Positions 1 to 60,797 of a stretch of DNA of 60,797 nt are shown piece by piece. The notes under the pieces were generated by a model. It was not told the DNA's origin. It made no database searches and worked only from the letters and a program-made list of their open reading frames with translations. This DNA is from Anaerolineae bacterium (GTDB lineage: Bacteria > Chloroflexota > Anaerolineae > Aggregatilineales > Phototrophicaceae), in NCBI GenBank assembly GCA_022841825.1, contig JALHQT010000011.1, positions 1 through 60,797 on the forward strand. Direction: 5' to 3'. A program made the translations under genes and the position numbers. Positions within the stretch are counted from its first letter, which is position 1. The number at the start of each line of letters is the position of its first letter.

Positions 1-308
1 GTGTCGGGCTTGACGATGAGCAGCGCCTCGCGCCATGTCCGCAGTTGCCTGGCGAGAACGACCAGCAGACCGCGATCCAAGGGACTGAGCACTGGGCGCT
101 TCGTCTGTCGATGGAGCACCAACAGCTGCTGTCGCAATAACGCGTTCTCAGCGATCAACTCGGATTAATTGCGAGCCATGTCAGCGAGCGTGCCGAACAC
201 CAAAGTGGGTTGCGTGGGGTGGAAGTGTTTTTTGAGCTGCCGATCGAATGTAGTGATCACAACAAGCAACCACTGAGGAATGACGGAACGGAGGCATTGC
301 AGTCGCAT
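1..308 (-). pseudogene. Integrase-core transposase, N-terminal part with an in-frame stop
   Basis: Reading leftward from ATG at 308, the frame gives an N-terminus followed by SELIAENALLRQQLLVLHR and LDRGLLVVLARQLRTWREAL, the conserved start of rve-type transposases of this IS group. Codon 48 is TAA (165-167), within the conserved stretch and just before SELIAENALL, so translation from 308 would stop early. A restart at TTG just after it is possible but has no clear ribosome binding site. The catalytic DDE domain lies outside the window. This is probably a decayed copy; a sequencing error at the stop is the alternative. Confidence 0.7.
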
Positions 309-405
309 GGAGTACCATTAGAGTCAGGCGTAGCGAGGATGAATGGGCGAATTGTAACTGCGTTTCAACCTGACTCCAGCCCCGATAGCTCAAGTAGCCC
401 CCACA
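1..405 (-). mobile_element. Insertion sequence, truncated by the window start
   Basis: The right boundary is placed at 405 because the bases up to there read AAGTAGCCCCCACA. This is the inverse complement of the TGTGGGGGCTACTT end seen at 11240 and, with one extra G, at 60496. The element carries the 5' part of a minus-strand integrase-type transposase and runs off the left edge. Immediately beyond 405 an RHS-repeat reading frame begins, so the element has interrupted that gene. No target-site duplication can be checked because the other end lies outside the window. Confidence 0.75.
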
Positions 406-610
406 GGTTGCCCGCGCCGTCGTAGGCGTAGGTTGCGCTGCCCATCGACAGCAGTCGGTTCGCCCGATCCCAGGTATGGGCGTTCGTGCCGTCGCTGGTC
501 AGGTTGCCATTGTTGTCATAGGTCAGCGTCGCCGCGCCTGCATTCGTCAGTTGGTTGCCCGCGGTGTAGGTGTAGTTCGTCACCGTCGGCGCAGCGCCAT
601 GCAGCACGTG
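406..610 (-). pseudogene. RHS-repeat (YD-repeat) protein fragment
   Basis: The minus-strand frame encodes several YD/RHS repeats in a row: NYTYTAGNQLTNAG, LTYDNNGNLTSDG, WDRANRLLSMGSATYAYDGAGN. These are typical of the core of RHS toxins and wall-associated proteins. The match stops exactly at the IS boundary (405/406) and fades near 610, so about 65 codons of a much larger gene remain. No start codon, toxin tip or immunity gene is visible. It is a relic cut by the IS. Confidence 0.75.
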
Positions 611-785
611 ACGATCGTCCATTCATGCGAACGCGCGATTATGAGGCATAACGAGCACCTATCCAACAAGCTTAGTCTCGCGGATACGGAATTCAGCAAT
701 CCGACTGGAAGGTCGGCTGCCAGGCAGTCAAGATACTCTCTCTAGAATCCGTTCGTCCTGGCAACAACTCTTTTCATGGACATCT
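611..785. other. Short intergenic stretch without recognisable gene
   Basis: This sequence lies between the RHS relic and the end of the sensor kinase gene. No reading frame with family features was seen on either strand, and no convincing terminator. Confidence 0.4.
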
Positions 786-2273
786 CTACCCAATCGGAAG
801 CTTTACCAGGATAGTCGTTCCACGCCGCGCTTCGCTTTCAACCTGCAACTCGCCACCTATCGAACGCGCGCGCTCACGCATGCTGACCATCCCGATCTGA
901 TGCCCCGTCGGACGCTCTCTCACCGTAGGAATGCCTTGACCGTCGTCCGTGATGCTCATGACGATTTCATGCAACTTTTCGAGGATGGATACCGATACCC
1001 GGCTTGCCTGAGCATGTTTTGCGACGTTGTTCAAGGCTTCCTGGGCGACATAGTAAAGCGTGTTTTCGATGCCGGGCGCGAGTGCCTCATTCCTCAGAAT
1101 CATCGAGACTTCGACGGGCGTCTTATGGGTAGATTCCCAGTCGGAGCACAACTGACGCAGTGCGCTAGGCAGCCCCTCCTGGACGACAATCGACGGTCGT
1201 AAATTGACCAACAGTCCTCGTAAGTCCAGCAGGGTTTGTTCGGCAATGCCCGCGATCATGCGCGCTTGTGTTACGCCATCTGCCTGATCGCGCTCGATCA
1301 AGTCTGGCAGCGCAGAGGTGCTGACCGTCAGGCTGAAGAGGCGCTGCGCAATCGCATCATGCAAATCACGCGAGATGCGCATCCGCTCTGCCTGAATTGC
1401 AGCGGTCTCTGCCTGTTCGAGGAGCGCGGCATTCTGCTGCACAAGATCGCGCAAGACCTGGACATTCTGCTGCAATGCCGCCGCCATATCGTTGAACTGG
1501 CGGGCGACCTGCCCCACTTCGTCCGCCGACTCATCCTTGACGCGAACGGCATAGTTACCAGTCGCGAATGTGCGACTTGCCTTTGCGATTCGCGCGAGGC
1601 GCTTCGCCAACGGACGCCCCGTGATCCACATCAGCAGGACTGCCGCTGGAATCGCCATCGCGCCAAAAAAGAGCGATGTCACCAGCGCATAAGACAGCAC
1701 GCCAGGGATATTGAGCGTGGTCACCCCGAAGCCAAGTGGAACATACCATGTCAATATGTCTTCGAATCGGAAGGGGCGTATATGCGCAATCGCGCGTTCC
1801 CCCGTGAGCGCGTCCAGGACAACTTCAACTCGCTCTGTTTCATCCATATCGCGGACAAATCGCTCACCAGGTTGCAGATTGACGAGATCAGGCGCACAAG
1901 TACGCAATTGGTCATCCACGTGGCAGGGAATAGTCGCGCTGCCGTAGGACTCGGTGTACAGGACGACACCGTCTGGCGAGACGACCAGTACAAACGAGGA
2001 ATCGTCGCCCAGAAATACATTAACCTCATCGAGGGCGGTGGGTTCGCGATAAGGCAAAAACGCCGATGACTTGTAGCTGACGAGCGCCTGTTCAGCATAA
2101 AAGAGGTAATCTTGTGGCGTTGCCTGCTGCAAATCCAGTGAGACCAATACAACCGTCAAGCTGATGACGAGTACTGCCGTCAGGATGACCGCCAGGATGT
2201 AGGTCACGATTAAGCGCAGCATGACCGACGCCCATAACTGGCGAAAGCGTTGGCGCAGCGCAGCCCACTTCAT
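786..2273 (-). CDS. NarL-family sensor histidine kinase
   Basis: A membrane sensor kinase of 495 residues. There is a transmembrane segment at about 17-46, an extracytoplasmic sensor region at about 47-190, a second transmembrane segment near 192-217, and a HAMP linker near 218-270 followed by a coiled coil. The HisKA_3 box reads RMRISRDLHDAIAQRL with phospho-acceptor His305. A compact ATPase domain follows, with NNVAKHA, DDGQGIP and GMVSMRERA, as in NarX/LiaS/DegS-type kinases. The start overlaps the end of the response regulator gene by four bases, so the two are co-transcribed. The signal is unknown; divergence from an efflux operon suggests sensing of an envelope-active compound, which is inference. 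Confidence 0.93.
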   Translation of the reverse strand: MKWAALRQRFRQLWASVMLRLIVTYILAVILTAVLVISLTVVLVSLDLQQATPQDYLFYAEQALVSYKSSAFLPYREPTALDEVNVFLGDDSSFVLVVSPDGVVLYTESYGSATIPCHVDDQLRTCAPDLVNLQPGERFVRDMDETERVEVVLDALTGERAIAHIRPFRFEDILTWYVPLGFGVTTLNIPGVLSYALVTSLFFGAMAIPAAVLLMWITGRPLAKRLARIAKASRTFATGNYAVRVKDESADEVGQVARQFNDMAAALQQNVQVLRDLVQQNAALLEQAETAAIQAERMRISRDLHDAIAQRLFSLTVSTSALPDLIERDQADGVTQARMIAGIAEQTLLDLRGLLVNLRPSIVVQEGLPSALRQLCSDWESTHKTPVEVSMILRNEALAPGIENTLYYVAQEALNNVAKHAQASRVSVSILEKLHEIVMSITDDGQGIPTVRERPTGHQIGMVSMRERARSIGGELQVESEARRGTTILVKLPIG

Positions 2274-2917
2274 GGCAGGTCTTCCACGCGGATCAAGCCT
2301 CGCTTCAGTGCATAGATCGTCACCTGCGTCCGGTCGCGCAATTGCAGTTTGTCGAGCAGATTGGCGATATGCGTGCGCACCGTCCCTTCGCTGACGACAA
2401 GTGCGTGCGCAATCTGGGGGTTGCTGCGCCCAAGCGCCATCAGGTCGAATACATCGCGTTCGCGCGAGGTCAGCGTCGTGATCGGATCATGCTGTTGAAC
2501 GCCGCGCACCAAGACCTCGCTCGCCAGCGGGTCGAGTGCGTAGACGCCGCTCATCACCTTCTCAATCGCGTCGAGCAGCGCGGCGGGGCGGCTTGCCTTC
2601 AGGATGTAACCATGCGCACCTGCTTCCAGTGCGCCTTTGATCAACTGGTCCTCGGTCGAGGATGACAGGACAAGGATGCGCGTGGTCACATTGATACGCC
2701 GAATGTGCTGGATACCCTCGACCGCACTCACCCCCGGCATCAACAGATCCAGCAATACAAGCGCCGGTTGGAGCTTTCTGACCATCGCAACAGCCGCTTC
2801 GACATCTGGCGCTTCCCCTACGACCTCGACATGCAGCTGTGCTTCGAGCATCATGCGCAGCCCCTGCCGCACGATAGCGTGATCATCGACGATCAGTGTG
2901 GAAATACGTTGCTCCAT
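2270..2917 (-). CDS. NarL/LuxR-family response regulator
   Basis: A 215-residue regulator: receiver domain at 1-120 with the acidic pair DD11-12, phospho-acceptor Asp57 in LVLLDLLMPG and a conserved Lys near 105, then a LuxR-type helix-turn-helix at about 145-215 (LTSRERDVFDLMALG, VSEGTVRTHIANLLDKL). It is the first gene of a two-gene operon with the sensor kinase and is divergent from the efflux operon at 3150. Two palindromes in the shared intergenic region are candidate binding sites. Control of the efflux genes is inferred from this arrangement. Confidence 0.93.
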   Translation of the reverse strand: MEQRISTLIVDDHAIVRQGLRMMLEAQLHVEVVGEAPDVEAAVAMVRKLQPALVLLDLLMPGVSAVEGIQHIRRINVTTRILVLSSSTEDQLIKGALEAGAHGYILKASRPAALLDAIEKVMSGVYALDPLASEVLVRGVQQHDPITTLTSRERDVFDLMALGRSNPQIAHALVVSEGTVRTHIANLLDKLQLRDRTQVTIYALKRGLIRVEDLP

Positions 2918-3004
2918 GGGCGGCTTTCATCAGATGATGCAATCGGTTTGGTCTTCACTGTAATACCAAATCCGCTTTTCTACGACTTGTGTCTGTTGAG
3001 CTTT

Positions 3005-3023
3005 TCTCTGCAATTTGCAGAGA
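3005..3023. promoter_or_regulatory. Palindrome in the regulator/efflux divergent region
   Basis: TCTCTGCAA-T-TTGCAGAGA is a perfect 9+9 inverted repeat about 90 bases upstream of the response regulator start and 130 upstream of the first adaptor gene. NarL-family regulators bind inverted repeats as dimers, so it is a candidate operator. Binding is inferred. Confidence 0.45.
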
Positions 3024-3082
3024 TGCCGTCTTCAAACTGACTGCGCGCTTTCGCTCCGCTCCAGAGGACATCACCCAACTCC

Positions 3083-3100
3083 TGGTCTAAGCTGAGACCA
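3083..3100. promoter_or_regulatory. Second palindrome upstream of the efflux operon
   Basis: TGGTCT-AAGCTG-AGACCA has 6-base arms around a 6-base centre and lies 50 bases before the first adaptor start (3150). Position and symmetry suit a binding site for the adjacent NarL-type regulator or an alternative repressor. The adaptor gene itself has a strong ribosome binding site (AGGAGGAGA) just upstream of its ATG. Confidence 0.4.
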
Positions 3101-3149
3101 TTGAGAACAAAGCTCCCCGGTAGGCTGGGGTGCGTAGGAGGAGAGAAGC

Positions 3150-4520
3150 ATGTCCGCAATCAGGACACTGGCGGTGGCACTCGTCTTGATGCTGCTGGTA
3201 CCCGTCATCGGCGCTGTGGCACTCAATCCCGGCGGCGCGGAGAGCCAACAGTCCCTCACCGACGTCCTGACGCCCTACACCGTCAGCATTGGCGACGTGC
3301 GCGACACGATCTCTGCGGTCGGTCGGCTGGAAGCAAACCGGACAGTGAGTCTGAACTTCCAGACGACCGGGCGCGTGACGGAAGTGCAGGCACGTGTGGG
3401 CGACCGCATCCAAACAGGCGATGTGCTGGCGCGGTTGGACAACACAAACACGCAGTTGAGCTTTGAGCAGGCTATGCTGGCATACGAACAGGCACAGATC
3501 GCGGTACAAGAACTGCTCAATTCGCCGACGACGGCAGAGCTTACGAGCGCAGAAGCCGCGCTGGCGGGTGCTCAGGGAGCCTATGCAGCAGTGTTCCAAA
3601 GCGTATCGCCCGAAGACATCACAGCATCGGAGCTGCGTTATCAGCAGGCACTGCAACAGGTGGAGAGCCTGCGCCAGGTGCGTGCCTATATGAGCGGCGA
3701 CCGGCCTCAGCAGGACTACCAACTGGCGGATGCGCGTGTCGGTGCGGCGAACTTCAACGCCGAGATCGCCCGCCTGCAACTGGAAAACCTGCGCATACGC
3801 AATCGTGGACCCGCCGCAGACGCGGGCGCAGGCGTGGCGCTGGCGCGGCTTCAGTTGGAGCGTGCGCGGTTGGGCGCTCGCCCGGAACAGCTTGCCATCG
3901 CGCAAGCAGCCGTGCAGCGGGCAGAAGTGCGTGTGACCGAAGCGCAGATCGCCCTGAACTACACGACACTGACCGCGCCCATCGACGGTGTGGTGACGCG
4001 CATCGGTGTGCAGGTTGGGCAGCCGGCAGACCTGACGAGCACCGCTTTCGAGATCAGCGATCTATCGCGGCTCTGGTTGAGTGCCAACGTCGATGAGGTC
4101 GATGTGGACCGTGTGTTTATTGGATTGCCCGCCGAGGTGCGCATGGATGCGCTGCCGGGCGAGACGTTTGATGCGACCAGCCAGCAAATCGCGCTGCTGC
4201 CGGTAATGGTCAATGGCGTCGTCAATTACCCAACACGCTTTCGGGTCGAAAGCAGCGACGAGCGGCTTCGCGCAGGCATGACCGCCGAGGTGCGGGTCGT
4301 CATTGATGAGCGCAGCCATGTCCTCAGCATTCCCAATGAATACATCGCCTTCGACGGCGACCGCGCGACCGTGACTGTGCTTTCGCCCAGCGGCGAACTT
4401 CGCCCGACACACGTAGTCATCGGTCTGCGCGGCGATACCCAAATCGAGATCATCAGTGGTTTGCGCGAGGGCGATCAAATTGTGAGTGTACCAACCGACT
4501 TCATGACCGAGGGGCAATAA
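3150..4520 (+). CDS. HlyD/MacA-like efflux adaptor, first copy
   Basis: A periplasmic-adaptor-type protein of 456 residues. An N-terminal membrane anchor (about 5-25) is followed by a lipoyl-like half (VTEVQARVGDRIQTGDVLARLD), a long Ala/Gln/Glu-rich helical hairpin (about 105-265), the second lipoyl half (YTTLTAPIDGVVTRIGVQVGQP... region) and beta-barrel/membrane-proximal domains with MTAEVRVVIDERS. It links the MacB-like transporter encoded downstream to its exit path; in a monoderm cell it may act without an outer-membrane channel. AGGAGGAGA precedes the ATG. The next adaptor gene starts one base after its stop codon. Confidence 0.9.
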   Translation: MSAIRTLAVALVLMLLVPVIGAVALNPGGAESQQSLTDVLTPYTVSIGDVRDTISAVGRLEANRTVSLNFQTTGRVTEVQARVGDRIQTGDVLARLDNTNTQLSFEQAMLAYEQAQIAVQELLNSPTTAELTSAEAALAGAQGAYAAVFQSVSPEDITASELRYQQALQQVESLRQVRAYMSGDRPQQDYQLADARVGAANFNAEIARLQLENLRIRNRGPAADAGAGVALARLQLERARLGARPEQLAIAQAAVQRAEVRVTEAQIALNYTTLTAPIDGVVTRIGVQVGQPADLTSTAFEISDLSRLWLSANVDEVDVDRVFIGLPAEVRMDALPGETFDATSQQIALLPVMVNGVVNYPTRFRVESSDERLRAGMTAEVRVVIDERSHVLSIPNEYIAFDGDRATVTVLSPSGELRPTHVVIGLRGDTQIEIISGLREGDQIVSVPTDFMTEGQ

Positions 4521-4521
4521 C

Positions 4522-6072
4522 ATGGAACTCCTAATCGGAATCGTCATCGCTGCCATCGTGTTATGGTGGCTGTTGAGCAAGGTGCAGTCCAGCCTTTTTC
4601 GATGGGCAGCACGGTTGATCGTCGTTGTGGCTGCTGGCGCGCTGATGTACGTCATGAGCAATGCACAGCCGCAGGCAAGCGAAGCACCCATCGCCGACCC
4701 AGGCGTCATCACGCCCCTTGATGAGGCGGGCAACCCGCTGCCCCCTGTTGAAACGACGACTGTCGAGCACGGCGATCTGCCCGTGATCGTCAGCACGACG
4801 GGCAAGATCGCGCCTGCGCAGCAAAGTGTGCTGGCGTTCGAGATGCCTGGCATCGTGCGTGAAATTCTGGTCAGCCTCGGTCAGCCAGTACGCACGGGCG
4901 ATGTGCTGGCGCGCGTCGACACCACCGACCTGAATGCTGCGCTTCTGAACGCGCGCGCAGGTCTGGCAGAAGCCGAGGCAAACTATCAGGCGGTTGTCGC
5001 GCCGCCGCGTGAAATCGACATCCAGGTCGCCCAGGCAGAAGTGGCAGCGGCACAAGCAGGGATCTACTCCGCAAGTCTGACGGGTCCTACGCCCTTTGAC
5101 GATCAGATCGCCGCCTTACAGGTGCAGCTTGCGAGCAACGCTCTGTGGCAGGCACAGCTTAGTCGTGATCTTGCAGGCGAGAATTCGGGCATGTGGATCA
5201 CACCAGAAAATGCCTCGGCGGTTACAGGCATTAGCAACGCTCAGTCGGAAATCACCGTCGCTCAGACCAATCTTGACGCCACCGTCAACCGTAGTCCCAA
5301 CGCAGGGTCGCTCGCGTCCGCCAACGGACGACTGGAGCAGGCGCAGGTCACGCTCGACAACCTGCTGGCAGGAGCAACTGCCGAGCGTCGCCGCCGCGCC
5401 GAGATCGACCTGGAGAATGCCCGCCTCGCCCTCCAGCAGGCAGAGGATCGCCTCCGACAAGCCGAACTGCGCGCGCCCTATGACGGCATCGTCGCACAGA
5501 TCAACCTGACGATTGGGCAGGCTGCCAGCCGTGACCGCACAATGACCCTGATCGACAACACCCATTACCTGCTCGACCTGACCGTGAATGAGAGCGACAT
5601 CGCCAGCATCACGCCGGGGCAAACCGTAGGGGTACGCCTGGACGCTGCACGCGAACTCGCCCTAAGCGGCGTCGTGAACGTCGTTGGCACCGTGCCGATC
5701 CCCGCTGGCACGACCGCCAGCGGTGCGGCAACGACGAGCCAGCGCGTGACTTACAGCGTCCGCGTCCGGCTCGACTCAGCGGAGATGATCATCCGCCCTG
5801 GCATGAGCGCGACGGGCAATATCACTCTGGCAACGTTGAGCGACATCTTGTTTGTGCCGACGCGCGTTCTGCGCACCGACCCCAACACGCTGGAGACACT
5901 GGTGAATATTCCCGGAGCGGAACCCGGCACGTACCAGCAAGTCCCGGTCACGATTGGCGTGCGCAACCGTGATTTCACCCAGATCACGGGCGGCATCGAA
6001 GCGGGACAGGAAATCGTCATCCTGCCGGAATTGCCCACACCGCAGGATGCGGACGCGGCACTGGCGTTCTAA
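4522..6072 (+). CDS. HlyD/MacA-like efflux adaptor, second copy
   Basis: This 516-residue protein has the same architecture as the preceding adaptor but a different N-terminus with two hydrophobic segments (about 3-20 and 31-47). The first lipoyl half contains VSLGQPVRTGDVLARVDTTD, the helical hairpin spans about 140-320, and the second half contains LRAPYDGIVAQINLTIGQAA. It shares the operon with the first adaptor, the ATPase and two permeases. Two adaptors for one ATPase suggest a hetero-oligomeric adaptor ring or two alternative complexes, which cannot be decided from sequence. Confidence 0.9.
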   Translation: MELLIGIVIAAIVLWWLLSKVQSSLFRWAARLIVVVAAGALMYVMSNAQPQASEAPIADPGVITPLDEAGNPLPPVETTTVEHGDLPVIVSTTGKIAPAQQSVLAFEMPGIVREILVSLGQPVRTGDVLARVDTTDLNAALLNARAGLAEAEANYQAVVAPPREIDIQVAQAEVAAAQAGIYSASLTGPTPFDDQIAALQVQLASNALWQAQLSRDLAGENSGMWITPENASAVTGISNAQSEITVAQTNLDATVNRSPNAGSLASANGRLEQAQVTLDNLLAGATAERRRRAEIDLENARLALQQAEDRLRQAELRAPYDGIVAQINLTIGQAASRDRTMTLIDNTHYLLDLTVNESDIASITPGQTVGVRLDAARELALSGVVNVVGTVPIPAGTTASGAATTSQRVTYSVRVRLDSAEMIIRPGMSATGNITLATLSDILFVPTRVLRTDPNTLETLVNIPGAEPGTYQQVPVTIGVRNRDFTQITGGIEAGQEIVILPELPTPQDADAALAF

Positions 6073-6084
6073 AGGAATTTGAAC

Positions 6085-6882
6085 ATGACCGTACAAACCC
6101 AATCTGTCATCGACGTTCGCGGCATCACACGTTCCTATACGATGGGCGAGGAGACGCTGCAAGTCCTGAAGGGAATCGACCTGCAAATCCACCCTGGCGA
6201 ATTCCTCGCCATCATGGGGCCATCCGGCTCCGGCAAGAGTACGCTGATGAATATCCTCGGCTGCCTGGATCAGCCGACAGCGGGCGAGTACTACCTCGAC
6301 GGGGCGGATGTCTCGAAAGTCAGCGAACGGGATCTGGCGAAGATCCGGAATCGCAAGATCGGCTTCGTCTTCCAGAACTATAATCTGCTGAAGCGGACGA
6401 GCGCGCTTAAGCAGGTGGAGCTGCCACTCGTCTATGCCGGGGTTGGCAACCGCACGCCGCGCGCAAAAGAGGCGTTGGCAGCCGTCGGGCTGCAAGAGCG
6501 TATGGGTCACCTGCCGACCGAACTTTCGGGTGGGCAGCAGCAGCGCGTCGCCATCGCACGCGCGCTGGTGACGGAGCCGTCGATTATCATGGCGGATGAA
6601 GCGACGGGCAACCTTGACTCGCGCAGTGGTCAGGAAGTGCTTGGCATCTTTCAGCGCCTGAACCGCGAGCGCGGCATCACCATTATTTTCATCACCCACG
6701 ATCCCTGGACGGCGCGCCATACACGCCGTCTCGTCATGCTGCGCGATGGCAAAGTCGTCGCGGACAGCCCCATCGAGCAGCCGTTGGATGCGGCAACCTC
6801 TCAGCGCCCGTCCGAGGCAGAGGAGTTGGAGTCGATCTTCCAGACCACCTACTACGGCGGTAAGAAAGAGGAGTACGCCTGA
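6085..6882 (+). CDS. MacB/LolD-type ABC transporter ATPase
   Basis: The ATPase subunit of the efflux system, 265 residues. Walker A is GPSGSGKST (45-53), followed by the Q-loop in VFQNYNLL, signature LSGGQQQR, Walker [14 protein letters not shown] and the switch histidine in ITHD. These are features of the MacB/LolD/FtsE subgroup. ATG at 6085 is preferred over the upstream in-frame TTG at 6079 because AAAGGA at 6071-6076 is then eight bases away. It is followed one base after its stop by the first permease gene, so translation is probably coupled. Confidence 0.95.
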
Positions 6883-6883
6883 A

Positions 6884-8134
6884 ATGAACTTCAGAGAAGT
6901 CTTCTCGACTGCCGTCAACAGCCTGCTGCTGAACAAGCTGCGTTCCGGTTTGACCATGCTGGGCATCGTGATCGGCATCGCCGCCGTTGTCATCATGGTC
7001 AGCGTCGGGCGCGGCATTGGCGAGTACATCAACCAGCAGTTCAGTGATTTGGGCGCGACCCGTTTGCAGGTTTCCTCCCAGGCGCCGACAAGCGGCTTCA
7101 CCACGCGCATCACACCTCTGACGACCGAAACTGCCACCGCCTTGGCGAACCCGCAAAATGTCCCTTCGGCGGCATTGATCGCCCCGGAATACAGCCTGAG
7201 CGCGACGATACGCGCGAGCGGGCGCGGCGTCGAGTTAAGCGTGACAGGGGTCACGCCAGACTACACCGAAGCTTACAACTGGGCGGTGCAGCCCGGCGGC
7301 ATCTTCATCACAAGGGACGATGTGGAGAACAATGCGCGTGTCGCCGTGCTGGGGACAGCCACCGTCAAACGATTGTTCGGGAGCGAGCGCTTCAACCCAG
7401 TAGGCTTGCAAATCGACATCGACGACCTCTCGTTCACGATCATCGGCGTATTGACGAACCGCACCAGTGCGCTCGGCTTTGACCCGAACAACGTCGTGCT
7501 GGTCCCGATCAGCACCGCGCAGACGCGGCTGGATAACGCGCGCGAACGTGGCGGCGGGCTGCGCGTTTCGCAGATCACAGTGCTGGCACGCAATAAAGAC
7601 CTTGTATCCGCCGTCACACGCGAAATCCGCACCTGGTTGCGCAGCGCGCACGGCATCACCGACCCTGCGAACGACGACTTTGCTATCAACAACGAGGCGC
7701 AGCAGCTTAGTTCGCTCAATCGCATCTCCAGCCTGCTTACGCTCTTCCTGGGTGTCATCGGCGCAATCTCACTGCTGGTCGGCGGCATTGGCATCCTCAA
7801 CATCATGCTCGTCTCGGTGACGGAGCGCACGCGCGAAATCGGCTTGCGCAAGGCGTTGGGCGCAACGCGCGAAGCCATACTCAGCCAGTTTTTGATCGAA
7901 AGCATCCTGCTCTGCGTGATCGGCGGTGCGGTGGGCATCCTGCTCAGTTACAGCATGATCGCGCTGGGCAACGGGCTTGCACCAAGCATTGGGCTGACGG
8001 TACAGCTCGCGCTGGCGGTCGATACGATGATCCTGGCGACCGGCGTCAGCAGTGCCATCGGCATCCTGTTCGGCTTGTATCCCTCTAACCGTGCAGCACG
8101 GATGCGCCCTATCGAAGCGCTGAGGTTTGAATAA
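6884..8134 (+). CDS. MacB-like ABC permease, first copy
   Basis: A 416-residue FtsX/MacB-type permease. One N-terminal transmembrane helix (about 20-42, LTMLGIVIGIAAVVIMVSVG) is followed by a large extracytoplasmic MacB_PCD domain to about 285, then three C-terminal helices with the FtsX signature ERTREIGLRKALGATR and a final SNRAARMRPIEALRFE. The ATG at 6884 aligns with the family start; a longer in-frame extension upstream overlaps the ATPase gene and lacks family similarity. It is paralogous to the next gene, with a stop/start overlap of TAATG. Confidence 0.92.
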   Translation: MNFREVFSTAVNSLLLNKLRSGLTMLGIVIGIAAVVIMVSVGRGIGEYINQQFSDLGATRLQVSSQAPTSGFTTRITPLTTETATALANPQNVPSAALIAPEYSLSATIRASGRGVELSVTGVTPDYTEAYNWAVQPGGIFITRDDVENNARVAVLGTATVKRLFGSERFNPVGLQIDIDDLSFTIIGVLTNRTSALGFDPNNVVLVPISTAQTRLDNARERGGGLRVSQITVLARNKDLVSAVTREIRTWLRSAHGITDPANDDFAINNEAQQLSSLNRISSLLTLFLGVIGAISLLVGGIGILNIMLVSVTERTREIGLRKALGATREAILSQFLIESILLCVIGGAVGILLSYSMIALGNGLAPSIGLTVQLALAVDTMILATGVSSAIGILFGLYPSNRAARMRPIEALRFE

Positions 8135-9366
8135 TGAACGTCCTGATCGAAAACATCAACATGGCGCTCACGAGCCTGCGCGGCAGCGCGCTGCGCTCGA
8201 TTCTCACCATGCTCGGCATCATCATCGGCGTGGCAGCGGTTGTGCTGCTGGTCTCACTGGGACAGTTCGTGCAGAGTGGCATCCGCGCGCAGTTCGCCTC
8301 GCTGCGTGTAGATCAGATCAGCGTCTTCGTCTTTCCGGACTCGTCCGGACGTTTTCGCCCGCTGCGCATGCGTGATGTGGAATATATCACTGAGCAGCTT
8401 GCGCCGATCAGCACCTTCCGAGTCATGCCGCAGTATGAGGAGGCGTTGAGCGTCCTGCGAGGCAGCCGCGAACTCAATACCCTCATCAACGGCGTGACGA
8501 CTGATTACATTCTCATGAAGCCGTCAACCGTCATCAGTCGGGGGCGCTTCTTCAACGATGCCGAAGTCGAAAGCATCGCCCGCGTCGCCGTCATCGGCAC
8601 CACGCTGGCGCAGCGACTGTTCGGGAGTGAAGACCCGGTCGGGCAGGACATCCGCATCAACATGACCAGCTACCAGGTGATCGGCGTCGCCAGCCTTGGT
8701 GCGTCCGGCGACCTGCTCGGCACGGGCAATAATTTTGTCCTCGTCCCACTCACCACGGCGCAAACACGTCTGAGCGGCGAACAGACAACCCCCGACGAGC
8801 GCCCGACGACGACGGTCGTCTTCCAGCCGACCAGCCCCAATCCTGACCTGCCCTACATCACCAACCGTATCACGGAAATCCTGCGCGAGATGCGCGGCAT
8901 TGACCCATCCACTGGCGAAGTCGATGACTTCTTCGTCCTCTTCCTCGGCAGTTTTCTCGATACCTTCACCAGCATCATCGGCGTCTTCACGACGTTTCTA
9001 GGCATCACAGCAGGCATTTCGTTGCTGGTCGGCGGCATCGGCGTCATGAACATCATGATGGTCACGGTGACAGAGCGAACGCGCGAGGTCGGGCTGCGTA
9101 AGGCGCTCGGCGCGGAAAACCGCGACATCGTGTTTCAGTTCCTGATCGAAGCGCTCGCGATCACCTTCGTCGGCGGTGCGGTGGGCGTTCTGCTCGCCTT
9201 CCTGCTGGCGCTGGGCGCAGGCGTCCTGGGCTTCGGCATTGTTATCCAGGCGACGAGCATTCTGCTGGCGGTCGTGGTCTCTGCCAGCATCGGTATTTTC
9301 TTCGGCATTTATCCAGCGCAGCGCGCCGCGCGGCTCAACCCCATCGAAGCGCTGCGCTATGAGTAA
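8134..9366 (+). CDS. MacB-like ABC permease, second copy
   Basis: A 410-residue permease with the same fold as its upstream neighbour: N-terminal helix in LTMLGIIIGVAAVVLLVSLG, extracytoplasmic MacB_PCD domain, then three C-terminal helices with ERTREVGLRKALGAEN and AQRAARLNPIEALRYE. The ATG overlaps the preceding stop codon. With one shared ATPase the two permeases probably form a heterodimeric transmembrane unit, as in the YknYZ-type arrangement. The substrate is unknown; antimicrobial peptides, macrolides or lipids are usual for the family. Confidence 0.92.
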   Translation: MNVLIENINMALTSLRGSALRSILTMLGIIIGVAAVVLLVSLGQFVQSGIRAQFASLRVDQISVFVFPDSSGRFRPLRMRDVEYITEQLAPISTFRVMPQYEEALSVLRGSRELNTLINGVTTDYILMKPSTVISRGRFFNDAEVESIARVAVIGTTLAQRLFGSEDPVGQDIRINMTSYQVIGVASLGASGDLLGTGNNFVLVPLTTAQTRLSGEQTTPDERPTTTVVFQPTSPNPDLPYITNRITEILREMRGIDPSTGEVDDFFVLFLGSFLDTFTSIIGVFTTFLGITAGISLLVGGIGVMNIMMVTVTERTREVGLRKALGAENRDIVFQFLIEALAITFVGGAVGVLLAFLLALGAGVLGFGIVIQATSILLAVVVSASIGIFFGIYPAQRAARLNPIEALRYE

Positions 9367-9390
9367 GTCTAACGAGAGGACACAGTAAAC

Positions 9391-10254
9391 ATGGACACAC
9401 TGACAAGCGCGCTCTTCGCGCTGCCCTTTTTGATCTATATGTTCGTCCAGGTGCTGCGCAAGCAGTCGGGGCATAGCTGGCTGGATCGGCTGCTGGGGTT
9501 TGTCGCGCTGCTCGTCCCGACGAGCGCCATCTTCCTGAATACAATAGGCGCTGCTACAACACCCGACGCTGGTAGTATCGTGCTGGTGCTAGGTGTTATA
9601 TCCATTGGCTTGGGCGGTATCCTGCTCCTGATGGAGCGCAAACAGGCGGGATACCGCTTCAGCAAGTCGCGCGGTCTATTGAGCACCGGGATTGGCGTGC
9701 TGCTCATCGCGACACTACTGACGACGCCGCTAATCACGAGCCTGATGTCCGGCGGCGCTGGGCTGTCAGGCGACGCCTTCGCAGAAACGGCGCTAGCGGC
9801 ATCGCCTATGGAGGGCGACATGGGGTCGAGCGGCGAAGTATTCGTGGGATCTTTGGCATCACCCACCCCTTCGCCGACAGCGCAGTCGACGCCGACGCTC
9901 ATGCCGACGGCAACCTTCACGCCGTTCCCCAGCGCAACGCCCATGCCAACGCTGCCTGCGCTCGTGCTGCCCACCTCTACGCCTGGCGCGATGCCCGCAC
10001 TGGCAACACCGAACGCCGATGGAAATCCGACGACGACGACAGATGGCAGCGCGATCTGCCAGGTCACGACAGGCGCAAATCTCAATCTGCGACAGTCACC
10101 CGGTACCGACACAGCGATCCTGACCACAATCCCCAACGGGACGACATTGACCGCAACCGAGACGACGGATGACCGCATCTGGTGGCAGGTGAGCCACAAT
10201 GGTCAGGTCGGCTGGGTCATCCGCGACTATCTATACTTCGGTGCAGAGTGTTGA
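9391..10254 (+). CDS. Membrane protein with C-terminal bacterial SH3 domain
   Basis: A 287-residue protein with three or four hydrophobic N-terminal segments (about 5-120). A Pro/Thr/Ser-rich linker of about 60 residues follows (SPTPSPTAQSTPTLMPTA), then a bacterial SH3 domain at about 222-285 (GANLNLRQSPGTDTAILTTI, DDRIWWQVSHNGQVGWV). The domain faces outward and probably contacts cell-wall material. It lies 24 bases after the second permease and before a terminator-like hairpin, so it is the last gene of the efflux operon. A link to export is contextual only. Confidence 0.8.
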   Translation: MDTLTSALFALPFLIYMFVQVLRKQSGHSWLDRLLGFVALLVPTSAIFLNTIGAATTPDAGSIVLVLGVISIGLGGILLLMERKQAGYRFSKSRGLLSTGIGVLLIATLLTTPLITSLMSGGAGLSGDAFAETALAASPMEGDMGSSGEVFVGSLASPTPSPTAQSTPTLMPTATFTPFPSATPMPTLPALVLPTSTPGAMPALATPNADGNPTTTTDGSAICQVTTGANLNLRQSPGTDTAILTTIPNGTTLTATETTDDRIWWQVSHNGQVGWVIRDYLYFGAEC

Positions 10255-10267
10255 TCGGCAGTATGCT

Positions 10268-10300
10268 GAGTGTGCCTCTGCATTTTGCACAGGCACACTC
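10268..10300 (+). terminator. Terminator-like hairpin after the efflux operon
   Basis: GAGTGTGCCTCTGC and GCACAGGCACACTC form a 14-base stem with one mismatch around an ATTTT loop, 13 bases after the stop of the SH3 membrane protein. The downstream T run is short (CTTGAAT), so termination may be incomplete. Confidence 0.6.
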
Positions 10301-10463
10301 TTGAATCCGGCTGACCAAGATCGACACCCTTCTGACGACTTCGCTCTCCTAAACATCTATGCTGACAGATGAGATGAGCGTTGAAACGCCCCTTACACCC
10401 ACCCCGAGGAAGTTGTTTCAGCGGTCATCTCGCCACTGTATCACACCAGCTAAGGAGTCTGTC

Positions 10464-11147
10464 ATGGTTCTCAAACGTTTCGGAATCGCTGTGGTTGTCG
10501 CGCTTCTGCTGTCGCTGCTTGTGCTGCCAGCCGCCGCGCAGCAGCCCAACCTGGTCGTCCTAGTGGGCGACACGCGCGTGCTGACGGGTCCTGGTGGCAG
10601 CCCCACCAACAATGTGCTGCGCGCCTGCCAGACCTTCTACCTGCGAGAAGTCAGCAGCGATGGTCAGTTCGCGCGCTTGTTCATCACGCCGAGCGTGAGC
10701 GTCTGGGTCAGCGCGAGTGTCGTGCAGGATGTTGGCGAGAACTATGGGCAGCGCAACGGCTCACCCGCATCATGCAGCGGCGTGCCGCTTGCTGCGCCGA
10801 GCGTGACGGTCGCCACCACCGCAGCCCCTGCCGCAGGGACCGCACAGCCGACACAAACGAGCAGCACCGCCACACCTGCACCGAGCAGCACCAACACGCG
10901 CATCTCCCCCAATCTGGTGCTTGTCAACACGAATAGTGCCTTGTTGAGCGCGCCGAGTGGCAGCAGCACCGGGCTAAACGTCCGCACCTGCCAAACGTAC
11001 TTCGCAGTTGAAATCAGCGCCGACCGTCAGTTCTACCGTCTGCAAATCACGCCGAACACGTCCGGCTGGATTTCCGCCGCGAACGTGCAAGATGTCGCGG
11101 AGAATTACGGTCAGCGGAATGGCGAGGCGCGCCTGCCAGGCTGCTAA
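10464..11147 (+). CDS. Secreted protein with two tandem SH3-like repeats
   Basis: ATG at 10464 follows AAGGAG at a good distance and opens a clear signal peptide (VVVALLLSLLVLPAAAQ); an earlier in-frame start would hide it. The 227-residue protein has two homologous units of about 75 residues joined by a Thr/Ala/Pro-rich linker. Unit 1 contains RACQTFYLREVSSDGQFARL and ends VQDVGENYGQRNG; unit 2 contains RTCQTYFAVEISADRQFYRL and ends VQDVAENYGQRNG. The fold resembles a bacterial SH3 domain. It is separated from the efflux operon by a hairpin. No specific function is recognised; a wall-associated role is inferred. Confidence 0.75.
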   Translation: MVLKRFGIAVVVALLLSLLVLPAAAQQPNLVVLVGDTRVLTGPGGSPTNNVLRACQTFYLREVSSDGQFARLFITPSVSVWVSASVVQDVGENYGQRNGSPASCSGVPLAAPSVTVATTAAPAAGTAQPTQTSSTATPAPSSTNTRISPNLVLVNTNSALLSAPSGSSTGLNVRTCQTYFAVEISADRQFYRLQITPNTSGWISAANVQDVAENYGQRNGEARLPGC

Positions 11148-11181
11148 CAACAGCGCAAACGCATATAGAATGTCGAGTTTT

Positions 11182-11214
11182 GCCGGGCGTATCTTCTACC
11201 AAAATTCGCCCGGC
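11182..11214 (+). terminator. GC-rich hairpin after the SH3-repeat gene
   Basis: GCCGGGCG and CGCCCGGC form a perfect 8-base stem around a 17-base loop, 35 bases after the stop codon of the SH3-repeat gene. There is no T tract, so it may act as a weak terminator or an mRNA end stabiliser. Confidence 0.4.
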
Positions 11215-11312
11215 ATGAGCTACGCAGGCAGTTACGCCGTGTGGGGGCTACTTCGCGTATCCGAGGGTAAAATGACGCCTCATGAGACTCGCCGATAGTC
11301 ATGGTGCAGCCC

Positions 11313-12519
11313 TGTAGTAGCAACAAATCCAACCTAGAATCGGTATAATCCGACGATCTGACCATTTCGAGCAAACCATTCATCGATGATCTGGCATTTC
11401 ATCTATCTTGTTGTGCTTCTGCTCTGGGAAAGTCTGCGCTTCAGTCGGCTCGCACCGGATGCCAAAACCGTTGAACTCCTGTTGCTGCGCCAGCAGCTTC
11501 TGATCCTGCGGCGGCATCAGAAACGCGGGCCGACCATCACTCGCCCGGAAAAACTGCTGTTGTTGGCGGTGGTTGAGCAGCTCCGACGGATGGTCGTATT
11601 GCCCAAGGCTCAACTGGAGCAGTTGAACCTGGTCTTCAGCCCCGATACCCTCCTCCGGTGGCACCGTGAGCTCGTCAAACGCAAGTGGACCTTCAACCAG
11701 CAAGCGAAGAAAGTGGGGCGACCCGCTGTTGAGCCCGAGATCATCCAGTTGGTGCTCCAACTCGGCCGAGAAAACCGTTGGGGCGATGACCGCATCACCG
11801 GAGAACTGAAGAAGCTCGGCTACCGGATCAGCCATGAAACAGTCCGCCAGATTCTGCGCCGACACGGCATTGTGCCCGTTCCACAAAGAAGGCCATCCTC
11901 GACATGGCGAACCTTCCTCAATCACTACCAGGGCACATTGTTGGCGTGTGATTTCTTCACCGTCGAGACCATTCGCCTGCAAACGCTCTACGTCTTCTTC
12001 TTCATCGAGGTCGGGACACGTCGTATCCATATCGCCGACGTGACCACTCATCCAACGCAGGCGTGGGTGACCCAGCAAGCGCGCCAGCTCGTCTGGAACC
12101 TGCAGGAGCAGGAAGAAGGGTTCACGCATCTCATTCGGAATAACGATGACAAGTATGGCATGTCGTTTGATGCCGTGTTTGCGTCTGAAGGGATCGAGGT
12201 TGTCCACACACCGGTACGAGCCCCGCGTGCAAACGCTTATGCCGAACGCTGGGTGCGCTCGGTGCGTGAGGAATGTCTCGACCGGGTGATCATACTCAAC
12301 CCGGCGCATCTGAAGAATGTGCTGCACGAGTATGAGCGTCTTTTCAACACGGCACGACCGCATCAGGGGATTGGGCAAAAGATTCCTGATCCAGCCCCGG
12401 AACGTTCAATCAGCGGGACGGTCAAGCGGCGCGATCTCCTCGGAGGTGTGCTCCACGACTACTATCGAGCTGCTTGACGCACGGGAAACACCGCGTCGAT
12501 ACAGTTTTTTGCTACTACA
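11313..12519 (+). mobile_element. Complete 1.2 kb insertion sequence
   Basis: The ends form an 11-base perfect inverted repeat: TGTAGTAGCAA at 11313-11323 and TTGCTACTACA at 12509-12519. A single transposase gene fills the element (11386-12477). The ends begin TGTAG like those of the IS at 43838-45141, whose transposase is homologous, so both belong to one IS group. No convincing target duplication was found; the flanks are parts of an older IS. Confidence 0.8.
11386..12477 (+). CDS. Integrase-core (rve) transposase with altered catalytic residue
   Basis: A 363-residue transposase. There is an N-terminal hydrophobic segment, a conserved ELLLLRQQLLILRRHQKR region, an HTH-like region and an rve catalytic domain from about 185. 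The first catalytic Asp is D189 (LACDFFTVET) and the Glu is E287 (RANAYAERWVRSVREEC). The second acidic position is Asn252 in LIRNNDDKY, where the homologue at 43872-44966 has LIRDRDSKY. Alignment with the spacing to the tyrosine and to the Glu makes N252 the catalytic position, so this copy may be inactive unless D254 substitutes. The gene is otherwise intact. Confidence 0.88.
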   Translation: MIWHFIYLVVLLLWESLRFSRLAPDAKTVELLLLRQQLLILRRHQKRGPTITRPEKLLLLAVVEQLRRMVVLPKAQLEQLNLVFSPDTLLRWHRELVKRKWTFNQQAKKVGRPAVEPEIIQLVLQLGRENRWGDDRITGELKKLGYRISHETVRQILRRHGIVPVPQRRPSSTWRTFLNHYQGTLLACDFFTVETIRLQTLYVFFFIEVGTRRIHIADVTTHPTQAWVTQQARQLVWNLQEQEEGFTHLIRNNDDKYGMSFDAVFASEGIEVVHTPVRAPRANAYAERWVRSVREECLDRVIILNPAHLKNVLHEYERLFNTARPHQGIGQKIPDPAPERSISGTVKRRDLLGGVLHDYYRAA

Positions 12520-12612
12520 GCACTGGCAGGGATCGGGATATGACCGTTGATGCCTGATGCGGACGCGCGTGATTGAAGTAACGAACGTACGCCGCGACCT
12601 TGACCCGCAGAT

Positions 12613-12689
12613 GGCTTAGCTATCCAGGCATTCTCGACGACATCCATAGCGCGTTTCTCAAGCACCGCATTGCTCACATTGCGAGCTAG
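12613..12689 (+). pseudogene. 3' remnant of a second DeoR-family regulator gene
   Basis: From 12630 the plus strand reads ILDDIHSAFLKHRIAHIAS and a TAG stop. The intact DeoR-family gene at 29553-30323 ends IPDDIRSAFLKHQVDVHIAS. Nucleotide identity is high over this stretch and weak similarity continues leftwards to the IS remnant junction. Only the last 20-25 codons survive. The relic ends at the end of the leftward sugar operon. Confidence 0.65.
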
Positions 12690-13657
12690 CCTTCCGACAA
12701 CGGCTTCATGAACTGAAAGACCCTATCGCCAAGGCGTGGGAGCCACTCGTGTCCGAAATCGGGATACACCGCCAGCGACTTCGCTGATGTGATCTTGTTG
12801 TAGGCGGCGAACTGCGTCGAGGGTGGGCAGATAGTGTCCATCAGCCCAACACCCATCAGGACTTCCGCACGGATGCGCGGCGCGAGATGCTGCACGTCGA
12901 TGTAGCCCAGCTTTCGGAATATCTCGCCTTCTCTCTGGTGCAGTGGGTCATGATGACGGAAGTAGGTCTTGAGTTCTTCGTAGGCATCTTTCGCCTGATC
13001 CATCTCCCACACCCGCTGATAGTCGCACAGGAACGGGAAGGATGGCGCGGCACGTCGAATACGCGGCTCCAGCGCGGCGCATGCCAGGGTCAGTCCGCCA
13101 CCCTGGCTGCCGCCCGTCACGCCGACGCGCGTCTCATCGACTTCGGGCATTACCATCAAAATGCGAGCAAGTTGTGCCGTATCCAGGAAAATATGCCTGA
13201 ACAGTAGGTTTTCAGGCGGACCGTCCAAGCCGCGAATGATCTGCCCGCTGTGGGTCGTCCCCTTGTGCCCACCGACATCTTCCGAGCGCCCGCCTTGCCC
13301 GCGACAGTCCATTGCCGCGACAACGAACCCTTGCGCGGGGAATGCGAGCAGCTCGACCCAATCTGGCGATGCACCCGTATAGCCGTGAAAGATCAGTATG
13401 GCAGGATGCTTTGTCGCCTTCTGCCTGGGTCGCACGAATTTGGCATGGATGCGCGCGCCACCGACACCCGTGAAATACAGATGGAAGCAGTCAGCGAAAC
13501 TGCATGTGAAGTCTGCCGGAATCAGCTCAAGCTGATCGTCGAGCGCACGCATCTCAGCAAGCGCGCTGTCCCAGTACTGGTCAAAGTCGTCAGGCTTGGG
13601 GTTGGTGCCCTGGTACGTCTGCAATTGGTCAAATGGCATATCGAACAGGAGAGGCAT
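12686..13657 (-). CDS. CE7-type acetyl esterase (acetyl xylan esterase / cephalosporin-C deacetylase family)
   Basis: An alpha/beta hydrolase of 323 residues, the normal length for carbohydrate esterase family 7. Family motifs: YWDSAL near 29, CRGQGG at 118-123, nucleophile Ser184 in GGSQGG, an acidic residue near 275 (GLMDTICPP) and the catalytic His near 303 (FGHEWLPR). It removes acetyl groups from oligosaccharides; there is no signal peptide, so it probably acts on imported sugars. It is the last gene of the leftward sugar operon, 67 bases after the six-hairpin glycosidase. Confidence 0.9.
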   Translation of the reverse strand: MPLLFDMPFDQLQTYQGTNPKPDDFDQYWDSALAEMRALDDQLELIPADFTCSFADCFHLYFTGVGGARIHAKFVRPRQKATKHPAILIFHGYTGASPDWVELLAFPAQGFVVAAMDCRGQGGRSEDVGGHKGTTHSGQIIRGLDGPPENLLFRHIFLDTAQLARILMVMPEVDETRVGVTGGSQGGGLTLACAALEPRIRRAAPSFPFLCDYQRVWEMDQAKDAYEELKTYFRHHDPLHQREGEIFRKLGYIDVQHLAPRIRAEVLMGVGLMDTICPPSTQFAAYNKITSAKSLAVYPDFGHEWLPRLGDRVFQFMKPLSEG

Positions 13658-13724
13658 GATGATCTCCGGGAGTTAGACGCAAGGCAAGCAATGCTGCAAA
13701 TTGTAACGCTTCCGCATAGGATGA

Positions 13725-15965
13725 TTAGTGCAGAAGCCGGATTGTCTGCTGCGCAACGAACGGCAGCTCTATCTTTGTAGTCGCTGCGGTTTCAGCCCTG
13801 TCCTCAAGTATCACGCGCGTGAAGCCCTCAGGACGATACAGCAGAATGCGTTTCGGCTGCTGGCTGCGCGTCGTATCAAATGTCAGATGCAGTGCCCCAT
13901 CGCCAGCCGCGTCCAACGACAGATCGAGCGTCACCGCGCCGTAGCGCGTCGGCGTCGCCTCCAGGCGTATGCTCGCGTTCGGCTGGAGCCATTCAGGTGC
14001 CACCCCCATCAGCAAGTCCAAGCCCTGCGAATGCTCGAACACAAGCAGGCTGCGCGCCAGGCGGATGAACTCGGCAGACGCCCAGTTGTGCGGCATATCG
14101 CCGACGAGCTGCTCATATGTCGCGCTACGCAGGCTCTGCTCCTCTCGCCAGACGCGCGTTGGACTGGCATGATTGGCGAAGTCATAAAGATAGTCAATCG
14201 CCTTGTCCGCGCGCCCTGCGTACAACCAAACATGCCCGTTAAAGCCCGCCGAGTAGTTCCAGAGCGCGTTGTACGGAATCCAACCGGTGTTGGCTGGCAC
14301 ACCCTCTTCCTCGTCGATCAGCTCGAGCAGATGGCAGAAGTTCTGCACGAGTGGATCATCGGGCGCGAAGACCTCGCCAGGGTAGATGGCATGTGCTAGC
14401 GCCCAGGTCGCCGTCCCAGGATTCATCCGATAGTACGGGCTGACCTCGCCCTCGTAATCGGGGATCTGCACATGTTCGCTGCTCGCGCCCGGCATACAGA
14501 TCGGCAGATACGGCGTGCCATCGGGCATCGTCCGCACGTCGCGCGCCGCCTTTTCGCGGAAGACCGACAGCAAATCTTCGTACTCAAACGTGAAGCGCTC
14601 AACATCGGCAGTGTAGCCGAGCTTCTTCGCCGCCTCGACCGCCTTCTTCAAGCCCGCCAGCGTCCAGAGGGCGGTGGTGTATTCGGGGCGATTGCCACCC
14701 ATGCCGCCATCGGCAAACGTCGCGGGCATCAGATTGTACTCCGCCGCGCCTTCACCCCGCTTTTTCGACTCTTCACGCAACCAGCGGATATAGCTCACGC
14801 CGTTCTGGATGACGCTCCACATCGACGCCAGCCGCTCCCAATCGTCGTTCAGCTCGCACTGGCGAATGAGCGTCGCGATCGAGATGCCCGTCTCTTTCGG
14901 ATGAAAGTCGAGCTGCATGATCGCACCGCTCGGCTGGACACGGCGCAGCAGCGCATTGATCCCCTGCTCACCCGCGCTGGCGTGCCCCAGGTAGCGCGCT
15001 GCTTCCAGGATGAAGTAGCCATCGACCACCCATAAGCCACGATAGCTGGTCGGTCCAACCTGGAATTCCGGCAGCCCGTCCTTGATCTCACGTGCTTGCA
15101 GGATGTTGCGTGCGCAGGCGTCGATCATGTCCATGATGCCCGTGTCGGGGATGTGCCAGTCGAGCGGTTTGGTCGGATATGTGTCCCAGAAGCGCCGTTC
15201 TGCTTCCAGCGCCGCCTGCGCCCATGTCAGATCGCAGCCCTCGACATCAGCATGATTGACCGGAAAGATGAAGGCTCCGTGTACAGGGGTGTTTGCTGTC
15301 ACCGTCAGGATGGGCGTGCGCATTCGTGCGACAGGACCGAAGTGCTGCGCCTGCGCCATTTGCAGCGGGTAGGGCGCGGAGACATAGGCAAGGCGTCCCT
15401 CGGAGGAAGCAGAGTCGGAGTATTTCGCCTGATGCGCCGGGACCAGGAACAGCGATGGGATGTGCTTCCAGTGCTGCGCATCGACCATGTAGATGGTTGG
15501 CGACTGCTCGCTGCTGAAAATCTCATTTGGATCGATCTCGGTTTCCGGTACTATGAAGACCTTGCCGAGTGCTTGACCATCGACCCAGACCGCCGTATCG
15601 ACCGTATCATAGCCCGGCGCACATTCGACCGTCCACAACACAATATCGGTGCGTTTGCCCTCATGTTCATGACCGAAGGCGAGCAGCCGGAGCAGCGCGT
15701 GTGGGTACTCAATCGTCGTCTCGACAAAGGGGTGTTTCGCCGTCGTGGTGGACTGTGTGATGCCTGTTAACCGCTTTGGGCTTTGCAAGCCAAAGCTGAA
15801 GACCTTGTTAAACCAGTAGACGCCCTCCGCCGGGATCGAATTGACGTAGTCATAGAGCAGCGCGCCTTCTTCGCTCACCAACGTCTTGTGCGGGTCATCG
15901 GGATGCCCGATGCACGTCCAGGTCACACTCGATGCATATTGATGCGTCACTTGTCGTGTGGTCAT
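13725..15965 (-). CDS. Six-hairpin glycosidase family protein
   Basis: A 746-residue protein. It has an N-terminal beta-rich region to about 230 and then an (alpha/alpha)6-barrel-like region with GLWVVDGYFILEAARYLG, LIRQCELNDDWERLASMW, NTGWIPYNALWNYSAGFNGH and WASAEFIRLARSLL, followed by a small C-terminal beta domain. This organisation is typical of clan GH-L/GH-G-like enzymes, but no family was identified with certainty. There is no signal peptide. The start lies three bases after the kinase stop codon, indicating translational coupling within the operon. Catalytic residues are not assigned. Confidence 0.7.
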   Translation of the reverse strand: MTTRQVTHQYASSVTWTCIGHPDDPHKTLVSEEGALLYDYVNSIPAEGVYWFNKVFSFGLQSPKRLTGITQSTTTAKHPFVETTIEYPHALLRLLAFGHEHEGKRTDIVLWTVECAPGYDTVDTAVWVDGQALGKVFIVPETEIDPNEIFSSEQSPTIYMVDAQHWKHIPSLFLVPAHQAKYSDSASSEGRLAYVSAPYPLQMAQAQHFGPVARMRTPILTVTANTPVHGAFIFPVNHADVEGCDLTWAQAALEAERRFWDTYPTKPLDWHIPDTGIMDMIDACARNILQAREIKDGLPEFQVGPTSYRGLWVVDGYFILEAARYLGHASAGEQGINALLRRVQPSGAIMQLDFHPKETGISIATLIRQCELNDDWERLASMWSVIQNGVSYIRWLREESKKRGEGAAEYNLMPATFADGGMGGNRPEYTTALWTLAGLKKAVEAAKKLGYTADVERFTFEYEDLLSVFREKAARDVRTMPDGTPYLPICMPGASSEHVQIPDYEGEVSPYYRMNPGTATWALAHAIYPGEVFAPDDPLVQNFCHLLELIDEEEGVPANTGWIPYNALWNYSAGFNGHVWLYAGRADKAIDYLYDFANHASPTRVWREEQSLRSATYEQLVGDMPHNWASAEFIRLARSLLVFEHSQGLDLLMGVAPEWLQPNASIRLEATPTRYGAVTLDLSLDAAGDGALHLTFDTTRSQQPKRILLYRPEGFTRVILEDRAETAATTKIELPFVAQQTIRLLH

Positions 15966-15968
15966 CTC

Positions 15969-16949
15969 TTATTGTCTTTGCTGTAGGCTGGTCTTGAGAG
16001 TTGTGAGAAACTGGTCGTCCAGCGGAGCGCACATCTGTCGCGCCAGCAACGCCGCGCCGACAGCCGCCGGGAACCGAGGTTGCACGATGCGACAGGCGGG
16101 CAGGCGACGAAGGACCGCTTGCGCCAGCGGTGTGGTGATGATGCTGCCCGCCTGCATCATCCCGCCTACGCAGACGAGACTCGGTGCATCACCCAGCGTG
16201 AGGCGCTGGGCGACGGCGACGACACAGCGTGCCACCTCGTCCATACCGCTGGCGATGATCGCCTGCGCAGCCCGGTCGTGCTGTTCGGCGGCAGCGACGA
16301 CGACGCGACTGAGTGCCGCAATTTCACTCACAGTGATCTTGGCGGAATAGAGACGCTGCATGATCTGCGGGATGCCCTCGATCCCCAACGCCTGAAGCAC
16401 TGCATCATGCATGAGGGTCGCTTCGCCGCGCCCATCGTAGGCAGCAGCAGCGGCTTTGATCGCCTGAATGCCCAGCCAGTAGCCACCGCCCTCATCCGCG
16501 ATCAGGTGTCCCCAACCGCCGCACATCCAGCGCTCGCCCTGGGCGTTCATGCCAAAGCACGACGTGCCGGTGCCGATGATCTGCACAATGCCCGGTTCGC
16601 CCGCCAGCCCACCCGCCAGCGCGATCCGGCAGTCGTGATCGACACCGATTGTATCCTCCGGGGCGAGCCGAAGATGCCGAGCGATTTCGCGTACGACATC
16701 GCGGTCGCTCTCTGAGACCACGCCCGCGATGCCGAGGAACGCTGCTGCGAAATATGAGTCGTCAACGCCCGCCTCGGCTGCCGCCAGGTGTACCGCCGCG
16801 CCGATACTCCGCCGCGCCAGCTCCACGCTGGTGTTACCGAAGTTCGACGCGCCCGCCACGCCGATGCCACACACGTTTCCGACATCATTGAGGATGACTG
16901 CCTGAGTCTTCGTGCCGCCGCCATCGACGCCAAGATAGTGGGCGCTCAT
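15969..16949 (-). CDS. BadF/BadG-type sugar kinase, N-acetylglucosamine kinase-like
   Basis: A 326-residue ASKHA-fold kinase. The phosphate-1 loop is LGVDGGGTKTQAVI (6-19), the phosphate-2 loop is IIGTGTSCFG near 115, and GGWGHLIADEGGGYWLG is the family signature. This matches BadF/BadG/BcrA/BcrD ATPases that include N-acetylglucosamine and glucosamine kinases. It probably phosphorylates a hexosamine or another monosaccharide released by the locus. ATG at 16949 overlaps the isomerase stop by four bases and is where family similarity begins; a longer open frame upstream overlaps that gene and is discarded. Confidence 0.87.
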   Translation of the reverse strand: MSAHYLGVDGGGTKTQAVILNDVGNVCGIGVAGASNFGNTSVELARRSIGAAVHLAAAEAGVDDSYFAAAFLGIAGVVSESDRDVVREIARHLRLAPEDTIGVDHDCRIALAGGLAGEPGIVQIIGTGTSCFGMNAQGERWMCGGWGHLIADEGGGYWLGIQAIKAAAAAYDGRGEATLMHDAVLQALGIEGIPQIMQRLYSAKITVSEIAALSRVVVAAAEQHDRAAQAIIASGMDEVARCVVAVAQRLTLGDAPSLVCVGGMMQAGSIITTPLAQAVLRRLPACRIVQPRFPAAVGAALLARQMCAPLDDQFLTTLKTSLQQRQ

Positions 16950-18727
16950 GCGTGCCCATTCTTCATGAAACCCACGACGACCATCGCGAGTTCGTCCGTG
17001 TCGTTGACAAGGCGGAAGCGCCCAGCCGCCGCCGGAACAACAAACGTCTCGGCATAGCTGAAGCGCACCTGCCTTCTCTGCGGGGTGTCCAGCAGGATCG
17101 TCGTCCCTTCGACCAGGCTCATCACCTGTGGAGAGCCGTCCGTCGTCACCTCGACCGCGCAACCGGGATCGATCTCATAGCGCCGCACATCGTAGAAATG
17201 AACGGGGTGAGTCGGCACATGGATCAGTCGCCAGCCATCGCCGCTCGTCTGTAGGTACGGCTTGGAGATCAGCTCCTGCTCGACGCGCGCGCCCTGCCGC
17301 TCGAAGTGCAGATTCTCGAAGGCGCGGTCGATATTAAGCGGGCGCGGCTTGCCGTCGAGATCCAGGCGCAGCCAATCGTACATTTTGAACGTGAAGATGT
17401 AGGGTGTCGCGCTGATCTCCAGCACAAGGTTGTTCTTCCCTGAGCAGTGGATCGTCCCGTTTGGTATCAGGAACAGGTCGTGCTTGCGCGCCGGGAAGGC
17501 GCGCACAAACTGCTCGACATCGACCGCGCTCGCCTCCGCGAAGCTGCGCACCAGCGCCGTGCGGAACGCCTGCGGATCGATGCCGTCCTGGAAACCGAGG
17601 TAGACCGTCGCATCATCCCCGCAGTCCAAGATGTAGTAGGTCTCATCCTGGGTGAAACTCTCGCCAAAGTGGTGTCTGGCAAATTCCGGGCTGGGGTGGC
17701 ACTGCACCGAGAGATTGCCGCCATCGAACGTATCGAGGAAGTCGAAGCGGATTGGGAATTCATAGCCGAAGCGTTCCGCCGAGTGTCCCAGCACCGCCTG
17801 ATGATCGTGATACATCAGGAAGTCGAATGACAGCTCTAACAGCACGCCGTCGCTCTCCAGCATCAAGCCGTTCTCAGGCACGATCAGCTCGAACGACCAG
17901 GCATAATTCGGTGCGTCCTGCGGAAGCTGGGGGATGCGCTGCTTGATCCACTGCCCACCCCATGCACCCGGCTCGAACCAGGGGCGCACACGAAAGTAGC
18001 TGCGGCTCATCCGCACGAGTGCATCGCGCATGTACTCTCCGGTCGTAAACACCGGGGTGTCAGGTCGCTGACCATCGACGATGAGATCGATGCGCGGTGT
18101 CAGCGCCGCCTTGTGCGCGTTAAGTGCGACCCAATCGACGAAGTAGAAGCGCTTGTACATCACCTTTGGATCGGTGGGTTCGCGCGCCCCCAGATTGACG
18201 ACACTGCCCGCGCGCGAACGAAACTGGATTTCGTTCTTTGGCACATCGACGTAGACCAGGAATGCATCATCCCAGCCCACCAGCGCCGCCCCGCAGCCGT
18301 ACAGGATCGAGATGTCGGCGCTGTCATCGGGCTGAAGCGCTGTCCGCGCGTTCATGTCGAAGAAGTTCGCCAGCGTTCCGGTGAAGCGCGTGCCAAAGAT
18401 CGGGTCAGCGCCGCCCATAAACGGCGCAATCAGTGCGTTGATCTCCGCTTCTGGCAGAAGCGCACTGCGCACATCGACCCAGGCAGCATCGACGCCCCGC
18501 GCCTTGAAAGCAGCAGTGATCTGCTCGCGCAGCAAATCCCACAGTACGCCGACATATCCGTCGATAACGACACGCTTGTGCTGGTGCAGCACGTCCGCCA
18601 GCGCCTCACTGCCGATGTCGATCTTACCATCGCCAATCGGGAAGGCGGGATAGATGTCATACTGCCCATCTGGTAGCGACGGATGATGCAGCGGTGCAAG
18701 TTCCTGCGACGTTTTGCGGAGCGCCAT
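16946..18727 (-). CDS. Class I mannose-6-phosphate isomerase-like protein with N-terminal extension
   Basis: A 593-residue protein. The C-terminal half carries the class I phosphomannose isomerase core: GGNLSVQCHPSPEFARHHFG near 335-354 (metal-binding QxH), ETYYILD, FLIPNGTIHCSG and a second cupin-like barrel. The N-terminal 200 residues are unusual: KRVVIDGYVGVLWDLLREQI (51-70) resembles the start of a P-loop kinase fold but lacks the GxxxxGK[ST] residues. The core should interconvert mannose-6-phosphate and fructose-6-phosphate. It lies five bases after the small cupin gene and overlaps the kinase gene. Confidence 0.8.
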   Translation of the reverse strand: MALRKTSQELAPLHHPSLPDGQYDIYPAFPIGDGKIDIGSEALADVLHQHKRVVIDGYVGVLWDLLREQITAAFKARGVDAAWVDVRSALLPEAEINALIAPFMGGADPIFGTRFTGTLANFFDMNARTALQPDDSADISILYGCGAALVGWDDAFLVYVDVPKNEIQFRSRAGSVVNLGAREPTDPKVMYKRFYFVDWVALNAHKAALTPRIDLIVDGQRPDTPVFTTGEYMRDALVRMSRSYFRVRPWFEPGAWGGQWIKQRIPQLPQDAPNYAWSFELIVPENGLMLESDGVLLELSFDFLMYHDHQAVLGHSAERFGYEFPIRFDFLDTFDGGNLSVQCHPSPEFARHHFGESFTQDETYYILDCGDDATVYLGFQDGIDPQAFRTALVRSFAEASAVDVEQFVRAFPARKHDLFLIPNGTIHCSGKNNLVLEISATPYIFTFKMYDWLRLDLDGKPRPLNIDRAFENLHFERQGARVEQELISKPYLQTSGDGWRLIHVPTHPVHFYDVRRYEIDPGCAVEVTTDGSPQVMSLVEGTTILLDTPQRRQVRFSYAETFVVPAAAGRFRLVNDTDELAMVVVGFMKNGHA

Positions 18728-18732
18728 GAGGC

Positions 18733-19125
18733 TTATTCCCCCTGTTCGGGGCGCTTGAAGTCATCTTCGTAGCGGGTGATGTCCGCCTGCTGCCAGTTGC
18801 CAAAGGCGACCTCCAGCACGCGCACATTAGGTCCTGTGCTGCTCAGGCGGTGTCTGGCGTTCGCCGGAATCCAGACTTTATCGCCTGCTTTCGGGTAGAA
18901 GAGGTCATCATTCACCTGCACTGCCGCGCCGTCATCGAGTACGATCCACAGTTCGGCGCGTCCGGTGTGCGATTGCAGGCTCAGACGCTGCCCCGCCGTA
19001 ACCGTCATCAGGCTGACGGTCACATCCTCGTTGAAGGCGTACTGCTCAAACGATCCCCAGGGGCGCACGACATGATCGATGTCTGGCATGGTATCTGGGA
19101 TAGGTTTGGTGACGTAGGTGGTCAT
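18733..19125 (-). CDS. Small cupin, phosphomannose-isomerase C-terminal type
   Basis: A single cupin domain of 130 residues: HVVRPWGSFEQYA, LSLQSHTGRAELWIVLDDGA, a middle PKAGDKVWIPANARHRL and a final RVLEVAFGNW. This is the pattern of the isomerase domain of type II phosphomannose isomerase/GDP-mannose pyrophosphorylase. One usual metal ligand (H-x-H) is reduced to QSH-TGRAE. ATG at 19125 is chosen because AAGGAC lies about ten bases upstream; two in-frame ATGs upstream are alternatives. It sits between two other sugar-phosphate isomerase genes, so a role in hexose-phosphate isomerisation or sensing is likely. Confidence 0.75.
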   Translation of the reverse strand: MTTYVTKPIPDTMPDIDHVVRPWGSFEQYAFNEDVTVSLMTVTAGQRLSLQSHTGRAELWIVLDDGAAVQVNDDLFYPKAGDKVWIPANARHRLSSTGPNVRVLEVAFGNWQQADITRYEDDFKRPEQGE

Positions 19126-19148
19126 CGTCGACATGTCCTTATACATAC

Positions 19149-19739
19149 TCAGCGGAGGATGGGCAGGCTGGCTAAAAAGTGCTCACGATCCAAAACGACC
19201 GGTCTACCATCCTGCACGACAACTACCTGCGCGAAGTTGCGCTCCTCCAGCGCCCCATAATCGTGCCCTGCCCGCGCCGGATAGATGCCGAGATAGGTGA
19301 GTGGCGCGTCGCCGACGTTGACGGTGCGATGCGCCGTGTGACCCGGCACATAAACGACGCTGTCGGGTAGCAGATCAACGCTGTAAGCGCGGCGTGTTTG
19401 TTCATGTTCGAGCAGCATGACGCCGCTGCCCGTGAGACCGATGTAGATCTCGGCGGCAGGTCGCCACTGGTGGAAATGCCCGCGTGTCAGAAAGTATTCC
19501 TGCCCCACGCGCCCCGGCATGATCTTGCCGATGCCATAATGCAAATCACCTTCGCCACCCGCAGGCTCGACACTGGCGACGCTGTAGACCAGCGGGTCGC
19601 CCTGCTCGAGTGCGCCCGCGTAGGCGTGGGGGTCGGCAAAAACACCGCGCAGGTGACTGAGGCGACGTTCAACAACAGCGGCATTCGGAATAGCAGCGTT
19701 TATTCTGTCGAATGAGATCAATTGCGACACATCCATCAT
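19149..19739 (-). CDS. Cupin-type glucose-6-phosphate isomerase
   Basis: A 196-residue protein with the cupin phosphoglucose isomerase signature (archaeal-type GPI): YGIGKIMPGRVGQEYFLTRG, GHFHQWRPAAEIYIGLTGSG with metal ligands His-x-His and Glu, and the later VYVPGHTAHRTVNVG. It interconverts glucose-6-phosphate and fructose-6-phosphate. ATG at 19739 is preferred since GAGG lies upstream and the longer frame runs into the operator and promoter. It is the first gene of the leftward sugar operon, downstream of a TTGACG/TATAAT promoter. Confidence 0.88.
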   Translation of the reverse strand: MMDVSQLISFDRINAAIPNAAVVERRLSHLRGVFADPHAYAGALEQGDPLVYSVASVEPAGGEGDLHYGIGKIMPGRVGQEYFLTRGHFHQWRPAAEIYIGLTGSGVMLLEHEQTRRAYSVDLLPDSVVYVPGHTAHRTVNVGDAPLTYLGIYPARAGHDYGALEERNFAQVVVVQDGRPVVLDREHFLASLPILR

Positions 19740-19760
19740 TCGTAGTGACCGCCTCGTATT

Positions 19761-19812
19761 TGTTATTTTGTGTTTATAAAACACATTATAGCGCGTAACC
19801 TTGCGGCGTCAA
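19761..19812 (-). promoter_or_regulatory. Promoter and operator of the leftward isomerase operon
   Basis: On the minus strand TTGACG (19812-19807) and TATAAT (19790-19785) are separated by 16 bases. Immediately downstream lies TGTTATTTTGTGTTTATAAA plus ACAC (19761-19784 on plus), which contains the perfect palindrome GTGTTT-ATA-AAACAC at 19770-19784. A related 24-base site overlaps the divergent promoter. Position just after the -10 suits a repressor operator. Confidence 0.7.
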
Positions 19813-20086
19813 ACAGATGCTTTGGCAGCGCGCATTGGAAGCAAGGACAAATCTTTCAGCTAGTGACCGCGTTTTTAGTGAGATCCAGGCTCACAATTCA
19901 TCTCACAAAATTTGACACCGCACTAATCCTGTGTTATTTTGCGTAAATAAAACATAAAATGACAATTAGCATGTTCGAGAATGAAGCTTTTTCATCTCCT
20001 CAACCATGGTACTGGTGCAGTCTAAATCGACTGCTGGTGCAATCGTACATACCTCTATTTGTCCTATTGGAAAGGAATGCAAAGCC
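19813..20086 (+). promoter_or_regulatory. Promoter and operator of the rightward ABC/glycosidase operon
   Basis: TTGACA at 19912-19917 and TATTTT at 19935-19940 are 17 bases apart. The -10 lies inside a site at 19932-19955 that starts TGTTATTTTG and ends ATAAAACAT, a close match to the site at 19761-19784. Bases 19813-19911 hold no gene or other clear signal, and 19956-20086 is a leader with AAAGGA at 20071-20076 before the ATG at 20087. Confidence 0.7.
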
Positions 20087-21292
20087 ATGAAATGTAGAAC
20101 GCCATTGTTTGTTGCCATTCTATCCGCCCTCGTCCTCCTCGTCGGGCTTGCTCCTGTCGCCGCGCAGGACAGCATCACCGTCTGGGGCTTCGCCGATCAC
20201 AGCGAGGCACTGCTGATCCTGGGTGAGCAGTTTGAAGAGGAATTTGGTGTCGCCGTCGAATATCAGGAACTCCCGTTCGACCAAATCCCGACCGATGTCC
20301 TCAACTTTGCACCGGTCGGCGAAGGTCCTGACGTATTCCTGACCTTCACGGTGACACAGTTGGTCGATAACGGCGTGATTGAGCCGATTGATCTGAGCGG
20401 AATGGAAGACCAGTTCCATCCGTCGTCGCTCCAGTTGTTTAACTATCAGGGACAAAACTGGGCGGTGCCGTTCGCCTACGAGAATGTCGCTTTTGTGCGC
20501 AATGTCGATCTGGTGCCGGAAGCACCCGCGACCTGGGATGAAGTACGCGAGATTTCCGCACAGATCATGGAGTCTGGCGCAGCCCGTTATGGCTACGTCC
20601 CCCTGTTTGGCGATCCGTATCATCAGTATGCGATGTGGACGGCTTTCGGCACTTACCCGTTCGGGCAAAACGAGGATGGAAGTTACAACCTCGACGACAT
20701 AGGCTTGAACAGCGAAGGCGGGCTGGCGGCTGCGCAGTGGTTGAGCGATTACTATGCTGACGGGTTGGCGGATGTGGACATGGGCGATGAGGTCATCCTC
20801 GGTCTGTTTGAAGAGGGTGAAATCGGGATGTTCATCACCGGTCCCTGGTGGTCGCAGCGCCTGATCGACTCTGGTATCAATTACAGCATTGATCCCCTGC
20901 CAGGTGTAGGTGCAGTCGAGCATGGCAACGCAATGATGAGTGGCTATGGACTCGCCATTAACGCATTTAGCGAAAAGAAGCTGCTGGCGGAAGCCTTCGT
21001 GCTCGATTTCATGATGCGACCCGACACCATGCGCACACTGCTGACCGCTGAAGGCGGCAGCGCGCTGACGCGCTTCCCGGCATTCCTTTCGGTGGAAATC
21101 GAGGGCGACCCGAACCTGCCGGGCTTCATCGCCGCTGGCGAAACAGCAATCGTGCCTCCGAATATCCCCGAATTTGGCACTTTGTATGGTGCCTGGGCGA
21201 ACGCCACCATCCTGATTGCGCAAGGCGAAGACCCGACAGAAACCATGAATAACGCGGTCGAACAGATCAGGACAGAAATAGAGTCGTCATAA
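20087..21292 (+). CDS. ABC sugar transporter solute-binding protein (family 1)
   Basis: A 401-residue extracellular binding protein. ATG at 20087 has AAAGGA ten bases upstream and opens a signal peptide (FVAILSALVLLVGLAPVAAQ) with cleavage after AQ; the longer frame upstream lies in the leader. The mature part has the MalE-like fold: ITVWGFADHSEALL, GPDVFLTFTV, VPFAYENVAFVRN, EEGEIGMFITGPWW and a late hinge. It should deliver oligosaccharides to the two permeases encoded next. No lipobox Cys is seen, so anchoring is unclear. A strong hairpin after the gene may raise its mRNA level relative to the permeases. Confidence 0.92.
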   Translation: MKCRTPLFVAILSALVLLVGLAPVAAQDSITVWGFADHSEALLILGEQFEEEFGVAVEYQELPFDQIPTDVLNFAPVGEGPDVFLTFTVTQLVDNGVIEPIDLSGMEDQFHPSSLQLFNYQGQNWAVPFAYENVAFVRNVDLVPEAPATWDEVREISAQIMESGAARYGYVPLFGDPYHQYAMWTAFGTYPFGQNEDGSYNLDDIGLNSEGGLAAAQWLSDYYADGLADVDMGDEVILGLFEEGEIGMFITGPWWSQRLIDSGINYSIDPLPGVGAVEHGNAMMSGYGLAINAFSEKKLLAEAFVLDFMMRPDTMRTLLTAEGGSALTRFPAFLSVEIEGDPNLPGFIAAGETAIVPPNIPEFGTLYGAWANATILIAQGEDPTETMNNAVEQIRTEIESS

Positions 21293-21340
21293 ACTGAGAT
21301 GGGCGACTCAAGCTAAGATTGAGCGCATCTGCGAAGCAGC

Positions 21341-21367
21341 GGCTTGACTTCCTAAGGAAGTCAAGCC
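21341..21367 (+). terminator. Intercistronic hairpin after the binding-protein gene
   Basis: GGCTTGACTTCC-TAA-GGAAGTCAAGCC is a perfect 12-base stem with a 3-base loop in the 130-base gap between the binding-protein and first permease genes. There is no T tract. It probably acts as an mRNA stabiliser or partial attenuator, as is common after binding-protein genes. Confidence 0.65.
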
Positions 21368-21422
21368 AATCGCACGGTTAGCAGTCCACAGATGCTTCGT
21401 TTTGATGCTTCTGGAGCATAGT

Positions 21423-23036
21423 ATGACAACACGAATAGATGCGACACTTGGTCAGTCTCTCGACTCGTCCCCATCCGAGCCTGGGAGTACCAGTGTGTTT
21501 GGACTTCTCGTCCGCTACCTGGGTTTGGCAGCATTCAACGCCCTGGCGCTTACTTTCATTTACGCCTTCCTGAGAGATGACAACCTAAACTTAGCAGCCG
21601 TCTTCTTCATCATCACACTTCTGGCAAACATCGTCATCTTCGTTCCCCGCCTGTGGCCCTTACGCTGGATCGCGCCGGGACTCCTGCTCGCCATCCTCTT
21701 CGTCATCTACCCCATCGTCTATACCGTCGTAACGGGCTTCTCAAATTACGGCGACGGGCATATGCTGACCAAAGGGCAAACGATTTCGCTACTCGGACGC
21801 CAGCAGTTTATCCCCGAAGACGCGCAGACGTATAGCTGGAGCGTTTATCAGAACAGCGCTGGCAACTTCGCCTTATGGTTGTCCACGACCGACGCTACAG
21901 ACGGTCCTGTCGTCGCTTTCGCTCCCGTCGGCGCAGCTATCGTGGAAGTTACCACGCCCCCTGCTGAACCGCCGACAGAATATGCAGGCTATCGACTCCT
22001 CACCAGAGCCGAGCAAACGCGTTCGTTGTCGGCACTGCAAAGCGCCATCTTTGGTGTTGACAACGATACGGCAGCCATCCTCAGTAGTCGGCAGGCGGCG
22101 CGACCACTCCTTCAGCGCTATGTCTATGACGAGGCGACCAACAGCCTGCTCGATCAGGAAACCAATACGCGATACATTGCGGACGATGCACAGGGCTTGT
22201 TCATTCCGGAAGGCGGGACGGCGGAGAACGCGCTCGTACCCGGTTATCGTGTCAATATCGGACTCGCGAATTTCCAGCAATTGTTCGCCAACCCCGCGCT
22301 GCTCACACCGCTGCTCGACATCTCGGTCTGGACGGTGATCTACGCGATTCTGGCGGTGGTCATCTCCTTCGCATTTGGACTTCTGATGGCAATTGTGTTG
22401 GATAGTCCCTTCATTCCGTTCGCCAAGTTCTGGCGCTCACTGATCTTCATTCCCTATGCGATTCCCGCCGTTATCTCAATCCTGATCTGGGGCGGGCTGC
22501 TGAACCAGACAGTGGGCATCGTCACCAATGCGATTGCCGACCTGACAGGCTACCGCATCCCCTGGTTTGCCGACCCCTGGGCGGCAAAAATCGCAGTTCT
22601 GCTGGTCGATTTGTGGATAGGCTATCCCTACATGATGCTGGTGTGCAGCGGCGCACTCAAAGCGATCCCCTCAGAGATGTACGAGGCGGCAGCGGTCGAT
22701 GGCGCAAAGCCTTGGCACAGCTTCTGGAAGATCACACTGCCAATGCTCCTGATCAGCGTCGGACCCCTGCTGATCGCGTCCTTCACCTTCACCTTCAATA
22801 ACTACCTGCTGATCGAACTCCTGACCAAAGGCAACCCGCCGATGCCTGGCATCGCAACGACCGCAGGCTACACCGACATCCTGATCAGCTATACCTACAA
22901 TCTTGCCTTTGGCGCGAACGCAGATTTTGGGTATGCCTCGGCAATTACCCTGATGATTTTCGTGGTTATGGTCGTCATTGCGCTGTTCAACTATCGCTTT
23001 GTCGCCCGCTGGGAAAGGATCAGCGAAAATGTCTAG
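21423..23036 (+). CDS. MalF-like ABC sugar permease with large insert
   Basis: A 537-residue permease. ATG at 21423 has GGAG six bases upstream. Hydrophobic segments at about 20-50, 55-75 and 80-100 precede an extracytoplasmic region of about 180 residues (to about 285), then the core with WRSLIFIPYAIPAVISILIW and the EAA loop EMYEAAAVDGAKPWHSFWKI that contacts the ATPase. The large periplasmic-type insert recalls the P2 loop of Escherichia coli MalF, which docks the binding protein. It pairs with the next permease; no ATPase gene is in the operon. Confidence 0.92.
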   Translation: MTTRIDATLGQSLDSSPSEPGSTSVFGLLVRYLGLAAFNALALTFIYAFLRDDNLNLAAVFFIITLLANIVIFVPRLWPLRWIAPGLLLAILFVIYPIVYTVVTGFSNYGDGHMLTKGQTISLLGRQQFIPEDAQTYSWSVYQNSAGNFALWLSTTDATDGPVVAFAPVGAAIVEVTTPPAEPPTEYAGYRLLTRAEQTRSLSALQSAIFGVDNDTAAILSSRQAARPLLQRYVYDEATNSLLDQETNTRYIADDAQGLFIPEGGTAENALVPGYRVNIGLANFQQLFANPALLTPLLDISVWTVIYAILAVVISFAFGLLMAIVLDSPFIPFAKFWRSLIFIPYAIPAVISILIWGGLLNQTVGIVTNAIADLTGYRIPWFADPWAAKIAVLLVDLWIGYPYMMLVCSGALKAIPSEMYEAAAVDGAKPWHSFWKITLPMLLISVGPLLIASFTFTFNNYLLIELLTKGNPPMPGIATTAGYTDILISYTYNLAFGANADFGYASAITLMIFVVMVVIALFNYRFVARWERISENV

Positions 23037-24036
23037 TCGCACCCGCACCAACACGCGCACGCGCACTGAAGAAGAGCGTGACCAGCCCTCCATGATCGCC
23101 TCGCCCAGGGAGCGACTCTTCGGCACGACCTGGCGCATGATCCTTGTGCTGCTGGCGACCGGCTTCGCGCTGCTTCCAGTCGTGTTTGTCGTCTCGTCGG
23201 CGATCAACCCCGAAGGAACCCTGACGACACAGACACTGCTGCCGAGTGGGGTCGAAAACCTGAGCGACATGACGGTGAACTTTAGAAAGTTGATGTTCGA
23301 TGCAGAGTCGCTGGAGGTCTTCCCGTTCTGGAACTGGGTGATCAATTCCGTCATCGTCTCCGTCACCAGCACCGCTCTGATCCTTCTTTCCACAATCCTG
23401 AGCGCCTACGCCTTTTCGCGCTTTCGCTTCTATGGGCGCAAAACGCTGCTGTTAGGAGTCATGCTCTTGCAGGCGTTCCCAAACTTGCTGGCGATGGTGG
23501 CAATCTTCCTGATCCTGTTGGAAATCGGCAGGCTCTCGACCGCTATCCCACAGGTGCTGCCATTCCTCAGTTTCATCGACTGGTCATTCCTGAATATGTT
23601 CGGGTTAAACGCATTGGGCGGTCTGATCCTGGTCTATGTCGCGGGGTCGGCGGGGCTTAACACCTGGCTGATGAAGGGCTTTCTCGATACTATCCCCAGA
23701 GAAATTGACGAGTCTGCGAAAGTTGACGGTGCTACCGCCTGGCAGACGTTCTGGATGCTGATCTTTCCGCTGGCTCGCCCCATGATCGTCGTCATCGGCG
23801 TGATCGCCTTCATCGCCACGTTCAACGACTTCGTGCTGGCGCGTATCATTCTGCGCGACAAAGAGAACTGGACGGTGATGGTCGGTTTGTATAGCTTCAT
23901 TAACGTGCAGTTCAACAAGGACTGGGGCATGTTCGCGGCGGGCGCGCTGGTTGCAGGTACGCCGATTGTCATCCTGTATCTGCTCTTGCAGGATCAGCTC
24001 GCGCGCGGCTTGACTACCGGTGCGGTCAAGGGATAA
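23029..24036 (+). CDS. MalG-like ABC sugar permease
   Basis: A 335-residue permease with a charged N-terminus, six predicted helices and the EAA loop EIDESAKVDGATAWQTFWML. ATG at 23029 overlaps the previous gene by eight bases and has GGAAAGGA upstream. The sequence FRFYGRKTLLLGVMLLQAFP and WLMKGFLDTIPR are typical of MalG/LacG proteins. It forms the membrane channel with the preceding MalF-like subunit. Confidence 0.93.
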   Translation: MSSRTRTNTRTRTEEERDQPSMIASPRERLFGTTWRMILVLLATGFALLPVVFVVSSAINPEGTLTTQTLLPSGVENLSDMTVNFRKLMFDAESLEVFPFWNWVINSVIVSVTSTALILLSTILSAYAFSRFRFYGRKTLLLGVMLLQAFPNLLAMVAIFLILLEIGRLSTAIPQVLPFLSFIDWSFLNMFGLNALGGLILVYVAGSAGLNTWLMKGFLDTIPREIDESAKVDGATAWQTFWMLIFPLARPMIVVIGVIAFIATFNDFVLARIILRDKENWTVMVGLYSFINVQFNKDWGMFAAGALVAGTPIVILYLLLQDQLARGLTTGAVKG

Positions 24037-24075
24037 ATCGCGCTTAACGTATGTTGTAGCTGGAGAACAAAGTAG

Positions 24076-25650
24076 ATGCCTCTCAAGATTGCGATGATCG
24101 GCGCGGGGTCGATTGGTTTCACCCGCGAGCTGATGCACGATGTCCTGACCGTCCCTGAGCTGGTCGACTCGACCTTCGCGTTCACCGACATCTCCGAACG
24201 AAACCTGGAGATGGTCACCGCCTTGTGCGAACGCGACATCGCCGCTAACGGGCTGCCCGCGAAGATCGAAGCGACGACCGACCGCCGCCGCGCCTTGGCG
24301 AATGCCGACTATATCCTGTGCCTGATCCGCCAAGGAGGGCTGGAGGCATTCAGGACCGACATCGACATCCCGCTCAAGTACGGTGTCGATCAGTGCGTCG
24401 GTGATACGCTCTGTGCGGGCGGCTTAATGTACGCCCAGCGCACCATCCCAGCGCTGCTCGATTTCTGCAAGGACATCCGCGAGGTCTCGAAGCCGGGCGC
24501 GCTGTTCATGAATTACTCGAACCCGATGGCGATGAACACCTGGGCATGCAACCAGTATGGCGGCGTCAACACCGTCGGGTTGTGCCATGGGGTGACGGTG
24601 GCGCACTGGCAGATTACCGAATGCGTCGAACTGTGGGCGAAGCGCGAAGGGCTGCTCGCCCAGGACGAGAAGCTGCATCGTCGGGACGTGCAGGTCGTCC
24701 CGGCGGGCATCAATCATCAGACATGGTTCCTCAAGGTTGTGTGGCGTGGGCTAGATTTTCTGCCGCTGCTGTCCAGCCTGTTCAGTGAACACCCGACCTT
24801 CCGAAACACCGAGAAAGTGCGCATCGACGTGCTCAAGCGCTTCGGTTACTACAGCACCGAGTCGAACGGGCATCTGAGCGAGTACCTGCCCTGGTATCGC
24901 AAGCGCCTGGATGAAATTCCGCAGTGGATTGACCTGTCGGACTGGATCAATGGCGAAACAGGCGGCTATCTGCGCATCTGCACGGAAAGCCGCAACTGGT
25001 TCGAGACGGACTTCCCCAACTGGATGGCGCAGCCCGCGCCGACGATCTCCCCAGACATCCGAACCGAAGAACACGGCTCCTACATCATCGAGGCTCTGGA
25101 GGCCGGGCGTCCGCATCGCGGCACTTTCAATGTCGTCAACAATGGGCACATCACTAACCTGCCGCAAGGGTGCGTCGTCGAAGTCCCTGGTCTGGTCGAT
25201 AGCGCGGGCATTCACATGACCGCTGTCGGCGACCTGCCGCTGGGCTGTGCGGCGACCTGCGCGGCGAGCGTGCGTGTGCAGCAGATGGGCGTCGAGGCAG
25301 CGGTACACGGCGACGTGAACCTGCTCAAGCTGGCGATGCTGCATGACCCGCTGGTGGGCGCGGTCTGCAACCCCGAAGAGGTCTGGCAAATGACGGACGA
25401 GATGCTGGTCGCCCAGGCGCAGTGGCTGCCCCAGTATGCCGATGCCATCCCCGCTGCCCGCGAACGACTGGCGAGCGCAGAAGCAAACGGCACGCGCGTC
25501 CGAACGATGACCACCCAGGGCGTGGCGCGCATCGCCGTTCGTTCGGCAGAAGAGATGGCGCAGGACGCCGAGCATATGCGCAGGCTGACCGCCACTGCCA
25601 ACAAGGGCAATCTGGAGCGCGCAGACCAACCTGAGCCGTCTGGCGACTGA
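24076..25650 (+). CDS. GH4 family glycosidase (NAD- and Mn-dependent), CHGV motif
   Basis: A 524-residue glycoside hydrolase of family 4. The Rossmann motif is IAMIGAGSIGFTREL near the start, the substrate/metal region NYSNPMAMNTWA near 146-157, and the metal-binding Cys170 lies in GLCHGV, with a further His in GINHQTWF. GH4 enzymes cleave via NAD-mediated oxidation and elimination. From family knowledge, CHG motifs occur in alpha-glucuronidases and CHS in alpha-galactosidases, so alpha-glucuronidase is somewhat favoured; an alpha-galactosidase or alpha-glucosidase remains possible. It is cytoplasmic and follows the ABC permease genes by 39 bases. Confidence 0.9.
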   Translation: MPLKIAMIGAGSIGFTRELMHDVLTVPELVDSTFAFTDISERNLEMVTALCERDIAANGLPAKIEATTDRRRALANADYILCLIRQGGLEAFRTDIDIPLKYGVDQCVGDTLCAGGLMYAQRTIPALLDFCKDIREVSKPGALFMNYSNPMAMNTWACNQYGGVNTVGLCHGVTVAHWQITECVELWAKREGLLAQDEKLHRRDVQVVPAGINHQTWFLKVVWRGLDFLPLLSSLFSEHPTFRNTEKVRIDVLKRFGYYSTESNGHLSEYLPWYRKRLDEIPQWIDLSDWINGETGGYLRICTESRNWFETDFPNWMAQPAPTISPDIRTEEHGSYIIEALEAGRPHRGTFNVVNNGHITNLPQGCVVEVPGLVDSAGIHMTAVGDLPLGCAATCAASVRVQQMGVEAAVHGDVNLLKLAMLHDPLVGAVCNPEEVWQMTDEMLVAQAQWLPQYADAIPAARERLASAEANGTRVRTMTTQGVARIAVRSAEEMAQDAEHMRRLTATANKGNLERADQPEPSGD

Positions 25651-25671
25651 GACAGTTGGAGCCGACCCGTG

Positions 25672-27387
25672 ATGTCATCCTTCTTTCACAAAAGCGCACT
25701 CACCACACTGCGCAATGCCTACAGTCGTTATGGGTCGTATCTCTCGATTGTCGAGCGTAGAGGTTCCTTATACCTCCAGAGTATGTATGGTGGTCGATGG
25801 AACGATGGCGAAGAATTATTCGAACTCACGGTGATCGACCGAGCCGGAACCCGCCTGCCGTTTCAGATCGAAATGCACCCTGAACGACTCGTGCTTGTCA
25901 GCGAAGTTGGCGGCGTCGTGTTTTGCGCGGTCGGCATCGACAGCGTGCTGGTGCGTGGGCAAGGTGTGGGGTTGCGCCTGATCCGCAAGACTGTGGAGCG
26001 CATGTTCGATTACGCCTTCTCGCCGGATGGGATGCGCTGGGAGGTCAATACCTTCGACGCAGACATCAAGGCAGGTCTAAGAAGCCAGCGCGGTACGCTC
26101 CGCGTTGATGCGCCCTGGGACAGAATTCACACAACCACCATCACAGCCGATTTTCTGCCGGATGAGCAGGGCATCAGCGAAGGGCAGATTCATCTGTACA
26201 CGAGTGTGTGGCGGCATGACGCGCGCACAGCGCTCAATCTTGAGGAAGCAGTTGCCCAAAATGCGCGCGATTTCGCGGGATGGCTGGATACTGCTCTACA
26301 AGTCCCGGAACGCTGGCGCATCGGACGAGAGACGGCTGCTTTAGTGCATTGGAGTTCAGTGGTTGCACCACAAGGTCACCTGCGCCGTCCAACAATGCTG
26401 ATGTCAAAGGACCTGATGAACCGAGCCTGGAGCTGGGACCACTGCTTCAACGCGCTGGCGCTGGCACGGCAGAATCCCTCGCTGGCATGGGATCAGTTTG
26501 CCCTCTTCTTCGACCATCAGGATGAACAGGGAGCACTGCCGGACTTTCTTGCAGATAGCTTATGCTCATTCTCGTTTTGCAAGCCACCTGTTCACGGCTG
26601 GACGCTACGCCATTTGATGCAAAGCCCGGGACTTGTTGACGACAATCGACTGCAAGAGATCTACACGCCGCTCGTGCGTTGGACGGACTGGTGGTTTACC
26701 TATCGTTGTGAGTCCGGCGACATTATCCCGAAGTACTTTCATGGCAACGACAGTGGGTGGGATAACGGCACAGCAACCGCCGATGGTCTTCCTGTGCAAA
26801 GCCCCGACCTGTGCGCGTATCTCATCGTGCAAATGGATGTTCTCGCAGAGATAGCGAGCAGTTTGGGCAAGCCAGAGGAAGCCGTTGCATGGACAAAGCG
26901 TGCGGACGAACTTCTGGTACGCATGATCGCCTACTTCTGGACAGGCGAGCGGTTTGTGGCGCGACATGCACTTACGGGCGCTAGGGTCAGCGGCGACAGT
27001 GCGCTGATGCTGGTGCCGCTGATCCTTGGCGAGCGTCTGCCCTCAAACATCCGTGAGCGATTGGTGCTGGAAGTCAGACGTTTCATGACCGAGTATGGTA
27101 TCCCCAGCGAACATCCCACCAGCCCCTATTTCGTGCCGGACGGCTACTGGAGCGGCGCGATCTGGGCACCCTATACCTACCAGATCGTCGATGGGCTGCT
27201 CGCCTGCGGTGAACGTGAACTTGCGCTCGAGGTCAGCCGCCGATTCTGCGAAATGGCGAACCGCAGCGGCATGGCGGAGAACTTTGACCCCTTTACAGGG
27301 AACGGGCTGAAGGACTCGGCATATACGTGGACTGCCAGCGTCTTTCTACTGCTGGGCAATCTGCTCTATCGAGAGGAAATGTCGTGA
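25672..27387 (+). CDS. GH63-like (alpha/alpha)6 glycosidase
   Basis: A 571-residue protein. An N-terminal beta domain to about 180 is followed by an (alpha/alpha)6 barrel with SWDHCFNALALARQNP near 258, DHQDEQGALPDFLADS, GNDSGWDNGTATADGLPVQS and YFVPDGYWSGAIWAPYTYQI. These segments match GH63/GH37-type enzymes such as bacterial alpha-glucosidases and mannosylglycerate hydrolases. The likely catalytic acids are the Asp in GNDSGWDNG and a later Glu, not firmly assigned. GGAG precedes either GTG at 25669 or ATG at 25672. Its stop overlaps the next gene's GTG start. Confidence 0.8.
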   Translation: MSSFFHKSALTTLRNAYSRYGSYLSIVERRGSLYLQSMYGGRWNDGEELFELTVIDRAGTRLPFQIEMHPERLVLVSEVGGVVFCAVGIDSVLVRGQGVGLRLIRKTVERMFDYAFSPDGMRWEVNTFDADIKAGLRSQRGTLRVDAPWDRIHTTTITADFLPDEQGISEGQIHLYTSVWRHDARTALNLEEAVAQNARDFAGWLDTALQVPERWRIGRETAALVHWSSVVAPQGHLRRPTMLMSKDLMNRAWSWDHCFNALALARQNPSLAWDQFALFFDHQDEQGALPDFLADSLCSFSFCKPPVHGWTLRHLMQSPGLVDDNRLQEIYTPLVRWTDWWFTYRCESGDIIPKYFHGNDSGWDNGTATADGLPVQSPDLCAYLIVQMDVLAEIASSLGKPEEAVAWTKRADELLVRMIAYFWTGERFVARHALTGARVSGDSALMLVPLILGERLPSNIRERLVLEVRRFMTEYGIPSEHPTSPYFVPDGYWSGAIWAPYTYQIVDGLLACGERELALEVSRRFCEMANRSGMAENFDPFTGNGLKDSAYTWTASVFLLLGNLLYREEMS

Positions 27388-29480
27388 CCCACATTGTGCT
27401 GCAAAATGCGACACTGCGCCTGATACTTGATCCGGGCAGCGGCGCACTGGTAGGACTGACATCGGCGGATGGGCGTTGGGAGATTCTCAATCGTCCGCAC
27501 CTGGGGCTGTCGTTCTACCTGCTGATGCCGCTCCCAGACCGGCGCAACAATCCGGTCTATGGCGAAAAGCAGTCTGCACCAATGGTCGCCGTCTCCCCAG
27601 ATGGCACGGCGGCGCGCTTCACCTGGAATGGTGTCACCTCTGAGTTCGGCGGGCAGCATGATGTCACGGTCACGATCGATATCCGGCTGACGGAGCGGCA
27701 GGCGGTCTACAGCATGACGCTCGAAAATCGCTCCGACCTAATCATCGAGAGCGCCTACTGCCCGTATCTGGGTGATGTCCAGCGCCCGTCGGGTGCCGAG
27801 TGGTTCAAGACCTTCATCTATCGCTATGCTGCCGCTCATGAAGGCAACCTCTTCCCCGTGTTCGACAACATGCGCGGCTATTTCGGCGTCGATTATCCGA
27901 CTCTCCTCCCGGATTGGAACGCTGCCTCCGGCACGCCGATGACGCCCTACATCCTCTTGCGGGATGCAAAGCAGGGATTGTATGTCGGGGTCAACAGCGC
28001 CAGCACCGAGTTCGTCACCTGGCTGCTGGAACTCCGTCCGGGCTATGGCAGCTCGATTGACGAGCGCATCCCTGAAGGGTCGTCAATCAGCGGCAAGGAC
28101 ATCGCGACACGCTTTGCCGCCGCGCACATGCCCTACGTGAAGCCCGGCGAGACGCGCGAACTGACTCCGGTCGTGCTGGAAGTCTTCGAGGGCGGGTGGC
28201 AGCAGGGCGTCGATATTTACAGGCGCTGGCGCGATAGCTGGATGAAGCGCCCGCACATCCCTGAGTGGGCGCGTGAACCGCACGCCTGGCAGCAGCTCCA
28301 TATTAACTCTCCTGAGGATGAGCTGCGCATCCGCTTTGCGGATCTGCCAAAGGTTGCAGAGGAATGCGCGCGACACGGCGTGAAGGCGATTCAGCTTGTG
28401 GGCTGGAATGATGGCGGGCAGGACAGAGGCAATCCATCGCATGATCCCGATCCTCGACTGGGCACTTTTGAGGAACTCCGGCAGGCAATCGCAGACATCA
28501 AGGCGATGGGGGTTAAGCTGATCTTATTCTCCAAGTTCACCTGGGCTGACCGTGCGACCGAACGCTTTCGCAGCGACCTGATCCGACTGGCGATCAAGGA
28601 CCCCTACGGCGATTACTATATGCATGGCGGCTATCAGTATCAAACCATTACACAGCTTCTCAACATCAACACGAGACGTCTGATTCCCATGTGCTTCAGC
28701 AGCGAGGAATACCTGCGTGTGTGCGATGACGAGTTTCGCAAAATGGTGGAATTAGGGGCAGATGGCACGCTTTTCGACGAGTGCCTGCATCACATGCCAA
28801 CACTGTTGTGTTTCGATACGACGCATGGGCATCGCTACGGGATGCCGACTTTCGCCAACGACCGCAAGCTGATTGACAACTTCCATGCCATTAGCGATCC
28901 GGTAAACCCAGACTTTCTCTTCGTGGGCGAAGCCTGCTACGACTGGGAGATGGATACCTATCAGCTCTCGTATCACCGCAGCGAGGGCAAACAGCATATT
29001 CCGCTTTCGCGCTATATGCTGCCGGATGGCTTGTTCATGACGGCGGTCACGGGCTTTAACGACCGCAGCATGATCAACCAGTGCCTGCTCTATCGCTATA
29101 TCATCAGCTACGAGCCTTATAACTTCAAAGGTCGCTTAGAGGATTACCCGCTGACGCTCGCTTACGGCAAACAGATGGATGCCCTGCGCAGTGAACTGCG
29201 CGATTACTTCTGGGATGGCGACTTCCGCCATGAGATCGGCGCAGCGGTGACAGCGAATGGCGCACTGCATCATCCCTATTCCGTTTTTGTGAATCGAAAC
29301 AACGGCAAATCAGGCGTCGTCATTGCCAACTATGACGAGACTAGGGCAACAACCGTCCAGGTGCGGCTCGACAGCGGTGAAGTGCTGGATCGCTATCGTC
29401 TGGTCGATGATGCCGCATGGCGTTCGACTGCCGATGGAATCACCATTCCACCGCAATCGGCGGTCGTGGTGATTGAGTAA
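27384..29480 (+). CDS. DUF6259-like putative glycosidase
   Basis: A 698-residue protein starting at GTG 27384, which overlaps the preceding TGA, with GAGAGG upstream. An N-terminal beta-sandwich (to about 250) resembles galactose-mutarotase-like domains, the middle is a TIM-barrel-like region (VKAIQLVGWNDGGQDRGNPS, MGVKLILFSKFTWADR, GADGTLFDECLHH, FLFVGEACYDW), and a beta domain ends the protein. Asp/Glu in DGTLFDE and VGEACYD are candidate catalytic acids, as in clan GH-D enzymes. The family assignment is from memory and the activity is unknown. Its operon position shows it acts on the same imported glycan. Confidence 0.65.
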   Translation: MTHIVLQNATLRLILDPGSGALVGLTSADGRWEILNRPHLGLSFYLLMPLPDRRNNPVYGEKQSAPMVAVSPDGTAARFTWNGVTSEFGGQHDVTVTIDIRLTERQAVYSMTLENRSDLIIESAYCPYLGDVQRPSGAEWFKTFIYRYAAAHEGNLFPVFDNMRGYFGVDYPTLLPDWNAASGTPMTPYILLRDAKQGLYVGVNSASTEFVTWLLELRPGYGSSIDERIPEGSSISGKDIATRFAAAHMPYVKPGETRELTPVVLEVFEGGWQQGVDIYRRWRDSWMKRPHIPEWAREPHAWQQLHINSPEDELRIRFADLPKVAEECARHGVKAIQLVGWNDGGQDRGNPSHDPDPRLGTFEELRQAIADIKAMGVKLILFSKFTWADRATERFRSDLIRLAIKDPYGDYYMHGGYQYQTITQLLNINTRRLIPMCFSSEEYLRVCDDEFRKMVELGADGTLFDECLHHMPTLLCFDTTHGHRYGMPTFANDRKLIDNFHAISDPVNPDFLFVGEACYDWEMDTYQLSYHRSEGKQHIPLSRYMLPDGLFMTAVTGFNDRSMINQCLLYRYIISYEPYNFKGRLEDYPLTLAYGKQMDALRSELRDYFWDGDFRHEIGAAVTANGALHHPYSVFVNRNNGKSGVVIANYDETRATTVQVRLDSGEVLDRYRLVDDAAWRSTADGITIPPQSAVVVIE

Positions 29481-29489
29481 TGTCCAGTG

Positions 29490-29528
29490 TCAAAACATCA
29501 TCATGCTATAATGCCGGGCATCAAAACA
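29490..29528 (+). promoter_or_regulatory. Promoter and operator half-sites of the DeoR-family gene
   Basis: TCAAAACA occurs at 29490-29497 and again at 29521-29528, 31 bases apart, with TATAAT at 29507-29512 between them. The complement TGTTTTGA resembles the TGTTTTA core at the other promoters of the locus. A weak internal promoter under autoregulation is suggested. No good -35 was identified. Confidence 0.5.
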
Positions 29529-29552
29529 CCACGCTACTCAGGTCAACATCTC

Positions 29553-30323
29553 ATGATACCAGTTCAACGCCTGACCAGTATTCTTGAGGACATCAAATCC
29601 AATCGTGCAATCAGCGTCAGCGATCTGAGCCTGAAGTATGACGTGTCGGAAATGACTATCCGGCGCGACCTGAAGCAGCTTGAAGATCAGGGCTTGATCA
29701 CACGCACGCATGGGGGCGCGGTCCCTAACAATCGTGCGCTAGACGAGCTGCAATTTGGACAGAAGCAGGGCATTCACGAAGCGGAAAAGCGTCAGATCGC
29801 ACGCTACTCTGTGACACACTTCGTCTCTGAAGGCGACATTATCATTATGGAGGGCGGCACGACGGTGACAGGCATGGTCGCTCACATGGAGAGCTATCGC
29901 AATGTCACGGTCATGACCAACAGCCTGTTTACCTTGTTCGAGCTGCAAAAGATCGCGACAGGCAACACGATTATTTCGACGGGCGGTGTGTTGCGCGAGG
30001 TCTCCAACACACTTGTCGGTCCCATCGCCGAAAAGCATTTTTCAGAGCACCATGCGACTAAGGTGTTTCTCTCATCCACTGGCTGGACTGAAGCGACGGG
30101 CTTCACAGACCCCAACATGCTGGAAATTCAGGTCAAGAAGACCATGATCAAATCTGCACGGTCCATCATCATGCTGCTGGACTCCAGCAAGTTCGGGCTG
30201 GTTTCGCTCACCAGTTTTCTGGATGCCTTCGCGCCGGATGTCGTCATCACTGATCGCGGCATTCCCGACGACATCCGCAGCGCGTTTCTCAAGCATCAGG
30301 TAGATGTCCACATCGCAAGCTGA
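29553..30323 (+). CDS. DeoR-family transcriptional regulator
   Basis: A 256-residue regulator, normal for the family. ATG at 29553 is chosen since family similarity starts there (RLTSILEDIKSN) and an upstream GTG frame would translate the promoter region. The N-terminal HTH is VSDLSLKYDVSEMTIRRDLK, followed by RTHGGAV and a DeoRC sugar-phosphate-sensing domain with MEGGTTVTGM, TNSLFTL and ISTGGVLREVSNTLVGP. It is the last gene of the rightward operon and probably represses the divergent sugar promoters until a phosphorylated sugar accumulates. A 3' remnant of a paralogue lies at 12613-12689. Confidence 0.93.
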   Translation: MIPVQRLTSILEDIKSNRAISVSDLSLKYDVSEMTIRRDLKQLEDQGLITRTHGGAVPNNRALDELQFGQKQGIHEAEKRQIARYSVTHFVSEGDIIIMEGGTTVTGMVAHMESYRNVTVMTNSLFTLFELQKIATGNTIISTGGVLREVSNTLVGPIAEKHFSEHHATKVFLSSTGWTEATGFTDPNMLEIQVKKTMIKSARSIIMLLDSSKFGLVSLTSFLDAFAPDVVITDRGIPDDIRSAFLKHQVDVHIAS

Positions 30324-30329
30324 AGCGCG

Positions 30330-32135
30330 TTAACCTGACGATATCAGCGCCTCTGCTTGCTGACCCAGACGCCTGCCATCCAGGATTAGGTCAACGGCGA
30401 TGCGTGCGCGGTAGGTGCGAAAATCGGAAGCTATCACCATTGTCGTGGTCACCGCGACCGTCTCCTGCGGCGACATGCGGATGCCCTGGCTCACCAAGTC
30501 ATCTGGCAGCATGGCGATACCCTCCGGCACGATGAACCGCACATACGCCTCCACTGGATGGTCGTGGGGATTGGTGATTTCGATTTGCAGTCTTAGCGTG
30601 CTGCCCGGCGTAACCGTCGTTTGGTAAGGCAGAATGCGTGCGTAAACGTCGTCATTGGGGACGCCATCAACCAGCAAGTCGCGATGAAGCTGTGCCGTCG
30701 CCGCGCTTACCGCGTCGAGTTGATCGAAATATTCGGGCGTCGTCCACTTCGGCAGCCAATGCCCAGTGAGGATCAGGGCGGGGTTCAGGCGACGATAGAG
30801 CGCAGCGCTGCGAACGAAATCATCCGCCTCAAAGCGATTGGCATAGACGTAGTTCGGATCAGGTGTTTCGTTGTCTTGATACTGATCGCCTGTGATCATC
30901 ACACGCTTGCCATCGACTTCCAACGCAATAGCGACGGCGTAGCGCGTATGCCCTGGCAGCGCATAGAGTGTGAGCGTGTATTCCTCCCAGGCTATAGGTG
31001 TTTCCAGCGGCAGACGTCGATCCACCGTGATCGGCTCGTACCACAGGCATGGAAGATCGTAACGCTTCGGCTCTACCAGGATGTCTGCGAAAGACTCTGC
31101 TGCCCAAACCTGCGCACCTTCGAGGCGACGCAAGACATTGAAGCCAGCGACATGATCATCGTGATAATGCGTTGGGATGACCACATCGATGGCGGTGATA
31201 TTGAAGTCGCGCTTAAGGGCGGGCAGGCTGTACGCCAAGGGGCGACGCGAGGACACGTCTGTGCCAGACGGGAAGCCTGTGAACATATCATAGCCAAAGT
31301 CGAACATCAGAGCGGTGCCACGTTCAGATAACAGAACGAAGGTATTGGCGACCGACAGCCAGTGGTGGAGCAGGTGGGGTGTAATCTGGCGGTAGGGATG
31401 TTGATGATGGTTTAGCATCTCGTCGTGCATGGGTACATGGCGTAAGCGCAGGAGTTGTGTCATGCGGTCGATGAGCAGTTCCATCGCTCTGCGCGGCTCA
31501 CACAAGGGTTCTCGATGGGTGGGGAGCAGCATTTCGAGCGGACGCTCAGCGAGGTTGCGCAGCGAAAGAATACTCGCGGCGACCCCTTCCAGACCATTGT
31601 ACGACCACTGAGTTGCTGCCATGCTCCAGACCTTGCCCGGTTCGGCAATCAGATCGCCACTGAAGGCAACCCGCTTGCCATCGACCACAGAGATTAGCGT
31701 GATAGAGCCAGTTGTATGCCCTGGCGTGGGGATAACCTCGAACCTCTGATCGCCAACACTCTGCCATGTGTAGTCTTCGAGAGTCCCCGCGATGGGCACA
31801 GGGTTCAACAGGCTAAAGCGATCCTGCCGGACATCGTAATTGTCGTCGATGCTGCGTGCCTGCCAGTGCTTATCGACGTTTGCGAACAAATCGCGTTCGA
31901 AATGAGGTACGTAGATCGGGATGCCCGCCTCCACCGCTCGCACCAGCCCCTGCACGACATCGCGGTGATGGTGCGTCATCAGCACTGCAAGGACACGACT
32001 GACGCCAATCGCTCCTAAATGTTCCAGAACGTCGCCGCTGCCGAATTCGACGATGACGGCGTTTGAGCCGTCCCGGATCACATACACGTTGCAGGTGTCC
32101 CGGAACAGGAAGAGATTTTGACTGATCTGCTGCAT
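30330..32135 (-). CDS. Tandem metallo-beta-lactamase-fold hydrolase with C-terminal Ig-like domain
   Basis: A 601-residue protein with two complete MBL folds. The first (about 1-225) has THHHRDV at 54-60, so the HxHxDH motif lacks its last His, plus TPGHTTGS and SGDLIAE. The second (about 260-500) has the full motif H323-x-H325-x-D327-H328 in THYHDDH, then LPGHTRYAV and ITGDQY. Residues from about 515 form an Ig-like domain (TPGSTLRLQIEITNPHDHPV). There is no signal peptide. It is the last gene of the GH78/sulfatase operon. The substrate is unknown; lactonase, sulfatase-like or phosphodiester activity are all possible. Confidence 0.8.
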   Translation of the reverse strand: MQQISQNLFLFRDTCNVYVIRDGSNAVIVEFGSGDVLEHLGAIGVSRVLAVLMTHHHRDVVQGLVRAVEAGIPIYVPHFERDLFANVDKHWQARSIDDNYDVRQDRFSLLNPVPIAGTLEDYTWQSVGDQRFEVIPTPGHTTGSITLISVVDGKRVAFSGDLIAEPGKVWSMAATQWSYNGLEGVAASILSLRNLAERPLEMLLPTHREPLCEPRRAMELLIDRMTQLLRLRHVPMHDEMLNHHQHPYRQITPHLLHHWLSVANTFVLLSERGTALMFDFGYDMFTGFPSGTDVSSRRPLAYSLPALKRDFNITAIDVVIPTHYHDDHVAGFNVLRRLEGAQVWAAESFADILVEPKRYDLPCLWYEPITVDRRLPLETPIAWEEYTLTLYALPGHTRYAVAIALEVDGKRVMITGDQYQDNETPDPNYVYANRFEADDFVRSAALYRRLNPALILTGHWLPKWTTPEYFDQLDAVSAATAQLHRDLLVDGVPNDDVYARILPYQTTVTPGSTLRLQIEITNPHDHPVEAYVRFIVPEGIAMLPDDLVSQGIRMSPQETVAVTTTMVIASDFRTYRARIAVDLILDGRRLGQQAEALISSG

Positions 32136-32147
32136 AGGTTTGCCTTC

Positions 32148-33488
32148 CTAATCATCGAGTCGGAGGAGTGTAAAGGTATCTTTCGTATCGTCGATCCACT
32201 GCCGCAGGCGGTCATGAAGAAGCCGTCGCTGCCGCGCAAAACCCGTGTTGTGTGCCAAATTGACCCATTCGTACGGATCAGTCTTTAGATCAAACATGAG
32301 CCAAGGCTGACCCTCCAGCACAACATACTTCCATCCGTCCCGCGTGACCACCCCACGCCAAGCCCGGTCAACGCTGTCGGGATGAAGAGTCGGGATGGGG
32401 ATTTGCAGGTAAGCAGAGTCGGGGTACGAAGGTACTTCAGGCTTCAACAGGCGATAGGCTGAATAGTCTGTTCCTTCCATCCATTCGGGCGGCGTGACCC
32501 CGCACAACCCCAGGCTGGTTGGCGCAATATCGACATGATTTATCAGCAGGGGAAGAAAGTCCTGATCATGTCCATACTGAGGCAGATGCCCTCCCATGAT
32601 GAAGGGGACGCGAATGGCTTCTTCCCAGGGCGAAACTTTGAAGAACTGTCCGTGCGAGCCGTGCATGTCACCATGATCAGAGAAGAAGACGATGTGCGTC
32701 TTGTGCGCCAGCTTCAGTTCATCGAGCGCTGAGCGCACCCGTCCTAGGTTCCAATCGAGATTTTCGATCATCGCGTAATAGCCAGCGAGATCGCGCCCCG
32801 CGCGCTGGCGCACCCAATCGATTTGCGGAACGTTCGCCCGATAGATGATCTCACCCGGGGTATGACGCTCCATCCATTCGGGTGGCGCAACGTAGGGATT
32901 ATGGGGTGTCTGCACGGAGAGTACGGCGAAGAAAGGACGCTCGGTCTTGTCTTCGCGCAGGTATTGGATGAAAAGGTCAGTCAGCGCATCTGGTTCATAG
33001 CCTGATAATCGAAAGTGAAAAGCATCTGCACCTTCCCCGCCATGCACCCAGGAGTCCCATTGGCTGTTGTTGTTCTCATAGCCTACCCAGGTATCAAACC
33101 CTCCACGGCGCTGGGGAGGAACGATATGCATAGCGGCGCGCTTACCCGACTCTTCCTTGAATCCATCCAGATGCCACTTGCCGAAATAGGCGGTCTTGTA
33201 GCCTGCCTCTCGAAAGGCTTGAGCGATAGTCGGTTGACCATCCGGGAGCGGATACTGATGACCGGGGATGGCGTGATGAGGGTAACGACCCGTGATCAAC
33301 GAACCGCGAAATGGGCTGCATAGCGGCGCACCCGCCACTGCCGCTGTTGAAGTGATGCCTTCAGCGGCAAGGCGGTCGATGTTCGGGGTATGGACGTTGG
33401 GATCACCGGCGAAGCCCAGCGCCTGGTAGCGGAGCTGGTCGCCGAAGAACCAGATGATGTTCGGACGCTCACTGTTCGGTTCCGTCAT
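32148..33488 (-). CDS. Formylglycine-dependent sulfatase
   Basis: A 446-residue sulfatase. The metal site DQLR follows NIIWFFG near the start and the activation motif is C57-S-P59-F-R61 (APLCSPFRGSLITGRYP). Later conserved segments are GKWHLDG, FFAVLSVQTPHNPY and FFSDHGDMHGSHGQFFK. The Cys must be oxidised to formylglycine; no maturase gene is in the window. ATG at 33488 overlaps the stop of the upstream glycosidase gene by four bases. No signal peptide is seen, so it probably desulfates oligosaccharides in the cytoplasm. Confidence 0.93.
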   Translation of the reverse strand: MTEPNSERPNIIWFFGDQLRYQALGFAGDPNVHTPNIDRLAAEGITSTAAVAGAPLCSPFRGSLITGRYPHHAIPGHQYPLPDGQPTIAQAFREAGYKTAYFGKWHLDGFKEESGKRAAMHIVPPQRRGGFDTWVGYENNNSQWDSWVHGGEGADAFHFRLSGYEPDALTDLFIQYLREDKTERPFFAVLSVQTPHNPYVAPPEWMERHTPGEIIYRANVPQIDWVRQRAGRDLAGYYAMIENLDWNLGRVRSALDELKLAHKTHIVFFSDHGDMHGSHGQFFKVSPWEEAIRVPFIMGGHLPQYGHDQDFLPLLINHVDIAPTSLGLCGVTPPEWMEGTDYSAYRLLKPEVPSYPDSAYLQIPIPTLHPDSVDRAWRGVVTRDGWKYVVLEGQPWLMFDLKTDPYEWVNLAHNTGFARQRRLLHDRLRQWIDDTKDTFTLLRLDD

Positions 33489-36205
33489 GTTGAATCTCCC
33501 GATCCGTGCGCCTGAATGGCGATCATGCCCGCCTGCGATACAAATGGCAGGTCGATTTGTAGCGATCCGGGATTGATCTCCTTGTAGCCAACGACTTGAC
33601 CATCCCACGTAACAGTATAGTGCTCACCGGGTTGCATATTTGCGATGATAGTCTGCGTGCGCGGCGTTCCAACCGTGCGGAGTTGCGCTTCCAGGTGCCG
33701 ATAATCAGCCGTGAATTGTTGCGCTTCGATCCAGATGTTCATCCCCGTCGTCAACCTGCCCGGGCGATGATAAGCGTTTAACCACGAAACAACCGGAGAG
33801 GATAGCCCGCCGAACTGGTGCCAACCCGCGCCACGACCACTGCCGACGATAAAATGCTCGAAACAGTAGTACGAGGTTGATGTCTCCTGCTGCCATAGGT
33901 CGAGCGCAGTCTTAGCGATCTGAAAGGCAAAATCACCCCGCCCCATGCCCAGCGCCGTCTTCCAGATGAACCACTGCTGCGGCATCCAGACCGCACCATT
34001 CCAATAGCCATCCTTGCGATAGTAGGGCGCGGATTGATCGACCGCCGTGATACCGATGGGTGTCCAGAAGCGTGACGGGTCTTGCAGACGCTCAAAGAAA
34101 AGGTGCTCCTGCTCCGGCGTGCAAATTCCAGCAAAGAGTGGAATGACTCCATCCAGCCCCATGTTGAAGTTCAAACCGCTTTCATGGCGCAAATGGTGAT
34201 TAGGGTTGCCCTCCTCATCATGGACGACATAGCTGAAGTAACCTGCATCCCGATCCCAGGCGTGCTGCTGCAAAGCATCGGAGAACACCTCAATATCATC
34301 GAGATAACTCCGCTGATCATCAGGGATGCCGAGCGCTTGAGCCGAGGCGAGTAACGTCCGTGCGCTGCGGATGACATGCGCGGTGATTGCGGCACAGGTA
34401 ATCCGATCTTTGCGCTGCCTCCATGTATAGACCTGTGCCGGGTAATCATCCCAACCGCCGGAGTCGTCGAAGTATTCCCACGTCCGCAGCAGATTGGATT
34501 TGAGCGCGCGGGTCGTCGAACTGCCTAGCCGCCCAGCGAGGAACAGATAATACTGACGCAAAGATGGATAGAAGCGTTCCAACAACGCCCGATCCTGGGT
34601 TCTGTTCCACAGCTCATGGAAGAGATAAATCTGCACGGGGATCGGGCTGCCATGGTGAATAAAGGCGGCATGTGGGTTGCCGGGCTGAGTGATATAGGCG
34701 TTCAAGCTGTCGATGGCACGTTGGAGGTCAAGCTCGAGCAGCGCCAAACCGATGAAACCGGAGTCCCACGTATACAGACAGTCCCACCATTTGCCGGGCG
34801 TGTAGTGGCGGATGTACTGCCGCTGTGTATAGACCGGATAGACCACGTTCATCAGTTCTGTTGCCGCCATCCGCTCCTGGCTGAAGCGATAGGCTTCCCC
34901 GGATGCCAAGCATTCCATCGTCGCCGCTTTTTGCCGCGCCTGCCAGTATTGCGCTTCGTGAGCAGCTTCGGGCTGCGACGCGAACGCAGCCAGCGACGCC
35001 AGAACCTCCCCATGAGTTCCAGAACAGACACACGCATGAATGACCTGCTGGCTGCGCGCACTCAGGAACAACGGACGGATGAAGATGTCGGTGAAATGCC
35101 CCTGATCGGAGCCATGAAAGATCTGCGTCTCGTTATCCGGCACAATCTGTCGCAGAAAACTATCCAGCTCATGGTGAAAGAGCTGACGGATACCGTAGTC
35201 TTCGCACTTCCAGACGATGCCATACAAGACATCGGTATTCCCATAATGCAGGATCAGGCTGTTTGGCACGGTTCCATTTTCGACTTCTGGAATGTGTGCC
35301 CAAACATGCTCGACGAAGCGCACGTGGTCAGCAAGAGACGCTGGTACAAGTGTAAAACCGTTAAGATCAAAGGCAGCGGCAGTCAAGGCGGTCATCCGTA
35401 TCTGGTGCGTCCCTGCGAGCAAATCGCCCACCGCAAGGGTCACCTGTCCAAAACCGAATGCATCCGGTTCTGACCCGTCAAACAAGACCTCACCATCGAA
35501 CAGCCCATTCAGACGAACTTGTGCGGGCGTTTGATGGATGCGATAACGAATGACGAGCGCAGCATTGGGAATCGCCTCGTCCAATTCCAGGCTGAACTGC
35601 ACATAATCACCCGGTTCGCCGCCAAATCCCGTCCCAATGCCGCTTCCATGTACCAGCCCATGATCGCGCAGTTCGGCGCGCAGCGTGCCGTCAGGCGACA
35701 AGTTGTCCGTCGGGCGCAAGGTGATAAATTGCAGATCGTCATAGTCGAGTGCGTCGATCCAGAGGCTGCCCTCTGGCAGGATCGCGTTCATCAAGCGGAT
35801 TGCCTCGCCTGAATAGGGGCGCACAGGCGGAAAGTTCATGTAGCCGATCAGGTGCAGCATCAGGTTCTGCGGGATGTCGGTGTTGTTGACGAACTGAGTA
35901 CGGATCAGTCGCGTTTTCGCATCCAATGCGGAGAACGATACATCACAATACACCTGATCTTTCCACTCAATCTCATAACGATAAGCGTAATAGCTTAAGT
36001 CGGGGCTGGCTTCCCAGGCATGGTGCCCGGATGCCCACATTTCACTGGGGATGAGCATCTGACGTCGATGGTAGCCTGGGATGACAGCAAGGTCGAAGCG
36101 CAACCCCGTCTGCACATCCGGGATGTGAGAGACACCTGCGTAGCGTTTGGAGTAGGGTCCCCAATCGGGAAGGCGCAGGTCGTGACTCTTCGCTGCTGCC
36201 CTCAT
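33485..36205 (-). CDS. MGH1-like (alpha/alpha)6 glycoside hydrolase
   Basis: A 906-residue protein. The N-terminal third is beta-rich (SYYAYRYEIEWKDQVYCDVS). An (alpha/alpha)6 barrel starts near 460: GKWWDCLYTWDSGFIGLALL, TWEYFDDSGGWDDYPAQVYT, YYRKDGYWNGAVWMPQQWFI and SYYCFEHFIVGSGRGAGW. This resembles mannosylglycerate-hydrolase-like (GH63-related) domains. Asp in DDSGGWDDYP and Glu in CFEHF are plausible catalytic acids. There is a four-base overlap with the rhamnosidase gene upstream and with the sulfatase gene downstream. The exact linkage is unknown. Confidence 0.75.
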   Translation of the reverse strand: MRAAAKSHDLRLPDWGPYSKRYAGVSHIPDVQTGLRFDLAVIPGYHRRQMLIPSEMWASGHHAWEASPDLSYYAYRYEIEWKDQVYCDVSFSALDAKTRLIRTQFVNNTDIPQNLMLHLIGYMNFPPVRPYSGEAIRLMNAILPEGSLWIDALDYDDLQFITLRPTDNLSPDGTLRAELRDHGLVHGSGIGTGFGGEPGDYVQFSLELDEAIPNAALVIRYRIHQTPAQVRLNGLFDGEVLFDGSEPDAFGFGQVTLAVGDLLAGTHQIRMTALTAAAFDLNGFTLVPASLADHVRFVEHVWAHIPEVENGTVPNSLILHYGNTDVLYGIVWKCEDYGIRQLFHHELDSFLRQIVPDNETQIFHGSDQGHFTDIFIRPLFLSARSQQVIHACVCSGTHGEVLASLAAFASQPEAAHEAQYWQARQKAATMECLASGEAYRFSQERMAATELMNVVYPVYTQRQYIRHYTPGKWWDCLYTWDSGFIGLALLELDLQRAIDSLNAYITQPGNPHAAFIHHGSPIPVQIYLFHELWNRTQDRALLERFYPSLRQYYLFLAGRLGSSTTRALKSNLLRTWEYFDDSGGWDDYPAQVYTWRQRKDRITCAAITAHVIRSARTLLASAQALGIPDDQRSYLDDIEVFSDALQQHAWDRDAGYFSYVVHDEEGNPNHHLRHESGLNFNMGLDGVIPLFAGICTPEQEHLFFERLQDPSRFWTPIGITAVDQSAPYYRKDGYWNGAVWMPQQWFIWKTALGMGRGDFAFQIAKTALDLWQQETSTSYYCFEHFIVGSGRGAGWHQFGGLSSPVVSWLNAYHRPGRLTTGMNIWIEAQQFTADYRHLEAQLRTVGTPRTQTIIANMQPGEHYTVTWDGQVVGYKEINPGSLQIDLPFVSQAGMIAIQAHGSGDST

Positions 36206-39162
36206 ACTTGTTCTCCCGTTTCGATAACTTCAACGCCATCCGGTACGCACCAAGTCATGTTCAGCTTGCCATCGGCGTCCTTTGCCCAGCGTACAAAAAT
36301 GTCGCCATGCACCGTCGGCACAGTGCCTTCTGCCCAATCCAAACCAAATGCCTGCGGCTGAATGCACACCTTCGCCCAGCCTGGCTCAAGCGGCATAACA
36401 CCAAGCACCTGAGACGATAGAAAGTAAGCGGGCGCAGCCGACCAGCCGTGACACAGGCTGCGGCTCCAATGGATGGGACGACTATCGAGGCTCTCTGCTG
36501 GGAATGTCTCCCAGAAGGTGGTTGCCCCTTTGTCGAGCATTCGCTTCCACTGTTCACGCAAAATCTTCATCGCAACGGTGCCATGATCGTCTTGAAACAG
36601 CGTTTCGAGTGTGAAGAAGAGGAACCAGGGGCTGCCTACGGGGACAATCTCATTCGGGTTCATCAAGTGCGTTTCGTCAGGAGTACTGCCGCGAAACTTT
36701 CCGTCCTGTGCCCTCAGCACATACTTCAGTGTCGCCGCATGCCGCGCATCTGGCACACACTGGCAGAGCAGCATAAGCGTGTTGGTGCATTCACTGATAC
36801 GTTGTTTTCTGTGGAAAGCTTCAAAGCTGATGGGAATGACCATGCGCCGCTCCATCTGCCGTAAATAGTCGGCATAAGCGTCAGCATCGCGGAGCGTATC
36901 GACATATCCCTGATGGATCTCTGACCATGCATATCGATTGAGCGCCGTGCGCAGTCGATCTGCGAGTGTCCGAAAGTGATCGGACTCATCATGGTGTGAG
37001 AGGATGGTCGCCATCTCTGCCGCGAAATCGAGTGCGCGCGCCATCATCGCGCTATTGGCGACGACTTCGCCTTCAGCCTCCAGATCCATCGCCGCCCAAT
37101 CGACAAGATTCCAGACATCTCGAATTGCGAACATATCGCGATGCGAGAGAAACTTTTCACAGCGTTGCAGGCATAGCTTCACTGCCGCATAATGCCGGGT
37201 GAGCAGTGAAAGATCGCCAGTGTACTGGTATTGCTCCCAAACCATCCATACCCAAAGGAATGTCCACATCGGGATTTCATTAAACCAGCCGCTGACGACA
37301 TGCGAAGTGACCAAATGTTCACGCTGAATGTAGGCTGGCTTGATTGTGTTTATTGCATCGGACAACGAGAGCACTGCCAGATCGATGCAGTGGGTCGTGA
37401 GTGTGTGTGATCCGAATGTAACGTTGTTAACGAGTGCCGTATTCCGCGCGTCGCCTACCCAGTAAGCTTGCTCGTAGGCAGGGCAGTCTGTGTAGGTGTC
37501 CAACATGCAGAGCTGAACTGTGTAGGCGGCTGTTTCCCAGATTTGATTGAGCGTGCTGTCTGAGCAGCGAAATGCACCGCGTTGTTCAATCGGATACGTG
37601 CTCATGCGAGTTCGCACACCATGAATGAGAATGGATGCTTGAATGTTGCGCAGCGTCAGAGAGATGTAGCGAAACCCGCGACGGCGATGCGAAATAAAGA
37701 CCTGGTGTCCCTCTCTGCAGATATAGCGAAAACTGTTGCGCAGGTTTGTCGTCCAGAAGATGCCCATTTCGTCAATGCCCTCAAAGCAGTTGGCATCAAT
37801 GATCGTTCCTGCGTTGGCTGTCACTTCCAACTCAACATAGCCCATCACTTCGCGCCCAAAGTCAATTACCAGATGGATGTCGCCGTCCGGTTGGTGGAAT
37901 ATCGTTGTCGCTTGCGGGCTGTTATGGAGACAGGCTTCCGGTTGTGCGACAACCCGCCTCACGCCGGGAAGAGAAGCCCTAGGGGTTGCAAGCGCAATTT
38001 CTGCTGCGCAGAACCCCCCGTCAATGGCGAAGAATCGCTGCGAAGCGGTCAACATAAAAATGTCTTCGAGGTTGTCCTGCGCCATAATGGCTCGCAGAGG
38101 GACTTGCCTTCGCAAAGCGCCAAGATCCGTAGCCGTCCACCATCGTTCAAGTTCACCATTGAGTTCATTCAGAGTGCCTGCAAACACCCATGCTGCGCCC
38201 GCAATATAGCGGCTCGCATCAAAACGCAATTCTGCATCTGTGTCAAAGAAAACTGCCGGGAATTCCGTGCTGCGCAGCATTACAAGATTCGATCCGGGAT
38301 GCAGGGCGGCGACGCAACCGAGCGCACTGTCCTCAAAGAATTGATCATTGATGCGTACTGGGATCGGCTCATAGGTGGGAAAAGATCTTATGCTCACATC
38401 GCACTCGGTTTCGGCGAATATCTCGCTGATAATCAGCCAACCTCGCTCGCCTTCCGGCGAACTTTTCATTCCCTGCCGCATCGTGTCTGCGAGATGTCGC
38501 ACGTCGAAACTCCAGCGATAGCCTTCGGGAATGCGCGCCAACTCCAGCGCCTTGATGGCAGTGGGGGTAATAGGATTGTCTGTCAGGAGCGGAATCGGTC
38601 GCGGCTCAACAACATTCCAGGGGTGCAGGGCAATTGCCGCCCGCTCCCAGAGCGAGTCATCGAATTGAGGATGCTGCCAGCCTACAGGTTCCAGGCGAGC
38701 ATCGACCTGCTCTTCGTACTCCATCTGAAATGAGATGCGGGGTGTCTTGGACTTTAGTGACTTGCTGCGAAGGGTGCGCCAGCCATCATCCGTGAGAATT
38801 GGCGTACTCTCCCCATGCCCATTCGTAAGCGACATCTGGCACAGAAGACCTGGCGTCCCACGCATATAAGAGAGAGTTTGGTCGCCGAGATAATTGACGA
38901 GGACGGCTATGCAATTACGCTTAGCTGCACACAAAAGGTGTGTGACAGAGTAGCTGTCATAGTAGGCATGGAACGGATAACCACGCGCGGGTCCTCGCCC
39001 CACAAATGTGTCATTGATCCACAACTCATAGGTCGTGTCGGCGGCAATCCGCATGGCATCGGATACGAAGCTAGAAGAAACTTCGAAAGTTTGTCGAAAA
39101 TAGCGCCACACATTGGTCTCGTTGGGTTCATCCTGCCCCCAGATTGGCTGTGTCAGCCACAT
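36202..39162 (-). CDS. GH78-type alpha-L-rhamnosidase-like protein
   Basis: A 986-residue protein. N-terminal beta-sandwich domains include RIAADTTYELWINDTFVGRG, a usual feature of bacterial rhamnosidases. The six-hairpin catalytic domain contains the family segment DTYTDCPAYEQAYWVGDARN near 550-570 (family form DCPxREQxxWxGDA), then VDWAAMDLEAEG and a C-terminal beta domain with LGVMPLEPGWAKVCIQPQ. There is no signal peptide, so intracellular oligosaccharides are the substrate. It heads the second leftward operon and has a long unused antisense frame inside it. Confidence 0.85.
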   Translation of the reverse strand: MWLTQPIWGQDEPNETNVWRYFRQTFEVSSSFVSDAMRIAADTTYELWINDTFVGRGPARGYPFHAYYDSYSVTHLLCAAKRNCIAVLVNYLGDQTLSYMRGTPGLLCQMSLTNGHGESTPILTDDGWRTLRSKSLKSKTPRISFQMEYEEQVDARLEPVGWQHPQFDDSLWERAAIALHPWNVVEPRPIPLLTDNPITPTAIKALELARIPEGYRWSFDVRHLADTMRQGMKSSPEGERGWLIISEIFAETECDVSIRSFPTYEPIPVRINDQFFEDSALGCVAALHPGSNLVMLRSTEFPAVFFDTDAELRFDASRYIAGAAWVFAGTLNELNGELERWWTATDLGALRRQVPLRAIMAQDNLEDIFMLTASQRFFAIDGGFCAAEIALATPRASLPGVRRVVAQPEACLHNSPQATTIFHQPDGDIHLVIDFGREVMGYVELEVTANAGTIIDANCFEGIDEMGIFWTTNLRNSFRYICREGHQVFISHRRRGFRYISLTLRNIQASILIHGVRTRMSTYPIEQRGAFRCSDSTLNQIWETAAYTVQLCMLDTYTDCPAYEQAYWVGDARNTALVNNVTFGSHTLTTHCIDLAVLSLSDAINTIKPAYIQREHLVTSHVVSGWFNEIPMWTFLWVWMVWEQYQYTGDLSLLTRHYAAVKLCLQRCEKFLSHRDMFAIRDVWNLVDWAAMDLEAEGEVVANSAMMARALDFAAEMATILSHHDESDHFRTLADRLRTALNRYAWSEIHQGYVDTLRDADAYADYLRQMERRMVIPISFEAFHRKQRISECTNTLMLLCQCVPDARHAATLKYVLRAQDGKFRGSTPDETHLMNPNEIVPVGSPWFLFFTLETLFQDDHGTVAMKILREQWKRMLDKGATTFWETFPAESLDSRPIHWSRSLCHGWSAAPAYFLSSQVLGVMPLEPGWAKVCIQPQAFGLDWAEGTVPTVHGDIFVRWAKDADGKLNMTWCVPDGVEVIETGEQV

Positions 39163-39397
39163 GATGTTCGGCTCCTCAGCAGATTTAGATGAAACTCATT
39201 CTTGCGATGTTTGGCATTGTGCGTTTCTGAGTTATAATGTTTTAATCAAAAGTAACATAACAGCAGATTGATTTCAACCATCCGCTCGTCTACAGCGCCG
39301 CCAGCGTCGAACCTGCGGGTGGTTCATTCTCTTCAGTGAGGGTTTCTCTACGTAAATCTGTTCCTTAGAGCCATTGACGGTAGTAGGAGTATTGGCG
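39163..39397 (+). promoter_or_regulatory. Divergent promoter region with a third operator
   Basis: TTGGCA at 39211-39216 and TATAAT at 39233-39238, 16 bases apart, form a rightward promoter for the GH38 gene. It is followed directly by TGTTTTAATCAAAAGTAACA plus TAACA (39238-39262), placed like the site downstream of the -10 at 19785. A leftward promoter for the GH78 operon is expected here but none stands out. AGGAG at 39385-39389 marks the GH38 start. Confidence 0.6.
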
Positions 39398-42300
39398 TTG
39401 AACCATCGCTATCGTTGGACACCGCAGAAGATCGCGCGGCGTCTCAGGCTGATTGAACCGCTGATCTATCGTCGCAAAGTGCTGCTGCCCATCTTTCGCT
39501 TCAAGGCGCTTGCCAGTGCCCAAGATATGCCTCCGCCTGACGCGGACGATAGTGACTGGGAAATCATCCCCTACAATAGCTACTGGGGGGCATGGAATGT
39601 CAATTTTGTGATGCGCTCCAGCTTCACAATCCCACCCGATTGGGATGCGGCGACTCCGATAGCGCTTCATCTGAGGATGGGTGATGCGGTCGAGTTCTGT
39701 CATCCTGAAACGCTTGTCTATGTGGATGGCGTCCCGCTTGCTGCAAGCGACCGTGCGCATGAAGAAATCATTCTGCCGGATCATTTGCGCGATAAGAACA
39801 AGCATCGCCTTATGCTTCATGGTTGGACGGGCATCGGCTACGGGCGTGAGCGGCTGACCGACGCTAATTTGTTTATGCGCGAATGTTTCCTCGTCCAGAT
39901 CGATGTGCCAACTCGCGCATTCTTCACGTTGGCGAGTCTGGCGTTGGATGTCGCCGAACAGCTTGACTCAAATGACCGGACACAGTCATTGCTTTACAAC
40001 GCATTGGATACGGCTTTCCTTGCAATGGATACGCGCGACCCCCTCGGTACGCCTGCCTTCTATCACAGCGTGCCGCAGGCGCTAGAGATGCTTCAAGCTG
40101 GAATCACGGCGGCTGGTAGCCCACTTGATATCAAGATGCTTGCCGTTGGCCATGCGCATATCGACACCGCATGGTTGTGGAACCTAGATCAGACAGTGCG
40201 CAAAGCCGGACGCACCTTCAGCACGGTTTTACATCTGATGAACCAACAGCCGGAATTCAAGTTCTCACAAAGCCAGCCGCAGCTATATCAATACATGGAA
40301 CGTCATTACCCCGAACTCTTTGCGCAGATAAAAGCGCGAGTGCAGGAGGGGAGATGGGAAGTGATGGGCGGAACGTGGGTCGAACCGGATTGTAACGCCA
40401 TTGGTGCCGAGTCACTGGCGCGTCAGTTTCTGCTGGGCAGATCGTATTTTCGTGAGCATTTTGCCGACGCCGAAACGCCCGTCCTCTGGCTGCCGGATAC
40501 CTTCGGTTATAGCTGGGCGCTGCCACAGCTTATCCGTCAGGCAGGTTTGAAGTACTTCGTCACCCACAAAATGAGCTGGAATCAGTACAACCAGATGCCA
40601 CACCAATGCTTCTTGTGGCAGGGTTTGGATGGAACACGAGTCCTGACCTATTTTCTGACCACTCCTGCCCCGATGCCCGGGCTTCCACATGCGACAACCT
40701 ATAACGGCATCGTCAACGCGAGCGAGGTCTTTGGCACATGGCGCGGATTTCGCCAGAAAGAGACGCATGACGAAGTGATGATGCCTTTTGGCGAAGGCGA
40801 TGGCGGCGGCGGACCCAATGGGCAAATGCTAGACAACATTACGTATTTGGCGGACTTTCCTGGTGCGCCGCGCCTTCGCTTTGGCAAGGTGCGTGACTTC
40901 CTTGAGCGTCTGGAGCAATCCTCGCCGGACACTTTTCCCGTATGGAATGGCGAGTTTTATCTCGAGTATCATCGTGGCACCTATACCAGCCAGGCACGAA
41001 CGAAGCGCAACAACCGAAAGTGTGAAGTTCTGCTGCATGATGCAGAGTTCCTGGCAGCATGGGCAGCGCTGGCGGCGGGGCATGAATATCCGCACGACGA
41101 TCTGACGCATGCATGGCAGTTGCTGTGCCTCAACCAGTTTCACGACATCCTGCCCGGCTCATCCATTCATCAGGTTTATGTCGATGCAGAGCGCGACTAC
41201 AGTGCCATTCGTCAGATTGGTGAAAAGGTGCGCGACGCAGCCCTGAATGCTCTGGGAATGACTTTGCCCGCAGCGACGACGATTGCAGTCATCAATACAA
41301 CTTCGTTCGATGGGCGACACACCGGCTTGTTCGCCGAACGCCTTCCACAGGATATACATCTTGAAGACATTGATGGCAACCTCCTGGTAACGCAGGCTGT
41401 CGAGGGTGGAACGCTCGTCGAAATCCCACAAGCTGCGGCGTACAGCATGGTCGGATTACGAGAAAGAACTGGGCAGCTTCCCGAATCGGACACGAGCGAT
41501 ATTGCTGTATGGCAGGAGAGCACCACGACGATTCTCGAAAATGCGCTCTTGCGCGTCGAAATCAATCACATGGGCGAGATTCAACGTCTTTATGACAATG
41601 CAATGATGCGCGAAGTCCTGCCGTTTGGCGAAGTCGCAAATCGCCTGCTGGCATTTGAGGATCGCCCATTGAGCTTCGATGCATGGGACTTGGACATCTT
41701 CTACGAAGACCGTATGGAACATGTGCTTGGGCTAGAAAGCCTGGCGATCATTGAGGCAGGACCTTTGCGTGTGGGGGTCGAGATCAAGCGGCGCTATCGG
41801 AACAGTACGCTTTCACAGCGGATATACCTCTACAGGAATAGCAGGCGACTGGACTTTGATACCTGGGTAGACTGGCACGAGCATCACATCCTGCTCAAAG
41901 TCGCGTTCCCAACCAATATTATGAGTCCGGTGGCGACTTTCGACGTGCAATGGGGCAATGTTCAGCGTCCGACGCATCGCAACACACCCTGGGATATGGC
42001 GCGATTTGAAACTTGCACTCATAAGTGGGTTGACTTGAGTGAAGGCAACTATGGAGTTGCACTCCTCAATGACTGCAAATACGGATACGATGTGCATCAC
42101 AATACCTTGCGCCTGTCGCTCATCAAGAGTGCAACCGATCCGGATCCAGAAGCCGACCAGGGCGAGCATTGCTTCGTCTACAGCCTCCTGCCGCATCCCG
42201 GCGACTGGCGCGGAGAGGTCGTCCGGAGTGCGTATGATCTCAATATTCCATTGTTGGTAAGGCGGATCAGAGGCGCGGCTGCCATAAACCCAGAGCCACT

Positions 42301-42559
42301 TGTTTCGCTGAATGTTGACTATGTCGTAATTGAGACGATCAAGCTGGCAGAAGACGGAAATGGACTGATCGTACGTGTATATGAGAACCAACGTAATCGC
42401 GGTACAGTCATGTTGAAAGCTGGTTTCGAACTTGCCTCAGCATACCTCTGCAATCTGTTGGAAGACACCGAACACGCCCTGGACATAACGGATAACGCCG
42501 TTCAACTGCAAGTGACACCCTACCAGATCAGCACCCTGCGATTGGTGCCGCTTCCCTGA
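39398..42559 (+). CDS. GH38 alpha-mannosidase
   Basis: A protein of about 1053 residues. The GH38 catalytic domain has the zinc-site GHAHIDTAWLWNLDQTVRK, the segment EVMGGTWVEPDCNAIGAESL, nucleophile Asp367 in LWLPDTFGYSW, and HKMSWNQYNQMPHQCFLWQG, with the C-terminal beta domains of the family (FDVQWGNVQRPTHRNTPWD). TTG at 39398 is preferred as start since AGGAG is eight bases upstream; TTG at 39374 is the alternative. It trims terminal alpha-mannose in the cytoplasm and is followed after 34 bases by an MFS transporter gene. Confidence 0.95.
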   Translation: MNHRYRWTPQKIARRLRLIEPLIYRRKVLLPIFRFKALASAQDMPPPDADDSDWEIIPYNSYWGAWNVNFVMRSSFTIPPDWDAATPIALHLRMGDAVEFCHPETLVYVDGVPLAASDRAHEEIILPDHLRDKNKHRLMLHGWTGIGYGRERLTDANLFMRECFLVQIDVPTRAFFTLASLALDVAEQLDSNDRTQSLLYNALDTAFLAMDTRDPLGTPAFYHSVPQALEMLQAGITAAGSPLDIKMLAVGHAHIDTAWLWNLDQTVRKAGRTFSTVLHLMNQQPEFKFSQSQPQLYQYMERHYPELFAQIKARVQEGRWEVMGGTWVEPDCNAIGAESLARQFLLGRSYFREHFADAETPVLWLPDTFGYSWALPQLIRQAGLKYFVTHKMSWNQYNQMPHQCFLWQGLDGTRVLTYFLTTPAPMPGLPHATTYNGIVNASEVFGTWRGFRQKETHDEVMMPFGEGDGGGGPNGQMLDNITYLADFPGAPRLRFGKVRDFLERLEQSSPDTFPVWNGEFYLEYHRGTYTSQARTKRNNRKCEVLLHDAEFLAAWAALAAGHEYPHDDLTHAWQLLCLNQFHDILPGSSIHQVYVDAERDYSAIRQIGEKVRDAALNALGMTLPAATTIAVINTTSFDGRHTGLFAERLPQDIHLEDIDGNLLVTQAVEGGTLVEIPQAAAYSMVGLRERTGQLPESDTSDIAVWQESTTTILENALLRVEINHMGEIQRLYDNAMMREVLPFGEVANRLLAFEDRPLSFDAWDLDIFYEDRMEHVLGLESLAIIEAGPLRVGVEIKRRYRNSTLSQRIYLYRNSRRLDFDTWVDWHEHHILLKVAFPTNIMSPVATFDVQWGNVQRPTHRNTPWDMARFETCTHKWVDLSEGNYGVALLNDCKYGYDVHHNTLRLSLIKSATDPDPEADQGEHCFVYSLLPHPGDWRGEVVRSAYDLNIPLLVRRIRGAAAINPEPLVSLNVDYVVIETIKLAEDGNGLIVRVYENQRNRGTVMLKAGFELASAYLCNLLEDTEHALDITDNAVQLQVTPYQISTLRLVPLP

Positions 42560-42593
42560 GTCGCAGCTCTCAATTCATAAAAGGCGTTTTAGC

Positions 42594-43793
42594 ATGACCA
42601 CTGCATCTGTTGTTCGACAGGTTAATCCAGCGCCTCTGTATCTTGTGATTATCGCTTATGTCGGCTACATCCTGTTAGGTATACCGATTGGCTTGCGAGG
42701 GGTTGCCTGGGAGTCTGGTACGCGGGCAGATTTTGGGCAACCCGTGAGCGCGCTGGGCGCGCTCATCCTCGCCAATACCATCAGCTACTTTGTCAGCAGC
42801 GCGCTTGCCAGTCGCTTGATCCAACGTTTTGGGTTAGGCAATGCGCTGCTCGTGAGCTTTCTGCTGACGGGCTTGGCTTTGCTCGGTTATGCGCTCAGTC
42901 CTGCCTGGGCGCTGATAATTCTGCTGGGGGTCGTGGTTGGCTTTGGGCTTGGGTTCGTCGATGCCGCAATGAACGTCTATTTTGCGGCACATCATGGTCC
43001 TCGGCTCATGAATTGGTTGCATGCCTGCTTTGGGATTGGTTCTGCAATTGCGCCGTTACTGCTCAATTTTATCTTGGCACAAGGGGGTGTCTGGCGCACA
43101 TCCTATACGGTCGTTGCTCTACTCTACTTTGTGCTGCTTCTGGTCATAATCGTGACGCGCACTCAATGGACGGTGAACCGAGCTGGACTGAGCGATGAAA
43201 GCAAACCAGCGAGCAGTCGCGCCACATTGACATTGCTTATTGTCTGGGTTGGGATCTTCACATTCTTTGTCTACGGCGGTGTCGAGATTGTACCGAGTGA
43301 CTGGGGAGCGCGCTTGTTCACAGCGGCGCGGGGTATCGAACAGGTGGAAGCCAATAACAGAATCAGCCTCTACTGGTTCTTCTTCACCATCGGGCGCATT
43401 GTCTTCGGCTTCATCGTACCATACTTCAAGGCGGCAACCCTGATGCGCACATGCATGATCGGCATCATCATCGGCGCAGCACTGCTGGCGCTGCCACCGT
43501 CGGACTCCGCCAATACACTGGGTGTCATCGGGCTGCTGATTGGCGCTTTCGCAATGTCGCCGCTGTTCGCCCTGCTGGTGACCACCACGCAGGAGAAGCT
43601 CGGTCCGACACATGCGCCGCACGCCATCAGCTTCCAGGTCGCAGCGGCGAGCGCGGGGATCGGCATTCTCCCGGCAGTAACGGGTGTAATCGCCGAGGGA
43701 ACTCCCTCAGCAGTACCCATCGTTTGGATACTGCTGAGTGTTCTGCTGTTCGTGCTCTTTGAGGTGAGTCAGCGCGTGAAATTCAATGGGTAG
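42594..43793 (+). CDS. MFS transporter
   Basis: A 399-residue protein with about 12 hydrophobic segments in two halves and a hydrophilic middle loop. The segments YVGYILLGIPIGLRGVAW, GFGLGFVDAAMNVYFAAHHG and WLHACFGIGSAIAPLLLNF resemble the fucose/glucose-galactose permease (FucP-like) subgroup of the family. With the alpha-mannosidase it makes a two-gene operon. It probably takes up a monosaccharide or exports a product; direction cannot be told from sequence. Confidence 0.87.
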   Translation: MTTASVVRQVNPAPLYLVIIAYVGYILLGIPIGLRGVAWESGTRADFGQPVSALGALILANTISYFVSSALASRLIQRFGLGNALLVSFLLTGLALLGYALSPAWALIILLGVVVGFGLGFVDAAMNVYFAAHHGPRLMNWLHACFGIGSAIAPLLLNFILAQGGVWRTSYTVVALLYFVLLLVIIVTRTQWTVNRAGLSDESKPASSRATLTLLIVWVGIFTFFVYGGVEIVPSDWGARLFTAARGIEQVEANNRISLYWFFFTIGRIVFGFIVPYFKAATLMRTCMIGIIIGAALLALPPSDSANTLGVIGLLIGAFAMSPLFALLVTTTQEKLGPTHAPHAISFQVAAASAGIGILPAVTGVIAEGTPSAVPIVWILLSVLLFVLFEVSQRVKFNG

Positions 43794-43871
43794 TGGGAGA
43801 GATGCTCTTTACGACCTAGTAGGGGCTTTGGGGGTGGTGTAGGGTGGGAAAACCGTATCCGCACGGGAAAG

Positions 43872-44966
43872 CTAGGCGACACGGCGATAATCGTGGATGA
43901 GACCATGCAAAATATCGCGCCGTTCGATCTGCCCTTGAGGGTTTGAAATCGGCAGCGGGATCGGGGTGCGTTGTTCGATCCCCTGATGCGGGCGACCGCA
44001 ATTGTAATAGTCAAGATACTCCGTAAGGACGTAGTGGAGGTGCCGCTGATCGAGAACAATAAGCCGGTCAAGGCATTCTTCGCGCACAGAACGGATCCAG
44101 CGCTCGGCAAACGCGTTGGCTTTCGGTGCGCGTACCGGTGTTTTGATGACCTCGATCCCTTCGGTCTCGAAGATGGCGTTGAAGACGTGTGTGTACTTGC
44201 TATCGCGATCGCGGATCAAGTACCGTGCCGGATAACCTGACTCCTCAAACTGCCACAAGAAGTTCCTTGCCTGCTGATTGACCCAAGCGGAGGTCGGATG
44301 TGCTGTGATGCCAGCGAGATGCACGCGGCGGGTTCCGACTTCCATGAAGAAGAACACATAGAGGGTCTGCAAGCGGAGCGTTTCCACGGTGAAGAAATCG
44401 CACGCCAAAAGTTGGCAGTGGTAGTGTATTAGAAATGTCCGCCATGAGGTTGCTCGACGTTGACGCTCTGGGGCGGGAGGAACGTTGTGTCGACACAGGA
44501 TGTCACGGAGGGTCGTTTCGCCGACCGTCACGCCCAGCTTTTTCAACTCTCCATGCAGTTTACCGCCGCCCCAACCGTTCTCGCGTACGAGGCGCAAGAT
44601 CAACGCTTCCACCTCGGCGTCGGTTCTTGGACGTCCGCCTCGGTTTCTCGGTGAGGAGTACGTCCATTTCTTGCGCACCAAATCGCGATGCCAGCGCAAT
44701 ACGGTATCTGGTTGGAACAGCAGCAGGAAGTTGCTGAGCTGCTCTCGTACAGGTTTCGCCGCCTGTTTGAGCTGCGCGACGAGAGCTGCGAACAGCAGTT
44801 TCTCGAAGCGAGAGAGAGTCGGTGCACGCTTCTGCCGCCGCCGGGCAACGGCGAGTTGCTGGCGCAGGAAGAGGATTTCTAGGTCTTTCTGATCGAGCGG
44901 TTGCCGCACAATGCGTACGATATCGAGGAGGAAGACAAGGAGTTGATGAAGGGGGTGCCAAAACAT
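43872..44966 (-). CDS. Integrase-core (rve) transposase
   Basis: A 364-residue transposase related to the one at 11386-12477 over its whole length. A hydrophobic start is followed by DLEILFLRQQLAVARRRQKR, a DNA-binding region (KLHGELKKLGVTVGETTLRD) and the rve domain with catalytic Asp in LLACDFFTVETLR, Asp in LIRDRDSKYTHVF and Glu in KANAFAERWIRSVREEC. All three acidic residues are present, so this copy looks functional, unlike its homologue in the window. Confidence 0.92.
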   Translation of the reverse strand: MFWHPLHQLLVFLLDIVRIVRQPLDQKDLEILFLRQQLAVARRRQKRAPTLSRFEKLLFAALVAQLKQAAKPVREQLSNFLLLFQPDTVLRWHRDLVRKKWTYSSPRNRGGRPRTDAEVEALILRLVRENGWGGGKLHGELKKLGVTVGETTLRDILCRHNVPPAPERQRRATSWRTFLIHYHCQLLACDFFTVETLRLQTLYVFFFMEVGTRRVHLAGITAHPTSAWVNQQARNFLWQFEESGYPARYLIRDRDSKYTHVFNAIFETEGIEVIKTPVRAPKANAFAERWIRSVREECLDRLIVLDQRHLHYVLTEYLDYYNCGRPHQGIEQRTPIPLPISNPQGQIERRDILHGLIHDYRRVA

Positions 44967-45001
44967 GAAGTGCAGTGACCCATTTGAGCGATGAGAGGGG
45001 C

Positions 45002-45141
45002 TATCTTACCGAAGAAGATCAGATTTTGTTCGAGAATACATGAGAACGGATAGGGTTTTCGCACCATACAGGTATCTTAACGCAGGAAAGCGGTTTTTGG
45101 TCGAGAACACCTGAGAATAGATAGGGTTTTCGCGCCCTACA
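45002..45141. repeat. Two tandem 70-base copies of the IS right end
   Basis: Bases 45002-45071 and 45072-45141 are diverged direct copies. Both contain TATCTTA, then a TTCGAG/GTCGAG segment, GATAGGGTTTTCGC, and an end in ACAGG or TACA. The second half of each is the terminal inverted repeat. This could come from an IS end left by an earlier insertion, or from unequal recombination. Confidence 0.7.
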
Positions 45142-45238
45142 GGGCAATCTGTAGATCTTTCTCGTCCGGCGCAACTCGGCAGGCTGAAAGCACGTCGAAG
45201 ATCAGCGCTAGAGAGCATAGCAGAAGATGATAAGCCAT
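45142..45238 (-). pseudogene. Transposase 5' fragment cut by the IS
   Basis: From ATG at 45238 the minus strand encodes YHLLLCSLALIFDVLSACRV and APDEKDLQIAL, like the N-terminus of the transposases in this window (xDAKTVELLLLRQQ, xDQKDLEILFLRQQ). The frame is cut by the IS terminus at 45141/45142. The remainder of this gene is not found on the other side of the IS. Confidence 0.65.
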
Positions 45239-45318
45239 AGCCTGGGAACTGGAGCCTCGATGGGGAAGGATTGGTATCCAGCATACCCTTTTCTTCCGCT
45301 GAGGTGTAGTCGAGACCC

Positions 45319-46734
45319 TTATAAAGCGCCTCCGACGACGTTTTTCCACCTTACAAGGGGCAGCTTGATCTGAAAACAGGTTGATCCTGGGCGTGAGTCT
45401 ACCGAGATTTCGCCGCGATGTTTCTGCACGATGATGTTATAGCTGATATTGAGCCCAAGCCCTGTGCCTTCGCCTAACGGTTTGGTGGTGAAGAACGGGT
45501 CGAAGATCTTTGACTGGATGTCATCGGGGATTCCTGGGCCGTTATCGGCGATCTCGACCACAACCCAGTCGCCCTCCCGGCGCGTGCGTAGAGTCAGTTC
45601 ACCTTCGCCCGCCATCGCGGCGACGGCATTGTCGATGATGTTCGTCCACACCTGGTTGAGCTCGCTGCTGTAGGCTTCGATTAACGGCAGTCGCTCGCCA
45701 TATTCCCTGTGTACCGTAATGCCGCGCCCCACACGACTGCGCAGCATGACGAGTGTGTTCTCCAGCCCTTCATGTACGTCCACATTCAGCACTGGCGCGC
45801 GATCGAGATAGGTATACGTCTTGAGCGCCTTGACCAGCTCGGACATGCGCTTGGCGGCCTCGCTCACCTCGTCGACCACATTCAGAATCGAAAAGCTGCT
45901 TGCCATCCAGACCAGCATCTCCGCTAAAGCCAGGTCGCCGTTCGCCGCAACGATCTTTTCGAGCTCGTCGACGCCCAGGTTCATGTTCACCAGGTCAGGC
46001 GCGAGTTCCCAGGCTGTCTCGACCCCTTTGCCTTCCAACCAGCTCGCGATCTCATATTCGCGATCGCTGCGCACAAGCGAATCGAGATGCACTCGGTTTT
46101 CCCGCGACTCGTGGACGCGCTGCACCATCTCACGCAATCTTTCGGCGCTGACGTCCAGCGCCTGATCGGCGCTCAGGTGCTGGTCGAACAAACGCTGAAG
46201 CTGCTTGCTCCCGCTCTGGACTGCCGCTGCAGGGTTGTTCAGTTCGTGTGCCATTCCGGCGCTCAGGCGGCCCAGAGTCGCCAGCTTTTCGCTCTGGCGC
46301 AGCATGATTTCCTGCTGAAGATACGCTTGCTCCAGGTCGCGCAGCCGCTTGCGCCGGAGGGAGGACTCCAGTCGTGCCTTTAAGAACACCGCGTTGAAGG
46401 GTTTCGGCAGGTAGTCTTCCGCACCCATCTGGATACAGCGCACGGCGCTGTCAAGCTCGTCCAAAGCAGAGATGACGATCACCGGGATGCTGCGCAGTTC
46501 GGGGCTTGCCTTCATTGTTTGAAGGACTTCGTAGCCGTCCATACCCGGCATCATGATGTCGAGCAGTACCAGATCAAATGGGTTTTCGCCGACCAGCGCC
46601 AGCGCCTCATGCCCGTCTTCTGCCAGCGTGACGGTGTGCCCCTCCTGTTCTAGGCTGCGCTGAAGTTTGACACGATTGACACGGTTGTCATCGACGACCA
46701 GGATGCGCCCCGCTCCGAGTGATTCCTTCATCAT
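45319..46734 (-). CDS. Receiver-histidine kinase hybrid
   Basis: A soluble 471-residue signalling protein. A receiver domain at 8-125 has DD15-16, phospho-acceptor Asp59 in [13 protein letters not shown] and the conserved Lys in YLPKPF. A short coiled coil leads to a HisKA domain with His163 in [16 protein letters not shown], then an inserted helical stretch and an ATPase domain at about 340-465 ([32 protein letters not shown]). No sensor domain is present, so input comes through phosphorylation of its receiver, probably from the Hpt protein encoded six bases upstream. It is the last gene of the five-gene operon. Confidence 0.92.
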
Positions 46735-46740
46735 CGTCCC

Positions 46741-47100
46741 TTACACGCCTGCAACGACACGCAGTGCGGACTCTGCCTCGTCGTACGCGGTATCGATCTG
46801 TGCCATCAACGACGCACTCCCACTGAGTTCGCCCGATTTGCCAAGCGTTTCCATCTGTGCGCATAGGTCGGCAAAGTGCGTCGCGCCGAAATCCAGGGCA
46901 TTGCCTTTCAGACTGTGGGCATAGAGTCTTACGTCTCCCGGCGCATTCTCATGGACAGCATGGCGCAGGTGTGTGAGCAGTCCGGGCGCATCTTCGAGAA
47001 ACGTCATGATGAGATCGGCGACGAATGCCATGTCACCGCCACCCATTTCGCGCAGGTTGTCAATCGCCGCCTGGTCGAGAATATCGCTAGCAGATTTCAT
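46741..47100 (-). CDS. Hpt (histidine phosphotransfer) protein
   Basis: A stand-alone Hpt domain of 119 residues: predominantly helical, with the phosphotransfer His in [16 protein letters not shown] (near residue 62). It should relay phosphate between the receivers of the large hybrid kinase, whose stop codon it overlaps by four bases upstream, and a further receiver such as that of the kinase encoded next or of the flavoprotein at the head of the operon. Confidence 0.92.
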
Positions 47101-50100
47101 TGGTCTTTCTCCTGCTTGGGTTGCCGAGGGACATCGACTCTTTGTGTCCGTTCGAGCGTGACTGCTGCCGCTCGTTCCAGGGCGCCCATGATCGAATCGA
47201 CCCGGATCGGCTTGCTGATGTAGTCATCCATCCCGGCGCTCAGGCACAGTTCACGGTCGCCTTCCATAGCATTCGCTGTCATGGCGATGATGTAGGGATG
47301 GGGGGCATCACCCCAACGCTGGTGGATCTGGCGCGTCGCCTCGATTCCGTCCAGTTCCGGCATCTGCACATCCATCAGCACGGCGTCATAGGGCTGACGT
47401 TCCAGCGCCGCCAACGCCTCCAATCCGTTCGCCGCGATGTCCGCGCGGTATCCCATCCGCTCTAACAGGCGCAGCGCCAGCTTCTGATTGGTCGCATTGT
47501 CTTCGGCGAGCAGGATGCGCAGCGGCAGCCGCTTACCCATCGTCGCATCGAAGACCGGACTCGTCGGGAGGCGCGGCGCAGCCGGTGCGGGCTTTGGCTC
47601 GTGTGTCAGCACGTCGACCAAGACGTCAAAAAGCTGCGACGGCTTGAGCGGCTTATGGAGGAGGGCGGCGAAATCCCCGTTCTTCACGTCGATCTCTTTG
47701 CGCCCCAGCGATGTTAGCATGATCAGCGGCAGCTTGCCCGCCGGGAGCAGCTTACGGATTGCCAGCGCCAGCGCCACGCCGTCCATGTCCGGCATTTGCA
47801 TGTCGAGTATGGCGGCATCGAACGCCTCGCCCTGCGCGATCCATTTCAGCGCCTCGTCCGGCAGCGCTGTCGCCTTGAAGTCCATGCCCCACGAATTCGC
47901 CTGCATGACCAGGATGCGGCGGTTGGTTTCGTTATCGTCCACGATCAGCAGCCGTTTACCGTGCAGTTCTACCTGACCATCGCTCATATAGGCGGGTGCG
48001 GGGCGCGAGACGGCTTCCACCACGATCGTGAAGTGGAACGTCGAGCCTTTGCCGGCACCTTCACTTTCTACCCACATTCTGCCACTCATCATCTCGCTCA
48101 GCCGTCTGCTGATCACTAGCCCCAGACCCGTACCGCCATAGCGACGGGTGGTCGAGGCATCGACCTGGCTGAATGAGCGGAACAACCGATCCATCTGATC
48201 TGGACGGATGCCGATCCCGGTATCGCGCACCGCGAAATGGAATCGGTACATGCCCAGTGAATCGTCCCGTGAAGATGGGGCAGACTCCGCATCCTCTACG
48301 CGTTCCGCCGAGACGTTGACGACGACCTCGCCTGCGTCGGTAAACTTGATGGCGTTGCTAACTAGATTGACAAGGATTTGCCGGACGCGTGTCACGTCAC
48401 CGACGATGCCTTCGGGCGTCTCCGGCGCGATCATGTATGCCAGATTGAGGCTCTTTTCCCCAGCCCTGCTTGCCAGCAGATCAACCGCCCCTTCCACGCA
48501 TTCGCGCAGGGCAATCGGCTCAAATTCCAGTTCCAGTTTTTCCGCCTCGATCTTCGAGAAGTCGAGAATGTCGTTGATGATTGTCAGCAGTGACTCACTG
48601 CTGTTGCGAACGGTCTCTGTAAAATCACGCTGTTCGGAGGTCAGCGCTGTATCAAGCAGCAGGCTTGTCATGCCGATGATGCCGTTCATCGGTGTGCGGA
48701 TTTCGTGGCTCATGGTCGCCAGGAACGAACTCTTCGCTTCATTGGCGGCTTCGGCAGCGACTCGCGCCTCCTTAGCCTGGGAGTAGAGCTGAATATTGTC
48801 CATAGTCGTTGCCACATAACCGGCGATCTGTCTGAGCAGCCTCTCTTCGAGATCGGCGTATGCGCCCGGCGTTGCGCTGCCCACATTCAGGCTGCCGAGC
48901 ACGCGCTCACCTGTCAGCATAGGCGCGTTCAGCACCGCCCGGAGCCCCGACGCCGCCAACCGCCCTGCATCCACTCTGTCGCACACGCGCAGATCGGGCG
49001 TGTTAACCAATCGCCGTTCACGTATAGCGTCCCCTGCGAGCGTGCCCTCGACCGCTATTTGTTTGCCGACGGTGAGCATGGCTTGCTCGCCTGACAGGGC
49101 ATAAACGGTCAGTTGATCCTGTGCCTCGTTAAGCAGTGCGACGCTGACTCGCTCCGCTGGAATCATCTGGGGTGTGAGACGGGTCACAATCGCGTAGATG
49201 TCGTCGATGGTGGGCGCTTTGCCAATCTCCTGCCCAAGTTCGTTCAACACCGCCAGGCGGCGCGCCTGTTCTTCCGCCTGGGCGCGTGCCGCCTGATTCT
49301 CGCCGAATAGACGCGCGTTCTCGACGGCGGCACTGATCAGAGATGCCAGCTGCACCAGAATATTCTCAGTTTCTTTAGAGAACCCATTGGGTCGGTTGCA
49401 GCCTAGATTGAGCGTGCCGATCGGTTGCCCGGTGGCAAACAGCGGTACGAAGATCTTTGACCACAGGCTGGGCGACTCGTCGTCGAAGGTGGTACTGTCG
49501 AGCTTGATCGGTCGCCGTTCGATCAGCGCCGCTTCAAAATCGGAGCCAGCGACGCGCTTTTTCTCATCGCTCGAAATTGCGCCAACCTCTCCATCGAGCG
49601 TGATAACGTTGACGTACGCGCGTGTTTCGTCCAGCAGGTTGATGCTAGCGTCATCCGCTGGCAAGAGCTGGCGAATCTTGGAGGCAGCGACATCGAAGAT
49701 CTCCTGCAGGACGACTGTTCGGTTGAGTTCCTCACCCATCTGGCTGAGCATTGCCAGCCGCCGTGCCTGCTCCTGCGTGTGGGCGAACAAACGCGCGTTG
49801 TCGAGCGCAACCGACGCTAATTCGGCGAAGCGGGTTAAGAGTTCGAGTTCTTGCTGCGTGAAAGCGCGATCAGATCCCGGGTCAGTCGCCATGCCAATTG
49901 AGCCGACGGTTTGCTCCCCGGATTTGAGCGGTGCGACCATTGTGGCTTTGAATTGGTCATATTGGAAAGCCTGCGATCGTTTTTCCCAGGCGTCATAGTC
50001 CGGGATCATCATCGGTCTTCCAGTCCGGATGACTTGACCGGATGCGCCTTCGCCCGGTTTCAGACGCAGCCCTATCGTCTGCGTAAACGCGCCGATCCCC

Positions 50101-51155
50101 ACCTTCTGCTCAAGCTTTCCGTCGCCGGGTTCGAGCAGGAAGATGAAACCATGCTGTGTACCCAGAAGCTGCGCGGCGCGCGTGACGATTGCCTGGAGCA
50201 GTTCGTTCAGGTCGAGCCGGCTGATTAAGCCGAAGGTAGTTTCGTGCAGTGCAGCGAGATACTCGTTCTGCTGCTTCATCGCCTCTTCAGCGCGTTTACG
50301 TTCGGTGATGTTGGAGCTGTAGAGGCGTAGGTGCGTGCTGCCGGGAACGCGGTGAAACGTTTGCTGATACGACTGGCCGTCGTATTCGATTTCGCGTGTC
50401 ACCCAATCGTGCTTTAGATCACGTAGATACTCGGTCACGTAGGCAAGTTCACGCAGGAATGGATGTGTAATTTCCGCGCCGTCATAGTCTGGAAACAGTC
50501 GTCGCCCAGCCGGGTTGATGTAAACGAGCTTGCTGTGCTCGTCCAATTCCAGAACGGGACCGGGGTTCATCTCAGGATACGATGCCAGGCGCGTCAGTTC
50601 TTGATTGGCAGTCTTCAAGTTTTCCACCTGCTGCGCGCGGTCGATGGCCAGCGCCAGATGCGCCGCAATCGCGTTCGCAACTTTCACGTCTTCGCGATGA
50701 TAACTCTCCGGTTTTCGAGTGCCGATCGTGAGGACGCCGAAAATACGCCCATAGGCTTCCAGCGGTAGCGCGAGGATCGTCTGAATATCGCCGTCCCAGA
50801 ACCTGGGATCGACCGAATCCAGTCCGTCTGCACGCGCCTGGGCGAAATCTGTAACACGGCGCAGCTGCCCGTCGCGCAGCACTGCGCCCGACAGCCCTTT
50901 TGTGACCGGGATATCGTCTGTGATCAGGGCGGCGGTTTCACGGCGTGACTCAAAGAGTGTTTGCAGCCGATACGTCTCGCCATCGTTGTTTAACAGCGCC
51001 AGGGTGCAGCGGTCGAAATCGATCACCCATTTAATCTTGTTGATCAAATCTTTGTAGAGGCGCGCCAGATCGGTGGTTTTCGCGATCAGCAGCACTACCT
51101 CTGAGAGCATGCCGTAGCGTGTCGATTCGATCTGTCCAGAATCCTGTGTGCTCAT
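47097..51155 (-). CDS. Large hybrid histidine kinase with several GAF domains, PAS and two receivers
   Basis: A 1352-residue cytoplasmic protein. Order: GAF (about 15-175), PAS (about 190-280), GAF (about 300-455), GAF (about 470-635), GAF (about 650-800), HisKA with His817 in [16 protein letters not shown], ATPase domain (about 870-1040, [28 protein letters not shown]), receiver 1 with Asp1118 and receiver 2 with Asp1262. ATG at 51155 follows a perfect AAAGGAGA. There is no transmembrane segment, so the GAF domains sense a cytoplasmic or diffusible signal. Its stop overlaps the Hpt gene, and the pair forms a complete phosphorelay. Confidence 0.94.
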
Positions 51156-51196
51156 CGCTGTCTCCTTTGGCACGCCTCAGGCAGGCTGTGCCATCG

Positions 51197-51781
51197 CTAG
51201 GGCGCAGCCTGCCCCTTCGAAACGCTGACGACTTCCGACTCCAGCTCGACTTTCAGGGCATCGGCTAAAGTATCGACCAGCGTAGCAATTGCGGCGACGA
51301 AGATGAGTTCAATGATTTCTTCGTCGGTGACGCCTTGTGCGCGCACTTCATCGTAGTCCTCAGGAACGAGTCCCTGTGGGTTGTTCGCGGCTTTGAGCGC
51401 GAAATTGATGATCGCGCGCAGGCGATCGGGTGAAACACTGCCCAGATCATTGACCAGCGCCTTGAGTGTGTCTTCGTCGATTCCCAACTGACGGCACATC
51501 ATTTCGTTGCCAGCGCTGCAATACTTGCAGTGATTGACCTCGGCAACGGTATAGAAGATCATCGAGAGGAGCGACGTTGGGAAGGTCGTCATTCTCCAAA
51601 AAGTAGTGAACATAGTCCAGTGTACGGTGAGCATGCCTTGCGAAGCTGCCATCGCCTTGACCATATTGGGCACATTCGGAAGCTGCAATTCGCGCTTGAA
51701 TGCAGCATAGATGCGCGCGGCTTCGCCTGTCGCTTCACTTTCTTCAATGATTGGAAGCCCGGTGCTTTTGTTCGATGCCAT
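51197..51781 (-). CDS. AhpD/carboxymuconolactone decarboxylase-like protein
   Basis: A 194-residue all-helical protein of the CMD/AhpD superfamily. The redox motif is H84-C85-K-Y-C88 in VAEVNHCKYCSAGNE, the peroxidase-related pattern of AhpD, where the Cys pair and a nearby Glu/His relay protons and electrons. It may reduce peroxides or serve as a thiol partner. It lies between the flavoprotein gene (50 bases upstream) and the hybrid kinase gene (41 bases downstream) in one operon, which suggests a link of redox chemistry to signalling. Confidence 0.88.
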   Translation of the reverse strand: MASNKSTGLPIIEESEATGEAARIYAAFKRELQLPNVPNMVKAMAASQGMLTVHWTMFTTFWRMTTFPTSLLSMIFYTVAEVNHCKYCSAGNEMMCRQLGIDEDTLKALVNDLGSVSPDRLRAIINFALKAANNPQGLVPEDYDEVRAQGVTDEEIIELIFVAAIATLVDTLADALKVELESEVVSVSKGQAAP

Positions 51782-51831
51782 GCTCTCAACCTTTCCTCGC
51801 GCCTACTCGACCGCTGCCAGAGGAAAACCCG

Positions 51832-53490
51832 TTAGACCGTTTTCAAATACTGGTGCACTAATCCAACTGCGACGGCGCCTTCGCCGACTGCCGAAGCCAC
51901 GCGCCGCACCGCGCCCTGGCGAATGTCGCCCGCCGCGAAAATGCCGGGCACACTGGTCTCCAGATGATATGGATCGCGCGTCAGCGTCCACCCTCTAGGG
52001 CGCTTGCCGTCGCGCATCAGATCCTGCCCAGTGAGGATGAAACCGGCGCTGTTGCGCTCGACGATGTCCGCGACAAGTCCGGAATGGGGCACTGCGCCAA
52101 TGAACAAAAACAGTGCGCTTGCAGGCAGAAGCTGTGTTTCGTTCGTGTCGGAATTCAGGATTTTCACGGCTTCCAGATGCTGGTTACCTATCACGTCGGT
52201 GACACCGGAATGCAGCATGACGTCGATATTGGGGGTCTCCCGGATCTGTTCTACCAGGTATTGCGACATGCCCTGCTCCAAAGAAGTCGTCCGGATAACC
52301 ATCGTCACCTGGCGCGCGAACTTCGATAAGAACATCGCACCTTGCCCGGCGGAATTCGCGCCGCCAACTACGAACACGTGCTGATCGCGGTAGTGAGCCG
52401 CTTCCGACAGCGCTGCGCCATAAAATACGCCCGCCCCTGTGAGGCGTTCTGCGCTTTCCAGTCCTAATCTTTTGACTGTGACGCCGGTCGCGATGATCAA
52501 GGCATGGCAGCTCAGTTCGGTGCCGTCCGTCAACGTGACGATTCGGTACGGTCCTTCTGCGCGCACGTCGGTCGCTACTTGCGCCATAAGGATTTCCGTG
52601 CCGAAGCGTATCGCCTGTGCCGTTGCACGCTGGGCTAAGTCTGCCCCACTCAATCCCTTGGGGAAGCCGAGATAGTTCTCGATGCGCGAGCTGGTTCCAG
52701 CCTGCCCACCCGTCGCTTCCTTCTCGATCATCGCCGTTCGCAAGCCTTCCGATGCGCCGTAGACTGCCGCGCCCAATCCTGCGGGCCCGCCGCCGATGAT
52801 GATCAGATCATAGAACGGCTGGGTCGCCTGCGTCCGAAGTCCGATGCATTCGGCGAGGCTGAGATTGTCGGGGTCGTAGAGGACGTTGCCGTCGGGAAAG
52901 AAGACAACCGGCAGGTGCGCCATGCCGTAAGGAGCCGCGCTCACGAGCGCTGCCGCCTCTTTGTCTTTTTCCACATCCAACCACAGATAGGGGATGCGAT
53001 TGCGCGAGAGAAAGTCCTTGACGGCGTGTGACTTCGGGGACCACAACGTGCCCGCAACCCGAATACCGTCGAACGGCATGGGCACGGTCGCCAGCCAGTC
53101 GCTCAATAGATCGTCAAGGATCGGGTACAGCATTTGATCCGGCGGGTCCCACGGCTTCATAAGGTAATAATCCAGCCCGATCTTGTTGATGCTGTCGATG
53201 GCTGCCTGTGTATCGGCATAAGCGGTCAGCAGGACTTTGCGCGCGTCGGGGTAGAACTGAGTCGCCTGAGCGAGAAACTCGGTTCCTTCCATCTGAGGCA
53301 TGCGTTGATCGACCAGAAATAATGCAAGAGGGTCATTGCGTTGTTTTAGTTGCCGGACGACATCTAACGCTTCTTCGCCAGAGTTCGCTTTGATGATGCG
53401 GTAGTTATTCGCGTAGTAATTCCGGAGGTCGCGCTCGATAGCATTCAGAACCAATAATTCATCGTCCACAGCTAGAATAAAAGGCTTCAT
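51832..53490 (-). CDS. Receiver / thioredoxin-like / thioredoxin-reductase-like fusion flavoprotein
   Basis: A 552-residue fusion. Residues 1-130 are a receiver with Asp61 in FLVDQRMPQMEG and Lys112. About 142-215 look like a thioredoxin/glutaredoxin fold with cis-Pro in LPVVFFPDG but LWSPKSH where CxxC would be. From 225 there is a TrxR-type FAD/NAD(P)H module: IIGGGPAGLGAAVYGASEG, LIIATGV, VFVVGGANSAGQGAMF and IFAAGDIRQGAVRRVASAVG. The TrxR CxxC is also missing (GVFYGAALSEA). AGGAG precedes the ATG. It probably moves electrons from NAD(P)H to a partner under phosphorylation control. Confidence 0.88.
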   Translation of the reverse strand: MKPFILAVDDELLVLNAIERDLRNYYANNYRIIKANSGEEALDVVRQLKQRNDPLALFLVDQRMPQMEGTEFLAQATQFYPDARKVLLTAYADTQAAIDSINKIGLDYYLMKPWDPPDQMLYPILDDLLSDWLATVPMPFDGIRVAGTLWSPKSHAVKDFLSRNRIPYLWLDVEKDKEAAALVSAAPYGMAHLPVVFFPDGNVLYDPDNLSLAECIGLRTQATQPFYDLIIIGGGPAGLGAAVYGASEGLRTAMIEKEATGGQAGTSSRIENYLGFPKGLSGADLAQRATAQAIRFGTEILMAQVATDVRAEGPYRIVTLTDGTELSCHALIIATGVTVKRLGLESAERLTGAGVFYGAALSEAAHYRDQHVFVVGGANSAGQGAMFLSKFARQVTMVIRTTSLEQGMSQYLVEQIRETPNIDVMLHSGVTDVIGNQHLEAVKILNSDTNETQLLPASALFLFIGAVPHSGLVADIVERNSAGFILTGQDLMRDGKRPRGWTLTRDPYHLETSVPGIFAAGDIRQGAVRRVASAVGEGAVAVGLVHQYLKTV

Positions 53491-53595
53491 TCAAGAAAAC
53501 TCCTAAGTTGCATGCAGACCTCAATGAGAGCGATTGCGTATGCGCATGATCGCCCATTGAATTTGACAAGCTCGCGTTTTGAATAGAGTGCGGAG

Positions 53596-53667
53596 TTACG
53601 CAGTTGAGCTTGCCGACAATCGGCTTAAGCCCATTGCCCATAAGCCGAGCTTGGTTCAACTACGTAA
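53596..53667. repeat. Long imperfect palindrome
   Basis: GTTACGCAGTTGAGC at the left pairs with GTTCAACTACGTAAT at the right, and TCGGCTTA (53620-53627) pairs with TAAGCCGA (53641-53648) around GCCCATTGCCCA. The arms differ by a few bases and by an 11- versus 7-base internal segment. It could be a small non-autonomous repeat, an RNA structure in the operon leader, or a recombination site. Confidence 0.5.
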
Positions 53668-53764
53668 TTCCCAAGAGTTGAGCCGACACCGTCTGACAAC
53701 CCAATCACACAATGCTTCTATTACTCCAGCCTAGTCTACACGGGCACATCATCTAATGACCACT

Positions 53765-53782
53765 TTGTGAATATTGTCACAA
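53765..53782. promoter_or_regulatory. CRP/FNR-family-like site
   Basis: TTGTGA-ATATTG-TCACAA is a perfect inverted repeat with the TGTGA-N6-TCACA spacing of CRP sites. It lies 275 bases upstream of the signalling operon and 180 bases past the end of the serine recombinase gene. No CRP-family gene is in the window, so function is inferred from pattern alone. Confidence 0.4.
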
Positions 53783-53963
53783 GAATGACTGCCAGCAGGT
53801 GATGTGATCCAGTAAACGGGAATCGTTGAAGAAAACTGGGCTGTCGCGTCGAGAGACACACGAAGAACGAGCCATGTTATCGCCAAAAGTGTGTAGTAGC
53901 AGGAAACCTAATTGGCGCGATAGCTTCCTTCCGTCCGCTGAGCTCAAGTTGCCAAAGGCGCAA

Positions 53964-55886
53964 TCAACAGCTTTCTGGTACAAGAGACTGAGGTTTTCGC
54001 ACCACCCCATTCACAATCTGCCACACACGCTGCGGCGATACGCCATACTCAAGCGTCAGATCGCTCATTGCCTCGCCTGCCGCGTGGCGCTCGCGGATGT
54101 GGGCGTCGCGCTCCGCGTTGCTCTTCTGCTGCACGATGTGCGCGTGATAGAGGATTTGAAGTACCAGTCGCTTAGCGTTCGGCACATTGAAACTGGGGAC
54201 AGTTTCGCGACCCTGAACCCCTGTAGGGTCACCATACGGGACGAGTTCCGAACATTGACCAGCCATGCGGCTGGTTTTTGTTTGTCCCGCAATCCCTTCA
54301 CCATCTTCGCGCGCCCGCTCTGCAAGTGCTTGCAGATAGGCAAACGGTGCGCGCAGTTCCAATCTCACCTGTCCCTCTGTATTGACCAGGACACGTTCCA
54401 CCATCAACCGCAGCAATTCTTTTTGGGCGCTGCGGGTCAATCGATTATACAGCGATCCCACATGCGTGATAATTTCAAGTGCATGATCGAGATCGTGGAC
54501 ATACACAGCGTGCTGCACATCCAGCGCATCCAGCGTTGTGCGCAGCTCTCGCCGCCTGTCCTGCCACTCCGCCCACAGGCTGTCCCACACTTCGTCGGTA
54601 ATCTTGCCTGATGCATACAGTCGCGCTGCACGCCCCTCCTCACTCTCGATGCCTTTCAATGCCGCTTCGATCTCCTGACGTTGATCGGGCTGGATGACAC
54701 CCAGCTTCTGTGCCACGTCGTCGCTGTAGGCGGCGCGGATGGACGACACCCACTGCGCAGCGACCTGAACGCGCGACAGTTGACCGGGAATCTGCTCCTC
54801 AATCTCTCGACATGGAAAGTTGACATTGCTGCTCGGCACGCAGTAGTAGGGGGTTCCTCCTGCCGGACGGCGCGCGTTGGAGGTCGAGCCGCTCAAGCGC
54901 ACCATTCTGCGATCCGCCCGCTGGTAGTAGAGGATGCCCTTCAGAAGATAGTCATGCTTTCGGCGCACGACGCGGTGGCTGGTACGCCGTTCCAGGATTG
55001 CTACTCCACGTTCGAACGCATCGGTGCTGACCAGTGGTTCCCAATCCCCACGCAGCGTCCGAGGTGCAATACCTTCTTCCTCGTTGACGACCCACCCAGC
55101 ATAGGTCCAATTATGGTAGGCGCGCCCTAGAGTACTGGTGTTGGCTATCCGCGTGCCATCCGCCTTAATCTCGACGAACGAGCGACCCGTGCGATAGCGA
55201 TAGCCGCGCGTATGAAGTTCCTCGCAGATCTCCCCCAGCGTTCGCTTGTCCTCCAGCAGCAAGTCCCATGCCAGACGCCACAGCGGTGCGCGTTCCGGAT
55301 CGATCTCCAGATGGTGTGTGCGCTTGGCATAGCTCTTGCGACTGGGCTGCGTATCCTCGACAAACTTGTAGCCATCGGGTGGTCGCCCAACGAACCCGCC
55401 CGCCTGGCGCTTTGCCTGCGCTGCGCTCTTCACGCGCATCCCCAGTAGCATCGACTCGCGGCGAGCGAGCGTGAATGACAACGTGACGATGATGCGGTCA
55501 TCCGGGTCCATCGGGTCGAGGTCGGGTTGGTTGGCGAAGCGAACCGCGATCCCCAACTCGTGCAGCTCGTCGATGGCGCGCAGCGCTTCCGTATCGTTGC
55601 GACCGAAGCGATCCGCTCGCTCGACCGCCACGTGCGAGAACTTGCCCAGACGCGCGTCCTGGAGCATGCGCTGGTAGTCCTTGCGCAGCGGGTTACGCCC
55701 GGTGAGCAGGTCGGAATACTCCTCGATCACCGGCAGCTCAGAGCGCTCCAGAATGCCCTTGCGCAAGTAGAACCGCTGACGCTCTTTGGAGGCATCCGGG
55801 TTCTGTGCCTCCTCGTCGCTCACGCGCAGGTAAATCGCCCAACCAGGCTGCGGTGCAATCGTGACTTTGGACTTTCGCTTCGCCAT
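53964..55886 (-). CDS. Large serine recombinase with degraded zinc ribbon
   Basis: A 640-residue recombinase. The catalytic resolvase domain has Ser23 in YLRVSDEEAQ and RADRFGRND near 86-94. A Recombinase domain spans about 165-290 and a coiled-coil C-terminal part follows. In the zinc beta-ribbon, C345 and C355 are present, but the first CxxC is replaced (GILYYQRADRRM, Y317 and A320). The end carries an HTH-like segment (AMSDLTLEYGVSPQRVWQIV). ATG at 55886 begins family similarity. No att sites or phage genes were found beside it, so it may be an integrase relic or a stand-alone mobile gene. Confidence 0.88.
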   Translation of the reverse strand: MAKRKSKVTIAPQPGWAIYLRVSDEEAQNPDASKERQRFYLRKGILERSELPVIEEYSDLLTGRNPLRKDYQRMLQDARLGKFSHVAVERADRFGRNDTEALRAIDELHELGIAVRFANQPDLDPMDPDDRIIVTLSFTLARRESMLLGMRVKSAAQAKRQAGGFVGRPPDGYKFVEDTQPSRKSYAKRTHHLEIDPERAPLWRLAWDLLLEDKRTLGEICEELHTRGYRYRTGRSFVEIKADGTRIANTSTLGRAYHNWTYAGWVVNEEEGIAPRTLRGDWEPLVSTDAFERGVAILERRTSHRVVRRKHDYLLKGILYYQRADRRMVRLSGSTSNARRPAGGTPYYCVPSSNVNFPCREIEEQIPGQLSRVQVAAQWVSSIRAAYSDDVAQKLGVIQPDQRQEIEAALKGIESEEGRAARLYASGKITDEVWDSLWAEWQDRRRELRTTLDALDVQHAVYVHDLDHALEIITHVGSLYNRLTRSAQKELLRLMVERVLVNTEGQVRLELRAPFAYLQALAERAREDGEGIAGQTKTSRMAGQCSELVPYGDPTGVQGRETVPSFNVPNAKRLVLQILYHAHIVQQKSNAERDAHIRERHAAGEAMSDLTLEYGVSPQRVWQIVNGVVRKPQSLVPESC

Positions 55887-56256
55887 GACCGTACTCAAGC
55901 GCTCGGAAGATTGACCAACAACTATAGATCGAATTCGCTGTGTCGTGATTTTTCGACGCAAACGCCGCGTGGGCTACCGCCTGTTGGATCGTCTGAGTAG
56001 TGCACAAGAATCCGGGCGACTTTCAGCAATCGTTCGAGCATTTCTCTCGACCCCTCATCGCACTTGCCTGTTCGACTGCAATTGGTGTCATCGGGCATGG
56101 CTTAACTCCAGATTGTGCAACGGTTGCGCGTTTCTCGATGGCGCGAGGGTAGCAAGCTTTCGGATGGCGGGAGAAGGGCGCGATTACCACTGCGGCGTGG
56201 GAAGATCCCTCAATGAGGTAACATTGACTGTCAATAGTGAGGAGTTGACTAAACTG
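55887..56256. other. Gap between recombinase and MltR-like gene
   Basis: The frame of the MltR-like gene stays open upstream to 55945 but the extra residues look non-coding (Cys- and Arg-rich, no family similarity). Promoters for the two divergent genes probably lie here; none was identified with confidence. Confidence 0.4.
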
Positions 56257-56787
56257 ATGTCACGCAAAACCGATCCTAAATCGTTTGCTGATCTTGGCCA
56301 AACCCTGAGTCTACTGAATGATGAATCTACAAGAGGCGGCGTTCTCCTAGGGGCAGCAATTCTGGATGATTGTTTGAGAAAACTGCTTCACAATTTCATG
56401 ATCGCCTCTGAAAAAGAGGTCAACAAGCTTCTGCATAATGGACCATTGGGTACATTTTCAGCACGGTGCTTAGCCGCTTATTGCTTGGGGCTGATTAGCA
56501 TCGATGAGTTTCATGATATCGAGCTAATTCGCGAGGTTAGGAACTCGTTTGCACATGATCTCATGGAAGCAAACCTTGAAAATAGTGCGATTAAGGCGAA
56601 CTGCACCAAGCTAATGAGCGGTAGGGCAATTTCCGATTGGTCGAGTATGCCTAGTGGTGACAGATTAATGATTGCAACTGCAATAATGGCTTCAAAACTC
56701 GCTCTAAGGGCGCTTCAAATCGAGCGGCAGCAACAGACGCAACCTTTTGCCGATGTGGCAAAACCACATATGGGCAGTGAGAAATAA
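56257..56787 (+). CDS. MltR-like protein (mannitol-repressor family fold)
   Basis: A 176-residue helical protein: TRGGVLLGAAILDDCLRKLL near 25-44, GPLGTFSARCLAAYCLGLIS near 65-84 and LIREVRNSFAHDLMEA near 95-110 match the pattern of MltR-family proteins and related HEPN-like domains (R-x4-6-H). ATG at 56257 is chosen, with GGAG 12 bases upstream; upstream TTG or GTG codons are alternatives. It lies divergent from the serine recombinase. No sugar genes are adjacent, so a role as a mannitol repressor is doubtful; a HEPN-type function is possible. The base composition is lower in GC than its neighbours. Confidence 0.72.
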   Translation: MSRKTDPKSFADLGQTLSLLNDESTRGGVLLGAAILDDCLRKLLHNFMIASEKEVNKLLHNGPLGTFSARCLAAYCLGLISIDEFHDIELIREVRNSFAHDLMEANLENSAIKANCTKLMSGRAISDWSSMPSGDRLMIATAIMASKLALRALQIERQQQTQPFADVAKPHMGSEK

Positions 56788-56907
56788 TCGGTTAATAGAC
56801 AGACATAAACAATCTCTTGTCCTCAATCATCATCAATAATTTTCCGATCCTTACGCACCATCCCTACGCTGGTTAAAGCCCTGAGCGACCTCGGATGGGC
56901 GGAGGCA

Positions 56908-57384
56908 GTGCGCTGGGGCGCGATCACGCTGCCGATCATCCTCCTGCCGGGCATCCTGCTGGTCGCCTACCTGCGCACGCGTGGGCGGCATACGTACCAG
57001 CGCAGGACACGCACGCCCCTTTACATCACCGCCTGGTGCAGCGTCGCCACCGCCGCTGCATTGACTGCCGCGATGGGCGCGCCGCGTACGCTGACGGCGT
57101 GCCTGCTCACACTCGCACTGTGGCTGCCGATTCAGCTCTTGTTCAACACCTATGTGACGAAGATTTCGACCCATGCAGGCGTGGCGGCGGGCTGCATGAC
57201 CGGGCTGTTCGCGCTGGGCAAGCTGCCGACGCTGCCGCTGCAACTCATTGCGCTGGGGATTGTCGTCCTTGTTGCCTGGGCGCGCGTGAGCGACCAAAAT
57301 CATACTCTCCAGCAGGTCTTGCTCGGCATCCTTGTCGGCGCGGGATCCGTGCTGCTTGTTTTCCCGCTGGTGCTAGACGGCTGA
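56908..57384 (+). CDS. PAP2-like membrane protein, probably incomplete at the 5' end
   Basis: About 158 residues with five hydrophobic segments. KISTHAGVAAG and ARVSDQNHTLQQVLLGI resemble the second and third motifs of PAP2 phosphatases (Ser-x-His and Ser/Arg-x5-His), with the basic residue pattern weakened. The only start near is GTG at 56908, too close to GGAGG (56901-56905). The frame stays open further left (RTIPTLVKALSDLGWAEAV), so the true N-terminus may lie upstream with a rare start or be lost. Activity is uncertain. Confidence 0.55.
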   Translation: MRWGAITLPIILLPGILLVAYLRTRGRHTYQRRTRTPLYITAWCSVATAAALTAAMGAPRTLTACLLTLALWLPIQLLFNTYVTKISTHAGVAAGCMTGLFALGKLPTLPLQLIALGIVVLVAWARVSDQNHTLQQVLLGILVGAGSVLLVFPLVLDG

Positions 57385-57423
57385 GTGTAGTAACGCGGCT
57401 TTAGCTCCCGAAGTCTACTCGCC

Positions 57424-57708
57424 TCAAAGTGAAAATAGTGCCCTTATGACCACATAAACATGCAGTGTTAACACCCCAATACCTACGTAGCGAATGAGCA
57501 ATGCAAGAAGGACTATTCTTTTCGCGGTCTCAATCGATACAGAACGCACTCCATTCACCTTTGGAGATCTCAATCCAATTACGTAATGTCGTCCTGCAAT
57601 TTGCCCTGTAGTAGCAGCCTCATTTGCGATTCCGGTCAATCGGCGAGAATGCCAAAATGCGGCAAGCCATATCAAGAATAAGAATACATGGTCAATGCAC
57701 ATGAACAC
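57424..57708 (-). CDS. Small putative membrane protein
   Basis: A frame of 94 residues (GTG at 57708; ATG at 57701 gives 92) with a hydrophobic stretch near 8-18 (HVFLFLIWLAAFWHS) and another at about 62-92 (AKRIVLLALLIRYVGIGVL). The family is not recognised. Ribosome binding site is weak. Base composition is lower in GC than most of the window. It could be real or chance. Confidence 0.38.
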   Translation of the reverse strand: MFMCIDHVFLFLIWLAAFWHSRRLTGIANEAATTGQIAGRHYVIGLRSPKVNGVRSVSIETAKRIVLLALLIRYVGIGVLTLHVYVVIRALFSL

Positions 57709-57815
57709 CCATCCATCTGGTGTTTGCAGGAGAGCGATTTTTGCGCGACTGCTGCAACCGCACGTTCCAGCAGTTCATATGCAGCGTACGCAAATACTCA
57801 CGGGTAGCTCTACTC

Positions 57816-57935
57816 CCCCCGCTCTGCCCACGCCATCAGCACCAGCACATTGGTGGCGGCCCGCTGTGAGAGCGCGTCCGCCTGCGCCTGGATCGCGTGG
57901 ACAGCAGGGATGCCGACCTGTACAAGGTGGCGCTG
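57816..57935 (-). pseudogene. C-terminal fragment of an XRE-type regulator gene
   Basis: The minus strand encodes QRHLVQVGIPAVHAIQAQAD and ALSQRAATNVLVLMAWAERG before a stop. The disrupted gene at 60222-60495 has QRHLVEVGTPIVHAIQAQAD and ALSPRAASNVLVLMAWAERG. Only about 40 codons remain, ending two bases before the stop codon of the VWA gene. It has no start. Confidence 0.75.
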
Positions 57936-57937
57936 GG

Positions 57938-59812
57938 CTACTCGACGCGCTCAAACTGCGTATAGCGGATGCGATCTTCCAGGCCATCGTCCCACACGAA
58001 ATGAATCGTCCCGTTCCGGTCCACGACGAGGGCAGCGCCTGAACCGGCAATCAACGCGTCAATGGCGTGTACAGGTATCGTCCATGTTCCGTCCGGGCGC
58101 TGATAACTGTAGGAGACGCCATCGACGTTGTACCACGCAGTATAAGCCAATCCATCGGCATCAACCGCCAACTCCGGCAGGGATTCCGACCCGGTTTGCG
58201 CGATCACCACCCGCTCGTCCCACCCGCCCTCCTGCGTCCACTTGCGGTACTCGATGCGGTCACCACTTTCCGAAGCGGTATAGAGCAGATGGACATTGCC
58301 CTGCGCGTCGGCGACAAGCTGAGGAGCGAACTCCTGCCGGATCTCGGGGTTCTCGGTCAAGCTTTCTTCAGGCGTCCATGTCACGCCGCCATCCTGTGAA
58401 TAGCGGTACTGGAGCGTGAAGTTGATGCCGCCAATACCCAACCAGATCACGTGGTATCCACCCGCCGCGTCGATGGCGAATTGCTCAGTGGGTCCATAAT
58501 AGCCGTTGCCGAGCGCCTCGTTTGTGCTGACCGTATAAACGGTGTTGCTCCGGTTGACTACACCTTGCAGCGCTCCGGCGGCATCATACGCCAGCGCGTA
58601 GTTTCCATTCGTACCAGTGAATTCTGGTGCAGCAATAGGGTCGAGCCACGTATCGTCAATGAGACAACGGCGCTGCACCGCAATGACTTGGGTTTCGACA
58701 GGTGCGCCCTCCATATAAACACACACTACCCCATCGTTTCGCCGCAAGAGTGAGTAGGTGCTGGAAAGCCATGATCCGAAGACCTCTGACAGATTCGTGA
58801 CCGGCGACCAGAGTCCCTCTGGCGACCGGACTCGGTGCAGAAGGTCACCTGTGCCATTGGCGCGCGTGACCGTTTCCAACCAGACGACATGCAGGTTTCC
58901 GCTGCCGTCAATGACAGCTTGCGGATGTTCCGAAAGACTGTCGGCTATAGCATCGGGGCTGACGGTGAAGGGTAGCTCGCCTTCCGCTTCACCGAGCGGC
59001 TCAGGCGTACTGGTCGGAGTGGGCGAATTTGTCGGCAGCGGCGTGCTGGTCGGAGTGGAGGTATTTGTCGGCACTGGCGTGCTCGTCGGAGCGGGTGTAT
59101 TTGTCGGCAGCGGCGTGCTCGTCGGCGGCACGACGGTTGGCACATCGGTCGGGATGACCGGGGCACTCGCCTCGCGGAGCGAGTCGGTTAACGCGCCTGC
59201 ATTCTGCGCTTCGTAGTACGTCCCGCCCGTCACATCGGCGATGCATTGAAGCTGCGCTCGCGTCTCGGCATCGGCGGCGAAACCAATCGTGTTGACGACC
59301 AGGTCAAACCCGCCCGCTTCGAGGGTCTGTGCCACCGCGCACGGGTCGCCTCCGCAGGATTCTTCGCCGTCGGACATCAGCACGATCAGCTTTGGGCTGT
59401 CCGGCGGCAGGCTGTCGGCTGCCATTTGCAGAGTCGTGGCGATAGGTGTGTAACCGATGGCGTTGAGCGGAGTCACCGCTTCTGCGTAGGCCTCGGGGTC
59501 GATCCTGCCGAGCGGGATCACCTGCTCGATGTCTTGGCACGACGCCGCCACATTGGTCTGGTCGAGCCGGTGACCGTACACCCATAGGGTCGCGTCAGTA
59601 TCGGGCGGCAGTTCGGAGCTGAGGGTGATGATCGCTTCTTTGGCGACGGCGACGCGCGAACGTCCGCTGCCAATCAGTGCCTGCATCGAGCCAGACGCAT
59701 CCATGATGATAGCGATAGTCGGCGGGCGTGAGGTTGACTGCTGTGCGGTGACGAGCGTGGCGCTTAAAAACAGAACAAGCAGGATGGTATGGGCTGACCA
59801 GCACTTGAACAT
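57938..59812 (-). CDS. Secreted VWA-domain protein with BNR-like C-terminal repeats
   Basis: A 624-residue protein. AGGAGA lies eight bases before ATG 59812, which opens a signal peptide (TILLVLFLSATLVTAQQ). The VWA domain (about 32-210) has the MIDAS motif D38-A-S40-G-S42, then LIVLMSDGEESCGGDPC. A 12-residue Pro/Thr repeat linker follows and the C-terminal half (about 290-620) has repeated sialidase-like segments (GNLHVVWLETV, GGYHVIWLGIGG, GNVHLLYTASESGDRIEYR, GTIHFVWDDG). It is likely a surface protein binding a ligand in a metal-dependent way. The locus partner is unknown. Confidence 0.85.
   Translation of the reverse strand: MFKCWSAHTILLVLFLSATLVTAQQSTSRPPTIAIIMDASGSMQALIGSGRSRVAVAKEAIITLSSELPPDTDATLWVYGHRLDQTNVAASCQDIEQVIPLGRIDPEAYAEAVTPLNAIGYTPIATTLQMAADSLPPDSPKLIVLMSDGEESCGGDPCAVAQTLEAGGFDLVVNTIGFAADAETRAQLQCIADVTGGTYYEAQNAGALTDSLREASAPVIPTDVPTVVPPTSTPLPTNTPAPTSTPVPTNTSTPTSTPLPTNSPTPTSTPEPLGEAEGELPFTVSPDAIADSLSEHPQAVIDGSGNLHVVWLETVTRANGTGDLLHRVRSPEGLWSPVTNLSEVFGSWLSSTYSLLRRNDGVVCVYMEGAPVETQVIAVQRRCLIDDTWLDPIAAPEFTGTNGNYALAYDAAGALQGVVNRSNTVYTVSTNEALGNGYYGPTEQFAIDAAGGYHVIWLGIGGINFTLQYRYSQDGGVTWTPEESLTENPEIRQEFAPQLVADAQGNVHLLYTASESGDRIEYRKWTQEGGWDERVVIAQTGSESLPELAVDADGLAYTAWYNVDGVSYSYQRPDGTWTIPVHAIDALIAGSGAALVVDRNGTIHFVWDDGLEDRIRYTQFERVE
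59004..59127 (-). repeat. 36-base tandem repeats encoding a Pro/Thr linker
   Basis: Three full 36-base units (59004-59039, 59040-59075, 59076-59111) and a partial fourth encode a 12-residue unit such as LPTNTPAPTSTP in the VWA protein. Such linkers separate folded domains in secreted proteins and can change in number by slippage. Confidence 0.8.
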
Positions 59813-60221
59813 GTAACGGTCTCTCCTGTGATTCATAATTTCTCTAAAGCTACTCTGCGCTCCCTTTCAGCGCCACTCATCGATTATCTATCAGAACATC
59901 CAGTGAGTGTCCCTATTAGGTTAATCAGGCGCTCAATAGAAGGTAGCTGTGCTTGTTCTGAGGATTTTGCCGTTGACATGCTCAATCAACGCTACTTGGG
60001 TTTTGTTCGGGCATCGGCACCCACTGTCATTGTACGTTGGAGGCCTCAGACATTGCACCTTTTGGCTATTGGCAGTAAGGGTAGTATCAGGATTGCGGAT
60101 CTCGCCACGATGACGGGCTTTTCTGACCCTCCAACTTCGAATGCCACTCCAATTGGAAGCGGTTAGAATGCATACCTTCCGAGGTAGCTGACTCCGGCTA
60201 TGTACCAGATTTTTCTGATAC
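59813..60221. other. Region upstream of the VWA gene without clear gene
   Basis: About 400 bases between the VWA start and the XRE pseudogene. Open frames on either strand (plus 59828-60166, minus 59933-60235) have no recognisable motif, no good ribosome binding site and overlap each other. Promoter signals for the VWA gene probably lie near its start. Confidence 0.45.
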
Positions 60222-60495
60222 TCAACGACTCGCAAAGACCTTTTCTCCCCGCTCTGCCCATGCCATCAGCACCAGCACATTGGAAGCGGCGCGCGGCGAG
60301 AGGGCGTCCGCCTGCGCTTGGATGGCGTGGACGATGGGGGTGCCAACCTCTACCAGATGACGCTGCAGGTAGACCTCGCATGCTTCCGCCGACTCCAGCC
60401 CGAAGTAGTCGAGCGAGACGCCGAAGAAGCGGCACAAACGCCGCACGGTATCGAGGCGCGGATTAGCGGCATCGCCCTGGATCAGGTTCAGCAGC
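60222..60495 (-). pseudogene. XRE-family regulator gene disrupted by an IS
   Basis: The minus frame LLNLIQGDAANPRLDTVRRL then CRFFGVSLDYFGLESAEACE is the second half of an XRE/Cro-type helix-turn-helix (residues after the recognition helix), followed by QRHLVEVGTPIVHAIQAQAD and a stop at 60222. The frame is broken at the IS end at 60496, inside the DNA-binding domain, so no functional regulator can be made. A shorter copy of its C-terminus is at 57816-57935. Confidence 0.78.
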
Positions 60496-60797
60496 TGTGG
60501 GGGGCTACTTCGCGTATCCGAGGGTAAAATGACGCCTCATGAGACTCGTCGATAGTCATCGTGCAGCCCACCCAGCACCGAAAAGGCAACGACCTGAGCG
60601 TCTGAGACTGACTCCCCTTCCGACCCTCGCAGTGCGATAGGAATGTGCCCCGACAGTCCTTGATGTGGACGATCTGTGTTGAAGTACACGACGTATTCCT
60701 TGACCACACGCTGCAACTGTCGTTCGTTGAGCACCAGCATCTGGTCCAAACATTCCCGTCGCACACTCTCCAGGAACCGTTCGCACACTGCATTGGC
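60496..60797 (-). mobile_element. Insertion sequence, truncated by the window end
   Basis: The IS end reads TGTGGGGGGCTACTTCGCG from 60496, with the sequence to 60567 almost the same as 11240-11312. The element carries the 3' part of a transposase gene and continues beyond the window. It belongs to the family of the element at 1-405, in the same orientation. Confidence 0.8.
60537..60797 (-). CDS. Integrase-core transposase, C-terminal part
   Basis: The last 86 codons of an rve-type transposase: ANAVCERFLESVRRECLDQM (with the catalytic Glu), VVKEYVVYFNTDRPHQGLSG and GGLHDDYRRVS before the stop. The 5' part lies beyond the window. The frame is intact in the visible part. Confidence 0.85.
   Translation of the reverse strand, partial: ANAVCERFLESVRRECLDQMLVLNERQLQRVVKEYVVYFNTDRPHQGLSGHIPIALRGSEGESVSDAQVVAFSVLGGLHDDYRRVS

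Follow-up and report, generated by a model that had tools for sequence, protein, structure and literature searches.

A probable importer-based mosaic island for decorated alpha-mannose-containing oligosaccharides, with a tandem metallo-beta-lactamase-fold protein linked to GH38

A 31 kb locus in the window (the whole 60,797-nucleotide stretch analysed) raises the question of which glycan its enzymes serve, and whether its operons form one system. The reading favoured here, at a probability of roughly 60%, is a DeoR-controlled, importer-based mosaic island for decorated alpha-mannose-containing oligosaccharides.

Gene content and cell location

ORF calling and Pfam/NCBIfam scans placed 19 genes in four operons (A to D), from the 3' end of the AXE1 gene (12686) to the 3' end of the MFS gene (43793). 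The operons formed two divergent pairs starting at 19784/20006 (A/B) and 39162/39374 (C/D). The gene list, the coordinates and the two divergent pairs of the sequence-only reading were borne out by these scans. Seventeen of the 19 proteins scored above Pfam cut-offs; the 593-aa A4 and the 746-aa A2 had no Pfam match.

12686-13657, minus strand: A1, acetyl xylan esterase AXE1 (Pfam 432.7 bits)
13725-15965, minus: A2, 746-aa predicted six-hairpin glycosidase, fold nearest GH78 (predicted structure)
15969-17162, minus: A3, BadF/BadG-type sugar kinase (Pfam 150.8 bits; true start probably near 16949)
16946-18727, minus: A4, 593-aa protein whose second half is a class I mannose-6-phosphate isomerase (PDB match; NCBIfam below cut-off)
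18733-19146, minus: A5, mannose-6-phosphate isomerase (PMI) cupin (Pfam 68.5 bits)
19149-19784, minus: A6, cupin-type glucose-6-phosphate isomerase (GPI; Pfam 95.3 bits; true start probably inside)
20006-21292, plus: B1, MalE-like solute-binding protein with leader (Pfam SBP, NCBIfam, hydropathy scan)
21402-23036, plus: B2, MalF-like permease (Pfam)
22978-24036, plus: B3, MalG-like permease (Pfam, NCBIfam)
24076-25650, plus: B4, GH4, MelA-type alpha-galactosidase subfamily by model (both Pfam domains, NCBIfam)
25669-27387, plus: B5, MGH1-like/GH63-type glycosidase (Pfam; partial PDB matches)
27327-29480, plus: B6, DUF6259 protein, presumed glycosidase (Pfam 57.1 bits)
29487-30323, plus: B7, DeoR-family regulator (Pfam, NCBIfam)
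30330-32135, minus: C4, tandem metallo-beta-lactamase-fold (MBL) protein with C-terminal beta-rich domain (Pfam MBL 83.8 bits, predicted fold)
32148-33608, minus: C3, predicted type I sulfatase (Pfam 180.8 bits; true start probably 33488, overlapping the C2 stop)
33485-36205, minus: C2, 906-aa GH63/MGH1-like glycosidase (Pfam)
36202-39162, minus: C1, GH78 alpha-L-rhamnosidase-family protein (four Pfam GH78 domains)
39374-42559, plus: D1, predicted alpha-mannosidase of family GH38 (four Pfam GH38 domains; Ams1 nearest among solved structures)
42594-43793, plus: D2, MFS transporter (Pfam)

The N, middle, C and C2 domains of GH38 were all above cut-off in D1, and the N, concanavalin-like, six-hairpin and C domains of GH78 in C1, which is assigned to GH78 by sequence family. 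A2 had no Pfam match at E 0.01, hence no sequence match to GH78 models, and its likeness to GH78 is one of fold: the predicted structure (mean pLDDT 72) comprised a beta-sandwich and an (alpha/alpha)6 barrel, its best structural match was 8iwf (Z 26.7, rmsd 4.0, 418 residues aligned), and the nearest structures were GH78. The second half of A4 matched the mannose-6-phosphate isomerase 1qwr (E 1.8e-15). The MGH1-like model was matched twice in the locus (198.7 and 106 bits), and the partial PDB matches of B5 were 2z07 (TTHA0978) and YgjK; no PDB relative of B6 was found by sequence. The earlier proposal of a hexosamine kinase is weak, the score being 128.8 bits where the NagK cut-off is 370. 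C3 combined a Pfam Sulfatase domain with the C-x-P-x-R formylglycine motif, as CSPFR, which marks it as a putative type I sulfatase. The genome held 21 PF03781 matches, a domain that is not specific to the sulfatase maturase. Acetyl and sulfate decorations, as earlier proposed, are supported as implied by the gene set.

The leader hydropathy maximum over the first 60 residues was 3.01 for B1, compared with 0.23-1.81 for ten hydrolases (the esterase, the sulfatase, the MBL protein and seven GH-type proteins). The maximum of the MBL protein lay at residues 40-54, inside the predicted MBL fold. None of the ten had a hydrophobic leader, so this simple scan agrees with the earlier view that the hydrolases lack signal peptides, and a leader on the binding protein and none on the hydrolases supports oligosaccharide import followed by intracellular breakdown. 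UgpC/MsmK-type ATPases were encoded elsewhere in the genome, one of them above the model cut-off.

The locus carried CAZymes, a sugar transporter and a regulator together in compact operons, which characterises an importer-based carbohydrate-utilisation cluster and upholds the earlier designation as a glycan-utilisation locus. A susC/susD pair was absent among the 39 window proteins scanned with Pfam, which separates the locus from SusC/SusD polysaccharide utilisation loci. With other importer-based (ABC and regulator) loci it shared a binding protein, two MalFG-type permeases, leaderless hydrolases, a regulator and sugar-phosphate enzymes; it differed from them in its many hydrolase families, its bracketing IS481-like elements, the relic gene ends at module borders and the tandem MBL protein.

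Operator-like sites, borders and distribution of modules

Features outside the genes were located in the two divergent spacers and at module borders.

11313-12519, plus strand: left IS481-like element (transposase ORF 11386-12477)
12524-12616, minus: relic, probable IS481 transposase C-terminal fragment (31 aa at 42%)
12627-12664, plus: relic, from the 3' end of another DeoR gene (92% identical to 30258-30295)
19762-19785: operator-like palindrome 1, A/B spacer
19933-19956: operator-like palindrome 2, A/B spacer
39231-39254: operator-like palindrome 3, C/D spacer, imperfect
39282-39322, plus: A6 relic (41 bp sharing 90% identity with 19555-19595 on the opposite strand)
43838-45070, minus: right IS481-like element (transposase ORF 43872-44966; ends matching 21/24)

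One type of operator-like palindrome occurred in both divergent promoter regions. Against a consensus built from the two A/B sites only, the C/D site scored 17 of 23, while the window outside both spacers reached 15; the one other match at 17 was palindrome 1 read on its opposite strand (19769). Of 2000 shuffled C/D spacers, five attained 17, which with this consensus separates the C/D site from chance. Shuffles of the whole window attained at least 17 somewhere in six of 60 cases; what matters is that the site falls within the C/D spacer. When the A/B and C/D spacers were compared without gaps (12 shuffles), C/D was no better than chance (17 vs 15-17), comparisons with the spacer of G023, another genome in the class, did not separate from chance, and the consensus found no good site in ten loci of other genomes and its own (best 14-16). 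Within the window, B7 was the only complete DeoR gene. With putative operators in both divergent spacers, a single regulon across the four operons is possible, in which the DeoR protein would bind these sites.

Between the two IS-like elements, the four operons were packed without any further gene. The left element had perfect 12-bp inverted ends (11312-11323 and 12509-12520). IS481 was the best NCBIfam model for both transposases, and the elements are termed IS481-like because both scored under its 224-bit cut-off (115.4 and 124.6 bits). A composite transposon was rejected because the flanking elements are unlike each other, being 69% identical over 386 bp and having different ends. Inspection by eye showed no target-site duplication. 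Relics spanned 12524-12686 at the left border, and the gene relics lay at module borders.

The sequence-only reading had named a lack of joint conservation of the operons as a result that would count against it; in the genomes searched this lack was observed, and modules occurred apart. Among 199 genomes of the class, its own included, matches to A2, B6, C1 and C2 numbered 17, 12, 44 and 51, most of them weak. When long matches of at least 48% identity were required, A2 was matched only in G023, B6 in four genomes, C1 in none and C2 in nine. A4, B6 and C3 occurred together at E <= 1e-40 in none of 60 other relatives (at most seven candidates scored per genome). The isomerase module with a divergent DeoR gene recurred in a genome of the same genus (L231, 46-72% identity) and in G023 (L021, 46-70%), the latter with GH2 and an A2 homologue and with the kinase as the DeoR neighbour. 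With a threshold of E <= 1e-30 and no more than three candidates scored per genome, GH38 was found in 63 of the 199 genomes. Of 11 D1-type loci taken from other genomes, two (G163 and G127) had AXE1 directly beside GH38. With its modules apart elsewhere, its IS481-like brackets and its border relics, the island looks like a mosaic, and it may have been mobile.

The same data bear on the view that two or more unrelated loci, A and B for one sugar and C and D for another, were joined by chance. It would account for the genes of A, B, C and D being found separately in other genomes, for the relics at module borders and for the imperfect C/D operator, but operator-like palindromes in both divergent spacers, the one complete DeoR gene in the window, and the placement of all four operons between two IS-like elements with nothing else between make it somewhat unlikely.

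Substrate and proposed pathway

Mannose is the best-supported substrate sugar, judged from gene families, because the GH38 protein is nearest to Ams1 and operon A carries a kinase with mannose-phosphate and glucose-phosphate isomerases. The closest PDB relative of D1 was Ams1 (6lz1, E 4e-143), aligned over residues 109-1055; D1 differs from Ams1-type alpha-mannosidases in being bacterial and in having an MFS transporter gene downstream. Ams1-type enzymes resemble cytosolic Man2C1. Bacterial N-glycan and alpha-mannoside loci with GH38, such as the pneumococcal one, combine ABC import with a subsequent cytoplasmic GH38, an order that the present locus would share. It differs from them in having no endo-glycosidase, GH125 or GH92 among its 19 genes and in carrying a sulfatase, GH78, GH4 and the MBL protein.

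In the pathway proposed for the favoured mannoside island, the MalEFG-like importer, with its ATPase encoded elsewhere, would take up oligosaccharides. The esterase and sulfatase would then strip acetyl and sulfate, and GH38, GH4, GH78, the GH63-like proteins, DUF6259 and the six-hairpin A2 would remove sugars in the cytoplasm. The kinase, PMI-type and GPI proteins would convert mannose to fructose-6-phosphate and glucose-6-phosphate, and the tandem MBL protein would add a further metal-dependent hydrolysis accompanying GH38-type catabolism. The modules would have been gathered between two IS481-like elements and would share one operator type. The importer may also take alpha-glucosides, because paralogues of B2 and B3 in the same genome (43-46% identity) sit in a maltose-type locus (L196) with two GH13 genes. 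That locus carries a GH38 gene too.

The target could instead be xanthan-like, or the side chains of a fungal or diatom glucuronomannan (mannose, glucuronic acid, acetyl, sulfate), with GH4 as a glucuronidase. GH38, the mannose isomerases, the esterase and the sulfatase are all in the locus, as this would require, and B4 contains a CHG motif that we take to be of glucuronidase type; no literature on this motif assignment was found among the matches listed from open-licence PMC papers. The family model, on the other hand, favours an alpha-galactosidase (MelA type, 556.7 bits against a 486-bit NCBIfam cut-off), and no unsaturated-glucuronyl hydrolase or lyase was found among the 19 genes, which leaves this target unlikely. 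The earlier idea of an ulvan or rhamnan sulfate locus, whose sulfatase, GH78 and glucuronidase would dismantle a sulfated algal rhamnan, fits the Cys-type sulfatase, the complete GH78 domain set of C1 and the fold of A2, and was rejected as very improbable because no polysaccharide lyase, GH88, GH105 or rhamnose isomerase, kinase or aldolase was found among the 19 genes with Pfam/NCBIfam (the two proteins without a Pfam match being isomerase-like, A4, and of six-hairpin fold, A2), the isomerases being of mannose/glucose-phosphate type, GH4 falling in the alpha-galactosidase model and the genome holding only three PF00884 matches.

The tandem MBL protein and its linkage to GH38

The sequence-only reading regarded the tandem MBL protein as an unusual companion. 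This did not hold: a GH38 gene lay within the fetched flank in 54 of 80 MBL loci (the best 80 of at least 299 relatives confirmed by genome scan), compared with one of 16 comparison loci brought in by other window genes, a background drawn only from the window's class, with flanks not all reaching 10 kb per side. Among the comparison loci, GH38 was found in none of nine for C1/C2 (L094, L095, L097-L102, L104), none of four for B6 (L086-L089, contigs of 4.7-12.4 kb) and one of three for A2 (G023 L021/L022, G137 L024 and G036 L025, the last being positive). By phylum, assigned by hand from titles and recall, the same best 80 gave 11/17 in Chloroflexota, 14/20 in Bacillota, 29/42 in Actinomycetota and 0/1 in Pseudomonadota. 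All 80 loci were kept, some of them on short contigs, and they are not independent (several Nonomuraea, Microbacterium, Paenibacillus and Cellulomonas).

The nearest GH38 was on the MBL strand in 51 of the 54 loci and directly downstream within 155 bp in 16; in the window the two genes lie in different, divergent operons. The GH38 proteins of these loci were mostly just 27-33% identical to D1. The other 26 of the best 80 had no GH38 in the fetched flank. DeoR occurred in 20 of the 80, a sulfatase near MBL in three, GH78 in two and GH4 in two. Within the class, three MBL relatives at 48-58% identity (G127, G031, G135) had GH38 in the fetched stretch, and one at 37% (G131, L103) had none there. 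Neighbours were clustered after simple ORF picking, which fails at high GC and recovered MBL itself in 52 of 80, and each cluster was named after one or two of its members. A 611-aa protein clustered in 28 of the 80 loci; it matched only GH31 alpha-galactosidases, weakly (E 1.8e-4). A common origin with B6 was unsupported (profile comparison probability 0.5%).

The metal ligands of MBL domain 2 (HxHxDH, H, D, H) were complete in 81 of 81 sequences. In domain 1 the ligands HxHxD, H, D and H were each conserved in 80-81 of the 81, while the last motif His was replaced by Gln in 77 and by Val in two, one of these being the window's protein. C4 shares fold and metal ligands with the MBL superfamily (B1/B3 lactamases, glyoxalase II, lactonases) and differs in that a single chain carries two MBL domains and, at the C-terminus, a beta-rich domain. 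The predicted structure matched single MBL domains at Z about 20, with query TM of 0.24-0.30, about one domain, across 50 Foldseek matches listed; among the matches listed in the fold searches, all were single-domain and none was tandem. C4 scored below the cut-off of the 25 NCBIfam models shown (of 30). Among the titles listed from open-licence PMC papers, none dealt with a GH38-linked tandem MBL, with the function of DUF6259 or with this locus.

The tandem MBL protein appears to carry out a so far undescribed step that is specific to catabolism linked with GH38. It might, for example, open a lactone, an ester or a phosphodiester, either one that stands in the way of mannose release or one that comes after it. 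Whether it founds an undescribed family, with two metal sites per chain and a dedicated step in GH38-linked alpha-mannoside use across Chloroflexota, Bacillota and Actinomycetota, we judge to be an even call.

The favoured reading would replace a loosely defined heteroglycan target with a mannoside locus that can be tested, and the island would exemplify a regulon built up of modules found apart elsewhere. A2 would add a further glycosidase-like protein without a Pfam family. The conserved two-site MBL protein is linked to GH38 in three phyla, and its putative reaction could be read by assay.

Gene content and probable substrate

The genome of the window comprises 5.9 Mb in 21 contigs, and the window is the complete contig C11 (60,797 bp). 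The island contained 19 genes in four operons within 12686-43793:

19784-12686, minus strand, operon A (esterase, kinase, isomerases)
20006-30323, plus strand, operon B (importer, GH4, DeoR)
39162-30330, minus strand, operon C (GH78, sulfatase, tandem MBL)
39374-43793, plus strand, operon D (GH38, MFS)

The sequence-only reading had taken this for the locus of a sulfated, acetylated heteroglycan. Its observation was confirmed: the enzyme and transporter families were borne out by Pfam and NCBIfam, with two refinements. Its interpretation held in part: sulfate and acetyl decoration was retained, and the supposed rarity of the MBL combination was not. The GH78-like protein C1 contained the complete set of four GH78 domains (Pfam). 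A2 (746 aa, no Pfam match) was predicted to be a beta-sandwich plus (alpha/alpha)6 protein (mean pLDDT 72); its nearest solved folds were GH78 rhamnosidases (8iwf, Z 26.7, rmsd 4.0, 418 residues, 14% identity), followed by other six-hairpin families from Z 25. By hydropathy the N-terminus of binding protein B1 was strongly hydrophobic and those of all ten hydrolases were not, in agreement with the earlier claim that the hydrolases carry no signal peptide. No ABC ATPase gene was found among the 19 genes; UgpC/MsmK-type ATPases are encoded elsewhere in the genome. The locus is a variant of the importer-based glycan-utilisation type, a known kind.

The closest PDB relative of the GH38 enzyme D1 was Ams1 (6lz1, E 4e-143). 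Operon A encodes a kinase, two mannose-6-phosphate isomerase-type proteins (A4, which matches 1qwr, and A5, a PMI cupin by Pfam) and a cupin glucose-6-phosphate isomerase; with the Ams1-like GH38, this set points to a probable route of mannose into glycolysis. B4 (GH4) scored above the NCBIfam cut-off for the MelA-type alpha-galactosidase subfamily. The C3 sulfatase, which carries a CSPFR motif, and the AXE1 esterase A1 would imply sulfate and acetyl groups on the substrate. In two further genomes from this family or order, G163 and G127, a D1-type GH38 is directly adjoined by an esterase gene of the AXE1 family (35-36% identical to A1; L194:9616-13707, L195:9321-13729). Only three PF00884 matches occurred in the whole genome, which therefore does not look like that of a sulfated-polysaccharide specialist, and no lyase, GH88/105 or rhamnose pathway genes were found in the locus. 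The best-supported target is a decorated alpha-mannose-containing oligosaccharide, imported after cleavage of the polymer elsewhere.

A second GH38 of this genome (51% identity; L196, G000:C4:255000-274900) lies beside a maltose-type importer, whose permeases are paralogues of B2/B3 (43-46%), together with two GH13 genes, an esterase and a GH127-like gene.

Operator-like palindromes

A palindrome with the consensus GTTATTTTGYGTNWATAAAACAYA occurred in two copies in the A/B spacer. When the consensus built from these two sites was scored across the window, 39231-39254 in the C/D spacer ranked next (17/23), leaving aside the opposite strand of site 1; the maximum outside both spacers was 15. Dinucleotide shuffles of the C/D spacer attained 17 in 5/2000 cases. 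Whole-window shuffles attained it somewhere in 6/60, and the argument for the C/D site therefore depends on its position. All four operons are perhaps controlled by the single complete DeoR gene (B7), a reading supported short of proof. Just downstream of the third site is a 41-bp relic of the A6 GPI cupin gene (39282-39322, 90% identical to 19555-19595), and the C/D operator may have been gained by copying of the A6 start region.

Mosaic build and borders

The four operons might have been expected to stay together in related genomes; their joint occurrence was not found in those searched. In G203 (same genus, L231) a DeoR gene is divergent from GPI-PMI-ManA-BadF (46-72% identity), and in G023 (same class, L021) from BadF-GPI-PMI-ManA (46-70%), after which come a GH2 and a homologue of A2 (51%). 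In both genomes the DeoR gene is next to the leading gene of the isomerase/kinase operon, whereas in the window operon B occupies that place and DeoR stands at its far end. Stretches fetched around relatives of B6 (DUF6259), C1 and C2 in other class members held no other island genes, distant ABC permease matches excepted.

A joined search for A4, B6 and C3 in 60 relatives (E <= 1e-40, at most seven candidates scored per genome) found all three together in none. A4 was found in G203, G083 and G191; B6 in G249, G223 and G235, and in G236 at 28%; C3 in G233 at 64% and in G228, G191, G229 and G214 at 35-41%. The A4 and 38% sulfatase genes of G191 are on separate contigs. By contrast, G083 and G146, of the same genus and family, have relatives of the D1 gene at 60-65%.

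The island is flanked on each side by an IS481-like element whose inverted ends are recognisable; both elements score below the IS481 model cut-off, and they are not the same (69% identity over 386 bp). Short relics occur at module borders, beside A1 and in the C/D spacer. At 12524-12686, beside A1, what is probably the remnant of an IS481-type transposase tail precedes the 3' end of a second DeoR gene (92% identical to the intact gene over 38 bp), which suggests a past duplication cut by the IS.

Right of the island lie the genes h5 and h1. Also recorded on that side was:

51832-53490, fusion of a response regulator with a thioredoxin-reductase-like flavoprotein; in 9/11 places fetched from relatives it adjoins a histidine kinase like 45319-46734

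The h5 and h1 genes were adjacent in 9/11 places fetched from relatives (L202-L212) and are separated by three further genes in the window. Longer right-side stretches (L213-L219) held no island genes beyond 26-30% matches to ABC permeases. Given this gene order without island genes, the island was likely inserted beside older genes. An exact empty site was not found, and none of 30 relatives gave a match to the left neighbour gene (10359-11147).

Other features were recorded around the island. The first copy of a 70-bp direct repeat (11243-11312 and 60500-60569, 97% identical) runs exactly up to the left edge of the left IS, and the second lies near the contig end, beside another apparent transposase fragment (by eye). 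The outer end of the right IS is present twice, through a 71-bp tandem repeat (45002-45143, 80% identical). A large serine recombinase with Resolvase and Recombinase domains is encoded at 53964-55961, near the island's right side, and a MacAB-like efflux operon (two HlyD-type adaptors, two MacB permeases) at 3150-9366, behind a two-component system.

The tandem MBL protein

In the model of C4 (mean pLDDT 79.7) a pair of MBL domains was followed by a beta-rich C-terminal part, and the Foldseek matches listed covered about one domain. Metal ligands were conserved in 81/81 sequences in domain 2 and in 80-81/81 in domain 1, where the last His position of HxHxDH was Gln in 77 and Val in two (window included). 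Among more distant tandem relatives (L047, L048, L051; 26-29% identical), QHRRPN replaces the domain 1 metal motif in two, which suggests loss of one active site.

The genome_contigs collection was scanned with a 9-sequence alignment, and the best 80 of 299 confirmed relatives were kept. The combination with MBL had been called unusual; in these best 80 of 299, a GH38 lay within the fetched flank of 54, the nearest on the MBL strand in 51/54; in 16 it followed the MBL gene directly, no more than 155 bp downstream. By phylum, assigned from record titles, GH38 was present in 11/17 Chloroflexota, 14/20 Bacillota, 29/42 Actinomycetota and 0/1 Pseudomonadota loci. Of 16 comparison loci that entered the analysis through other window genes, one had a GH38. 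In the same 80, matches to MalF-like and MalG-like proteins were present in 40 loci each, to DeoR in 20, to sulfatase in 3, to GH78 in 2 and to GH4 in 2. Other recurrent neighbours, named from cluster representatives, were FGGY and ROK kinases, class II aldolases, GH2, GH35-type, NAGidase and Gfo/Idh/MocA oxidoreductases. A 611-aa family without a Pfam match (L106:3501-5336 and relatives), clustered in 28 of the best 80 loci, looks like an unassigned glycosidase; a weak GH31-like match was seen.

No description of the tandem MBL protein was found in those parts of the published literature that were searched. By analogy with the MBL superfamily, hydrolysis of a lactone, ester, sulfate or phosphodiester would fit as a candidate reaction. 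Given the GH38 counts and the neighbour pattern, the protein belongs regularly, if not invariably, to GH38-linked sugar catabolism. This family and the mosaic build of the locus are the chief points of interest.
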